Source: a virus
Virus record (IMG/VR): IMGVR_UViG_3300047089_000069
Coordinates: 1 to 42,187 of that record
Direction: 5' to 3' (one strand)
Length of the DNA: 42,187 nucleotides
The number at the start of each line of letters is the position of its first letter. The first letter of the stretch is position 1. Made by a program: the position numbers and the translations under genes. This document shows, piece by piece, positions 1 through 42,187 of the stretch. A model generated the notes under the pieces. That model searched no databases and was not told the DNA's origin. It saw only the letters and a list, made by a program, of their open reading frames with translations.

Positions 1-159
1 CTTGACCCAAGGCCGCGACAGACAGGCATAACGACACTCGTCAACCGCGTGGTCCTCGGCGTCGGTGTCGATGTCCTCGGGCCGGTCGTGGTCATGCTCC
101 ATCAGCGGCAGCGTCCTGATGAGATGACGACAGGTGTCGAAGCAGAACAGCATCGGCGC
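1..159. repeat. Left copy of 159-bp terminal direct repeat
   Basis: Bases 1-159 are repeated at 42029-42187 with one difference, A at 127 against C at 42155. On the minus strand the difference falls in the third position of an Arg codon of terL (CGT/CGG), so it is synonymous. The overlap joins the two halves of terL in frame, which shows that the contig closes into a circle. A circularly permuted headful-packaged genome, or an assembly overlap of a circular or concatemeric molecule, would both give this. Confidence 0.93.
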
Positions 160-1623
160 CTCGTCGGTCCCGACCAAGCGGGTGCGCAACGCTCCCCAGC
201 CCGAGATGGCGCCGCGCTTGGGGGCGCGGGTGTTGTCGGCCTCGCGAAAGATCAGCGAGCCGCCAGCCTGGCGGGCGCCTTGCCGCATCTGCTCGTAAAT
301 CGAAGGCCCACCCGATTGGTTGAAGCACGACGGGTCGAGCACGCCGTAGGCAACACGCTCCTCCTTCTCGCGCTCGACGATGCCGGCGCCAATCAACTCA
401 TTCGGCAGCTTCAACCCGACCCACGTCTCCCCAATTTTCGCAGCCCCATACCACTCACGATAACGGATGAGCGCACCGCGCGGGATATAGCGGCGAGGGC
501 CTGCCTGAAGCGCAGCCGCTGCTCCTCCCGCAGGTGCGCCTCTACCAGGTCGATCTCGTCCTCGGTCAACCCCTCCCGGCGGTAGGCCTGCTCCCAGCCC
601 ACAAACTCCTCCGAGTCCTCTCCCCAGGCCCGCCGATAATTGAGGGAGGGTGTAGTCATCTGAGGCAACGGCCCACCAGCCAACCGAAAACGGCGAAGCC
701 GAGCCCCAATCCATCGAGCGGAACTTGAGCCAGTGCTCCGGCACCTCGAAAGGCGCCACCACATGGCGCGCCTCGTTCCATTCGGCGAAAAAGGCACCCT
801 CAATGGCATTCCAATCGCCCTCCAGCCAAGCCCGCACCAGAGCCGGGTTGCCGACCATGGTCAGCCGCGACGCATAGCCAGGATCGCGCTGCATCAAAAT
901 CTGGTTGTCGAGCAGCCGCGACGGGATCACCGCGACCTGGTGCGTCGTGCCGTTCGGCAGATCCTTCACCAGAATGCGCGTCCACCTCGGAAACGGCACC
1001 ATCTCGTAACGCTCGCGAATCCAGGTCTGGCCAGGGCCGCCAGGATTGCCCGTCAGGATAATCTGCACCGGCACGCCGGCCGACGAACGCAGCGCCCCAA
1101 ACAGCCGGAAGATCGGCTCAGGTGATGGATACTGCCCAGCCTCCTCGATCCAGGCGTCAGTCAAATTCCGGCCCTGATACTCGCCCGCGTCGTCGATCGA
1201 GTCGAGATAGCCAAACCCAGCCCGCCCACCATGCGGCAGCCGCCAGGTCAGCTTCGACTCGTTGAACACCCCACCCAATGGCCGGTAAATCTCCTTCGAG
1301 CGGTCAATCGCATCAGTCGACGACACCGTCGTCCGCCGGAACATCATGGCGTTGAAATTCGGGCCCCACTGCGCCTCCTTCGCCGCCCAACGGCCCAGCA
1401 CGCCATCGGTCTTGCCGCCACCCCTCGAGCCGCCGAAGAAGATCTCAGGCGCCGGACACTTGCAAAGCACCGCCTGCGGCCCAGGCTGCGGCGCCCAGAC
1501 AACCTCCTCAGGCAAATCGGCGTCAGGTAAAAGCAAGCAATCCTCCAGCGTGGTGGGGTGTGTTTTTATCTGCTCCGCGTGGGGAGGGTGTTGGCGCCGG
1601 AACCGACCGACGTCGCGGTCCAT
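1..1623 (-). CDS. terL: Terminase large subunit (5' part; gene continues across the circular joint)
   Basis: This is the ATPase and nuclease of the DNA-packaging motor. Translation starts at ATG 1623-1621 behind a G-rich Shine-Dalgarno-like tract. The frame stays open to base 1 and continues at 42028 down to a stop at 41939, giving 570 residues. Walker A is GGSRGGGKT (residues 64-72), Walker B is around AWIEEAG (157-163), and the nuclease domain opens with RSMDWGSASPFSVGWW (about 302-317, first acidic residue D305), as in P22-like and other phage large terminases. The length is about 55 residues above what I expect for this group. The excess lies at residues 328-378, where the coding signature is in another frame (see the nested segment). 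It lies downstream of terS, separated by 260 bp of structured non-coding DNA. Confidence 0.93.
   Translation of the reverse strand, partial: MDRDVGRFRRQHPPHAEQIKTHPTTLEDCLLLPDADLPEEVVWAPQPGPQAVLCKCPAPEIFFGGSRGGGKTDGVLGRWAAKEAQWGPNFNAMMFRRTTVSSTDAIDRSKEIYRPLGGVFNESKLTWRLPHGGRAGFGYLDSIDDAGEYQGRNLTDAWIEEAGQYPSPEPIFRLFGALRSSAGVPVQIILTGNPGGPGQTWIRERYEMVPFPRWTRILVKDLPNGTTHQVAVIPSRLLDNQILMQRDPGYASRLTMVGNPALVRAWLEGDWNAIEGAFFAEWNEARHVVAPFEVPEHWLKFRSMDWGSASPFSVGWWAVASDDYTLPQLSAGLGRGLGGVCGLGAGLPPGGVDRGRDRPGRGAPAGGAAAALQAGPRRYIPRGALIRYREWYGAAKIGETWVGLKLPNELIGAGIVEREKEERVAYGVLDPSCFNQSGGPSIYEQMRQGARQAGGSLIFREADNTRAPKRGAISGWGALRTRLVGTDEAPMLFCFDTCRHLIRTLPLMEHDHDRPEDIDTDAEDHAVDECRYACLSRPWVK
411..659 (-). other. 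Nested ORF / frame-displaced coding segment inside terL
   Basis: In the +1 frame relative to terL, an 82-codon ORF runs from ATG 659 to a stop at 411. Its first ~57 codons (about 640-490) look far more coding than the terL frame. By hand count about 45 of 51 codons end in G or C, against fewer than half in the terL frame. The peptide is charged and helical (…GEDSEEFVGWEQAY… then …LTEDEIDLVEAHLREEQ…), while the terL frame reads as a Gly/Arg-rich run. Both flanks are clearly coding in the terL frame. Either terL carries two compensating indels around an inserted domain, or a separate gene is overprinted here. No clear Shine-Dalgarno precedes 659. Confidence 0.55.
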
Positions 1624-1639
1624 CCCCGGTCCCGACCGA

Positions 1640-1680
1640 GAGGGGTGGGAGGGGGCCCCGGCCAGGCCCTCCCACCCCTC
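1640..1680. repeat. 14-bp perfect inverted repeat upstream of terL
   Basis: Bases 1640-1653 (GAGGGGTGGGAGGG) pair perfectly with 1667-1680 around a 13-nt GC-rich loop. In the terL transcript this is a very stable stem ending about 16 nt before the start codon and next to the G-rich ribosome-binding region. No U-tract follows, so it is not a simple terminator. It could control terL translation, protect an RNA end or mark a packaging site. Confidence 0.75.
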
Positions 1681-1739
1681 CCCTGGCAGGCCCTCCCCTA
1701 ACCCCCTAGCGGGTGAGGCGACTATACAGTCGTCGCGCT

Positions 1740-1770
1740 GTTTCGATCCGCACTCCCGTGAGGGAGCGAC
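1740..1770 (-). repeat. Solitary type I-C CRISPR repeat-like unit R1 (terS-terL gap)
   Basis: Read on the minus strand, this 31-nt element begins GTCGCTCCC, has loop TCAC, continues GGGAGTGC and ends GGATCGAAAC. CGCTCCC pairs with GGGAGTG (seven pairs, one G-U). This matches the layout of type I-C repeats: GTCGC start, short hairpin, GGATYGAAAC-type 3' handle. It lies alone in the non-coding gap between terS and terL, in sense with both. An AT-rich stretch with a -10-like TATTAC (1794-1789) sits 18 nt upstream. There is no second repeat at array spacing. Read on the plus strand it gives the VSIRTP peptide typical of mis-translated I-C repeats. Confidence 0.85.
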
Positions 1771-1883
1771 TAAGCGAACTCGCTATTAGTAATAACGTGT
1801 TCTTCGCCGAGTTCCCCTCTGTAAACGGCTCAAGCAGCGTTTCGGGTAAGCACCTGGTAAGCGGTCGAGTCCACCAGCGTGGC

Positions 1884-2267
1884 TCAGTTCGGCTTCAAGT
1901 CGAGCGTTGGTCCTTCACAGTATTTCGCGGCGAAATCCTCGACGGACAGCGGCTCGTCCCTGACTACCTTGCGCACGGTGAGCGTCGCAGCCAAGTCTAT
2001 CGTTTGCAAATCAGGTAAAACCTTCGCAAGTAAACCTAGCGCGGCCCGTACTTGGGTCGAGCGCATTTTCCTCTTACCTTTGACGTGCTCGGTCAGAAGG
2101 TTGACGAGCATGCTTGTCTGGATCTTCTCGCGCACCCGCTGATCAAGAAACGGCGTGCGATGCTGACCTGGCCGTAGCTGGCTCGCGCTCTTGGACCTGG
2201 GCGGCGCCATCGGCTGCGGGGTTGGCTCTTTCGCCACGTATTGGCTGTGGAGCTTGCTGACTGGCAC
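1884..2267 (-). CDS. terS: Terminase small subunit (putative)
   Basis: The 127-residue protein would recognise phage DNA and start packaging with the large subunit encoded just downstream. The core FLDQRVREKIQTSMLVNLL followed by TSTQVRAALG-like and LLAKVLPDLQ segments (about residues 39-90) resembles the helical small-terminase family of podoviruses, in which a TQVRAA…LLKK.LPDL pattern recurs. The N-terminus is rich in Pro, Ser and Lys. I chose the GTG at 2267 because TAGGTGAG lies five bases upstream. An internal ATG at 2210 lacks a good ribosome-binding site. A consensus -35 box (TTGACA, 2373-2368) and a hairpin lie upstream, so this may be the first gene of the packaging and late transcript. 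Confidence 0.72.
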   Translation of the reverse strand: MPVSKLHSQYVAKEPTPQPMAPPRSKSASQLRPGQHRTPFLDQRVREKIQTSMLVNLLTEHVKGKRKMRSTQVRAALGLLAKVLPDLQTIDLAATLTVRKVVRDEPLSVEDFAAKYCEGPTLDLKPN

Positions 2268-2285
2268 GTGATCTCACCTACGCGA

Positions 2286-2312
2286 AAGCCCGCCAGTTGG
2301 CGGGCTTTTTTT
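2286..2312 (+). terminator. Rho-independent terminator reading on the plus strand
   Basis: AAGCCCGCC (2286-2294) pairs with GGCGGGCTT (2299-2307) around AGTT and is followed by seven T on the plus strand. No plus-strand gene precedes it within 2 kb, so it may block antisense transcription. In the minus direction it falls in the terS leader, with only a short T-tail. Confidence 0.75.
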
Positions 2313-2343
2313 GTGCTCCAAACGAGCAATATGACGATGCCAC

Positions 2344-2373
2344 AAGCATCGGCTTGCGGGTTGCCCCTGTCAA
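2344..2373 (-). promoter_or_regulatory. Candidate promoter for terS and late genes
   Basis: A perfect TTGACA lies at 2373-2368 on the minus strand, overlapping the stop of the upstream gene. At 17-bp spacing the -10 position reads GATGCT, which is weak. It precedes the terS leader hairpin. The element may be real, but the -10 is poor, or an activator may be needed. Confidence 0.35.
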
Positions 2374-3083
2374 GGATGGGCCCTAGAAGCCTCTAGGAGG
2401 CCCGTGGAGGCCCGTTGCAGCTCCAGGCTATCGAGCAACGACTCGCCCTCGCCAGGCAGCCCCAGCGCGCGCCAAGCGTCATTGAGGCGCCTTCTGACCT
2501 CAAGCCATTCATCCCTGTTGGCGACCAACGCCAACAGCGCCGGCAGACCGGTGCGAATGCTCTCGATCGTCTCGGCCGACGTTGCGCTGCGTCCTTCGGC
2601 CCACTGCTCGACCCTGACCGGGTCACCGACGCCGAACAGGCGATACCTGGGCATGACGCTGAATATCCGTGTCACCCAAATGAGCGACACGCCGGGATTG
2701 CGCTCCAGCATGATGCCGCCTGGCTTGCTCGCATCGTCAGCCATCGGCGCGCGCCGCATCCTCGGCCTGATGAGGAATGGACAAGCCCGCACCGCGAAGC
2801 TTGCACACTCGCAATGGCTCGGCGGCTCGCTGGTCGTGCGATTGATGGCGCACATGGGCCCGATGACGAATGCGAGATTTTTGTGAAGCCCCTGGCCGCA
2901 GATCCAACAGCGCCGCTGACGTACCGCAACACCGATCTTGTTGGTGTCGGCCGCGTCGAAACGCCAGCGGCCCTCGGTGTTGTCCCACGGCGTGAACCAA
3001 GGCACCGGGAAACCGCGCGGATCGATTGGCAAGTCACGCATCTGTGGTGGCAGCGGCGGCAGGCCCTCGCGATAGTTGCTCAT
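2370..3083 (-). CDS. Conserved phage protein with Cys-rich zinc-binding-like region
   Basis: This 237-residue protein is recognisable as a conserved uncharacterised phage protein. It opens with a Pro-rich MSNYREGLPPLPPQMRDLP, continues RGFPVPWF, then a CWICG knuckle (about residue 58-62), FVIGPMCAINRTTSEPPSH, CECASFAVRACPFL, and a C-terminal RNPGVSLIWVTR and GDPVRVEQWAEGR region. The paired Cys and His residues suggest a bound metal. No enzyme motif is seen, so no function is assigned. It is the last gene of the leftward replication block, 10 bp downstream of the preceding gene, and terS follows after about 100 bp. Confidence 0.8.
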   Translation of the reverse strand: MSNYREGLPPLPPQMRDLPIDPRGFPVPWFTPWDNTEGRWRFDAADTNKIGVAVRQRRCWICGQGLHKNLAFVIGPMCAINRTTSEPPSHCECASFAVRACPFLIRPRMRRAPMADDASKPGGIMLERNPGVSLIWVTRIFSVMPRYRLFGVGDPVRVEQWAEGRSATSAETIESIRTGLPALLALVANRDEWLEVRRRLNDAWRALGLPGEGESLLDSLELQRASTGLLEASRAHP

Positions 3084-3093
3084 CCGATCCTCC

Positions 3094-3663
3094 TCAATCG
3101 ATCCTGACGCCGCGCCAGTGCGCCGCCAGATCCTCCAGTGTCTCGACGAGTCGCTGGCTCAGTGCGAAGGCGTGGTGCTTACCGAGGCCGCCATCCTGCT
3201 GTGCGAGCTCGTTCAAGGTCCAGCCCAGGCCGGTGTTGGGATTGGCCTCGACCAGCACCTGGCGCAACAGCCGCTCCGATCGCCAGCCGATGCGGCGTCG
3301 GATGCTCGACAGCTGCACCTCGACCTTGCCGGCGCGCTCGATGGCTTTGGCGATGATGTCGTCGGCTTGCGCGGTCCTGACGCCGCCGCCTTCGAGTGCT
3401 GATCCGCCGAGGCTGATCTCCAGCAGGCGCTGATAGGTTCGGCCGGCGGCGTGCTCGCCTGGCCCGATGCGGCGCGCCATGAGCAGGCGATCGAGCGTGT
3501 CGACCGCGATCGTGACCCTGACCTTGCGCCGCCGCTCGATGCCGTATGGGTCGGCCACGGCTCCTGCCGCGAGCACACGATTAGGAAACAGCCCGACAGG
3601 CTCTGGCTGCGCGATAGCGTCGCCGACACGCTGGAACGTCGACAGGACAACAGGACGCCTCAT
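3094..3663 (-). CDS. Hypothetical phage protein (helical)
   Basis: This is a 189-residue protein that I do not recognise with confidence. The C-terminal half is helical: an IIAKAIERAGKVEVQL segment, then a Trp-containing ERLLRQVLVEAN stretch and a closing HW. The layout loosely recalls DUF6456-type replication and regulatory domains of alphaproteobacteria, but I cannot verify that. The start codon at 3663 overlaps the stop of the small ORF upstream (ATGA), which supports this start and suggests translational coupling. It sits between the helicase and the Cys-rich protein in the replication block. Confidence 0.65.
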   Translation of the reverse strand: MRRPVVLSTFQRVGDAIAQPEPVGLFPNRVLAAGAVADPYGIERRRKVRVTIAVDTLDRLLMARRIGPGEHAAGRTYQRLLEISLGGSALEGGGVRTAQADDIIAKAIERAGKVEVQLSSIRRRIGWRSERLLRQVLVEANPNTGLGWTLNELAQQDGGLGKHHAFALSQRLVETLEDLAAHWRGVRID

Positions 3664-3929
3664 GCAACCCCCCTGCGGCGGCAGGTTGCCTTACCGACTG
3701 GCAAGGGTTTGCGTAGGAAGCGTCTGCTGCGCCAGGAGCCGCAGCGACGGGGTGGGGGGGGGGCTTTAGCCCCCCCACCCCGCAGCCGACGCACCGACGC
3801 AAACCCGTAGAAATGTTGACGTAGAGAGAGATCGCTGTGCGTCGGTGCGTCGAGCTGCGGCGACGCCTGCCGACGCATCGCCGCAACCCCTTGCTGTGCG
3901 TCGTCGCGTCGGTCTGCGTCGGCAACCAT
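3660..3929 (-). CDS. Small basic ORF overlapping iteron-like region (tentative)
   Basis: An 89-residue ORF begins at an ATG inside the helicase stop (TGATG) and ends on the ATG of the next gene (ATGA). Such double overlap is typical of coupled phage genes. The peptide is Arg-rich and basic, with a Gly/Pro patch produced by a G10/C7 hairpin. The underlying DNA is full of a repeated octamer, so the frame may be open by chance in a region selected for DNA structure. The ten-G run also makes the frame vulnerable to indel error. No family is recognised. Confidence 0.4.
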   Translation of the reverse strand: MVADADRRDDAQQGVAAMRRQASPQLDAPTHSDLSLRQHFYGFASVRRLRGGGAKAPPPPRRCGSWRSRRFLRKPLPVGKATCRRRGVA

Positions 3930-3944
3930 CACCGCACCGACGCA
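3748..3944. repeat. Iteron-like repeats and G-tract hairpin beside the helicase gene (possible origin)
   Basis: The octamer CCGACGCA or its complement TGCGTCGG occurs at 3786-3793 and 3794-3801 (head to tail), 3838-3845, 3870-3877, 3915-3922 and 3937-3944. Near-copies lie at 3846-3853 and 3897-3904. At the left edge GGGGT and ten G (3749-3763) face C7-A-C4 (3770-3781) around CTTTAG, forming a strong hairpin with G-quadruplex potential. Clustered short repeats in both orientations plus a hairpin beside a RepA-like helicase and primase would fit a replication origin. The role is inference. Confidence 0.5.
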
Positions 3945-5569
3945 GCATCGACAAACTCGCGCATATGGCGATATTTGTCGGGTTTCAAGACGACCCGGAG
4001 CAGCTTCTCGTCGATCCACGTCTCGACGATCCGCGCCAATCGATGACGCCCCTCGGCTGTTTGAGTGTGAATGCCGAGCGCCTCGGCGATCGGCAAGCCG
4101 ACCCAATCGGCAGCGTTGCTCGCCAGGCGCCACAGGCTGCCGTCCTCTTGCCCCTTGGCGACACTCCACAAGGCTTTGTCGATATCGTGTTGCACGATGT
4201 CGCGGAACGGGCCGGGCGGCTCCCACTCGGTCACGACGCCGACGCTGTCGCCTTCGCTGCCGCCCGGCCCGTTGTCGAGCTTGTGCGAGCGGATCTCGAA
4301 CCACTCGGCCTCGTCGGCAGGCACATACATGCTGCTCTTGCCGTTCTCGACCCGGAAGAAGCGACGCCGCTCGCTGACGCCAAACCCGTCGGCCTCCTCG
4401 CGTGACATGGTGTTGAGCACCCGCGCGGATCGCGACGCAGCGATGAGCGCCGAGGCGCCGCGCGCATGGTCGATGGTGATTTCCTCGCCGATCGCCTTGC
4501 GCGAATGCTGCACCAGATCGATCGCGCAACGACAGTCGCGCGCCACCTCGGCGAAGATCTCGGCCACCGCGTTCATATGCACGTTGCTATTCTCGTCGAC
4601 CTGGTGCGTCGACACCAGCGGGTCGACGATCATGACGTCAATCTCGCGAGCCGCGATCGTGCGCTTGATCCAGTCAATGACGTCCTCGCCACGCGCCAAG
4701 TGGTGGCTGCGCAGCCCCGGCTCGGCGACCAGCAGCTTGATGTCGCGGCCCGAGGTGATGATCAGTCGGTCGGCCACCTCCGCGCCTCCGACCTCGTAGT
4801 GCCGCATGGCTGCGAGGAAGCGTCGCTTCAGCTCGTCGAGCGGGTCTTCGCCATTGTGATACCAGATCCTGAGAGGCTCCTCTGCCAGGTCGCCGACGAG
4901 GTTGCGGTGGCTCGCCATGGCCGCCACCTCGGCGATAGCCAGATTGGATTTGCCGGCGCCTGACAGGCCGACCGTCACGCTCATGAACTCGCGCACATAG
5001 TGCCGGCCGTAGAGCCACTCGCGTGGCGGCAGGATGGCTTGCGCCAGGTCGCCGATGAACTCAGGCAGCGGCCAGGTGGACGCCTGTGCGGCGGCCTTGG
5101 CCTTGTGCCGAGCGGACAGGTCGAGGTCGGGGTCGGCACCGTTGCCATGTGCAGGCCCGTTGGGGCGGCCCTCGGCGGCAAGCTTGGCATCGAACGACGC
5201 TACCATGCCTTCGAGGTCGCGGCGCTCTCGGCGACGATCCCAGCCCGCTGGCGCGATGGCCATGGTGGCGGCGAGCACCTGGTCGACCACCACCTCGCGC
5301 GGCATGCCGGCGTTCAACATCGAGGCCGTGACCGAGAGTTGCGTCGCATGCACGCCGCTCTCGCCGGCCCCCTGGTAGGCCATGGCCGCGAGCCTGACCT
5401 CGACGTCGACCGGCGGCTTGATGCCGAACTGCGCCCCGTGGCGCTCGAATAGGTTCAGCCCCTCAGTCGGCGAGGCCGCCTTGGCGCACTCGGCTGTGCC
5501 GGCCTGCAGCACCGGCTTGCCCCGCAGCATGCGGCGCAACCTGTTCAGTGCGCGCTCTCGCTCAGACAC
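3929..5569 (-). CDS. RepA-like replicative DNA helicase (RecA-fold ATPase)
   Basis: This 546-residue protein would unwind DNA at the phage fork, working with the primase encoded just upstream. Residues ~1-170 form an N-terminal region. Walker A is GLSGAGKS (201-208), an acidic WYHNGEDPLDE motif follows (236-246), Walker B is DVMIVDPL (311-318), and a sensor-like VQHSRK comes at about 353-358 before HARGASALIAASR (368-380). This order is that of AAA_25/RepA-type hexameric helicases. The C-terminal part (~430-546) looks like a winged-helix-type helical region. The start overlaps the end of the primase by 8 bp. The stop overlaps the next small ORF as TGATG. Confidence 0.88.
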   Translation of the reverse strand: MSERERALNRLRRMLRGKPVLQAGTAECAKAASPTEGLNLFERHGAQFGIKPPVDVEVRLAAMAYQGAGESGVHATQLSVTASMLNAGMPREVVVDQVLAATMAIAPAGWDRRRERRDLEGMVASFDAKLAAEGRPNGPAHGNGADPDLDLSARHKAKAAAQASTWPLPEFIGDLAQAILPPREWLYGRHYVREFMSVTVGLSGAGKSNLAIAEVAAMASHRNLVGDLAEEPLRIWYHNGEDPLDELKRRFLAAMRHYEVGGAEVADRLIITSGRDIKLLVAEPGLRSHHLARGEDVIDWIKRTIAAREIDVMIVDPLVSTHQVDENSNVHMNAVAEIFAEVARDCRCAIDLVQHSRKAIGEEITIDHARGASALIAASRSARVLNTMSREEADGFGVSERRRFFRVENGKSSMYVPADEAEWFEIRSHKLDNGPGGSEGDSVGVVTEWEPPGPFRDIVQHDIDKALWSVAKGQEDGSLWRLASNAADWVGLPIAEALGIHTQTAEGRHRLARIVETWIDEKLLRVVLKPDKYRHMREFVDAASVR

Positions 5570-6176
5570 GCCGCTCTCCCGTCAGCTTGAGGATCATCGT
5601 TCGCGTCGGCTCGCCGCGCTTCGAGTTGTGGCTGCCCGGCAGCCGCATGAGCCGCGACACCTCGCACACGGCCGGGTCGCCGGCCACGAGGAGGGCCATG
5701 CCGCGCATCAGATCCTCGGCGACCGCATGATCCTCTAGGGGCTCGGCAAGTAACCAATAGGCATGGATGCCGCCGCCCGAGGACACGATGATCGAGGGCG
5801 GCATGGCGAGCTTCTCCAGCCGCGAGGTCACATAGGCTTGCTTGTTGTCGTGCCCCAGCTCCGGGATGACGACCTTGTCATAGTCGATGTCGGCATGGAT
5901 GGCCGGCACCTGCCAGGCGTTGGCCTTGCAACGCAGCGAGCCGCGCGGCGTCGGGTTGGCGTCTGGCTTGAGCGTCGAGATGCAGAAGAACAGGCCCCTG
6001 CCGGGCCTGTCCCATTTCTCCGCGAAAGTGACGACCTCGGCAGGGTTGCGGGTCGCCACATAGCGTTCGCCGGGCTTCGTTCCGCGCTCGTTGGGCAGCG
6101 AGCAGACATAGACGTCGCCCTCGGTGCCCCGAAACAGTTCCGTCAGAAACCGGGTTGCTGCCTCACCATCCATCAA
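5562..6176 (-). CDS. Primase of the archaeo-eukaryotic (AEP/PrimPol-like) type
   Basis: At 204 residues this is a minimal catalytic domain for RNA or DNA primer synthesis. The motifs are in AEP order: HADIDYD with D96 and D98 as metal ligands, SSGGGIHAYW (132-141) containing the catalytic Ser and His, and RLMRLPGSHNSK (175-186) as the third conserved block. The N-terminus carries a YVCSLPNE segment. No Zn-binding tail or fused helicase is present. The helicase is the next gene, overlapping by 8 bp, so primase and helicase are probably made together. The assignment to AEP is firm. Whether it acts as a polymerase too cannot be told. Confidence 0.82.
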   Translation of the reverse strand: MMDGEAATRFLTELFRGTEGDVYVCSLPNERGTKPGERYVATRNPAEVVTFAEKWDRPGRGLFFCISTLKPDANPTPRGSLRCKANAWQVPAIHADIDYDKVVIPELGHDNKQAYVTSRLEKLAMPPSIIVSSGGGIHAYWLLAEPLEDHAVAEDLMRGMALLVAGDPAVCEVSRLMRLPGSHNSKRGEPTRTMILKLTGERRV

Positions 6177-6186
6177 GCCTCCTCGG

Positions 6187-7011
6187 TCAGAACGAGATGT
6201 TGTCTTGACCTGCCTTGCGCTGCTTTGATGCTCCTTTCAGGGGCGCCTTGCCGGCCTCCTTGACAGGCGCCTTGACAGCGACCTTGGGCGACGGGGACGC
6301 CTTCTCGGCCGGCAGGATGGCAGCCTGCTCCTCCTCCTCCTCCTCGGCCTCACTCGCCTCGATGGCGGCGCCGCTGTCCTCTTCCAGCACCGCGTCGAAC
6401 TCGCCTCGATGCACCCAGTCGGTCACCTTGAACAGCGGCGTGAATATCTTGCCATAGGCCTTGTTGGGGTGCCGGTAACTGTCGCTGAGCAGCGCTACCA
6501 CAGGCAGCGCGTCGGGCACCTGGCGTACATGCTTGCCGTAGATCGCGAGCAGCTTGGCGACGGCGCCGATGCCGCCCTTGCTCGCGGTGGCGAAGGTGTA
6601 GAGCTGGCGTGTGGCCGCGTCCATCAACAGCATCGAGTTAGACAGCTGCCACGGGTCGCGCATCTGCCCGCTCTGCTCATCGCGCTCCCAGTCCATCTGA
6701 TCGAAGTCGCCCAGCTCGGAGCGCTTGGGCGGCACGAACCCTTCCGCAACCCGGCCCATCTGGTAGTCGGTCGGCTTGTTGTCGTGCCAGTGTATCCAAC
6801 CGATCAGCAACCCATCGCAGCCAGCCACCAGCTGAGTGCCCTCGGCGATCTCGGTGTTGTCGCGTCCGCTCAACCATTCGCCCTTCGAGAACTTGAGTAG
6901 CAGTCCGATGATGCGGTTCTGGTTGACAGCGTCAGCATAGGCCTCGAAGACATTGCGCTGCGGCGGCATGGTCATGCCGGTGGTGGCCGGCCTGGTGATT
7001 TCGTTAGTCAT
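6187..7011 (-). CDS. Phage replication-block protein with SSB-like C-terminal tip
   Basis: The 274-residue protein has a globular part (about 15-200; RNVFEAYADAVNQN, LVAGCDGLLIGWIHW, YGKIFTPLFKVTDW), then a Glu run (about 220-232), a Lys/Ala/Pro-rich linker and the tip GQDNISF. A disordered linker ending in an acidic-hydrophobic tip with a final Phe is the design of bacterial SSB proteins, whose tip recruits partner enzymes. I do not see a standard OB-fold signature, so an SSB-like role is inference from the tip and from its place beside primase, helicase and nucleases. The start at 7011 follows a 78-bp purine-rich gap on the coding strand. Confidence 0.7.
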   Translation of the reverse strand: MTNEITRPATTGMTMPPQRNVFEAYADAVNQNRIIGLLLKFSKGEWLSGRDNTEIAEGTQLVAGCDGLLIGWIHWHDNKPTDYQMGRVAEGFVPPKRSELGDFDQMDWERDEQSGQMRDPWQLSNSMLLMDAATRQLYTFATASKGGIGAVAKLLAIYGKHVRQVPDALPVVALLSDSYRHPNKAYGKIFTPLFKVTDWVHRGEFDAVLEEDSGAAIEASEAEEEEEEQAAILPAEKASPSPKVAVKAPVKEAGKAPLKGASKQRKAGQDNISF

Positions 7012-7089
7012 GATCTTTGCTTTCTGTCCTCTGTTCCTGTTCTTAGCTTTTCTTCTCTCTTCTTCATTTCCCCCATCACCGCACGAGAT

Positions 7090-7314
7090 CTATATGCGGT
7101 GGCCGTTCTTGGTCTTTGCCTCCTTGGGCGTGAGCTTCAGCGAGCGGATTTCCTTGGCCCGCTCCCAGATGCGGCCGACTTGGCCTCGGCGCGCGAAGGT
7201 CATGGGAAGCTTGTTGAGGAAGCGGGCGCAGGCGCCACCGTCGTTGAGGTTGCGGATGCTCCGCTCCAGCAGCTTGGCGTCTTCTTCAAACTGGTGGATG
7301 TCGAAGCGGACCAT
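7090..7314 (-). CDS. Small hypothetical protein
   Basis: A 74-residue basic protein (MVRFDIHQFEEDAKLLERS… to …KTKNGHRI) starts at an ATG inside the stop of the Cas4-like gene (TGATG), which decides the start. It is helical and charged, with no recognisable motif. Coupling to the upstream exonuclease suggests the two are made in step. It may be a DNA-associated accessory factor, but nothing proves that. Confidence 0.7.
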   Translation of the reverse strand: MVRFDIHQFEEDAKLLERSIRNLNDGGACARFLNKLPMTFARRGQVGRIWERAKEIRSLKLTPKEAKTKNGHRI

Positions 7315-8348
7315 CACTCGGCCGCCTCCTTGACGACGGCCCCTAACCGGATCTGCAGCCGGTCCGATGGCTCGCCGACCGTCTCGAACTCCGAAAGGTC
7401 GAGGCCGGCCTCCTCGGCCGCCGCGCGCAGCGCCGGCCAGTCCCACGAGGGCCGGCCCTTCAGCGCCGACCAGGAGATCGAGATGCCGCCGGCATTCACC
7501 CGGCGGGTGCCGTAGTCGCGCAAGACTTGCTTGATCTCCTCCTCGGCTTCGCGTGTCAGCAGCTCCAGGGCCTCGGCGTTGGCCTTGTAGCGGGCGCGGT
7601 TTCCAGCGAGCCGCATCAATGCGCCGATCGCCACGTCGTCGACCGGCTCTTGCCGGCTCGGCACCTGACCGGCGCGCATGGCCGAGCACGAGCCGCGCCA
7701 GGCGCAATACTCGCACTCGGCGCCGCCCGCGATGTAGCCCTCGGGCCGCAGCTGCTCGGCGCTGTTCGCCGCGTAGATCGCCGCCGCCCGGCGCTTGGCC
7801 TGCTCGAATACACCTGCGTCAAAGGTGATCGTGAACTCGCGGCTCTCGTCGAGGAACGAGGCGTCGATGTAGCAGAGGATCGCGTGCGTCGGCTGATAGC
7901 GGGTCTGCGCGCGGATGAGGCCGAGTTGCACCTGGCACTGGAAGATGTGCTCGGGTTTCGCCTCCTCGATCTTGGCGCGCGGATCGATGCTCTTGCACTC
8001 GACGGTGAAGCACTCGTCCTCGGTGACGACGAGTCCGTCAGGCGTCGCCGACAGGCGGCTCTCGGGGTCGATGAAGGTTCGCTGATATTGCCCGGCATAG
8101 TGCAGGATGCCCTTGCCGAGATACCCCCGCAGCGCCTTGACCCAGAAGGCTTCAATCAGGTCGCCGCGCTTCTTGGCGCCCCAGCGATCGGCATAGGCCG
8201 GGTCAGGCGGCGAGCCGTGCTTGCTGAACCAGTTCTTGCGGACGCACTGGCCGATCTCCGAGGCGCCGATGCTCTGACTGCGGTCATGCGCCCATAGCCT
8301 CTGGGAGGCCTTGGCGTAGCGTGCGAGGGCCTCCTTGATCATACCCAT
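7314..8348 (-). CDS. Cas4/RecB-like PD-(D/E)XK exonuclease with Fe-S cysteine set
   Basis: The 344-residue protein carries the nuclease motif TPDG with D104, then the ECK triad (E117, K119) and a following QCQVQLGL helix (motif QxxxQ). Four cysteines are placed as in Cas4 and AddB-type Fe-S nucleases: C35 in the N-terminal SEIGQC.R motif, and C212, C215 and C221 in CEYCAWRGSC. These would hold a 4Fe-4S cluster. The family degrades DNA ends, usually for recombination. The start at 8348 has GGGAGA eight bases upstream, but it overlaps the previous gene by 65 bp, which is long. It ends on the next small gene (TGATG). In this phage it would act in recombination or DNA processing. Confidence 0.85.
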   Translation of the reverse strand: MGMIKEALARYAKASQRLWAHDRSQSIGASEIGQCVRKNWFSKHGSPPDPAYADRWGAKKRGDLIEAFWVKALRGYLGKGILHYAGQYQRTFIDPESRLSATPDGLVVTEDECFTVECKSIDPRAKIEEAKPEHIFQCQVQLGLIRAQTRYQPTHAILCYIDASFLDESREFTITFDAGVFEQAKRRAAAIYAANSAEQLRPEGYIAGGAECEYCAWRGSCSAMRAGQVPSRQEPVDDVAIGALMRLAGNRARYKANAEALELLTREAEEEIKQVLRDYGTRRVNAGGISISWSALKGRPSWDWPALRAAAEEAGLDLSEFETVGEPSDRLQIRLGAVVKEAAE

Positions 8349-8793
8349 GGATAATCTCCCGACATTGAATGAAGGCCGGCGTTGCCTGATCCCAGGGCAG
8401 CCCGTCGTCGTAGGGCCTCAAGCCCGCGCTCTCGCGTAGGCGCGTGCAGGCGCGACCGATCAGGCGCAGCGCCTGGTGGCGCACCTCGTCGGGCGCGGCG
8501 ATGAGCCAGATGCAGCCCTGGATGAAGGCGACGAGCTCGGCGCCGTCGCGCATGCCCATGCGATCGAGGAAGTTGGCGAGGTGCTGGATCTCATGGCCAT
8601 AGTCGCCTTCGAGCAGCTCGCGGTAGCCTTCGCTTTCGAGATCCCGATATTGCTTCTCCAGCTGGTGCTGCTCGACCATCGCCGCCTTGATGCGCTTGTT
8701 CTCGCGGCGCTTGGAGGCGATGCGCTCGCGGCGCCGCTCGTGGCCGGGCTTGGTCGTCTCGGCATAGGCCTCGAACAGGTTGAGGTCAGACAT
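8284..8793 (-). CDS. Hypothetical helical phage protein
   Basis: This 169-residue protein starts MSDLNLFEAYAETTKPGHERRRERIASKRR in pieces and is strongly basic over residues 15-45. A coiled-coil-like charged helix follows (QLEKQYRDLESEGYRELLEG), then a hydrophobic helix around FIQGCIWLIAAPDEVRH. No catalytic motif is recognised. The start overlaps the VRR-NUC gene by 8 bp, and the end overlaps the Cas4-like gene by 65 bp. Its place among DNA enzymes suggests a nucleic-acid role, but this is only positional. Confidence 0.7.
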   Translation of the reverse strand: MSDLNLFEAYAETTKPGHERRRERIASKRRENKRIKAAMVEQHQLEKQYRDLESEGYRELLEGDYGHEIQHLANFLDRMGMRDGAELVAFIQGCIWLIAAPDEVRHQALRLIGRACTRLRESAGLRPYDDGLPWDQATPAFIQCREIIHGYDQGGPRTLRQGLPEAMGA

Positions 8794-9142
8794 GTGCGAC
8801 CTCCCTGGTGTGGATGCCCCACGCCGCTAGCGCCTCGCGCATGTCCTCGATCGAGGTCGCGACGGTTACGTCATAGCCGCGCTCGATCAGTTCGAGGTGG
8901 CAGTCGACCTGCACTTCCGACGGGCGTCTGCTGCTGCCTGTTTTGACCTCGACGAAATAGGCCCTCTCGTCATGAAGGAAGCACAGATCCGGCATGCCCT
9001 TCTTGAGGCCCGGCACGGCGTTGCCGGCGCGCTGGCCAGGCCCTCGGCGCGCGGCGTTAGGGATGGCGAACACGAAGACGCCAGGCACCACCGCCTCGAG
9101 CCAGGCGACGATCGTCTTTTGGATGCCGTCCTCGGCGCGCAT
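8786..9142 (-). CDS. VRR-NUC domain nuclease (Holliday-junction-resolvase-like)
   Basis: At 118 residues this is essentially a stand-alone VRR-NUC domain. IPNAARRGPGQRAGNAV (27-43) leads to KKGMPDLC with D52, then YFVEVKTG with E65 and K67, followed by Q78 in the SEVQVD helix. That is the PD…ExK…Q pattern of VRR-NUC enzymes, which cleave branched DNA structures. It is the second gene of the leftward early block, 6 bp after the HTH gene, so it would be expressed early with the replication proteins. Resolution of replication or recombination intermediates before packaging is a plausible role. Confidence 0.88.
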   Translation of the reverse strand: MRAEDGIQKTIVAWLEAVVPGVFVFAIPNAARRGPGQRAGNAVPGLKKGMPDLCFLHDERAYFVEVKTGSSRRPSEVQVDCHLELIERGYDVTVATSIEDMREALAAWGIHTREVAHV

Positions 9143-9148
9143 GGCGGC

Positions 9149-9424
9149 CTATTCTGCCGCGACCGATAGCCCTGTCTTGGAGGTAGGCTTGCGGCGTTTC
9201 TTGCCCTTCTCGACGGCGTCTTTCAGGCGCCGTTTGGCGAGCGGCAAGAAATCATTCGGTGTCACGTTGCCCTTCGACAGCTCGGCGAGCCGCACCAGTA
9301 CCGGCCAGACCGGGAGACGATCGCCGTAACGGTAGCGGCGTAGCGCCTCCGGCGACACACCCATGGCTCGCGCGACCACCGTGTGATGCAGATTGGTGCG
9401 CAGTAGGAACTCGGCAAATGTCAT
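9149..9424 (-). CDS. Cro/CI-type helix-turn-helix regulator
   Basis: This is a 91-residue DNA-binding protein. The HTH spans about residues 10-35: TVVARAMGVSPEALRRYRYG in pieces, where VARAMGVSPEALRRY gives the two helices. A basic tail (KKRRKPTSK) follows. I chose ATG 9424 over 9430 because GAGGG is seven bases upstream of it and abuts the other. The promoter in front carries two inverted repeats that could be its own operators, so autoregulation and control of the divergent plus-strand genes is likely. No larger CI-like repressor with a cleavage domain is seen in the window. Confidence 0.8.
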   Translation of the reverse strand: MTFAEFLLRTNLHHTVVARAMGVSPEALRRYRYGDRLPVWPVLVRLAELSKGNVTPNDFLPLAKRRLKDAVEKGKKRRKPTSKTGLSVAAE

Positions 9425-9447
9425 GGTCATACCCTCGGGCGGAAGGT

Positions 9448-9493
9448 CACATTAGAGCGCCAATGTGCAAGTCGTCAACGTCACCGTTGTGAC
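9448..9493 (-). promoter_or_regulatory. Early leftward promoter with two inverted-repeat operators
   Basis: On the minus strand TTGACG (9478-9473) and TAATGT (9454-9449), spaced 18 bp, form a plausible promoter for the HTH gene. CACATT (9448-9453) and AATGTG (9462-9467) make a 20-bp palindrome over the -10 and spacer. GTCAC-CGTT-GTGAC (9480-9493) is a second palindrome just upstream of the -35. The placement fits binding by the HTH protein. Confidence 0.6.
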
Positions 9494-9586
9494 ATTTTTC
9501 TAACAACGCCAAGTAACGGTGCGGAGCCACCTAGAGCAGCTTCTAGTAATCTCTAGCGGTATCTAAGGAATATCGTGAGAGGTTGC

Positions 9587-9615
9587 TTGACACCACCGTG
9601 ACACGGGACCATGTT
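9587..9615 (+). promoter_or_regulatory. Candidate rightward promoter for the lysogeny-side module
   Basis: A perfect TTGACA lies at 9587-9592, with CATGTT (9610-9615) at 17-bp spacing as a weak -10. It is divergent from the leftward promoter. The 9494-9586 stretch between them holds several CTAG-containing short repeats (9531-9556). Transcripts from here would carry repeat units R2 and R3 in sense. Confidence 0.45.
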
Positions 9616-9648
9616 CCGCGCCTGGCCGGGACGCAGGAGGGCGATGGC

Positions 9649-10107
9649 ATGAACCCAATCAAGCTCCTTGTGCTCTTGCTTATCGAGCTTGTCTTATTTG
9701 GTTGCCCAGCCGAGGCCGCGCATTGCCGGCTCGGGTTGGTCTACATCACCCATGCGCACCGATGCGTCGGCGACCGCTCGCGTCTGGCTCGGCAATATGT
9801 CTGGCCGCGCTGGCATTATGCGCATCTGCGGCGTCCGCACATTGCGACCCGCTGGTACGTCACGGCGCATATTCCTATTGAGTCGCTCCCGAACCGGAGC
9901 GCGGATCGAAACGTCGAGCCATCCCAGCAGGAGGAGGAAGGACCAGGCAAACGGGCGGACCCAGGCGCCGAGGCCACGCCTCCTCCGGCCTCAGGCGCTG
10001 CTTCTAGTCGCTCCCTCGCAGGAGTGTGGATCGAAACGCCGAACGCCTTCGCCCACAGCTTGCTTTTCCGCCCTCTCCCTGCCCCGATCATTTGGAGGCT
10101 GCCATGA
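9649..10107 (+). CDS. Signal-peptide protein whose ORF contains two CRISPR repeat-like units
   Basis: The ATG at 9649 has AGGAGGG about eight bases upstream, making it far better than upstream starts. Residues 1-23 (MNPIKLLVLLLIELVLFGC then PAEA) form a Sec signal peptide. A short basic, aromatic domain with two Cys follows (CRLGLVYITHAHRCVGD, WPRWHYAHLRRPH). From about residue 78 the ORF runs through repeat units R2 and R3 and the 94 nt between them, and this tail is probably not a conserved protein domain. Yet the frame stays open and the stop overlaps the next ATG (ATGA), so translation through the repeats is possible. It would be exported to the periplasm. Function unknown. Confidence 0.6.
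   Translation: MNPIKLLVLLLIELVLFGCPAEAAHCRLGLVYITHAHRCVGDRSRLARQYVWPRWHYAHLRRPHIATRWYVTAHIPIESLPNRSADRNVEPSQQEEEGPGKRADPGAEATPPPASGAASSRSLAGVWIETPNAFAHSLLFRPLPAPIIWRLP
9882..9912 (+). repeat. Solitary type I-C CRISPR repeat-like unit R2
   Basis: This is a 31-nt element on the plus strand beginning GTCGCTCCC and ending GGAGCGCGGATCGAAAC. CGCTCC pairs perfectly with GGAGCG. The G-C at the pair that is G-U in R1 and R3 is a compensatory difference. It lies in sense inside the first gene of the plus-strand module. Confidence 0.82.
10007..10037 (+). repeat. Solitary type I-C CRISPR repeat-like unit R3
   Basis: A 31-nt element begins GTCGCTCCCTCGC and ends GGAGTGTGGATCGAAAC. CGCTCC pairs with GGAGTG (one G-U). 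It is separated from R2 by 94 nt, much longer than the ~34-36 nt spacers usual in type I-C arrays, and no third repeat follows at array spacing. The reverse strand reads VSIHTPARE, the hallmark of a mis-translated I-C repeat. Confidence 0.85.
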
Positions 10108-10331
10108 TCGATCTCGAAGCCGTGGAAGATCGCATCGTCGAGGTGCTGACCGAGGAGTGCCCGCTGGAGGGTGTCGATGCGGTCGAGAGCGCGGCCGTGC
10201 TGGCCGGTGCCTTCATGCGTCTCATGCGCCTGGCCAAGAGCGAGCGGCAGTGTCAGGGGCTGGTGATCGCCGCCCTGATGGTGCTGGCGCATGACGCCAA
10301 GGCGAGCCTCGTCAAGGAACCGTCCACATGA
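10104..10331 (+). CDS. Small acidic hypothetical protein
   Basis: This is a 75-residue protein rich in Glu, Ala and Leu, probably all helical (IDLEAVEDRIVEVLTEE, then AAVLAGAFMRLMRLAKSER). ATG 10104 has GGAGG six bases upstream and overlaps the previous stop (ATGA), which decides the start. No family is recognised. Being small, acidic and next to the CRISPR repeat-like units, it could be an anti-defence protein, but only its position suggests so. Confidence 0.72.
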   Translation: MIDLEAVEDRIVEVLTEECPLEGVDAVESAAVLAGAFMRLMRLAKSERQCQGLVIAALMVLAHDAKASLVKEPST

Positions 10332-10516
10332 CGATGCTGGCTCTCGGGCTGTTGGTCGGCGCTTTTTTGGGCGCGCTCGGCATGGCGATCGCCCAGACCG
10401 GAGCGCGCGCCGACGACGACCTGGATGAGGCTCGCCGTGACATCGTGATGACCCTGCAGCAACGCCGCCGGCGGCTGCAGGAATCGGAGATGCGCCGTAT
10501 GGGTGATGGCGCGTGA
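10328..10516 (+). CDS. Small single-pass membrane protein
   Basis: A 62-residue protein begins with one hydrophobic helix (MLALGLLVGAFLGALGMAIA, residues 3-22), followed by an acidic then basic cytoplasmic helix (DDDLDEARRD, QQRRRRLQE). Its ATG overlaps the preceding stop (ATGA), so the two genes are coupled. The layout resembles DUF1043/YhcB-like or phage inner-membrane small proteins, but no family can be fixed. A role in host-surface change or exclusion is possible. Confidence 0.68.
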   Translation: MTMLALGLLVGAFLGALGMAIAQTGARADDDLDEARRDIVMTLQQRRRRLQESEMRRMGDGA

Positions 10517-10580
10517 GAGGGCCGGGCGTGCCGACCGCCCGTAGGGTGCCGACGCATGACCCGGCCTGATCACCCGAAGT

Positions 10581-10666
10581 ATTCCAAAATGGAATCAGTT
10601 CGGCCAACTGATTCCAAAACGTAATAGGTTACCCGCTTGACGGTCATTTCTGAACTGGGGATTAAT
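10581..10666 (+). promoter_or_regulatory. Operator palindrome and promoter ahead of excisionase-integrase
   Basis: TGGAATCAGTT (10590-10600) and AACTGATTCCA (10606-10616) form a perfect 11-bp inverted repeat with a 5-bp centre. ATTCCA at 10581-10586 with TGGAAT makes a second, overlapping palindrome. Downstream, TTGACG (10637-10642) and ATTAAT (10661-10666), 18 bp apart, make a good promoter. About 100 bp of leader follow before the excisionase-like gene. The binding protein is not evident. Confidence 0.62.
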
Positions 10667-10764
10667 GACGAGTCAGGCTGGTGGATAATGCTGGCCAGCC
10701 TCTTCAAGATATTGCTTTTTTGGCTTGACCATCAACCCACCACTGTGGCACGGGAGAGTTCGCC

Positions 10765-11133
10765 ATGCGTGAAGTGCCTGATGTTCTGAAGCCGACCGAG
10801 GCCGCTGACTACTTGCGGATCAGTCAAGTCCTGCTGCGGCGTCTGACCCACGCCGGCGTCCTCCCGGCGGCAGTCATCTCGGGCAATGCGCGCCGGCATT
10901 ACAGGTATAGAAAAAAAGACCTGGATGCCCATTTAGAAAAACAAAGGAATGCCTCATGTCTGCCAAGTCAAACCACCCTGGCCTCTTCAGAAACGACAAG
11001 ACCAGGTTCTGGCAATACTCCTTCCGCGTTGCTGGCTACCCTGACAAATTTCAAGGCTCGACGAAAACGGAAGATCTCAGCTCCGCCAAGCTCGTCCTCC
11101 GGGATCTCGTCGCGGCCAAGACCGCCGAGCTGA
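10765..11133 (+). CDS. xis: Excisionase-like HTH (MerR/HTH_17 type) protein
   Basis: The N-terminal 60 residues match the small winged-helix excisionase/DNA-binding family: DVLKPTEAADYLRISQ, a second helix LLRRLTHAGVLP, and the closing YRYRKKDLDAHLEK. These proteins bend attachment-site DNA and set the direction of integrase recombination. ATG 10765 follows GGGAGAG. From 10956 the ORF overlaps the integrase in another frame for 178 bp. That Ser/Pro-rich tail does not look like protein and may be a read-through without function. Excisionase directly upstream of integrase is a common temperate-phage arrangement. Confidence 0.72.
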   Translation: MREVPDVLKPTEAADYLRISQVLLRRLTHAGVLPAAVISGNARRHYRYRKKDLDAHLEKQRNASCLPSQTTLASSETTRPGSGNTPSALLATLTNFKARRKRKISAPPSSSSGISSRPRPPS

Positions 11134-12077
11134 AGGCCGGCGTCTCCAGAGAGGGTGCCGCCATGACTATCTATGACGGCGCCCGCCGCTACTACGACGA
11201 GGTGGTGTCCCGCTGGACGCACCAGAACAACGTCAAGGCCTGGGATCGCTATCTCGACCGCCTTGTCGATCTTGTCGGCGTCAACGTGAAACTCGCCGAT
11301 ATCGACACGGCCATGGCGCAGGATCTGGTGCGTGCGCGCCAGGCCCAGGTCGCCGAGCGCCGGCGCGCCGGCAAGCCTGTCTCCAATGCCACCGTCAACC
11401 ACTCGGTCGGCAGGTTGCTCTTGAAAATCCTGCGCCGCGCCCGCCTCAAGTGGCAGGTGCCGGTGCGTGAGATCGAGCGCAAGGAGGTGCTGCTCAAGGA
11501 GCGCGTCGCGCATCGCGAGGTCCGGTCGCACGAGGAGGAGGGCCTGCGCGGTGCTTTGCCGCCGGCTTACGCCCTGATGCTGCGCTTCGCCCGCATCTCG
11601 GGATTGAGGCGCAAGGAGTGCCTGATCCGCTGGGAGGATGTCGATATCGGGATCGGCCGCATCAAGAGCATCGGCAAGGGGGACATCGAGCGCTCCATCC
11701 CAATCACCACCGAGATGCGGCGCATCCTCGAAGTCTGCAAGGTTAACAATCCGACGCCCTACGTGTTCACCACCATCTACAAGGGCCAGGTGCAGCCGAT
11801 CTCTTATGCGTCGCTCGGCCGGGCCATGCACGAGGCCAAGCGGCGCGGGTTGATCCCGGCCGACATGACCTTTCACAGCATGCGGCATGACTACGGAACC
11901 AAGCTCTTGCGCGCCACCGGCAATCTCGCCCTCGTCCAAAAGGCCCTCGGGCATAAGGACGTGAAGAGCACTCTGCGCTACGCCCAGGTGCTCGACGAGG
12001 ACGTGGCGGCTGCGGTCGAGGCGCACGCCACGGCGGTGGCCCAGCTGCAGCGCCCGCAGCTGAAGGTGGTGGCATGA
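10956..12077 (+). CDS. int: Tyrosine-family integrase
   Basis: A 373-residue recombinase that inserts and removes the phage DNA at attP/attB. The N-terminal ~70 residues would bind arm-type sites, residues ~70-170 form a SAM-like core-binding domain, and the catalytic domain follows. Active-site residues are in place: R218 (SGLRRKE), K241 (GKGDIER), H307 and R310 (FHSMRHD), H333 (LGHKD) and nucleophile Y342 (TLRYAQV). ATG 10956 has AAGGA eight bases upstream and lies within the excisionase ORF. A hairpin terminator and repeat-rich attP-like DNA follow. It shows that the phage is temperate. Confidence 0.93.
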   Translation: MSAKSNHPGLFRNDKTRFWQYSFRVAGYPDKFQGSTKTEDLSSAKLVLRDLVAAKTAELKAGVSREGAAMTIYDGARRYYDEVVSRWTHQNNVKAWDRYLDRLVDLVGVNVKLADIDTAMAQDLVRARQAQVAERRRAGKPVSNATVNHSVGRLLLKILRRARLKWQVPVREIERKEVLLKERVAHREVRSHEEEGLRGALPPAYALMLRFARISGLRRKECLIRWEDVDIGIGRIKSIGKGDIERSIPITTEMRRILEVCKVNNPTPYVFTTIYKGQVQPISYASLGRAMHEAKRRGLIPADMTFHSMRHDYGTKLLRATGNLALVQKALGHKDVKSTLRYAQVLDEDVAAAVEAHATAVAQLQRPQLKVVA

Positions 12078-12078
12078 C

Positions 12079-12309
12079 TGGCTGGATTCCTGGCTGGAGT
12101 GACGAAAAAATCCAATGATTTCAACGACCGTATATTTCCCGATGAGCACTACAACCTGGGCCCATTTCTGGGCCCAGGTATTTGTTTTTATTAAGCAATT
12201 TACAATCCGGCTGGATCAGTGTGCAACTGGCTGGAGTGGTCACTTACACTCTGCAGCGGCACGGTTCAAAAACTAGGGTGGCTGGAGTTTTGGCTGGAGT
12301 GGCTGGAGG
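12079..12309 (+). other. attP: Candidate attP with seven arm-type direct repeats
   Basis: TGGCTGGA, mostly TGGCTGGAGT, recurs at 12079-12086, 12091-12100, 12208-12215 (first base C), 12228-12237, 12279-12288, 12291-12300 and 12300-12309, all in one orientation. They begin at the integrase stop codon and flank a non-coding, AT-richer core (about 12101-12207). Short direct repeats beside int are typical of integrase arm-binding sites. The crossover core cannot be fixed without the host attB. Confidence 0.65.
12154..12190 (+). terminator. Rho-independent terminator after integrase
   Basis: ACCTGGGCCCA (12154-12164) pairs perfectly with TGGGCCCAGGT (12169-12179) around TTTC and is followed by ATTTGTTTTTA. 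It reads on the plus strand, 77 bp after the int stop, inside the attP candidate. Confidence 0.85.
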
Positions 12310-12317
12310 AGCGAGAC

Positions 12318-12356
12318 ATGAACGAGCGAGCCTCTCTCCCACGGAGGCCGGCATGA
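12318..12356 (+). CDS. Possible 12-residue leader peptide
   Basis: The ATG at 12318 has GGAGGAG in good position. The short frame MNERASLPRRPA ends in a TGA overlapping the next gene's ATG (ATGA). It could be a coupling leader, or simply chance. Confidence 0.3.
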   Translation: MNERASLPRRPA

Positions 12357-12733
12357 CCGAGCGTGCGGTGAGGGAGACATGGGCCAAGGCTGCGGCCGCC
12401 ACAGCCAGCCATCAGCCAGATCACCTCATCGAACACGTCCGAGAGCGTCTGTCCGGATACGGAGACGCGACAGAAAGGCTAAGCGCAGCCCTATCGGAAG
12501 CGGAGCGAGAACGTGACGAAGCGCGTCTAGCATATGGCGAGGCCATCGAAACTCAGCGGCTGTCAGTAACCCGCGCCTCTGCGCTCGAAGCGCTGCTCGC
12601 GGAGTGCGCGACGGTGCTCGACGTTTTCGCGCGGCATAGTAGTGGTGATGCCACAGTCATAATTTCGACGGACGCGGTTCGTCGTGCCCGCGCTCTCCTC
12701 GCCAAGCTCAACGCATTAAGAGAGAAGCCATGA
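12353..12733 (+). CDS. Coiled-coil phage hypothetical protein (Ea22/Ead-like layout)
   Basis: This is a 126-residue, mostly helical protein. Residues ~35-70 form a charged coiled coil (ERLSAALSEAERERDEARLA in part). A second helix around ALEALLAECATVLDVFA and a final basic helix RRARALLAKLNALREK follow. ATG 12353 follows GGAGG by seven bases. Longer upstream starts run into the attP repeats. Similar coiled-coil proteins are common in phage early and lysogeny regions and have no settled function. Confidence 0.68.
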   Translation: MTERAVRETWAKAAAATASHQPDHLIEHVRERLSGYGDATERLSAALSEAERERDEARLAYGEAIETQRLSVTRASALEALLAECATVLDVFARHSSGDATVIISTDAVRRARALLAKLNALREKP

Positions 12734-12752
12734 CTCGCCGTGAAATGGGCGC

Positions 12753-12782
12753 ACAAAAAAAGCGGCCCCTGGGAGGGCCGCT
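12753..12782 (-). terminator. Terminator closing the leftward late transcript
   Basis: On the minus strand AGCGGCCC (12782-12775) pairs with GGGCCGCT (12768-12761) and runs into a stretch of T (12761-12754). It lies 350 bp beyond the endolysin stop and would end the leftward structural and lysis transcript. Confidence 0.85.
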
Positions 12783-12799
12783 GAGTCGAACTGCCTCTA

Positions 12800-12833
12800 G
12801 TCGAAGCCACCCTGGGGGGAGGCCGGCTTCGAC
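12800..12833. repeat. 9-bp inverted repeat upstream of the 88-residue gene
   Basis: GTCGAAGCC (12800-12808) pairs with GGCTTCGAC (12825-12833). There is no T-tract. It lies 27 bp before the next plus-strand start, so it may affect that gene's leader or be an operator. Confidence 0.5.
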
Positions 12834-12860
12834 GGTGCGCTTAATCAGGGAGAGCTGTCA

Positions 12861-13127
12861 ATGACACTCAAGGTCACCTGGATCGACCACGGGCGCGAGC
12901 CCAAATGCCCACCGAATCCTGCCTACCCTGAAGGCATCGATCTCGATGCGAGCCGAGGTGCGACCGACACTTGCGAGACGAAACTTGAGCCTTACCCGAC
13001 GCCGCGCTGCGGGCTATTCGCGGTCGTCTGCGATGAGTGCGGTCAGACGGTTATGATCACGACAGCCGGCCGGCCGGATGACCCGCGCTCAGTCAAGCTC
13101 GCTTGCGTGGGACGGCCGGCAAGATAA
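12861..13127 (+). CDS. Conserved phage hypothetical protein
   Basis: The 88-residue protein belongs to a family I recognise from alphaproteobacterial phages but whose function is unknown. Landmarks are TWIDHGREPKCPPNPAYPEG, then GIDLDASRGATDTC in front of EPYPTPRCG, the pair CDECG, and TTAGRPDDPRSVK near the end. Cysteines in CDECG and near both termini could bind a metal. ATG 12861 has GGGAGAG nine bases upstream. It converges with the endolysin gene, with 3 bp between the stops. Confidence 0.78.
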   Translation: MTLKVTWIDHGREPKCPPNPAYPEGIDLDASRGATDTCETKLEPYPTPRCGLFAVVCDECGQTVMITTAGRPDDPRSVKLACVGRPAR

Positions 13128-13130
13128 ATC

Positions 13131-13724
13131 TCAGATGGGCTTCAGCGCCGTTTTGAACTTCCCATAATAGCCCTTGATCGTCTCGGCCTTGTCGAGCGCG
13201 TTGACGATCTTGCGGGCGTTGTAAGGGTCTTCGATCTGCTTGGCGTGATCGAAAAACTTTGGCAGCCCGACGCCCGTGTACCAGCCGCCGATCATGCCAT
13301 CATAGAGCACCAGCGCCGAGGTTTCGTCCTCCAGCATCCGGTGCGGATACTGGTGAAGGGGGGCGTCGATTTTGTAGTGCTTCAGCAAGGCTTCCTGGCC
13401 TTTGACGTAGTTGGCCTCCCAGGTCAGCTGGACGTGGCCGCGCCCGTAGTAGCACTGGTGATATGGTCCGGTCGGCTCACCATAGCTCTTGCCCGAGCCC
13501 CTGCCGTATTCTTCGATGGGGACCATCATGTAGGCGGTCTCGTGAAAGGCGGTTGCGAGCGCGTAGGCCAGCCAGTTGTGGCTGTTCGCCGCCGCCTTCC
13601 GCTCGAAGTGCAGCTCCCATTGGTCGAGCAGGTAGCCCATGCCGTCGACCTGGCGCTGTGTCAGCTTGCCGTTGAACAGCGAGTCGCGCACGCTGTTGAA
13701 GAAGAAGTCGCGGTCATACGGCAT
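13131..13724 (-). CDS. Endolysin (GH19 chitinase/lysozyme-like muramidase)
   Basis: This 197-residue enzyme would cut peptidoglycan at the end of infection. It shows the GH19/lysozyme-fold landmarks: ATAFHETAYMM with the probable catalytic E62, then YYGRGHVQLTWEANY (92-106), the substrate-cleft segment conserved in phage GH19-like endolysins. No signal peptide or wall-binding domain is present, so export would rely on a holin. ATG 13724 lies inside the stop of the upstream gene (TGATG), making it preferable to longer starts. It is the last gene of the leftward late block. Confidence 0.88.
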   Translation of the reverse strand: MPYDRDFFFNSVRDSLFNGKLTQRQVDGMGYLLDQWELHFERKAAANSHNWLAYALATAFHETAYMMVPIEEYGRGSGKSYGEPTGPYHQCYYGRGHVQLTWEANYVKGQEALLKHYKIDAPLHQYPHRMLEDETSALVLYDGMIGGWYTGVGLPKFFDHAKQIEDPYNARKIVNALDKAETIKGYYGKFKTALKPI

Positions 13725-14008
13725 CACCGGTCCTCCCACGGGTAGAGGATGTTCTTGAAGGTCGTCGGCCTGGCCGGCTGGCGGCAATCGCGGATGTCGC
13801 GCACCAGCTGCACAATCAGCTCGGACTGCACCTTGTTGCGCTCACGGGCATTCTCGGCGACCTCGCCGAGGATGTAGGCCCCGACCCCGAGGAACACGAG
13901 ATTGACGAGCAGCAAGGCGAGCGCCAGCGGCGACCCCGACATGGCGCCGATTGCACTCTTCGCGACTTGGGTCGCGCCTTGCGTGACGCTCTGGGGCTCG
14001 TCGCTCAT
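13724..14008 (-). CDS. Single-TM lysis-module protein (holin or spanin-like)
   Basis: A 94-residue protein with one membrane helix (LALALLLVNLVFLGVGAYIL, about residues 27-46) and a long charged helix after it (AENARERNKVQSELIVQLV). The N-terminus is Ser/Thr/Gln-rich and polar. It sits directly upstream of the endolysin, coupled by TGATG. The position fits a holin, while the one-TM-plus-coiled-helix form also fits an inner-membrane spanin. The end is Pro-rich (CRQPARPTTF). Confidence 0.68.
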   Translation of the reverse strand: MSDEPQSVTQGATQVAKSAIGAMSGSPLALALLLVNLVFLGVGAYILGEVAENARERNKVQSELIVQLVRDIRDCRQPARPTTFKNILYPWEDR

Positions 14009-14490
14009 TTGATCAGTCGCCTGGCCGGCTTCTTGGCCGTTCGCTTGGCCGGCTCTTTGCTCGCTCGTGTGGCCTTGACCGGCTCGCCGAGCGCTTGGTC
14101 ATAGAGCATCTTGATGTTGATCACCCGGTCGCACAGCCGCGCTATCTTGGGGTTGTCCTCGGGGATGCGGTTGCGGTAGCTCGCGCCCCAATACATCTTG
14201 TCCTCGTGTTTGGCGTTCTTGTTGAAGTCGGTGTCCCAGTCGCCGATCACGCCAAGAGCTACGAGAGCCTCGCCGAGCTGCTTGCCGGTCGCTAGGCGCG
14301 GTCCTGGCGGAATCTCGGCGGCAGGGTCATGCGCCTCGACCAACGCCGTCAGCTCGGCGACTTGCCCCTCGTCGAGATCCCCGTCGGCCCAGTCCACGCC
14401 GTTGTCGTGCCAAGAGAACGGCCAGCCGAGGCACGCTGACGCTTGCACCTCACCGGGGAACGTCGGGCCGATCGGTGTCTCGATCTTCAT
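14005..14490 (-). CDS. Tail-adjacent hypothetical protein
   Basis: This is a 161-residue protein with an acidic middle (DWADGDLDEGQVAELTALVEA), a WDTDFNKNAKHEDKMYWGASYRN-type region (cited in part) and a Lys/Arg/Ala-rich tail with AKRTAKKPARR. No family is named with confidence. Its stop overlaps the one-TM lysis gene start and its ATG overlaps the tail-fibre stop (ATGA on both sides). It may be a tail-fibre chaperone or accessory protein by position only. Confidence 0.7.
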   Translation of the reverse strand: MKIETPIGPTFPGEVQASACLGWPFSWHDNGVDWADGDLDEGQVAELTALVEAHDPAAEIPPGPRLATGKQLGEALVALGVIGDWDTDFNKNAKHEDKMYWGASYRNRIPEDNPKIARLCDRVINIKMLYDQALGEPVKATRASKEPAKRTAKKPARRLIK

Positions 14491-16379
14491 GCCATGACCT
14501 CTTGCAGCATCGCATTGATGAAGAGGGTCTGGGCCGCACCGGTTGCGATGCTGGTGCGGTTTTGCAGTTTGTAGGTCGTGGCCGAGCTTGACAACAGCGG
14601 ATCAAGCCCGGTGGCCGATTGGCTGGCCTGTGTCTGCATGTTGGTGCCGGAGCCCGAAACGACGCCCAGCACGCCGGGGCCCCAAAGGAGAGTCGGGCCG
14701 GCCCCTCTCACGACCTGTCCGAAATAGTTCGAATTGGTGGCGGCGCCGGCCGCCTGCACCTGGCCCATCCAGGCAAAATCATAGCGGACAACATTGCAGG
14801 ACGAGGTGAGGGAGATGGTGACGCTGGAGTTGGCGACGTCGACCATCGTCAGGCTCGTGGTCGAGCCGCCGCTGGTGTTGGGAGCATTGGTGACAGCGTT
14901 GCCGACCATCTCGCCAGGAGTGGCGACGCCGGGGCCGAAAAGCTGAATGCGAGAAGGCCCGGCTGAATAAGTGCCGGCTGTTGCAAGGCCGGACAGCCAT
15001 TCAAGGTAGCCGAGGATCTGGAAGGCCTTGCCGGCGACGCCGGCCCCTGCGGTGTAGAAGGTCTGTGCGGCGGTCGAACCGGCGCCGATGAGGGTTGACG
15101 TGCCACCCTGGTTCGAGAAAGCACGCAATGGATAAATTGAAGTCGGCGGCCCGATTGTCAGGCAGTTGATAAGCCCGAGACGGAAGGTGCCCGCGTCGTT
15201 GAAGCCCACGAGCCAGAGGCGAAACGGTTGCGAGTTGGCCGCGCCAAAAGTTGCACCGACCGGCGCCACGATGCTGGTGGCCGCCGCGATGGTCATGAAG
15301 ATGAGGTCGCCGTTGGCGGCGGTCGGGTCGCGGATCGGCAAGTAAATCGGGCTTGCCGGGCTCGGGTCGGCGGCGCCGGTCCCGTCCTTTAGCGCGACGG
15401 TCAGAATGTTGGAGGCGACCGAGGCGACGATCGACATGTTGGTGGCGACGTCGTAGCCCCGGAATAGACGAGGCGTCGGCAGTGGCCCGATGACCTGCGA
15501 GCCCGAGACGACGCTCGAGTCGACGATCGTCCACTTCGAGACGCCGTCACTGACGAGCGCCAGGTAGCCATAGGCTTGGGTGATGCTTTGCGAGGTCGCG
15601 CCGTTGATGGTGTCGGCGCCAGCTCGCGCGATGGCAATGTTGTTGGTTGCCGTGCACGAGCCCGAGAAGTCGATAATCGTGAGACGTTGCCCTGACGGGT
15701 AGGCGTTGGCGAGGGGCAAGGCAATGACGCGCGGTGCCGTGATCGAGCTGTAAGCGACCGTAAGGTCGCCTTGCTGCACCGTGTAGTTGGCGTCGGCGAT
15801 CAGCGTGACTTGCCAGCTGTAGACAACGCTCCATTTCGAGCTGCCGTCGCTGCGCAGAGCAAGGCCGCCGAATTTGGCCTTGAGCCGATAATTCCCCAGC
15901 CCATCGATGGTGTCGGCACCGGTCGGGACGAGGTTGAGGTGGCTTTGCCCCGAGATGCCTCCCGCCTCGTCCTGGATCGTGACCACACGCCCGCCAGGCA
16001 CCGAGGCGGCCGGCGGCAAGGTCCAGGTGCGAACGGCCGTCAGCGCGCCCGTGAGGGCGACGTAGCGATCGCCGACCAGGATCGTGTAGTCGGCGTCGCC
16101 GCGCGGGGTTCGGCTGTCGAGGCCGGTCGCGCCCGCGATGATGTTGTCGAGCCGCAGCCGCTCGTAGATCTGCAGCCCCGAATCATAGGCGGCGAGATAG
16201 ACGGTCGAGGGGTTGGCGGGCGAGCCGCCATCGACCAGCGGCGGGTAGTCGAGGCCGACGATCCAGACGCCGGAGGTCTTGTCGACCTGGATACCAGGCC
16301 CGCTCTCGACATTCGCCGGGAACGGGACGTCGAGCGCCAGGCTGATGCCAGCGGTGCCGCTGTCGAAGGGGTCGCTCAT
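14487..16379 (-). CDS. Tail fibre / spike protein
   Basis: The 630-residue protein is rich in Ser, Thr, Gly, Ala and Val with no signal peptide, as expected for a beta-structured virion fibre. Two related modules of ~80 residues repeat near the N-terminal third: …LVPTGADTIDGLGNYRL… with SDGSSKWSVV, and …ARAGADTINGATSQS… with SDGVSKWTIV. The C-terminal part (about 420-630) looks like a host-binding head. ATG 16379 overlaps the upstream stop (ATGA), which decides it against an upstream ATG. The exact receptor cannot be told. Confidence 0.78.
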   Translation of the reverse strand: MSDPFDSGTAGISLALDVPFPANVESGPGIQVDKTSGVWIVGLDYPPLVDGGSPANPSTVYLAAYDSGLQIYERLRLDNIIAGATGLDSRTPRGDADYTILVGDRYVALTGALTAVRTWTLPPAASVPGGRVVTIQDEAGGISGQSHLNLVPTGADTIDGLGNYRLKAKFGGLALRSDGSSKWSVVYSWQVTLIADANYTVQQGDLTVAYSSITAPRVIALPLANAYPSGQRLTIIDFSGSCTATNNIAIARAGADTINGATSQSITQAYGYLALVSDGVSKWTIVDSSVVSGSQVIGPLPTPRLFRGYDVATNMSIVASVASNILTVALKDGTGAADPSPASPIYLPIRDPTAANGDLIFMTIAAATSIVAPVGATFGAANSQPFRLWLVGFNDAGTFRLGLINCLTIGPPTSIYPLRAFSNQGGTSTLIGAGSTAAQTFYTAGAGVAGKAFQILGYLEWLSGLATAGTYSAGPSRIQLFGPGVATPGEMVGNAVTNAPNTSGGSTTSLTMVDVANSSVTISLTSSCNVVRYDFAWMGQVQAAGAATNSNYFGQVVRGAGPTLLWGPGVLGVVSGSGTNMQTQASQSATGLDPLLSSSATTYKLQNRTSIATGAAQTLFINAMLQEVMA

Positions 16380-16750
16380 CGGTATTCGTCCCATGGGCAA
16401 TAGGTGGAAAGGCCGACAAAGCCGGAGAGGACCGGCAGATCCCCGAGGATCAATTGCTTGGTGTAGGTGTCATTCGCCATGACGAGCCCGACCCGGTAGC
16501 TGCCCGGCGGCAGCGCCTGCATGCGGGTCACCGGGAAGAATATCTGCAAGTAGCCGAGGCTCGGCAGCGTCAGCTCGCCCGTGCCGATCGAGCCGGTGAG
16601 CGCCACATGACCACTCAACAGAACTGCCGCCAGATGAAAGTCGAGGCTTGAGAGGTCGAGCGCCTCGCCCGTCGCCTTGTCCCACATGTAGACCGTGGTG
16701 GCCCAGTCGGCTTGGTTCGAGACTGGCTTGAACTTCGCGATGAATGCCAT
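16376..16750 (-). CDS. Tail accessory protein (hypothetical)
   Basis: A 124-residue beta-rich protein (FIAKFKPVSNQADWATTVYM at the start, LPSLGYLQIFFPVTRM in the middle). ATG 16750 has GAGGCAG upstream and is preferred to the long ORF extending through the fibre gene. Phages of this type often place such a small domain between two fibre genes. It could be a fibre-anchoring or baseplate-like piece. No catalytic motif. Confidence 0.72.
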   Translation of the reverse strand: MAFIAKFKPVSNQADWATTVYMWDKATGEALDLSSLDFHLAAVLLSGHVALTGSIGTGELTLPSLGYLQIFFPVTRMQALPPGSYRVGLVMANDTYTKQLILGDLPVLSGFVGLSTYCPWDEYR

Positions 16751-16776
16751 TGTCTGCCTCGAAAAAATCCGGGCCC

Positions 16777-18141
16777 TCAGAGCACGATGTAGCAGGTGGC
16801 GAGGCCGAAAGGCGGCATGTTGTTGTGGGCACTGCCGCCGCCCGAGAGGTCGGTCGCGAAGATATGCGTGTGGGCGCCGCCGAGATCGGTCACGCCCGAA
16901 TGCGTGTGCGAGCCGTCGAGCGCGATCGAGAGCGAGTGCCCGTGGCTGCCGTCGCCGACCATGCTGAGCGTCAGGTTGCCCGACGCGCCCGTCGCGCCGC
17001 CATGGATATGCGAGCCATCGGTCGAGATCCCGTGGTGGTGGTCCTGAAAATAGGTGCCCGACAAGCCCAGATTGAGCGTCGATGAGGTGAGCGCCGCCAC
17101 AAAGCCGCTCGCGCCGCTCGCCGATGTCGGATAGTTCTGAGTCGTCTGCGATAGCGAGATGCCGGTCGAGTTCATCTGGAAGAAGGTGTCGGAACCACCG
17201 CTCAAGCCGCCGTGAGCGTGCGCGCCGCCAAAACTCATGCCCGAGAAGTCGTGAACATGCGATGGCGCGAGCGAGCCGGCATGCGTATGGGGGCCGACTG
17301 CGATCGCCGTGCCCGTGTGGTTGTGCGAGCCGGCCGTCGCCGTCGTGAACGACATCTGGAAAGCCGCGTTGGCTAGCGTGATGCCAGTGTGGCCGTGCGT
17401 CGCTGTCTCGAACAAGGTGTTGACGTGCGCGCCCTCGCCGCCGGTCGAGCCCAGCACCGAGGCGCTGCCAGTGGCGAATATTGCGTTTGCCAGCCGCCCG
17501 GTCGGGGTCGAGCCCATGCCGTCGATGCCGAACAGGGTGCGCGCATTGTAGTCGGGCAAGGTCAGAGGCTTGTTGGCGTCGAAGTCGGCGGCGGCATTGG
17601 CACCACGGCCGCCGCTGACCACAAGGCTCGTGTCGGGCCACAGGAAGGCATAGAGCGCGTAGACGTCACTATGTAGATGGTCGGCGCCATTGGCGCGCTC
17701 GGTGGCGCCCGAGGCGAGCGAGCCGATCGTCTTGCCGTTGGCGCGCACCCGCCCAGTGATCTGCGCGGTCGTATGGGCGAACACGAAGTCGCCCGTATTC
17801 AGGGTCGCGGTGCCGCCGCCGCCGCCGCCTCCCCCGCTGCCACCGGCCGCGACATCGCCAGGGAGGTTGTCAATGTCGAAGATCTCCTGGCCCTTCGAGG
17901 AGATGCACCTGATGCGATAAGGGTTGCCGACCACGAAACCCACCGGCACGCGCCCTGACGCGTCGGTCACGTAGGCGCCGGCCGGTATTGGCAGCCCGAA
18001 CGACGCCTGCAGCCAAGGAATGGTGGCGAGCCCGTCCTTGAACACCGTGCGCGGGGTCAGCGTCTGGGCGTCGAACACCTGCAGGATGGCGCCGATCTGC
18101 GTCTCGCCGAGGTAGACGACCGGGGTGGTCGAGAGCGGCAC
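16777..18141 (-). CDS. Tail fibre with His-rich collar/receptor-binding domain
   Basis: This 454-residue protein has an N-terminal virion-attachment-like domain (VVYLGETQIGAILQVFDAQT), a Gly-run hinge (about 101-110), a phage tail-collar-like region ending in GIDGMG, then many HxH motifs (HGHTG, HNHTG, HTHAG, HVHDF, HAHGG, HHHGI, HTHIF). The C-terminus is NMPPFGLATCYIVL, the usual end of tail-collar fibres. Paired His residues in such tips bind metal ions along a needle-like stem, as known for long-fibre tips. It probably contacts the host surface. Confidence 0.85.
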   Translation of the reverse strand: MPLSTTPVVYLGETQIGAILQVFDAQTLTPRTVFKDGLATIPWLQASFGLPIPAGAYVTDASGRVPVGFVVGNPYRIRCISSKGQEIFDIDNLPGDVAAGGSGGGGGGGGTATLNTGDFVFAHTTAQITGRVRANGKTIGSLASGATERANGADHLHSDVYALYAFLWPDTSLVVSGGRGANAAADFDANKPLTLPDYNARTLFGIDGMGSTPTGRLANAIFATGSASVLGSTGGEGAHVNTLFETATHGHTGITLANAAFQMSFTTATAGSHNHTGTAIAVGPHTHAGSLAPSHVHDFSGMSFGGAHAHGGLSGGSDTFFQMNSTGISLSQTTQNYPTSASGASGFVAALTSSTLNLGLSGTYFQDHHHGISTDGSHIHGGATGASGNLTLSMVGDGSHGHSLSIALDGSHTHSGVTDLGGAHTHIFATDLSGGGSAHNNMPPFGLATCYIVL

Positions 18142-18226
18142 GAAGGTGGTGATCGCGGCCTCCTATAGTGGCCACAGTGGTGGGGTCATGCTATGGGACA
18201 TGCACGTAAAAGCTTTAGGAACAGCC

Positions 18227-18526
18227 ATGCCGCTCATTCTCTTTGCCATCTTCGCTGTGCTCGCGGTCTATGTCGCGCCGCCGGTCGTCGCGGCGATGCT
18301 TACGGTTCTCGAGTGGGCTTTCATGGCAGTCGCTGCTGTGTTTGGGCTGGCGACCGGGTTGCTGCACCTCGTGCCACCCTGGTGTATCCTTATGGCTCTC
18401 CTCATCGGGGGAGTTGTCGCCATCCTCACCGTCAAGCCGACGCGGCCCAAGAAGAAGACGGAGCCATTTTTTGTGCGGCGAGCCGAGCCATTTTTCACCT
18501 GGCCAAAAGGGCAACGGCAGAATTGA
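18227..18526 (+). CDS. Plus-strand small membrane protein (moron candidate)
   Basis: A 99-residue protein on the opposite strand to all its neighbours. Three hydrophobic stretches (about 2-26, 28-48 and 51-68) precede a basic cytoplasmic tail with KKKTEPFF and a near-repeat AEPFF. ATG 18227 follows TTTAGGA by six bases. It fills the only gap between the fibre gene and the first ejection-protein gene, where the minus strand has no gene. Independent genes in structural operons are often morons, and membrane ones often cause superinfection exclusion. This is inference. Confidence 0.6.
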   Translation: MPLILFAIFAVLAVYVAPPVVAAMLTVLEWAFMAVAAVFGLATGLLHLVPPWCILMALLIGGVVAILTVKPTRPKKKTEPFFVRRAEPFFTWPKGQRQN

Positions 18527-18535
18527 CCTCCAGGA

Positions 18536-20800
18536 TCACTGCTGCGTTCCGCCTGCTGCTTGTGTCGAGAGCGTGCGTGGCAGCCGGTTGAGGGCATTCC
18601 TGACGGCCCCGACGACGGAGGTTCTGACGCCGGAGGGGAGGTTTGCGCCCTGGATGCGCCGAGCGAAGGCCTCGACCGTGGCGGGATTGGGATCGAGCGC
18701 GATCTCGCGGATGGCGTTGAGAACGTGACCACGCTCGGTAGGGTCGACCTTGGCGAGATGCCGGGCTGCGATCTTGGCCGCTTGCCAGATATGCCCGCTG
18801 CCGAGGGCGTGCGTGAAGTGCATCAGCTCCAGGGCTTGCTTGCCGCTTTCGGCGTCGTCGGCCACGCGCTCGGCCGTTTGTGAGCCGCCCATTGCGCCCT
18901 GGCGTGTTTCGAACATCTGTTGCTCGCGGGCCATCCGCTCGGCGAAGCGTCGCTCGGCCACCTGGCTTGGTGCGATCGTCTCGATTTTCTGTGTCGCACT
19001 TGGCGTGCCGTAGGCCTCTCGCGCCTTGTTGATGCCAGGGCCTTGACGGGCAAGGCTCTCACGCTGTGCATTGATGTAACTCAGGCGAAACATCTCCTGC
19101 TCGCTTGGCGTGAGCCGGCTATAGGCGGTCGCCACCGCTTCCCGTGATGTTCCCGACTGAAAGGCTTGCCTGCCGGCTTCGAGCGCGTCATTCAGCTCGG
19201 CATGCCCAGCGAAGATCTGGCGCGCGCGCCGGTAGGTCGGCACGGCACGATCGATGGCGCCGGTGAGGTCATTGCGCAATTCAGTGAAATCGGCTGCCTC
19301 CGTGTTGGCGCCCTTGCGCAGCGCCGTCGAGATGCGATCCGAGAGCACCCGCTTCATGCGGTCCCAGGCGTCGACGTTGCCGATGTCGAAGGGACGGCCT
19401 CGGGTGCGGGCTCGCTGGATAGCCTTTTGCAATATGCCCTCGGAGCGCAGCCGAGGTAAAAGGTGGACAGGGATGGAACTGTCTGGAATAGGCGTGGCGC
19501 GCGCCCGGCCGTACCACTGCGCGGCGTCCGCCTCCTGCCTGGCGGCGATCTGCTCGGCCGTTGCCTGCGAGCCGGCGTTTGAGCCGGCGAGATCGCCAAG
19601 CGCCCGGTCGATGCGAGCCCCCTGGCCCGGCCGCACCGGACCGATATCGCCGGGCAACGGCTGGTCGCCGATCTGGCGGGTGTTCAGGAACTGGCGCGCC
19701 GGCGCGCGTCCCGGTCCCGCTTGCCGCACCAGGCTGCCGATCCTGGCCTGCAGGTCCGAGCCGCCGATATCCGCCATGGTGAGCGGCTGGCCGGCTGCCT
19801 GCGCCTGGCGCAGTTGAGTGACGATGGGGTCTATGAGGTCTTGCACGGGGATCGGCGTGCCTGACTGCGCCTGCGCCGGGCTGCCACTGCGCAAGGCCCG
19901 CAAGATCGCCTGGTCGGCGGTCGGCGTGGCGCCTCTCGGCAAAAACGGGGCCAGGGTCGCTCGGGCGTGCCCGGCGAGGTAAGAGCCGCCGAGACCAAGC
20001 GCAGGCGCCAGCGCCGCCCCCGTCAGACCACCCTGCACCGCCCCTTGGAGCCGGTTGCCTTCATCGGCGGCGCCGGCTCCGGCAAGCGCGCCGTAACCGG
20101 CGCCTGAGGCTGCCAGCGCCCCTCCACGGGCCAGTAGACCGGCACCTGGTGCGGCCTGTCCGGTCAAGGTCGCCGCCAGGCCTGGCCCGATGCCCGGAAT
20201 GGCTTTGAAGGCCGGCGCCACTGCCCCGCCTGCAAGGAAGGTTGGAACCATCCCGGCGGCCTCGCCGGCAAAGTGTGCGATCGGATGAGCGGCTGTTGCG
20301 GCAGCCTCGGCTTGGCGCTGTTTTGCCGCCTCGGCCTCGTAGCGTTGCCCCGCCTCGTCATCGCCCGTCAGGAGCTTGAAGCCGCCCTTGAGCAGCTGCC
20401 AGGCCGACATTGGGTCATCTTTGCCGCGCTCGCCCGAGGCTGCCGACAAGCCAGCCATCTCGTCATAGAAATTGAGGGTGGCACCCGAGGCCATGCCACG
20501 CCCGATCGCCTCTGCCGTGCCTGGTGTCGCCGTCTGGTCGAGCGTGAACCCCGGCGGTAGCGTGGCCGCAGAAGCCGGCGGCAAGGACGGCATGTCCTCA
20601 GCCGGAGCTGCAGGAACAGTCAGCGCGGGTGGTGCCGCCGCAGGCGGTCCTACCGGGGTTGGCGAAGCCGGGGCGCCGCGCTGCAGCGGGATCGGGACAA
20701 CCAGCTGGCCCTTGGGCGCCGGCGCTCCCGTGTCGCCCGGCAACGGCGCCGAGGGCGGGGTGAGTGAGAAGCCCTCCGGCAGGTCTAGCGCGGTTGCCAT
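18536..20800 (-). CDS. Large internal virion / ejection protein (P22 gp16/gp20-like position)
   Basis: This is a 754-residue protein with an Ala/Pro-rich N-terminus, a hydrophobic Gly/Ala central region (about 180-290: AGMVPTFLAGGAVAPAF, GALAASGAGYGALAGAGA) that could cross membranes, and a helical Arg/Gln-rich C-terminal half (ERRFAERMAREQQMFETRQ). That make-up is typical of podovirus ejection proteins, which leave the virion to form the DNA conduit. Its ATG at 20800 overlaps the previous gene's end by 16 bp. No enzymatic motif is seen. Confidence 0.7.
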   Translation of the reverse strand: MATALDLPEGFSLTPPSAPLPGDTGAPAPKGQLVVPIPLQRGAPASPTPVGPPAAAPPALTVPAAPAEDMPSLPPASAATLPPGFTLDQTATPGTAEAIGRGMASGATLNFYDEMAGLSAASGERGKDDPMSAWQLLKGGFKLLTGDDEAGQRYEAEAAKQRQAEAAATAAHPIAHFAGEAAGMVPTFLAGGAVAPAFKAIPGIGPGLAATLTGQAAPGAGLLARGGALAASGAGYGALAGAGAADEGNRLQGAVQGGLTGAALAPALGLGGSYLAGHARATLAPFLPRGATPTADQAILRALRSGSPAQAQSGTPIPVQDLIDPIVTQLRQAQAAGQPLTMADIGGSDLQARIGSLVRQAGPGRAPARQFLNTRQIGDQPLPGDIGPVRPGQGARIDRALGDLAGSNAGSQATAEQIAARQEADAAQWYGRARATPIPDSSIPVHLLPRLRSEGILQKAIQRARTRGRPFDIGNVDAWDRMKRVLSDRISTALRKGANTEAADFTELRNDLTGAIDRAVPTYRRARQIFAGHAELNDALEAGRQAFQSGTSREAVATAYSRLTPSEQEMFRLSYINAQRESLARQGPGINKAREAYGTPSATQKIETIAPSQVAERRFAERMAREQQMFETRQGAMGGSQTAERVADDAESGKQALELMHFTHALGSGHIWQAAKIAARHLAKVDPTERGHVLNAIREIALDPNPATVEAFARRIQGANLPSGVRTSVVGAVRNALNRLPRTLSTQAAGGTQQ

Positions 20801-23800
20801 CTACCGTCCTTGACGACTAGCTGCTTGCCGCCGGGGCCATAGGCTGGTGTGCCTTCCGGCAAAGAGGTCTCCGTGGGAACAGGCTGCGCCTGCGCCGGTT
20901 GCTGGGCCCGTCCCGCCGGCGAGCCTGGCGCCACTGGGGTCGGCAAGGCCGCTGGGCTGCCGGCACCGGCACCCTTCTGCCAAAAGGAGCCATTCGACAT
21001 CGCGGCGTTGCGGCGCTGCTCCTGCGCCTGCAGATTGCGCAAGTGCGTGGTGTAGTCCTGTGCCTTGGCCAGGAACTCGGCCTGCGACTGGGTGGTGCTC
21101 GGCTTCAGCCCCATGGCCCTATTCATCTCGGACACCCGCACCTGGCCGCCGAAGATGGTGCGCAAATTGCCGAGGATGGTGTTCTGGATGTCGGCGTCGA
21201 TCGCCGCCGTGTTGGCGGACGCCTCAGTGCCCATGCCAGGCAGGCCAGAGAGCGCCTGCGCGACACGCCCGGTGACACCGAAATTCATCTTGCCGGCCTT
21301 GGCCTGCTCGATGGCGTTCTCGACTGTCGCCAGGTTCTCGTCGATCGCCGCGAGCGACTTGTTCGACTCGTCGACCAGCTTTTGCTGCGAGACGCTCAGC
21401 TCTACCTTGGGCATCGTGCCCGTGGCCATGTAGGTGTTGAACTCGGGTGTTCCCTGTTGCAGGCCGAGCTTCTGGGCCACCGGCAGGCGGGCGTTGTAAA
21501 GCATCTCGGGCGATTTTTCGATCGCGGCCGGCGGATAGAATGGCTGGCCATCCTTCTTGCCGCCGGAATGCATGGCAATGGCGCCAGGAAACTTGGCTTG
21601 CTGCGCCGGCGTGATGTCGACCACCTTCTCCTGATCCGGCGCGTCGATCGGCTCGGGCTTGCCGGTCAGTCCTTGGCGGGCCCAGACGCGGCCAGGGACG
21701 GTGGCATCTGTGAGGCGTTCTGCTTTGACCTCGGCCGGCGTCATGATGTGCCAAGGCTCTGCAGCACCCGCAACCTCGCTGATGGCATTGGTCGCAGGGT
21801 CGATCTGATAGCCGACGCCAGGCTTGGGGGTGAAACCAGGAAGGAGGGTGGCGATCTCCTGCGGTGACACGGCGCGCTTGGGCTGCGCGGCGCCCTCGGT
21901 CACGCTGATGTTGCCGAACGCATCCCGCTGATAAATGGCGCCGGGCTTGGGCGTGAAGCCAGGAATGGCGGCCAGCTCTTGCGGGCTGAGGATGGTCTTC
22001 GTCTTCTCGAACTGATCTTGGTGGCTCTTCTCGATGCCAGCCAGCATTTCGACGAACTTCATGTTGCCGGTCGGGTTGGCCGAGCCCGCTGCCGCCCGCA
22101 TCATCAGCGCCAGCAGCATCATGCGCTCGTCCGAGCCTGGCCTGGTGCGCGCCAGCGATTGCGCCACGGCGGGGCTCGTCGTCGCCGCAGCCGAGGCCGC
22201 CGGATCTCCGGCTGCGGCCGCCGCTGGGGTCGGCGGCAGCTTGACGGCCGGCGCCTTGTCAGGAGGAGGAGGCGGCGTTTCGGGTGCCTTGAGCGCCTCC
22301 AAAGCAGCCTGTTGAACTTGATTGCCGCGCTCGGCCGGTGTCATCGAGGCGCCCGGCACGTCCAATCCCGCCGGCGGCTGCACTGGCGCGGGCGCCGTGG
22401 TAGCGGCGGCTCCTGCGCCCACAGGCGGGGTGGTGCCGGAAGCATCAGGGGACGGTGCAGGAGCCGGTGCTGCGACAGGTGAAGGAGCTGCGACAGGTGA
22501 AGGAGCTGATGCCGTTACAACGGGCGGGGCTACGGGAGCGGGAGCTAGAGCTGGAGCCGCGTCGAACCCGGCAGCAGGCGGGAGTGCCGGTCTGGCCAAG
22601 GCTGATGGGTCCACCCTGGCGGCGGCTGTGGCCGGCGGCGGAACTGTCGGGGTGCCCAAACTCGCATCCAGCGGAGCCGGCGGCAGGATGTTCGACGGCG
22701 GCGCGCCGAGCTTGCCCTGCAGGCCAGGGGGCGCGCCGTGAGGCATACCGCCGCTCAACGCCTGGCGGGCCTCCTCCACGAATACCCCAGCTGTTTTGAG
22801 CATGTCGTCCGACTGCAAGACGCCAGGCGGCACGAGCTTAGCTACGGGCGTGTCAGGGGGCGCTTGTAGCAGCCTCACAGCGGCTTCAGGGCCCACATGA
22901 GAGGAGAGGAATGTCGCGACCGCCGGGTCGGTCGCCGTGGCCGCCGAAGGCACTGCCGGCATTGAAGGCCCGGCAGGTGCAGGTGGCACAAGTGATGGTC
23001 CGAGCCCTGCCGGCCTTACGGGTGGCAGCGGCGCCTGGACGAGTTGCGGATAGGCGGCGCCGGCAGCTGCTGCGGGCGCCGCTCCGGGTGCCGGGACATC
23101 GGCGAGCGCTGGTGCCGGTGTAGCCGTCGTGGTGTCTGGCGCCGGCCGATTACCGCCAGCCATTGCCACCGGCGCCGCTACCTGGCTGCCTGCTGTGGTG
23201 CGGCCGATGCCGTCCCACGGACCCACGCCGACCTTAGCTGCGCCATACCATTGACCCCAGCCATGCTGCTTCGCCTGGCGCAGCGCGAAGTCGATCTGAT
23301 CGTCGATCGTCGAAGGGTCGCGAGCATTCTTGCCGGTCGCCGCCGTGAACTGATCCCCCATGCCGCCGACATTGCCCATGCCGCCGCCGCCGGTCTTATA
23401 GTGCAGTTGAAGAGGGCCGAAGGAAGTATAGTTACCGGCCGCGTCTTTATCGCCGTAGTAACCGCTCTTGCCTTCGCTGCCATACACCTTGGCCGCGATG
23501 TTGGGGTCGATGCCAAGTTCCTGCGCCTTCGCTCGGATCTTACCCTCGACCGACGCCGGGTCGTAGCCGGGCGGGTTGACGCCAGAAGTCGTCGCGGGCG
23601 CTGCACCTGGCATAGCCGGCGCACCTGTCCCCGGTTGCAGGTTCTTATAGGTGTTGTAGATGTCGAGCATGCTCTGGCTCTCGCCCTGCTGGCGCTTCAG
23701 ATCTTGCAGCTTGAGCACCGTGGCCGTGTCGCCCGAGGCTGCCGCAGCCTGCATGGCACCGGCATAGTCGCCGTTGGCGAGCGCCGTCGCCAACGCCTGT

Positions 23801-23898
23801 GACTGGCCGGTCTTGAAGCTATCCTTGAGCGACGCGCCGAGGCTGTCGATGCCCTGGCCGAGCAGCCCGAGCCCCGACGAGAAATCATAAACGGCCAT
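20785..23898 (-). CDS. Ejection protein with lysozyme/transglycosylase-like N-terminal domain
   Basis: At 1037 residues this is the longest protein here. Residues ~120-235 (IRAKAQELGIDPNIAAKVYGSEGKSG in pieces, then TSFGPLQLHYK, ALRQAKQHGWGQWYGAA) resemble a soluble lytic-transglycosylase fold, with E in GSEGKSG as the likely catalytic acid. A long Ala/Pro-rich disordered stretch (about 240-620) follows. Near residues ~650-740 two tandem units share the motif …IPGFTPKPGAIYQ / LPGFTPKPGVGYQ. The C-terminus is helical. Local wall cleavage during DNA entry is the probable role. ATG 23898 follows GAGGAT and is chosen over a longer frame. Confidence 0.75.
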   Translation of the reverse strand: MAVYDFSSGLGLLGQGIDSLGASLKDSFKTGQSQALATALANGDYAGAMQAAAASGDTATVLKLQDLKRQQGESQSMLDIYNTYKNLQPGTGAPAMPGAAPATTSGVNPPGYDPASVEGKIRAKAQELGIDPNIAAKVYGSEGKSGYYGDKDAAGNYTSFGPLQLHYKTGGGGMGNVGGMGDQFTAATGKNARDPSTIDDQIDFALRQAKQHGWGQWYGAAKVGVGPWDGIGRTTAGSQVAAPVAMAGGNRPAPDTTTATPAPALADVPAPGAAPAAAAGAAYPQLVQAPLPPVRPAGLGPSLVPPAPAGPSMPAVPSAATATDPAVATFLSSHVGPEAAVRLLQAPPDTPVAKLVPPGVLQSDDMLKTAGVFVEEARQALSGGMPHGAPPGLQGKLGAPPSNILPPAPLDASLGTPTVPPPATAAARVDPSALARPALPPAAGFDAAPALAPAPVAPPVVTASAPSPVAAPSPVAAPAPAPSPDASGTTPPVGAGAAATTAPAPVQPPAGLDVPGASMTPAERGNQVQQAALEALKAPETPPPPPDKAPAVKLPPTPAAAAAGDPAASAAATTSPAVAQSLARTRPGSDERMMLLALMMRAAAGSANPTGNMKFVEMLAGIEKSHQDQFEKTKTILSPQELAAIPGFTPKPGAIYQRDAFGNISVTEGAAQPKRAVSPQEIATLLPGFTPKPGVGYQIDPATNAISEVAGAAEPWHIMTPAEVKAERLTDATVPGRVWARQGLTGKPEPIDAPDQEKVVDITPAQQAKFPGAIAMHSGGKKDGQPFYPPAAIEKSPEMLYNARLPVAQKLGLQQGTPEFNTYMATGTMPKVELSVSQQKLVDESNKSLAAIDENLATVENAIEQAKAGKMNFGVTGRVAQALSGLPGMGTEASANTAAIDADIQNTILGNLRTIFGGQVRVSEMNRAMGLKPSTTQSQAEFLAKAQDYTTHLRNLQAQEQRRNAAMSNGSFWQKGAGAGSPAALPTPVAPGSPAGRAQQPAQAQPVPTETSLPEGTPAYGPGGKQLVVKDGRWQPR

Positions 23899-23908
23899 GT
23901 GCTGATCC

Positions 23909-25354
23909 TCAGGCCGCGATGCCGTAGCCGCCCGCGCCGTAGCCGCCGAGGTTGGTGCCACCACCCCCGGCGCCCGAGCCGAACAGGCCGCCTATGCCTG
24001 AGAACAGCGAGCCGCCGAGCGTCGAGCCGCCGCCCAGGCCGAGGCCGCCGAGCTTCAGGAGATCGCCGCCCACGCCAAGCCCGAAATTGAGCGCCGTCGC
24101 CGAAGCCTGCTGCCCCGCCAGGCCGCCCTGGTTCACCAGCGGCAATTGCTGCCCGGTGAGCAGGTTGTCCTGGTTCACGAACTGGTTGGCGGCGCCCGTG
24201 TAGGCTTGTCCCTGCTGCGAGCCGTAGCCGGTCGCCAGGCCCGCGAGCTGCGAGCCGAGGCTGGTCGAGAGCAGGCCCGAGCCGGCGCCATATTGCCCGG
24301 CGAGGTTGGTCAAGGCCGTGCCCTGGCCGACATCGTATTGGCCGACCTGTTGCCCTTGGTTGACGGCATTCTGAGCTCGCGCCGTCGCCTCGTTCTGGGC
24401 CTGCTGCGCCAAGGTGAGGCCCGTCTGGTTGGCGAGGCCGCCTTGCTGTGCCGCCGTGTTCGCCAGGATCTGCGCCTGGTTCTGCCCGGCACCCGTGTAG
24501 AGCCCTGCCTGCGTCGTCCCTTGGGCGATCTGTCCTTGCGCAAGGTTGGTCTGGGCGCCGGCTTGTTGCCCAGTGGCCTGGAGGCCCGTCTGGCCGGTGT
24601 TGGCGAGGTTGGTGATCCAGCTTTGCCAGTTCTGGTTGGCGAGGTTGGCGGCGCGGTCCTGCAGCGCCGTGAGCTGGTTGCCCGAGCCGACACCACCCGT
24701 CGCGGCGGCGCCCCGGTTGACCTGGTCGAGCGCCTGATCGACCGCGTATTGATAGCCGGGAGAGCTGGTGAAGCGCTGCTGCGCCAAAGCCTGCGCGCCA
24801 GGACCGCCAAGACCAAGTGCACCACCGAGCGTCGTCTGCGCCTGGGCGCCAACCGTCGAGTAGGGGCTGAAAGTGGCGCTGATGTTGCCGAGCGTGTTGA
24901 GGCCCTGGCCGTAGCCTTGGTTGACGGCGCCGAGGCTTGCCCCAAGGCCGCCCGCGATGGCACCGCCGGCCGCCTGCCCGCCCTGGCCATAGATGTTCAT
25001 GGCCTGGTTTGAGCCTTGGGTGACATTCTGACCGGCCTGGCCGTAGCCGCCCGCCAGCAGCGCGTCGGCGTTGCCATAGCCGCCCAGCGCCGCGTTGATG
25101 GCGCCTTGGTAGCCTTGCGTCGTCGCCCCTTGGCCAGTCGCGTAGGCCTGGCGCAGCGCGTCCTGCGCCTGCTGCGAGCCGGCCTGCAGCGCCTGCTGGC
25201 CGGTGCCATAGGCCTGGCCGTAGGCGCCGAGGCTCTCGCCGAGGCCGCGCGTGATATCGCTGTTCGCCGCTGCTTGCTGGGTCGAGGCGAGGTTGGCGCC
25301 GAACACAGCGGCATTGCGTCCAGCCGAGCCGGAAAAAGCGTCGAAAAGGCCCAT
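23909..25354 (-). CDS. Gly/Gln/Ala-rich ejection protein
   Basis: This 481-residue protein is dominated by Gly, Gln and Ala in heptad-like helical repeats (QAQDALRQAYATGQG, GYGQAGQNVTQG, AQNEATARAQNAVNQG), ending in a Gly-rich tail with LFGSGAGGGG. Such low-complexity helical proteins accompany the ejection set of P22-like and related podoviruses and may line the DNA-delivery channel. ATG 25354 (MGLFDAFSGSAG) is preferred to an upstream ATG overlapping the next gene. The base composition suggests repeat expansion. Confidence 0.68.
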   Translation of the reverse strand: MGLFDAFSGSAGRNAAVFGANLASTQQAAANSDITRGLGESLGAYGQAYGTGQQALQAGSQQAQDALRQAYATGQGATTQGYQGAINAALGGYGNADALLAGGYGQAGQNVTQGSNQAMNIYGQGGQAAGGAIAGGLGASLGAVNQGYGQGLNTLGNISATFSPYSTVGAQAQTTLGGALGLGGPGAQALAQQRFTSSPGYQYAVDQALDQVNRGAAATGGVGSGNQLTALQDRAANLANQNWQSWITNLANTGQTGLQATGQQAGAQTNLAQGQIAQGTTQAGLYTGAGQNQAQILANTAAQQGGLANQTGLTLAQQAQNEATARAQNAVNQGQQVGQYDVGQGTALTNLAGQYGAGSGLLSTSLGSQLAGLATGYGSQQGQAYTGAANQFVNQDNLLTGQQLPLVNQGGLAGQQASATALNFGLGVGGDLLKLGGLGLGGGSTLGGSLFSGIGGLFGSGAGGGGTNLGGYGAGGYGIAA

Positions 25355-25358
25355 GGGA

Positions 25359-25610
25359 TTATCCCGCTGAAACGGTGAGGATGCCCGCATTCGACCAGAC
25401 CTGGCCGACCACATGCGGGTTCACGGTGGGGAGAAGAGAGGCGTCGGTCTTGGGCTGCAGGGTCGCGAGGCTGCCCGCGATCCCGAGCAGGAACTGCTGC
25501 AGCTTGCCCTCGTATTGCAGCTGCTGCACGGTCGGGTGGCCGCCGATGTCGTAGCGCGAGATGACCGGCTCAAGCAGCGGCGGCAGCTTCGCCGTGAAGG
25601 CGGTCGCCAT
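25359..25610 (-). CDS. Small structural-region hypothetical protein
   Basis: This is an 83-residue protein (FTAKLPPLLEPVISRYDIGG at the start, GKLQQFLLGIAGSLATLQPK in the middle). Its ATG lies in the stop of the DNA-stabilisation gene (TGATG). It is 4 bp upstream of the Gly/Gln-rich ejection gene. It may be a small tail or head-closure piece, but no family is recognised. Confidence 0.65.
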   Translation of the reverse strand: MATAFTAKLPPLLEPVISRYDIGGHPTVQQLQYEGKLQQFLLGIAGSLATLQPKTDASLLPTVNPHVVGQVWSNAGILTVSAG

Positions 25611-27046
25611 CAGGGCGGCCCGATCAGGTTCACGTCACAGCGGCCACCCCTGAATGTCGAGTAGACCGGCGAGGAGGTGTCGAGCCGAAAGCGGATGCCG
25701 TGCTGGGTGGCGATGCCGCCGATACGATTAACGAAGATGGGCCGCTGGAAGTCACCCTGCTGGCCTAGCCCCCGGCGCACAACCGGCGTCGACCAGGTGG
25801 CGCCGCCATCGCGCGAGGTCGAGATCCATAAGCTCGGGTCGGTCGAGTCCGAGGTGCCAGGCACCCCCATCCCGGTGGTGAAATCGAACTGGGCGCCGAC
25901 GCAGCGAATGCGGTGCGGGAATTGCTTGACCGGCCCGCTTTCGAGCCGTGCCATGAAGGCGACACCAAGCTCCTGGTAGGTGGTGAAACTGATCTCGGCG
26001 AGCTGCGTCGTCAGCGTGTCGCCATAATACCATTTGCCGTTGAAGTAGACCGAGCGAGAGGCGCGCCAGCTGTTCGAGTTGGCAGAGCGCCGCTCGTTCC
26101 AAAAACCGGTCGCGGCATTCAGCTCCCAGCAGAAATTCGGCCCCTTGACGACGACGGTCGGCCGACCGCCAGTCACATAGCAGGACATCTCGATCTGGGT
26201 CTTGTCGGCCTCGGCCGCGAGGTCGCGCTCGACATCCTTGTTGCTCACAGGGGTGGTGTTGAGGCCGTCGACCCGGCGCACCGAGTTGTCGGTCGCCACG
26301 AAGTATTGCGCCAGGCCCCAGCCGGGATCAAAGCCGGTGATCGCCGAGGGTCCGACCAGGCCGACCTGGATGACCCCGGCTCGGGCCAGCGGGAAGGGCG
26401 AGGTCGCGGCGTCCGAGTAGACGGTGCAGGCCTTCTTGCCCCAGGCGAAGAACAGGCCGCTTGCGCTCGTGCCACGCACCAAGCCGCCCGAAAGGTCGGC
26501 GAGTGCTTTCGATAGGGCGTTCTGGCTGTGATCGGAGTCACTCACCCAGATGTCGTTGACGCCTGAGGCGAAGATGGTTCCATCCGGCAAGGTGAAGAGA
26601 AAATAGCCGTCGAGAAACGACACCGAGTTTGCCGTCCCCACGTTGCCGTCAGGGTAGCCGGTGACCGCGCTCGACGAGACGGAGAAGGGCCCATTGGCGA
26701 CGCTCACAGCAACGACATCGGGCGTCGGGCTCCGGTTGTTCTTGGCCCAGGTGACTAAGTCGCTGCCGTTCAGCGCGCCCGAGAGCGGCGTGACGGCGCC
26801 CGAGGTCGAGACGGTCACCACGGCGTTGGCGCGCGCCGCATAAAGCGTGTTGTTGACGTCGATCTGGCCACGCGGCACCCCGACCAAAAGGTCGGCGAAG
26901 GGGGCGAGGCCCGGCACCCAGCGGTGCAGATCGATGGCGCCGTCCGCCTCGTAATAGCGGTTGACCAGGCGGCCGACCCCCTCGCCCGGCAAGTCGCCGG
27001 GCTGCGAGGATTGCGGGAAGGGAATGAGCAGGGGAGTGGTCACCAA
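25610..27046 (-). CDS. Packaged-DNA stabilisation protein (P22 gp10-like)
   Basis: A 478-residue, beta-rich protein that would join the portal and adaptor ring to the tail needle or hub and keep packaged DNA inside. The N-terminus (PLLIPFPQSSQPGDLPGEGVG, then LVNRYYEA) and the repeated beta-blade pattern (SVSFLDGYFLFTLPDGTIFASG, then IWVSDSDHSQN) match the gp10-like propeller family. Other landmarks are FFAWGKKACTVYSD and GWGLAQYFVATDNSVRRVDG. Its end overlaps the small protein downstream (TGATG), and its start overlaps the adaptor gene by 7 bp. Confidence 0.82.
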   Translation of the reverse strand: MVTTPLLIPFPQSSQPGDLPGEGVGRLVNRYYEADGAIDLHRWVPGLAPFADLLVGVPRGQIDVNNTLYAARANAVVTVSTSGAVTPLSGALNGSDLVTWAKNNRSPTPDVVAVSVANGPFSVSSSAVTGYPDGNVGTANSVSFLDGYFLFTLPDGTIFASGVNDIWVSDSDHSQNALSKALADLSGGLVRGTSASGLFFAWGKKACTVYSDAATSPFPLARAGVIQVGLVGPSAITGFDPGWGLAQYFVATDNSVRRVDGLNTTPVSNKDVERDLAAEADKTQIEMSCYVTGGRPTVVVKGPNFCWELNAATGFWNERRSANSNSWRASRSVYFNGKWYYGDTLTTQLAEISFTTYQELGVAFMARLESGPVKQFPHRIRCVGAQFDFTTGMGVPGTSDSTDPSLWISTSRDGGATWSTPVVRRGLGQQGDFQRPIFVNRIGGIATQHGIRFRLDTSSPVYSTFRGGRCDVNLIGPP

Positions 27047-27414
27047 AACGAAACCTTGGCGGGGCCGAACGACTGCGCCGCGATGGCGTCCATGCGGCGC
27101 AGGTTCAGCTCGATCGGGCCGGGCGGCCCGAGCGTGTCCTGGTCAGGCGGGATGTCGACGCCGAAGGTCGTCTTGAGCTGGACCGCGAGGCGCCGCCCCA
27201 GCTCGTCGGCGATACCCGAGGGCACCGTGTCGAGGTCGGCGATCGAGATGATGCCACGCAGCTGCAAGTTGGCCGCGAGCGCGTCGAGCTGATCAAGCGC
27301 CGTGAGCATGTCCTCAGGGCTCGGCGGATTGTCCACCGAGGCCCTGATGATGTGCTCAAGCGCCCGTGTCGCGATCCAGGTTGAGTCGCGAGTCGCCGTG
27401 ACCGCGAAGGTCAT
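27040..27414 (-). CDS. Head-tail adaptor (P22 gp4-like, putative)
   Basis: This is a 124-residue, mainly helical protein (LEHIIRASVDNPPSPEDMLTALDQLDALA in pieces). Size and position, just before the gp10-like gene, match the adaptor that binds the portal after packaging. The ATG overlaps the previous stop (ATGA). Sequence alone does not show the gp4 family clearly, so the name rests on gene order. Confidence 0.62.
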   Translation of the reverse strand: MTFAVTATRDSTWIATRALEHIIRASVDNPPSPEDMLTALDQLDALAANLQLRGIISIADLDTVPSGIADELGRRLAVQLKTTFGVDIPPDQDTLGPPGPIELNLRRMDAIAAQSFGPAKVSFW

Positions 27415-27830
27415 TTGTTCCGACGCGGGTCTTTGGCCTTCTCGTGCTTGGCCTTCTCCTCAAGCTCCTCGATGGCGGTGTCGAAGCCATTAAGCCAGGC
27501 GGCGTTCTTGTAGGCGTCGCGCTTGGCCCCGCTCATGGCCGCCTTGTGGCCAGCCTCGTATTGGCCCTCCTCGCCCGGCTGCGGGCTCCCCGGCGCCAAC
27601 GGCGGAACTCGCTCGGACTGCGCCAGCGGCTTGCCGTCCTTGCCCTCGGCCTTGCCCTCGACCTTGTAGTGCCCCGAGGTCGCGGCTCGCATGAGCATCT
27701 CGTCCTTCTGCTCGGCCGTGAGCTGCTTTTGCTGGTCGAGGTCGACGGGTTCGCCGTCCTTGAACTCGACCCCGAACCAGGTGACGACAGGCGCCGCCTT
27801 TTCGAGGTCGTGGTAGGTGATTTTGGCCAT
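27411..27830 (-). CDS. Structural-region hypothetical protein
   Basis: A 139-residue hydrophilic protein starting MAKITYHDLEKAAPVV and VTWFGVEFKDGEPVDL, then LTAEQKDEMLMRAATSGHYKVEG. The second half is Lys/Glu-rich and probably disordered or helical (IEELEEKAKHEKAKD). ATG 27830 follows GGAG by seven bases and is preferred to a longer frame running through the terminator. It lies between the capsid and adaptor genes, so a minor head role is likely. Confidence 0.7.
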   Translation of the reverse strand: MAKITYHDLEKAAPVVTWFGVEFKDGEPVDLDQQKQLTAEQKDEMLMRAATSGHYKVEGKAEGKDGKPLAQSERVPPLAPGSPQPGEEGQYEAGHKAAMSGAKRDAYKNAAWLNGFDTAIEELEEKAKHEKAKDPRRNK

Positions 27831-27850
27831 GGATGGTCTCCGATCGTGAG

Positions 27851-27889
27851 TTAACTTAAAAGTTAAAACCCGGCGCTCGAGCGCCGGGT
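27851..27889 (-). terminator. Leftward terminator after the capsid genes
   Basis: ACCCGGCGC (27868-27876) pairs perfectly with GCGCCGGGT (27881-27889) around TCGA. On the minus strand the stem runs into TTTTAACTTTT. A second small palindrome, TTAACTTAAAAGTTAA (27851-27866), lies in the T-rich tail. Partial termination here would raise capsid expression over downstream tail genes. Confidence 0.82.
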
Positions 27890-27898
27890 CCATTGGCA

Positions 27899-28333
27899 TC
27901 AGCCTGGGCTATCGATGAAGCCCTTGAGAAAGAGGGTGATGTTGCCGGCCGCCGGTGTCACGCCGGCCGCCGCGACGAGCAGCTGGATGTCTGTCTCGAC
28001 CGGATACTTGAACCCCAAGACACCAGCCGGCAAGACGTCGACCTTGCCGCCGGCGACGCCGGCCGTCGAGGCCGAGAGCAGACGGGCGGGAGTCGTCGCG
28101 TCGCCGATCGACAGTGTCAGCGCCGAGGCGGCCAGCGACGCCGTCTCGAAGTTCATGCCGGTGATCGTGAAGCCCGCCGGCACCTTGAACAGCTGGATGG
28201 TGTTGTTGATGGTGCCGACGTCGGTCGTGGTCAGCGCGATCGTGCCGCCCATGACCTTCTCGGCGCGCCAGGGGCCGTGGCTCGGCGTGCGCCGAGCCTC
28301 GGTGATCGCATAAGCAACTCTATTGACTGCCAT
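27899..28333 (-). CDS. Putative capsid decoration (cement) protein
   Basis: The 144-residue protein is rich in Ala, Thr, Gly and Val with beta-strand-like segments (GTIALTTTDVGTINNTIQLF, FTITGMNFETASLAASALTL). It follows the major capsid gene directly, which is where podoviruses place head-decoration or fibre-like cement proteins. ATG 28333 has GAGGTAA six bases upstream. No enzymatic motif. The leader of this gene contains the repeat unit R4. Confidence 0.65.
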   Translation of the reverse strand: MAVNRVAYAITEARRTPSHGPWRAEKVMGGTIALTTTDVGTINNTIQLFKVPAGFTITGMNFETASLAASALTLSIGDATTPARLLSASTAGVAGGKVDVLPAGVLGFKYPVETDIQLLVAAAGVTPAAGNITLFLKGFIDSPG

Positions 28334-28365
28334 TGTCGTTTACCTCGCAGAGGTTGGCTTGTGGG

Positions 28366-28394
28366 GGTTTCTATCCACGCCCCGAGAGGGGCGA
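28366..28394 (-). repeat. Solitary type I-C CRISPR repeat-like unit R4 (after the capsid gene)
   Basis: This 29-nt element on the minus strand begins GTCGCCCC, has loop TCTC and ends GGGGCGTGGATAGAAAC. CGCCCC pairs perfectly with GGGGCG. It starts 5 nt after the major-capsid stop and lies 32 nt before the next start codon, in sense with both. The stem bases differ from R1-R3 while pairing is kept. It lacks the T-tract of a terminator. Read on the plus strand it gives VSIHAPRGAT, the classic I-C repeat artefact. Confidence 0.83.
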
Positions 28395-28399
28395 CTCTA

Positions 28400-29602
28400 T
28401 TAAGCGTCAGGCGGGCTGATGACGAAGCCGGTCGCCACGCCCCAGTCCTTCAAATTGCCAATAGTTCCGGCTTGATCCGGCGGAGCTTTGGCAATTTTAC
28501 CATAGCCATACTGTGCCTCAACACCAATGCCCTTGAGGAATTGGTAGTCAGTCTCGTCTCTATTGGTGCTCTTGGGCATCTGACCTACGACATACGCGTA
28601 GGCGTTCTTGCCGCACATGAAGATCGGCGACACGTCGGCGCCGGCCCCGCCGACCCCCGCAAGGGGGCCGTTGCCGACCGCCGTGGTGCCGGTGCCGATG
28701 ATGTAACGGCCATCGATCTCCGGGATCTCCCGGTAGATGATGCCGTCCTTCAGAAAGGCCGCCCCGCTGAAGATCGGGTTCTCCTTGTAGCCGGTCTCGC
28801 GCGGGCGAGCCTGCAGGTTGGCGTTGGCCATCTCGGGGTCGATCGCGAGATCGCGCAGGGCGCGTGTGCCCAGGAAGCAGACATAATACTCGGCATCGCC
28901 CGCCATGTCGTAAGGCTTGATCGCCGGCCAGGCGGCCATGTTGGTCGTCTGCTGCGCCTGGCGCTTGAGCAAGCGCCCGATCGCCGCCGTCATCTTGTCG
29001 TTCGCCACCACCATGGTCGACAGCGAGGTCGAGACATTGCCGACCGTGGTGTTCGACAGCCTCGAACCGAACACGATGCGGTCGTTGTTCGCCGTCTGCC
29101 ACGAGTTGCGCTGTGCCGCCGTGGCGATACCCCACTTGATCCCGTTGACCCTGTTGCCGGGGTCGGTATGGAAGTTGGTGGGGATGGTCGCCGAAGGGAT
29201 TGCCAGCAGCGCGTCGATCATGTCGTCGCGGCGCCAGCGCTTAATGAACGACTGCAAGGCCGGCGTGCCCTGCTCGCGGATATTGATCGCCGACTCCTTG
29301 GTCGACGATTTCTTGAAGCTCACCGCATGCCGCAGCCAATCGGCCCACATCGGAAAGCCGTAGTTGTCGAGCTGCTCCTCGTGCCCGACCAGCTGGCCGG
29401 TCGCGACGCCATCGGCGCGCAGCTGATCCATCAGCGGAACGTTGACTTGCTTGCCGTCGCCGGCCAGATCCATCACCCGCTGGATGATGCTACCGATACC
29501 ACCGGTATAGGCATCAAAGCGAGAGTCGCGAAGGAAGGACCAAGTAACCTTCTTTTGCCACTTAATTAGTTCGAGATTTACGTTGTTATAAGTCTCGGCC
29601 AT
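28400..29602 (-). CDS. Major capsid protein
   Basis: The 400-residue protein has the size and gene position (after scaffold) of an HK97-fold coat protein. Regions such as WQKKVTWSFLRDSRFDAY, then NVPLMDQLRADGV with GQLVGHEEQLDNYGF and RHAVSFKKSS resemble the N4-gp56/DUF4043 type coat family (…V…L.G.EE.L…RHAV). The C-terminal part includes EYYVCFLGTRALRDL and AEYYV-type beta strands. The Shine-Dalgarno AAGGAG lies in a 6-bp hairpin (CGGCTC/GAGCCG, 29605-29622), which could tune translation. Confidence 0.85.
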   Translation of the reverse strand: MAETYNNVNLELIKWQKKVTWSFLRDSRFDAYTGGIGSIIQRVMDLAGDGKQVNVPLMDQLRADGVATGQLVGHEEQLDNYGFPMWADWLRHAVSFKKSSTKESAINIREQGTPALQSFIKRWRRDDMIDALLAIPSATIPTNFHTDPGNRVNGIKWGIATAAQRNSWQTANNDRIVFGSRLSNTTVGNVSTSLSTMVVANDKMTAAIGRLLKRQAQQTTNMAAWPAIKPYDMAGDAEYYVCFLGTRALRDLAIDPEMANANLQARPRETGYKENPIFSGAAFLKDGIIYREIPEIDGRYIIGTGTTAVGNGPLAGVGGAGADVSPIFMCGKNAYAYVVGQMPKSTNRDETDYQFLKGIGVEAQYGYGKIAKAPPDQAGTIGNLKDWGVATGFVISPPDA

Positions 29603-29638
29603 TTCGGCTCCTTACTGAGCCGAGCGGTGCCCAATGCT

Positions 29639-30511
29639 TTAGGGCTCGCGCTCCATGCTCAAGATCTCCTCGGCGAGCTCCAGGTCGTCGAGCGCCACGG
29701 GTTGAGCCGACATCGCCGACTGCGCGGACCCGGAACGGTTGACTGAGGGGAGCGATTTCTGGGTGGTCGGCGGCGCGGCGATGAACTGTCCCGCCTCGTT
29801 GCGAGGGGGGAGAGCCTGGGGCTGCGGCGCACGGCCCGACATCTGAGCGCTGATGGCTTCGCGAGCCCGCGCCAGGAAATTCGGGTCTTGGAGGGCCTCC
29901 TGCAGGAGGCGCTCGTTGTAGGCGTTGAGGTCGTCTCCGACCTTCGTCAGGTTTTCGCGGCGGGTATGCCATTGCACAGCAGCCACGAAGGGGTTGGCGG
30001 CCTGCATGACCTGTGCCGCCTCGAAGGGGGACATGGTGGGCAGGGCGCGGTCAAACTCTTGGTAGGCAAGATCGGCCTTCTCGGCACCATGGATGGCCCG
30101 AGCGGCGGCGAGGTTGTTGTTAGCGACGACCGCCTGCAGCTGCGACACGATCGGCGCGATGGCCTGCTGGATGCGGGCATCGGCGAACTGGGTGGGGTTG
30201 ACGAACGGATCGGGCGGCTGCGGCTGCGGCTGCGCCGCCTTCTGCTGCTGGTCATAGAGCGCCAGGCGGCGCTCGATCTCCTGGGCCTGGGCGCGGGTCA
30301 GGACGACCTGGTCGGGCTGAGCCTGCGGTGCCTGTTGGACAACCTGGTGGGCCTGCTGAGCGGGCTGCTGGGCCTGCGCCTCGGGCTCGGCGCCAGGCTG
30401 CGGTTGAGCCTGCGCTACCGGCTCCTCGTGCAGGGCCTCCTCGGACTCGGCAGACAGCGTTGCATCGGCCAAAGCAAGCGCCTCGGCCTCGTGATCGAGG
30501 TCGTTGGTCAT
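29639..30511 (-). CDS. Capsid scaffolding protein
   Basis: This 290-residue, Gln/Ala/Glu-rich protein lies directly upstream of the coat gene. The N-terminal third is low-complexity with runs of QAQPQP and QQAPQAQ, and the middle is helical (ADARIQQAIAPIVSQLQAVVA). The C-terminus (ALDDLELAEEILSMEREP) is an amphipathic helix like the coat-binding tails of scaffolds. It would template procapsid assembly and then leave or be cleaved. The assignment rests on composition and position. Confidence 0.8.
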   Translation of the reverse strand: MTNDLDHEAEALALADATLSAESEEALHEEPVAQAQPQPGAEPEAQAQQPAQQAHQVVQQAPQAQPDQVVLTRAQAQEIERRLALYDQQQKAAQPQPQPPDPFVNPTQFADARIQQAIAPIVSQLQAVVANNNLAAARAIHGAEKADLAYQEFDRALPTMSPFEAAQVMQAANPFVAAVQWHTRRENLTKVGDDLNAYNERLLQEALQDPNFLARAREAISAQMSGRAPQPQALPPRNEAGQFIAAPPTTQKSLPSVNRSGSAQSAMSAQPVALDDLELAEEILSMEREP

Positions 30512-30568
30512 GATAAAGATTCCTTGTGAAGAGAGGACCGCGCGGAGGCGGCCTAGATCAGCAGGCGT

Positions 30569-32683
30569 TCAGGGGCATGCACCGGTCGATGCCGTGACGC
30601 TGTTGCCAGTCAGCATGTTGATACTGTAGGGCGGCCCGAGATTCTCCGTCGTGACTGTCGGGGCCGGGCTTCCACGCAAAATGCAATTGGGCACGTTACC
30701 GCTGGGGTCGAGATAGTTCCGGTACCAGTTCATCGTCCCGTAAGTGTCATAGGCAATTTGCATCATGCTGCCTTCCGGGCCTTGCGCGAAGACGATGTTC
30801 GCCCAATTCGTAGAAAACCTGAACGTCGAGTCGTTCATGTTTCCCGCCGGGCCGACCGCATACACCCAGTTGCTGCGGAATTTATACCAGGTGAAAGCCG
30901 CGATGTTCGGGTCAGCCGAGCCCTGGGCGAATGTCGTCAGGTTCTGAAGTGTAGCGTCCGCATTCGCGCCGATCAGCACCTGGTTGCCGCTAGGGGCGGC
31001 CGTCACGAAGGTGATGGTGGTCGGCGACCCTGAAGGCCCCACCAGCATCGTGTTGCCGTTCGCGGCATTGGTCGAGCCCGTGCAGTTGTTGCTAGAGCAA
31101 ATGCGCACCTCGCTCGTCGCCAGGTTGACGATCAGCGTGTTGTTGGTCGCGTCGTAGAGAGTCCAGGTCGAGCCGACCGCGCCCGCCGAGGCGTAAATCT
31201 CCGCAGTGCCTTCGATCGCCGTCAATGTCGCCGGCTGCAGGACGGTGTTGAAGCTCTGGCTGGCGTAAGGAGCCGTTCCTCCGCTGGAGCCGGCCTCGTC
31301 CAGCTCGGTGTGATAGGCGCCCCCGGCCGAGACCGAGCCAATATAGCCAAAGCCCTCCGCGTAATTGAAGTTCAGGATCTTGTTGCCATTGGTCCCCACC
31401 ATGATCGCGCGGCCGTGCAGGTGCAAGAAAACGTTGTAATTCGCCGTGATGTTGTGGTTGGACGCATTCAGTAGGAAGCAGGACTGAACCGGCCCCGCTG
31501 TCGGCGGAGCTGTGTCCGCCTTAACGTCACAATAGTTGTTGCTGTAAACGATGTCGGATGACGTAATCGTCCCACTTTGGCCGGCCATCGAGGCGTTCGC
31601 GCTTGAGTTGCAATAATAGGCGGTGCCATCGGTGCCGTTCTCGAAACGATTATGGGCTACGGTCAGGACGCCGCCCGGCCCCACGACATCGTTGTTTATC
31701 GACAGGCCGACACATCGCCCCGCCGCCGCGAACGACCCAAAATCATAGCCGATGATATTGCCGCCGAGAGTACCCCGGCAAAAGATGTATGTCGGAGCTG
31801 TCGTGTTGCCGTTATTGAGCCCGCAGGTGTTGGCCGCCGGAACGCTATTGGTGTAGGTGATGCCATCGAGCGCCCAATTGGCGACCACGCTCGGATCTTT
31901 CAGCCCGTGCGCCGTCAACGTATAGGCCGACAGCGGGTGGGCGAGCGTATTGAGGTAGGTGATCGAGTAGCCACAACTGTACTCGACGCAGGCGACCTTC
32001 CAGGGCGGGCGGGCCACTGCCGTCATGGCCTGTGAGCCAATGGTGAAGGCGGCATTGAGGGTGTAGGTGGGCCCAGATCCCGCTGTAATGTAGACCCCTG
32101 ACGGAATACCGCTCCCCGTTATCACCTGACCTACGCCCGGCGTCCCGCTGACTGCTGAAGTGGTCAGCGTCGTGCCCGAGATGCTTCCCGTGAACGAAGC
32201 CCGCGTGTAGGTCTGGCCGTTCTGCGGTGCATAGGCGGTGAAGAAGTCGCTATGTTGCACATTGCCACCGGCGACGGCTGTGCCCGAGCCATCCGGCCAC
32301 AGCTCGACGGTGATCGTGCCGGAACCATTGCCACCGGCATTGGTCGCCTGCACCACCGGCGAGAAAACGACGGAGTTCGGCCCGGTCGAGGTGGTGATGG
32401 CCGCTGCCCCGGTTGGCGTGACCGTCATGTTACCCGAGTTGTCGATGGCGAAGTAGCCCGAGCAGCCCGAGCACGAGGTAATCGACCAAGAGGTGGGGGA
32501 GCCAGTGGCGACCGCCTGTCCAAGAACCTGTCCATTGATGGCGGGCGTGTAGGATTGGAAGAAGGTGGTGGCGACGATGGGTGGGGGAGGGCCACCACCT
32601 CCTCCACCGCCTCCGGCTATATGAAACGACGCCTGCGCCGGGGCAAGGCCAAGGAGCAGAGCTGCCGCAAGGAGCCTTCTCAT
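30569..32683 (-). CDS. Signal-peptide beta-helix protein
   Basis: A 704-residue protein starting MRRLLAAALLLGLAPAQA, a clear Sec signal peptide, then a Gly run and PPPP. An Ig/cadherin-like stretch (SYTPAINGQVLGQAVATGSP, then SWSITSCSGCSGYFAI) follows, and the middle shows right-handed beta-helix features with Asn ladders (VYSNNYCD, NASNHNITANYNVF, GTNGNKILNFNY). It has many Cys, unusual for a cytoplasmically assembled virion protein. ATG 32683 overlaps the upstream stop (ATGA). It may be a periplasmic or outer-surface enzyme, or a virion spike. Confidence 0.72.
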   Translation of the reverse strand: MRRLLAAALLLGLAPAQASFHIAGGGGGGGGPPPPIVATTFFQSYTPAINGQVLGQAVATGSPTSWSITSCSGCSGYFAIDNSGNMTVTPTGAAAITTSTGPNSVVFSPVVQATNAGGNGSGTITVELWPDGSGTAVAGGNVQHSDFFTAYAPQNGQTYTRASFTGSISGTTLTTSAVSGTPGVGQVITGSGIPSGVYITAGSGPTYTLNAAFTIGSQAMTAVARPPWKVACVEYSCGYSITYLNTLAHPLSAYTLTAHGLKDPSVVANWALDGITYTNSVPAANTCGLNNGNTTAPTYIFCRGTLGGNIIGYDFGSFAAAGRCVGLSINNDVVGPGGVLTVAHNRFENGTDGTAYYCNSSANASMAGQSGTITSSDIVYSNNYCDVKADTAPPTAGPVQSCFLLNASNHNITANYNVFLHLHGRAIMVGTNGNKILNFNYAEGFGYIGSVSAGGAYHTELDEAGSSGGTAPYASQSFNTVLQPATLTAIEGTAEIYASAGAVGSTWTLYDATNNTLIVNLATSEVRICSSNNCTGSTNAANGNTMLVGPSGSPTTITFVTAAPSGNQVLIGANADATLQNLTTFAQGSADPNIAAFTWYKFRSNWVYAVGPAGNMNDSTFRFSTNWANIVFAQGPEGSMMQIAYDTYGTMNWYRNYLDPSGNVPNCILRGSPAPTVTTENLGPPYSINMLTGNSVTASTGACP

Positions 32684-34080
32684 TGGATCACCGCGACCAT
32701 GCCGAGCTTGAGCGTCACCAGCGCCGCGCTCGTGCCACTCGGAAGCGTCGAGTAGTTGATGAGGCTCGCGGCCGCCGGCGCGTAAGTGTGGGTGGTGTCG
32801 TTGCAGCTCAGCGCCGCCGAGCCGACCGTGCAGGTGACGGCCTGATCCGCCGGAGTGCCGATAGGGCCGCCCCGCACCGTGAAGGCTCTGGTGATCGCAC
32901 CGCCAGGAGCCGCGCCCTGCGCCTCGTAAAGGTTGCGCAAGGTCATGGTGACAGCCGGCAATGCAGGCACGATGGCGAACACAGGCGCCTCGGCCGTATC
33001 GTTGCCGAACGCCATCCCGATAATCGACATGTAATGCACCAGGGTCGTCGCCGGCACCGCGTTGTCCACGCTCATCAGGATCGACTGATTGGTCGAGGAG
33101 GGTATCCAGCGCAAGCCGAAGCCCACCTGGCCGGCAGTCGGCGCCGAGCCGCCCTGACAGGTCACTGTCGGGTTGGTTCCTGTCCCGCCCGAGGGGCAAA
33201 ATTGCAGCGACACCAGATCGGTCGGGGCGACGCTGACCGATATCCCCGATGCCGACGAGTCGCACGTCTGGGTGCCCGAGGTCGTGCAGCCCAGGCAGTT
33301 GGTGCCGACCGTGCAGCCCGCAGGCGCCGGCGCGCCGTTTTTGTAGAGGGTGTATTGATAGCTCCCGGCTCCCGACGAGGCCGACTGGCGGATGTAAAGC
33401 TTGTCGATGGTGCCGCTCGCGGGAACGAGCGACGAGGAATTGGCCTCGGTGGCATTATTGTAGCTCACGCCGATGGCCAGATAGCCCGCCACCGTCGTCG
33501 ACAGGTTGGCCTGGATGGCGCCCCCGAACAGCGGACTTTCCTGCCCCACACCCGACTTGAAGGTCGCCGACATCTGAACCGCGGCGGTCTGTGCGGTCGG
33601 CGTGGCGGCCGGCACGAACTGCCAGGCGAGCAGATCACCGGGAACTACGCTGACCCCATGGCCGTTACCGGTGTCGGCGCAGTTCTGCGTCCCGCTTTGC
33701 ACGGTGCAGGTCAGAGCCGTGACTGACCCGGCCTTGTTGAGCGAAACAGCCCACGATCCCGGAGTCGGGTTCGTGGGAAAGTTGACCTCCAAGTTATCGA
33801 TCGTGCCGTTGACCGCGATCGGCAGCTGCCTGAGGCTGACCGTGGCGTTATAGAGGTTCGAGCCCTCGTTCGAGACAAGGCTGGCGTAATTGGTCACCGA
33901 GATGGATGGAGTGACCGTGGCCGAGCCACCGGGCGTCATGATGGCCGAGACCATCTGCACGGCAGGAGCGCCAAGCGTGGCAGGACCGGCGTTCAGCAGC
34001 AGCATGGTGCCCGCGCTCGCGGGCGAAGCCGCCAGGCCGAGAGCGACTGCTGCAGCTGCGAGCAGCCTATTGCTGAACAT
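32680..34080 (-). CDS. Signal-peptide beta-rich protein
   Basis: This 466-residue protein starts MFSNRLLAAAAVALGLAAS then PASAGT, a typical signal peptide with an AxA cleavage site. The rest is Thr/Ser/Gly/Ala-rich with repeated …SATVTPSISVTNYASLV… and …TVTCQGG… segments, and Cys pairs (CTVGTNCLGC). Two related halves are suggested by recurring GTIDNLEVN/GTIDKLYIR motifs. ATG 34080 overlaps the previous gene by 14 bp. I do not recognise a family. Confidence 0.72.
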   Translation of the reverse strand: MFSNRLLAAAAVALGLAASPASAGTMLLLNAGPATLGAPAVQMVSAIMTPGGSATVTPSISVTNYASLVSNEGSNLYNATVSLRQLPIAVNGTIDNLEVNFPTNPTPGSWAVSLNKAGSVTALTCTVQSGTQNCADTGNGHGVSVVPGDLLAWQFVPAATPTAQTAAVQMSATFKSGVGQESPLFGGAIQANLSTTVAGYLAIGVSYNNATEANSSSLVPASGTIDKLYIRQSASSGAGSYQYTLYKNGAPAPAGCTVGTNCLGCTTSGTQTCDSSASGISVSVAPTDLVSLQFCPSGGTGTNPTVTCQGGSAPTAGQVGFGLRWIPSSTNQSILMSVDNAVPATTLVHYMSIIGMAFGNDTAEAPVFAIVPALPAVTMTLRNLYEAQGAAPGGAITRAFTVRGGPIGTPADQAVTCTVGSAALSCNDTTHTYAPAAASLINYSTLPSGTSAALVTLKLGMVAVIQ

Positions 34081-35128
34081 AGGTGATGTTCCCCGAGAGC
34101 TGCGCGGTCGACGACTGGAACAGGCAAAGGTAGTTGGCGTTGTTCGCCGTCTGGGCAACGGTGCCGGTCCCGGAGCCCATCTGCCAGCCGGCATTAGCGA
34201 CGAGCGGGATGCCATTGGCGGCCGTCGTCGAGCCCACCACGGCGGCCGGCGATGCACAGCTGGAGTTAGTACCCTCGATGAAGGAAACCGCCGCCACGCC
34301 GCCCGACACGACCAGCGACGAGCAAACATAGATTTTCTTGGCGCTGACACCCGCGACCAACTGGGTTGTACCGGCGGCGGTCGAGATAGGGAAGTTGGCT
34401 TTGAGGGAGCCGAAGCAGGGATCGGCGCCAGAAGCGGCGACGTTGTTGACCGGAGCGCCGGCCGTCGTGTTCAGCGTTGTCAGATTGGTGGCGATACGCG
34501 CCAGCCGCTGCTCCGTCGTGCAGCCGGTGCCGGCATCCGTGCCGCAGGCCGTGTCAGCCTTCGCCCCTTGCGTGGCGTCGCCGCCGTCGATGATGGTCGC
34601 CGCGCCGCCACCCGTTCCGCCCCCACCGCCCCCTGTGCCGGTCGGCAAGCCCGAACCGCCCACCATGTTGACGGTGGTGGTCGAGGCTGTAGTGATGCAG
34701 CTCAGCTGTGTGGCCGCGCCAACCGTGAAGGCGAACCAGCCGCCATTCGGCGATATTGGCTGCCAGGCTGTCGTGGTCGCGGCTCCCAGCGCACAATAGG
34801 CAATGTTGGTCGTGCCCACATTTGACGCCACGACCACGCTGCCGGCCGGCAGCGTCCCGGTCACGCCGCCCGTCGTCACCGCGATCGGCGTGCCGACCGT
34901 TGCAGGCTGGAAGCCGGCGGTACCGCCGCCGCCTCCTCCTCCAGCCCCGCATTGCTGCCCGTGCTGGTCATAGGTCAGCGTCGAAGGGCCACTGGCAGTG
35001 AGAGGGCCAAAAGTCCCATCGCAGGCCGTCACATAGCGATAGGTCGGCGTGCCGCCATCGGCGCCCGCCGCTTGCGGCAGGCATGCGAGCGCGACCGCTG
35101 CCAAGGCGGCATAGAGCCATCTGATCAT
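34067..35128 (-). CDS. Signal-peptide Gly-rich protein
   Basis: A 353-residue protein with an N-terminal signal peptide (MIRWLYAALAAVALACLPQ, then AAGA). Two Gly runs split a beta-rich protein with Thr/Ala segments (VTTGGVTGTLPAGSVVVASN; TQLVAGVSAKKIYVCSSLVV). AGGAGAG precedes ATG 35128. Cys residues are paired, as in exported proteins. It is the first of three consecutive exported-protein genes, each overlapping the next, so they are probably made as a set. Confidence 0.72.
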   Translation of the reverse strand: MIRWLYAALAAVALACLPQAAGADGGTPTYRYVTACDGTFGPLTASGPSTLTYDQHGQQCGAGGGGGGGTAGFQPATVGTPIAVTTGGVTGTLPAGSVVVASNVGTTNIAYCALGAATTTAWQPISPNGGWFAFTVGAATQLSCITTASTTTVNMVGGSGLPTGTGGGGGGTGGGAATIIDGGDATQGAKADTACGTDAGTGCTTEQRLARIATNLTTLNTTAGAPVNNVAASGADPCFGSLKANFPISTAAGTTQLVAGVSAKKIYVCSSLVVSGGVAAVSFIEGTNSSCASPAAVVGSTTAANGIPLVANAGWQMGSGTGTVAQTANNANYLCLFQSSTAQLSGNITYVQQ

Positions 35129-35179
35129 GGGGACTCTCCTAAGAGCGCTTTTTGGCGAGCGCCTTACAGGTAATCAGAA

Positions 35180-35599
35180 TTATTTAGGTGCAGCCTCGCC
35201 TTCGCCCGGCACCTTCACCCAAACCCACCTCGACATCTGTGGGGACCAGGCCCAGACCCAATGCCCGCTGTCGTCGGGCAGTTGCGTCGGCGGCGGCTCG
35301 GTCGGCGGCTCGATCGGCACGACGGGAACCTGCGCCCACGGCGGGCTATAACCAGGGTCGACAGGCGGTCTCACCTGCGCCCATGGAGGACTGTAGCCAG
35401 GGTCGACCGGCGGCCGGATCTGCGCCCACGGCGGCGAGTAACCAGGATCGACTGGCCCCGGCGGCACCTGCGCCCATGGCGGCGAATAGCCGGGATCGAC
35501 CGGCCCGCCGGGGACAACCGGCGGAAGTGTCGAGTCGGCCGGCACTCCCAAAATTGAGACTGTCTGGCCGGGTTTAACTGTGATGGTCGCGGATGCCAT
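35180..35599 (-). CDS. Pro-rich tandem-repeat phage protein
   Basis: The 139-residue protein starts ASATITVKPGQTVSILGVPA and then has four to five copies of a ~17-residue unit PVDPGYSPPWAQ(V/I)(R/P)P, followed by a conserved end (SGHWVWAWSPQMSRWVWVKV). Similar proteins occur in alphaproteobacterial podoviruses between head and tail genes, probably as virion or surface decoration. The repeat DNA spans about 35325-35510 and could expand or contract by slippage. No enzymatic motif. Confidence 0.78.
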   Translation of the reverse strand: MASATITVKPGQTVSILGVPADSTLPPVVPGGPVDPGYSPPWAQVPPGPVDPGYSPPWAQIRPPVDPGYSPPWAQVRPPVDPGYSPPWAQVPVVPIEPPTEPPPTQLPDDSGHWVWAWSPQMSRWVWVKVPGEGEAAPK

Positions 35600-35633
35600 T
35601 GTGAATCCCTTTCGGTGTTGATTGGACTAGGGC

Positions 35634-35721
35634 GGGGAGGCCCCTAGAAGCGACTCATAGGGGCCTCCCCTACCTCTGCGAAGGGTCACTTATGGGGGGC
35701 AAGGGCGAACCGTCGCAGAGG
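35634..35721. repeat. Two strong inverted repeats in the leader of the repeat-protein gene
   Basis: GGGGAGGCCCCTA (35634-35646) pairs perfectly with its complement at 35658-35670. CCTCTGCGA (35673-35681) pairs with TCGCAGAGG (35713-35721). Neither has a T-tract on the minus strand. They separate the PEP-CTERM gene from the repeat-protein gene and could protect or process the transcript. Confidence 0.7.
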
Positions 35722-35738
35722 ATGGCAGAGCCGGCAGC

Positions 35739-36368
35739 TCAGGCCGCCACAAGCCGCCGGCGCCGGTAACCAGCGAAGCCCAGCGTAGCAAATCCAAGCA
35801 GCATCATGGCCCAGGTGGCTGGTTCGGGCACCGCGCCCGACATCGTCGAGAACTCGATCTGCTTCAGCTCCTTGAAACCGCCAGCCTCGAAAACCCCGAC
35901 CGACTTGATCGTCTCGCCGTCGTTCGAGATGATGCCAACACGGGTGAAATCATCGTCTTTGCCACTGTCAAAGGTGAACGTTTGGGCGGGGTTTCCCTGG
36001 TCGTCCTGGACCACGAAGGTGAACTTCCCGGCGGTGACGAGCTGCCCCCGAAGGCTAAAATCGTTGAACTTCAGCGGGTCTTCCGGCGTGAACGTCGCGG
36101 CGGTGAGGGTGCCGCCTTTGATGGGGACGATATTCGAGAACCCGTTTCCCGTGTCCACGGCGCCGACCGTGTTGATATCGATGAAAATCCCCGAGTGCTG
36201 GCTGTTCACCTCGCCCTTGAAATCGAACACGTCCTTGTTGTCGTTGTCGATGAAGAGCTTTTTCGAGTTGTCGAAATTTGTCTCAAGCACAAAGGTAGCC
36301 GAAGCCGGGGACGCGGCACTCAGCGCCAGGGCGGCACCGATCAGGCAGGCGAAGGTCTTAGCGCTCAT
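35739..36368 (-). CDS. PEP-CTERM sorting-signal protein
   Basis: This 209-residue exported protein starts MSAKTFACLIGAALALSAAS, then PASA as cleavage site, and ends with a PEP-CTERM signal: VPEPATWAMMLLGFATLGF and then AGYRRRRLVAA. Exosortase/archaeosortase-type systems recognise PEP, anchor by the helix and retain the basic tail. The 'PEPxxWA' version is typical of alphaproteobacteria. The body is beta-rich and Asp-rich (NFDNSKKLFIDNDNKDVFDF). A terminator lies 18 bp upstream and hairpins lie downstream, so it looks like an inserted cargo gene needing host exosortase. Function in infection is unknown. Confidence 0.88.
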   Translation of the reverse strand: MSAKTFACLIGAALALSAASPASATFVLETNFDNSKKLFIDNDNKDVFDFKGEVNSQHSGIFIDINTVGAVDTGNGFSNIVPIKGGTLTAATFTPEDPLKFNDFSLRGQLVTAGKFTFVVQDDQGNPAQTFTFDSGKDDDFTRVGIISNDGETIKSVGVFEAGGFKELKQIEFSTMSGAVPEPATWAMMLLGFATLGFAGYRRRRLVAA

Positions 36369-36385
36369 TTGCCGTTCTTTCCCAT

Positions 36386-36412
36386 GAAAAAGCCGGCCAC
36401 AGGGGCCGGCTT
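36386..36412 (-). terminator. Leftward terminator ahead of the PEP-CTERM gene
   Basis: AAGCCGGCC (minus strand from 36412) pairs with GGCCGGCTT and is followed by TTTTT. It would stop transcription from the portal side just before the PEP-CTERM gene, so that gene needs read-through or its own promoter. None is obvious in 36413-36480. Confidence 0.75.
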
Positions 36413-36480
36413 GATTGCGCTGATTAGAGGCTCAGCGGTGGCCTATTGGCGGCGCTCCTGGTGCGGCCGAGAATGATGCC

Positions 36481-36681
36481 TTATTTCGGCTCGTCCTTCA
36501 TGCGCAGCACCTCGTCGGCGATGCGACGCTGCTCCTCGGGACTGTTGGGCTTGGGCGCCGGCTTCCTGTCGTAGCCAAATGCCTTGGCCGCCGCCTTGGC
36601 CGCCGCCTTGCTCTCGGCCGGCGTCAGCATCGGCGTCTCGTCCTCAGTCTGGTCCAGCCAGGGCGCCATGTATTCGATCAT
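36481..36681 (-). CDS. Small hypothetical protein
   Basis: This is a 66-residue protein with an acidic start (MIEYMAPWLDQTEDETPML), then an Ala/Lys helix (ESKAAAKAAAKAFGYDRKP) and a basic Pro-rich end. ATG 36681 follows GGGGG by about six bases. A longer frame would extend far into the upstream gene, which already overlaps by 38 bp. It may be a small head protein or chaperone. Family unknown. Confidence 0.62.
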   Translation of the reverse strand: MIEYMAPWLDQTEDETPMLTPAESKAAAKAAAKAFGYDRKPAPKPNSPEEQRRIADEVLRMKDEPK

Positions 36682-39067
36682 CTGAAACCCCCTTCGACCT
36701 GGCGAGGTCGCGGTGCGCGGTTGCATAGTCAACGTTTAGGCCTTCGCTAGGCTTGCCGCCGAGCTTAGCATACAGATCCTTTTCTGGATACCACAGCGTC
36801 GCCTGCAGGTCCGCGTTGGTCATGTGGATGCCGTGGTCGGCCAGGATCTCCCGCGCCCGCTGGGTGACCGCCCGCATCCAGTTGCGCTGACCGCCGCCGG
36901 TCGGCGCCTCGTTGATGCCGACAATGGCGTCGCGATAGGCGATGGCAGCCTTGGCAAGCTCGGATTTCTCGTAAAGGCCGCCAGGGTTGCGCTTCGAGAT
37001 GTAGTCCTTCCCGAACTTCGAGTAGTGGCGCTCATGCGCCGCCGCGACGTCGGCCGCGCGCTGGAAGAGCGCCGGCGCCGTTTTTGGCACCGACTTGGCC
37101 GCAAGGGCTTGGATCTCTGGCGGCAAGCTCGTGTTGCCGGCTGCCGACGCCAGCTCCGCCTCCAGCCTGGCTCGCTGCTTCACGGTGTCGCGAAGCCCGA
37201 TAAGGTTACCGGTCGTGCGCCCAAACTTGCGCATCCACCACAAGTCGAAGGTCGTGGGATCGAAATTCCCGGAGAGGTTCTGGTAAAAACCACCCCCGAT
37301 CTTGGGCCCCAGAATGGCCGAGCCATGCACGAGGGTGTCGGCGTTCTCGCCCTCGATCTTGTAACCCATCTTGTTCCAGTCCCTCACGGGACGCTGCGCG
37401 CTCAGCAGCTCGGTCACGCCCTCGGGACCCATGGCGTCGAGCAGATCGTTGATCTTGCCAAGGTTCGTCCTCATGGCCGGCCCGTTCTTGGCCTTGGCCT
37501 CGATGTCCGCCGCGTCGAAGCGACCGCCATTCGCCTTGAAGCGACTGTAAACCTCGTCAGCAAGCTTCACATTCGAGGGCACCGTCTCGCCCTGGCTGGT
37601 GATGGCGAGCGCCGCCCGGTAAGCCGTCGCCGCGTGCGGATCTGTGGCGATCTCCGGATGCATGGTCGACGCGATAGCCATCGCGTCCTGAAACTTCTTC
37701 GAATACCAGTCGACCGAGGTGAAGCCGCCGCGCCGCATCGCCTCCCTGGCCTCCGAGGCGAGGTTGCGAGCGAGCAGCTCGTCGGTGTTGCCGAGCGAGC
37801 CGAGCGGCTGACCAGGCTTGCTGTTGGCCATGATCTGGCTGGTCACAGGGTCGGGGCCAACGATGCGACCACCCTTGACCCCCATCTGCCGCAGGGCGTC
37901 CTGGGCACGCTGATCCAGCTCCGCACCGATCGTCTCAACATCGCGCTTGCGCGGCTTGTAGGGGGCCGGCGTGTCTGGGTGCAGGATGTCGTTGACCGTC
38001 AGCGCCGCCTCGTCGGGGTGCATGTCGTCGAGATGCGGCGAGAACGGGTTCTCTTGCCGCAGCAGCGGCACCGAGCGGTCGACCGGCGGGCGATTACCGC
38101 CGATCCCGAGGCGGCCGATGCCGGGCACCTCGTTAGGCGCCAGGCTCGCGCCCAGGCCTTCAGCTGCCTGCGGCAGCGCATTGGCGCCCGGCGCCTCCAA
38201 GGTCTTACCAAGACCCGCAGCCTCGCGCCTGGCGGCAAGCTTCTCGGCCGCCGTCATCGCCTTGCCGGCGACCCTCTCGCCCGCCCCGACGCCTGGCAGC
38301 GCTCCCAAGGCCGCCAGACCGGCGCCCGCGAGGTCGCCCCGGCTCCAGCTCTGGCCGACATCGGCGATTGAGCCGGCCGGCGTCATGCCGACAAGACTCG
38401 GGATGGCGCCCGCGGTCTGCGCCAGCCCCGAGCCTGGCGGCGCCGCCTGGCGCAAGGACGCCTCCAATCCCTTCTGCCAGTCTGGCGGCTGCGGCCCGAC
38501 CGAAGCCTCGACCGTCGCCGGGTCTTGCCAGGTCGGCATGGCCTGAGGCGCCGCCGGCGCCGGCATGGCCGGGAACTCGGGGCCGCCGCCGGCCGCCTGC
38601 AAGGCCTGCTGGAAGCTCATGTCCTGCGCCGACTGCGCGTAGGGCCAGAAGGGCTGGCCCGGCTCATGCTGCAGGAAGGCATCGTCGGCGCCTGGCGTGC
38701 CCACCTGCAGCGGCGCGGCCGCCATACGCTCCTGGGCTCGCTGCGCAGTCGGCGTCGCCAGCGGGTCCGGCACGTTGAAGGGCGACCCGGCGGGACGCGG
38801 CGGAAACCAGGTGTCGGCGAGTCCACCCAGATCAGAGCTTGCCAGATCATTTCCAGAACCTGCAGCGGCCGGCTGCAGGTTCGGAGAACGTTCCGGTGCC
38901 GGCGCCATGTCGGGCGCGATCGGCGCCGGCGCCGTCGAGGGGCGCGCCTGCACCGGGACGATCAGCGGCTCGTGCGCATGCGGCGCGAACCAGGGATCGT
39001 GCGCGACCGGCTCCAGCGCCTGGGCATAAGGGTCATGCCCGACCGGCTGCAGCGCATATTCGGCCAT
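36644..39067 (-). CDS. Large virion-region protein, function unknown
   Basis: An 807-residue protein with a Pro/Ala-rich N-terminal ~330 residues and a folded C-terminal domain (about 330-800). The domain contains RPVRDWNKMGYKIEGENADT, then GSAILGPKIGGGFYQNLSG, DLWWMRKFGRTTGNLIGLRD, and NLWYPEKDLYAKLG-type ends. This domain recurs in phage and some bacterial proteins (I believe a DUF7178-like family), but its activity is unknown. ATG 39067 has GAGGGG five to six bases upstream and is preferred to GTG 39073. Its position next to portal suggests a virion or injected protein. Confidence 0.7.
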   Translation of the reverse strand: MAEYALQPVGHDPYAQALEPVAHDPWFAPHAHEPLIVPVQARPSTAPAPIAPDMAPAPERSPNLQPAAAGSGNDLASSDLGGLADTWFPPRPAGSPFNVPDPLATPTAQRAQERMAAAPLQVGTPGADDAFLQHEPGQPFWPYAQSAQDMSFQQALQAAGGGPEFPAMPAPAAPQAMPTWQDPATVEASVGPQPPDWQKGLEASLRQAAPPGSGLAQTAGAIPSLVGMTPAGSIADVGQSWSRGDLAGAGLAALGALPGVGAGERVAGKAMTAAEKLAARREAAGLGKTLEAPGANALPQAAEGLGASLAPNEVPGIGRLGIGGNRPPVDRSVPLLRQENPFSPHLDDMHPDEAALTVNDILHPDTPAPYKPRKRDVETIGAELDQRAQDALRQMGVKGGRIVGPDPVTSQIMANSKPGQPLGSLGNTDELLARNLASEAREAMRRGGFTSVDWYSKKFQDAMAIASTMHPEIATDPHAATAYRAALAITSQGETVPSNVKLADEVYSRFKANGGRFDAADIEAKAKNGPAMRTNLGKINDLLDAMGPEGVTELLSAQRPVRDWNKMGYKIEGENADTLVHGSAILGPKIGGGFYQNLSGNFDPTTFDLWWMRKFGRTTGNLIGLRDTVKQRARLEAELASAAGNTSLPPEIQALAAKSVPKTAPALFQRAADVAAAHERHYSKFGKDYISKRNPGGLYEKSELAKAAIAYRDAIVGINEAPTGGGQRNWMRAVTQRAREILADHGIHMTNADLQATLWYPEKDLYAKLGGKPSEGLNVDYATAHRDLARSKGVSDDRIHGALAGPD

Positions 39068-39127
39068 CAGCACCCCTCGCAGATGTCAGGCGGCGCGGGC
39101 GGGATGACCACACGATCCGGCACCTGG

Positions 39128-39343
39128 CTAACGGATGAACGCCGGTCGAAGACTGCCTCCCGCGAGCAGGGTCAGGGCGCCGATAATGATGAGCAAGAGC
39201 ACGATGAACCAGATGCCCTGCTCGATCCTTGGCGGGATCTCGGTGATGAAGTGATTGATCCCGTAGAGCACGAGCCAGATGACGCCGGCCAAACAGATGG
39301 CCCCGATCAGGAGCCACAGCACTTCGATGGCGATGGCGATCAT
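39128..39343 (-). CDS. Two-TM small membrane protein
   Basis: A 71-residue protein with two membrane helices: IAIAIEVLWLLIGAICLAGV plus continuing hydrophobic residues, and GIWFIVLLLIIIGALTLLAG. A short amphipathic loop (NHFITEIPPRIEQ) separates them. It could be a holin by topology, but it lies next to the portal gene rather than the endolysin, where similar small proteins of unknown role are found in related phages. Confidence 0.7.
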   Translation of the reverse strand: MIAIAIEVLWLLIGAICLAGVIWLVLYGINHFITEIPPRIEQGIWFIVLLLIIIGALTLLAGGSLRPAFIR

Positions 39344-39352
39344 GGCGTCACC

Positions 39353-41641
39353 TCAAGGCCTCACCAGCACCCGCTGGTAGTTGCCGCCGGCGTGCGGCGC
39401 GTGCACGTAGAAATGCCCGTCAGGGGCCTGCACGGGTGGCCCGCCAGGGACAGGCGGCCCAGATACCGGAGGCCCGCCTGGTGCGGCTTGGGAACCAGAC
39501 GGGCCCCCGTCTCCACCCGCAGTGTCGCCGCTCGGCTGCGGGTTGAGGGCTTGCATGGCGTCGATCGCGGCGCCGGTCTGCGTGGCGTGCGCCTTGCCGA
39601 CCTCGTGATGAGCGAGGCTCAGCTTGTGCACGGCCGTGGCCTGGCTGAGCGCCGCGTCCGGACCGGTCATGGCGGCCTTGCGCTTGGCGTCGATCACCGC
39701 CGCCTGCGCCTGGGCCATGTTCTTGGTGCCCTCCGACTTGGTCTTGTCGATGGTGGCCTGCTGCATCTGAACCTTGGCCGGGTCTTGCTGGTTCATCAGC
39801 GCGTTCAACTTGTCCTTCTCCGAGCGCGGCAGCGGCGACAGCTCGATCAAGGCCGGCGGCGGGATCGGCATGCCCTTGAGGGCCAGAGCGCTCATCAGGT
39901 CGAACGAGTCACCCATGACGTTGGCGGTGTTCGGGCCCTCGTCCATCAGGATCTCGACGTCGAGGTTGCCAATGGCGTTGACCAGGATCGGCCGGCCATA
40001 CTCGTCGAGACCGATGCCGTTGACCTGGACATACTGCACCGTCTGCTGGTCCTTAGTGACGCGCAGATAGCGCTCGGCCTGCCAGTTGCGCTGCTGCGCC
40101 ACAAACAGGGCCCGGTAGATGCGCAGGCGCCAGCCATTCCACGACTCGAGGAACGGCCCGAGCTCGGCGAGCGAGGCCTGCTGCTGCATGGCCAGTGAGC
40201 GACCCGAAACGTCGGCCGGCGCGCCGCCTTGGGCGGCGAGCGCGGGGCTCGGGCCGAAATTGTCGATCTCCTGCTTGGCGTCCTGGTAGAATTGGGCTTG
40301 TTTTAAGAACTCAGCTTCTTGTGTGATGACTTCGATTTCATTTGGGTCTACTTCCCAAATCAAGACGCCATCGGCTCTTGCTGCTTCTGTTCTTTTGGTC
40401 TCGATGTCCTGGCCGTCTCCACCAAGAGCGCTTCGCCCGACCTTGAGCTGCCTGGCGCTGGCGATCCAGGCCATCTTCATTTTCGCAAAATTCATGGTGT
40501 CCTGCGGCCCGCGCAGGTGCCTCACGAAGCCGTAATGGTCGCCCTCCTCGTCGATCTGCACCACGAAGCCGATATAGCGACAGACGGTCTTGCCCTTCTC
40601 GTCGTAGAAAGGCGAGCGGCCGTAGTCGAGTATCGTCGAGCCGGCATAGAAGCAATAACGCCACTCGCCCTTGGTCCGATACCAATGCTCGACCAGTCTC
40701 AGCTTATTCTTGCCTTGCGACCACAAGTATTGCTTGTCGTATTCGAACTCGGTCTGCGAGTCGTCGCCATGCGAGCCCGAGGCCTCGTCCCAACCCGGCT
40801 TGCCGTCTTGCGGCGGGAACAGTTCCTCGAACTCGTCCTGGGTGACGAACTTCGACGTGCCCATGTAGCGGGCGTCTGAGAGGTCGTGCTGCAGGCTGCG
40901 CGGATCATAAAAGAAGGTGCGCGAGTCGACCGGGGCGACATCCGGGTTGCAATCGCCCTTGTCACCAGGCGGTAACCCCAGCTCGGCCACGACGAGGCCG
41001 TGGCAGCAGCCCATCACCAGCAGCGCCGACTCCTTGGTGTCCCAATGGCAGGCATCGAGCGCCGAGCGCACGCACTGCGTCGCCAGCTCGGCGCCGGCCT
41101 CGTCGGGCGCGTTGCGGCCGAAGGCCTTGGGGTCGCCGCGCATCTTCTTGAGCACCCCGACGATCGAGTTGATCTTGGGCCGCACGCGGTTGAACACGAT
41201 CGGCGCCTGGCGCCTGGCAAAGAAGTCCTTCAGCTGCTGCTTGGAGAATTGCTTGCCGTGATAGTACTCAATGGCGATCTTGGCCTCGGCGATCTCGTCG
41301 GCCTTGAGCGCCACGAAGTTTGAGAATTGCCGGCGCAGGTCGACGACGTCGGGCGGCTCGATCGGCTCCTTATCGTCCTCGGCCGGCGCCTCGCCGAGCG
41401 GCTTCAGCGCGAACACCGGCTTCACCAACGGTCCCTGCTGCGGCGGCATCATGCCGGGTTGCCCAGGAAGCATTTGACCGCCGCCGGGCGGCATACCTGG
41501 AGGCGCACCTTGCCCCGGAGGCAATGGCGCGGCGCCTAATCCAGGAGGGAGACCGCCCGGCGGCAGCATTCCGCCCAGCCCCAGCACACCACCAGGCTGG
41601 CGCGGAAACGGCAAGACATTGGCAGGCATCGGAGGCGGCAT
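39353..41641 (-). CDS. Portal protein (P22-like)
   Basis: The 762-residue portal forms the dodecameric ring at the head vertex through which DNA is packaged. After a Pro/Gly-rich N-terminus come segments characteristic of the P22 portal family: IEYYHGKQFSKQQLKDFFAR, then APIVFNRVRPKINSIVGVL, VDSRTFFYDPRSLQHDLSDA and RYMGTSKFVTQDEFEELF. Later landmarks are YCFYAGSTILDYGRSPFYD, FVRHLRGPQDTMNFAKMK and ISDYQ-like coiled regions. The C-terminus (about 700-762) is Pro/Gly-rich. ATG 41641 follows GAGGGG. It is downstream of terL. Confidence 0.9.
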   Translation of the reverse strand: MPPPMPANVLPFPRQPGGVLGLGGMLPPGGLPPGLGAAPLPPGQGAPPGMPPGGGQMLPGQPGMMPPQQGPLVKPVFALKPLGEAPAEDDKEPIEPPDVVDLRRQFSNFVALKADEIAEAKIAIEYYHGKQFSKQQLKDFFARRQAPIVFNRVRPKINSIVGVLKKMRGDPKAFGRNAPDEAGAELATQCVRSALDACHWDTKESALLVMGCCHGLVVAELGLPPGDKGDCNPDVAPVDSRTFFYDPRSLQHDLSDARYMGTSKFVTQDEFEELFPPQDGKPGWDEASGSHGDDSQTEFEYDKQYLWSQGKNKLRLVEHWYRTKGEWRYCFYAGSTILDYGRSPFYDEKGKTVCRYIGFVVQIDEEGDHYGFVRHLRGPQDTMNFAKMKMAWIASARQLKVGRSALGGDGQDIETKRTEAARADGVLIWEVDPNEIEVITQEAEFLKQAQFYQDAKQEIDNFGPSPALAAQGGAPADVSGRSLAMQQQASLAELGPFLESWNGWRLRIYRALFVAQQRNWQAERYLRVTKDQQTVQYVQVNGIGLDEYGRPILVNAIGNLDVEILMDEGPNTANVMGDSFDLMSALALKGMPIPPPALIELSPLPRSEKDKLNALMNQQDPAKVQMQQATIDKTKSEGTKNMAQAQAAVIDAKRKAAMTGPDAALSQATAVHKLSLAHHEVGKAHATQTGAAIDAMQALNPQPSGDTAGGDGGPSGSQAAPGGPPVSGPPVPGGPPVQAPDGHFYVHAPHAGGNYQRVLVRP

Positions 41642-41845
41642 TCAACCCCTCACTGCTGGGCTGGGCGGAAAACGCGGGTCAGGGCGCCACTGCACCCAAG
41701 GCTTGCCGTCCTTGTCGACAGAATGGATCTGATGGTCGGTGATCAAGACGACCGTGCGCCCCTCGGCCTCGGTCAGCAGGCAGCACTCGGCCTTGGACAG
41801 CGGCGCGTGCGGGCCAGGCACCGGCTTCATGCCCCAGTTGAGCAT
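41642..41845 (-). CDS. Small hypothetical protein before portal
   Basis: This is a 67-residue protein (PGPHAPLSKAECCLLTEAEG, then RTVVLITDHQIHSVDKDGKP) with beta-strand character, a CC pair and an aromatic, Arg/Pro-rich end. The stop directly precedes the portal ATG (TGA-ATG). It lies 1 bp after the 30-residue membrane peptide gene. Small proteins of this type between terL and portal are common in related phages, and none has a known role. Confidence 0.68.
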   Translation of the reverse strand: MLNWGMKPVPGPHAPLSKAECCLLTEAEGRTVVLITDHQIHSVDKDGKPWVQWRPDPRFPPSPAVRG

Positions 41846-41846
41846 C

Positions 41847-41939
41847 TCAGAAATAAGTCTTGGTGGTCACGATGCGCAGCCAGACCAGAAAGATGCCGAT
41901 GGCTATTCCGCCCGCGACCAAGCCGATGTCGAGCAGCAT
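41847..41939 (-). CDS. 30-residue single-pass membrane peptide
   Basis: The ATG lies in the terL stop region (TGATG at 41941-41937). The peptide MLLDIGLVAGGIAIGIFLVW is followed by LRIVTTKTYF, one membrane helix with a basic tail. Overlap with terL and tight spacing to the next gene support it, despite its length. Confidence 0.6.
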   Translation of the reverse strand: MLLDIGLVAGGIAIGIFLVWLRIVTTKTYF

Positions 41940-42187
41940 CACATATCCGTCACGTTGAGACGCTCGCGCGTCGGCTTCGACACCGAGTAACCCTTCATGC
42001 CGACCGGCTTCTCGACCCTCGGCAACGGCTTGACCCAAGGCCGCGACAGACAGGCATAACGACACTCGTCAACCGCGTGGTCCTCGGCGTCGGTGTCGAT
42101 GTCCTCGGGCCGGTCGTGGTCATGCTCCATCAGCGGCAGCGTCCTGATGAGATGCCGACAGGTGTCGAAGCAGAACAGCATCGGCGC
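41939..42187 (-). CDS. terL: Terminase large subunit (3' part, continues at base 1623 side)
   Basis: This is the C-terminal part of terL in the closed circle. The unique piece is 41939-42028, and 42029-42187 repeats bases 1-159. The end reads LSRPWVKPLPRVEKP and then VGMKGYSVSKPTRERLNVTDM in parts. It joins the frame at base 1 without a shift, completing 570 residues. The stop overlaps the next small gene. Confidence 0.92.
   Translation of the reverse strand, partial: APMLFCFDTCRHLIRTLPLMEHDHDRPEDIDTDAEDHAVDECRYACLSRPWVKPLPRVEKPVGMKGYSVSKPTRERLNVTDM
42029..42187. repeat. Right copy of 159-bp terminal direct repeat
   Basis: Identical to bases 1-159 except C at 42155 for A at 127, a synonymous difference in terL. 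The first 126 bases match perfectly. A mismatch within an assembly overlap suggests that reads from two closely related phages, or a sequencing error, contributed. Confidence 0.93.

Follow-up and report, generated by a model that had tools for sequence, protein, structure and literature searches.

Four solitary type I-C repeat units in a temperate phage are probable mRNA-embedded decoys for host CRISPR proteins

Why should a phage carry copies of a CRISPR repeat scattered singly over its genome? The question is raised by an IMG/VR virus record of 42,187 nt, the whole of which was analysed and is called the window below. The record has direct terminal repeats of 159 nt at its ends and encodes portal, capsid, head-closure, integrase, primase/polymerase and RecE-type genes, a set that identifies it as a temperate phage. 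A sequence-only reading of this DNA had reported four repeat-like units. All four are present, with the last of them shifted by one base relative to that report (Table 1), and their orientation in sense with the transcripts that hold them was confirmed.

The handle motif GGATNGAAAC occurs four times in the window against 0.17 occurrences expected. A spaced pattern describing the unit gave four matches and its reversed control none, and in Markov shuffles of the window no match reached the score of the four units. We also used a covariance model (R1) built from 15 array-type I-C repeats, mostly from Hyphomicrobiales; none of these came from the window, so circularity was avoided. With filters off, R1 recovered exactly the four units, with E-values of 2e-10, 2e-10, 9e-10 and 3e-9, the next match having an E-value of 1.3. 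Besides U1-U4 no further unit was found in the window, in agreement with the earlier statement that it holds no array, and a comparison with Rfam gave no match. A scan of 10 window proteins for defence genes returned a single weak Cas4-like match, which is the RecE-type exonuclease. The units lie outside arrays and, as far as the 10 scanned proteins go, have no adjoining cas genes.

Table 1. Positions of the four repeat units and of the genes around them
Feature	Position	Strand	Description
U1	1740..1770	(-)	solitary I-C repeat unit GTCGCTCCCTCACGGGAGTGCGGATCGAAAC, 5' leader of terminase/late operon
U2	9882..9912	(+)	solitary I-C repeat unit within gene 9649-10107
U3	10007..10037	(+)	solitary I-C repeat unit within gene 9649-10107; reading frame differs from that of U2
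U4	28367..28395	(-)	29-nt solitary I-C repeat unit between major capsid gene and next gene
Terminase large subunit	1..1623	(-)	downstream of U1; crosses joined ends; start codon uncertain
Gene 9649-10107	9649..10107	(+)	152 aa, signal-peptide-like start; stop overlaps next start (ATGA); homologue in L187, ends conserved
Gene 10104-10331	10104..10331	(+)	75 aa, next in rightward operon; no family match
Gene 27899-28333	27899..28333	(-)	33 nt downstream of U4
Major capsid protein	28400..29602	(-)	directly upstream of U4; phrog_334

The proposed likeness to type I-C repeats was borne out by comparison with alphaproteobacterial genomes: a chromosomal array repeat located beside I-C cas genes, GTCGCTCCCTCACGGGAGCGCGGATCGAAAC, is a single mismatch away from U1 (1 edit, 97%). 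This repeat has 215 copies in the fetched arrays and is carried by Xanthobacter, Enterovirga, Pannonibacter and Bosea; the sole difference, C to T in U1, yields a G.U pair. In Xanthobacter oligotrophicus an array of 65 copies of GTCGCTCCCTCACGGGAGCGCGGATCGAAAC adjoins Csd2/Cas7, Csd1/Cas8c, Cas3 and Cas5d, so that the model repeat owes its assignment to type I-C to the neighbouring genes and not to appearance alone. Cas5d is present in six of the eight genomes with U1-like repeats. U1 clearly satisfies the 90% identity rule of SRUFinder, and the nearest repeats to U2-U4 in the fetched arrays are at 2-4 edits (3 for U2, 2-3 for U3, 4 for U4). The units match I-C repeats across the stem, the closing bases and the 11-nt handle, and their resemblance to known I-C CRISPR repeats is close. 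Units resembling U1-U3 were detected in 85 stretches from the 84,980 genomes scanned, mostly alphaproteobacterial arrays. At the level of sequence, mimicry of the I-C repeat by the units is strongly supported.

Matching I-C systems occur in Hyphomicrobiales, the order whose genomes also hold relatives of the phage terminase. The exact repeat class was found in one of 397 sampled Hyphomicrobiales genomes, the centre genome itself. Cas5d and the units are both absent from the six best Hyphomicrobiales genomes with terminase relatives; this fits units that would be useful only in I-C hosts but proves little, because not every member of the order has Cas5d. The capsid protein of the phage is not encoded in the 13 genomes holding similar repeats or solitary matches, and known phages gave no DNA match to the U2/U3 region.

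I-C-type repeats of this kind were found in 88 viral stretches. Intergenic positions account for 54 of the 70 non-redundant solitary viral cases, and the strand agrees with that of the upstream gene in 39 of 47 solitary cases (p = 6e-6), both counts being approximate since they rest on our own rough gene caller. That such units tend to lie in sense with genes points to RNA. It argues against DNA-level mimicry for Cas1-Cas2, in which the units would act as decoys that attract spacer acquisition or integration. Nor was a leader-like sequence identified, and we give this explanation very little chance.

Dispersed multiple copies had been put forward as a new layout. This claim is weakened by the R1 search of 39 other unit-bearing viral records, selected for holding at least one unit, of which 12 have two or more units separated by over 500 nt, some of the 12 also containing arrays (G014, G017, G022, G023, G030, G031, G032, G042, G043, G045, G055 and G056). 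Since G014 and G032 represent a single phage over the compared loci, the distinct phages number 11. The multi-copy layout is real yet not unique. L194 (G023), G042 and G031 hold three or four I-C units each, several of them dispersed, and are candidates for the same layout.

Relatives of the phage with equal slots that lack the units serve as a natural empty-site control. Contigs that are 99.9-100% identical retain U1 and U4 wherever these are covered, while relatives at 80-92% identity keep the flanks and have the same slots without units. The U1 slot holds other sequence in five contigs (L184, L185, L186, L008 and L211); L186 shares the flanking sequences CGCTTA and GCGCGACGACTG, one on each side of this slot. 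The idea of another repeat type in the slots of L184 and L186 was dropped on visual inspection alone. U2 and U3 are both absent in one relative, L187, whose gene carries other linker sequence, and U4 is absent in L007 and L008. An R1 search of 128 kb of relatives gave no match. All four units co-occur in one lineage and its relatives have none, which suggests a recent joint gain; loss of the units by all relatives is less likely. Absence from related phages had been named beforehand as grounds for rejecting a decoy. Such absence is what we found at 80-92% identity, and it does not refute a decoy; it points to a recent, lineage-specific gain and against an ancient conserved structural RNA.

The sequence-only reading overlooked that U2 and U3 lie inside a conserved coding gene, carried by the rightward operon next to an HTH gene. 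The homologue in L187 (149 aa against 152) has a conserved core and C-terminus and overlaps the next start, indicating that 9649-10107 is a real gene. The two units sit in two variable linkers and are translated there as ESLPNRSADRN and SRSLAGVWIET. Because their frames differ within one gene, the likeness exists at the nucleotide level and is inexplicable by selection on the protein. U1 and U4 are intergenic and U2 and U3 are not, intergenic position being a search filter of the survey and no functional requirement. Between the rightward operon and the integrase, L187 has an extra stretch of ~250 nt (its positions 2095-2348, against 10498-10499 of the window), beyond which its identity climbs from 79% to 94%.

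A mobile palindromic repeat of the REP or Rickettsia-palindromic-element type, inserting into genes and gaps and resembling CRISPR repeats incidentally, would also be consistent with the palindromic core and with units that sit in frame at the linkers of a gene. We regard this as highly improbable: the I-C match is full-length and includes the unpaired handle, no target-site duplication was seen, multi-copy matches to the pattern in the genome collection are arrays, and all 65 copies in the Xanthobacter genome are accounted for by its array.

The predicted folds of U1 (-12.1, z -2.2) and U4 (-12.2, z -2.3) are followed by those of U2 (-10.6, z -1.4) and U3 (-8.0, z -0.8), and the U3 hairpin is missing from the predicted fold of its 101-nt context. 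The stems contain two G.U wobbles, one each in U1 and U3. The suggestion that stem bases vary while pairing is kept holds only in part: U4 has one compensatory pair (C-G for U-A), but U2 and U3 lose the top pair. The poor fold of U3, and a terminator-like hairpin that occupies the U4 gap in L008, are compatible with ordinary mRNA hairpins acting in stability or attenuation, or with decayed units without present function. The conserved unpaired GGATCGAAAC handle, however, would be roleless in a plain hairpin, there is no T-run 3' of U4, and four units are held by one recent lineage, all of which makes this explanation unlikely. In the related phages L120 and L172, whose flanks are 91% identical, the I-C units differ by one loop base only, and their intact stem and handle give a hint of constraint.

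An intact handle could also mean that the units work as crRNA-like guides or are remnants of mini-arrays, with host Cascade loaded with the sequence adjoining the unit so as to repress or cut a target, in inter-phage competition or CreA-like regulation. Phage CRISPR mini-arrays are known (PMC11656645), and they too bring host-type repeats into a phage. Unlike in mini-arrays, no spacer lies between repeats here and the flanks are ancestral: the DNA 3' of U1, U2 and U3 persists as ordinary flank in relatives without units, so these sequences are not captured spacers. A search of the rest of the window for a 9-nt seed next to a TTC found none. A mini-array, whose mark would be a spacer between two repeats that matches another virus, was discarded because of the ancestral flanks, the lack of a repeat pair at spacer distance and the lack of a seed with TTC. 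The shared flanks and the absence of a TTC-adjacent seed likewise make CreA-type guides unlikely. Guides of any of these types are very unlikely on this evidence. The PAM of type I-C is TTC; next to a would-be guide stands AAC, the triplet with which the repeat ends.

RacrIC1, a solitary I-C unit of a Bifidobacterium prophage, restored phage growth against an I-C system (PMC10651486). The units described here share with it the mimicry of an I-C repeat in a temperate phage, the sense orientation, the hairpin with handle, and the lack of detected cas genes and of a spacer (PMC10651486). Unlike RacrIC1, they number four and are spread over separate transcription units, and two of them (U2 and U3) are intragenic, with a gap of 94 nt between them. 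SRUFinder masks ORFs and discards full matches within 100 bp (PMC10651486), and would therefore miss the U2/U3 pair. In type I-F, RacrIF1 similarly imitates the hairpin of the repeat and so diverts Cas proteins; its product is without a 5' handle, and the demonstrated I-F mechanism relies on such RNA (PMC10651486). The phage units, in contrast, retain the handle, and I-C uses Cas5c and not Cas6. With the handle kept here and missing in the I-F RNA, the details of the mechanism must differ. The kind of element is known, and the layout is a variant of it: multiple, sense, intragenic and with an intact handle.

Taken with the comparisons above, the four units are probably I-C solitary repeats that act as mRNA-embedded, Racr-type decoys against host CRISPR proteins. 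They would mimic the type I-C repeat of the host within mRNAs of separate transcription units. Host Cas5c would bind and cleave the hairpin within phage transcripts, yielding a handle with ordinary phage sequence behind it. Cas5c and Cas7, perhaps with Cas8c, would be spent on these useless RNAs in place of crRNAs, as with Racrs. The retained handle may allow fuller but useless complexes. Because AAC stands where the PAM TTC would be needed, such a complex should spare the DNA of the phage, just as a normal array is spared. A more specific form, in which several distributed decoys with retained handles, some of them placed within coding sequence, are cut by Cas5c from mRNAs of different stages and phage mRNA supplies Cascade with dud guides, harmless to the phage because the repeat occupies the place of the PAM, is tentative and somewhat doubtful. 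Counting against a decoy are the want of a convincing match to the window among 1928 spacers of similar arrays (the best being 17 nt), the 2-4 edits separating U2-U4 from their nearest repeats, the weakness of the U3 hairpin in its context, and the fact that cutting at U2 or U3 would disrupt the transcript of the gene containing them.

That last consequence could instead be the purpose of the units, if they were cut sites of a Cas5c-dependent processing switch that alters phage expression without meaningful titration: a host with active I-C would inactivate the U2/U3 gene, for example, or trim the late leader. The intragenic location of U2 and U3 and the location of U1 and U4 in mRNA leaders agree with this. 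Yet the same genes are controlled without units in relatives, and a phage has no reason to hand its host such control; a switch is accordingly quite unlikely. If the units do work as decoys, repeat mimics need no dedicated small RNA and can be written into mRNAs, even into genes, in multiple copies, and catalogues that mask genes and seek lone copies would undercount RNA anti-CRISPRs.

Some further features of the genome were noted. U1 is flanked by two short motifs that relatives retain, GTTATTACTAATAGCGAG and the palindromic GCGACGACTGTATAGTCGCC (1771-1797 and 1718-1738, (-)), which are possibly a control region of the late operon; a consensus search for sigma-70 promoters near U1-U3 found none. 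The terminase has a GC-rich insertion of ~45 residues (496-648, (-)) that is absent or shorter in L184, L186 and L008 and in another frame forms part of a small ORF (411-809). The terminase of L185 reads with one in-frame stop. ARAGORN called a tRNA-Ala at 23964-24044 (-), which overlaps the ends of two long ORFs and is probably spurious. In the early-gene region, a long imperfect inverted/direct repeat with 48-nt arms, 71% complementary, spans 3834-3944. Four tandem repeats of 45 nt, 71-80% alike, are located at 35328-35510 within ORF 35180-35599 (-), where they encode the proline-rich repeat PPWAQVPPGPVDPGYS.
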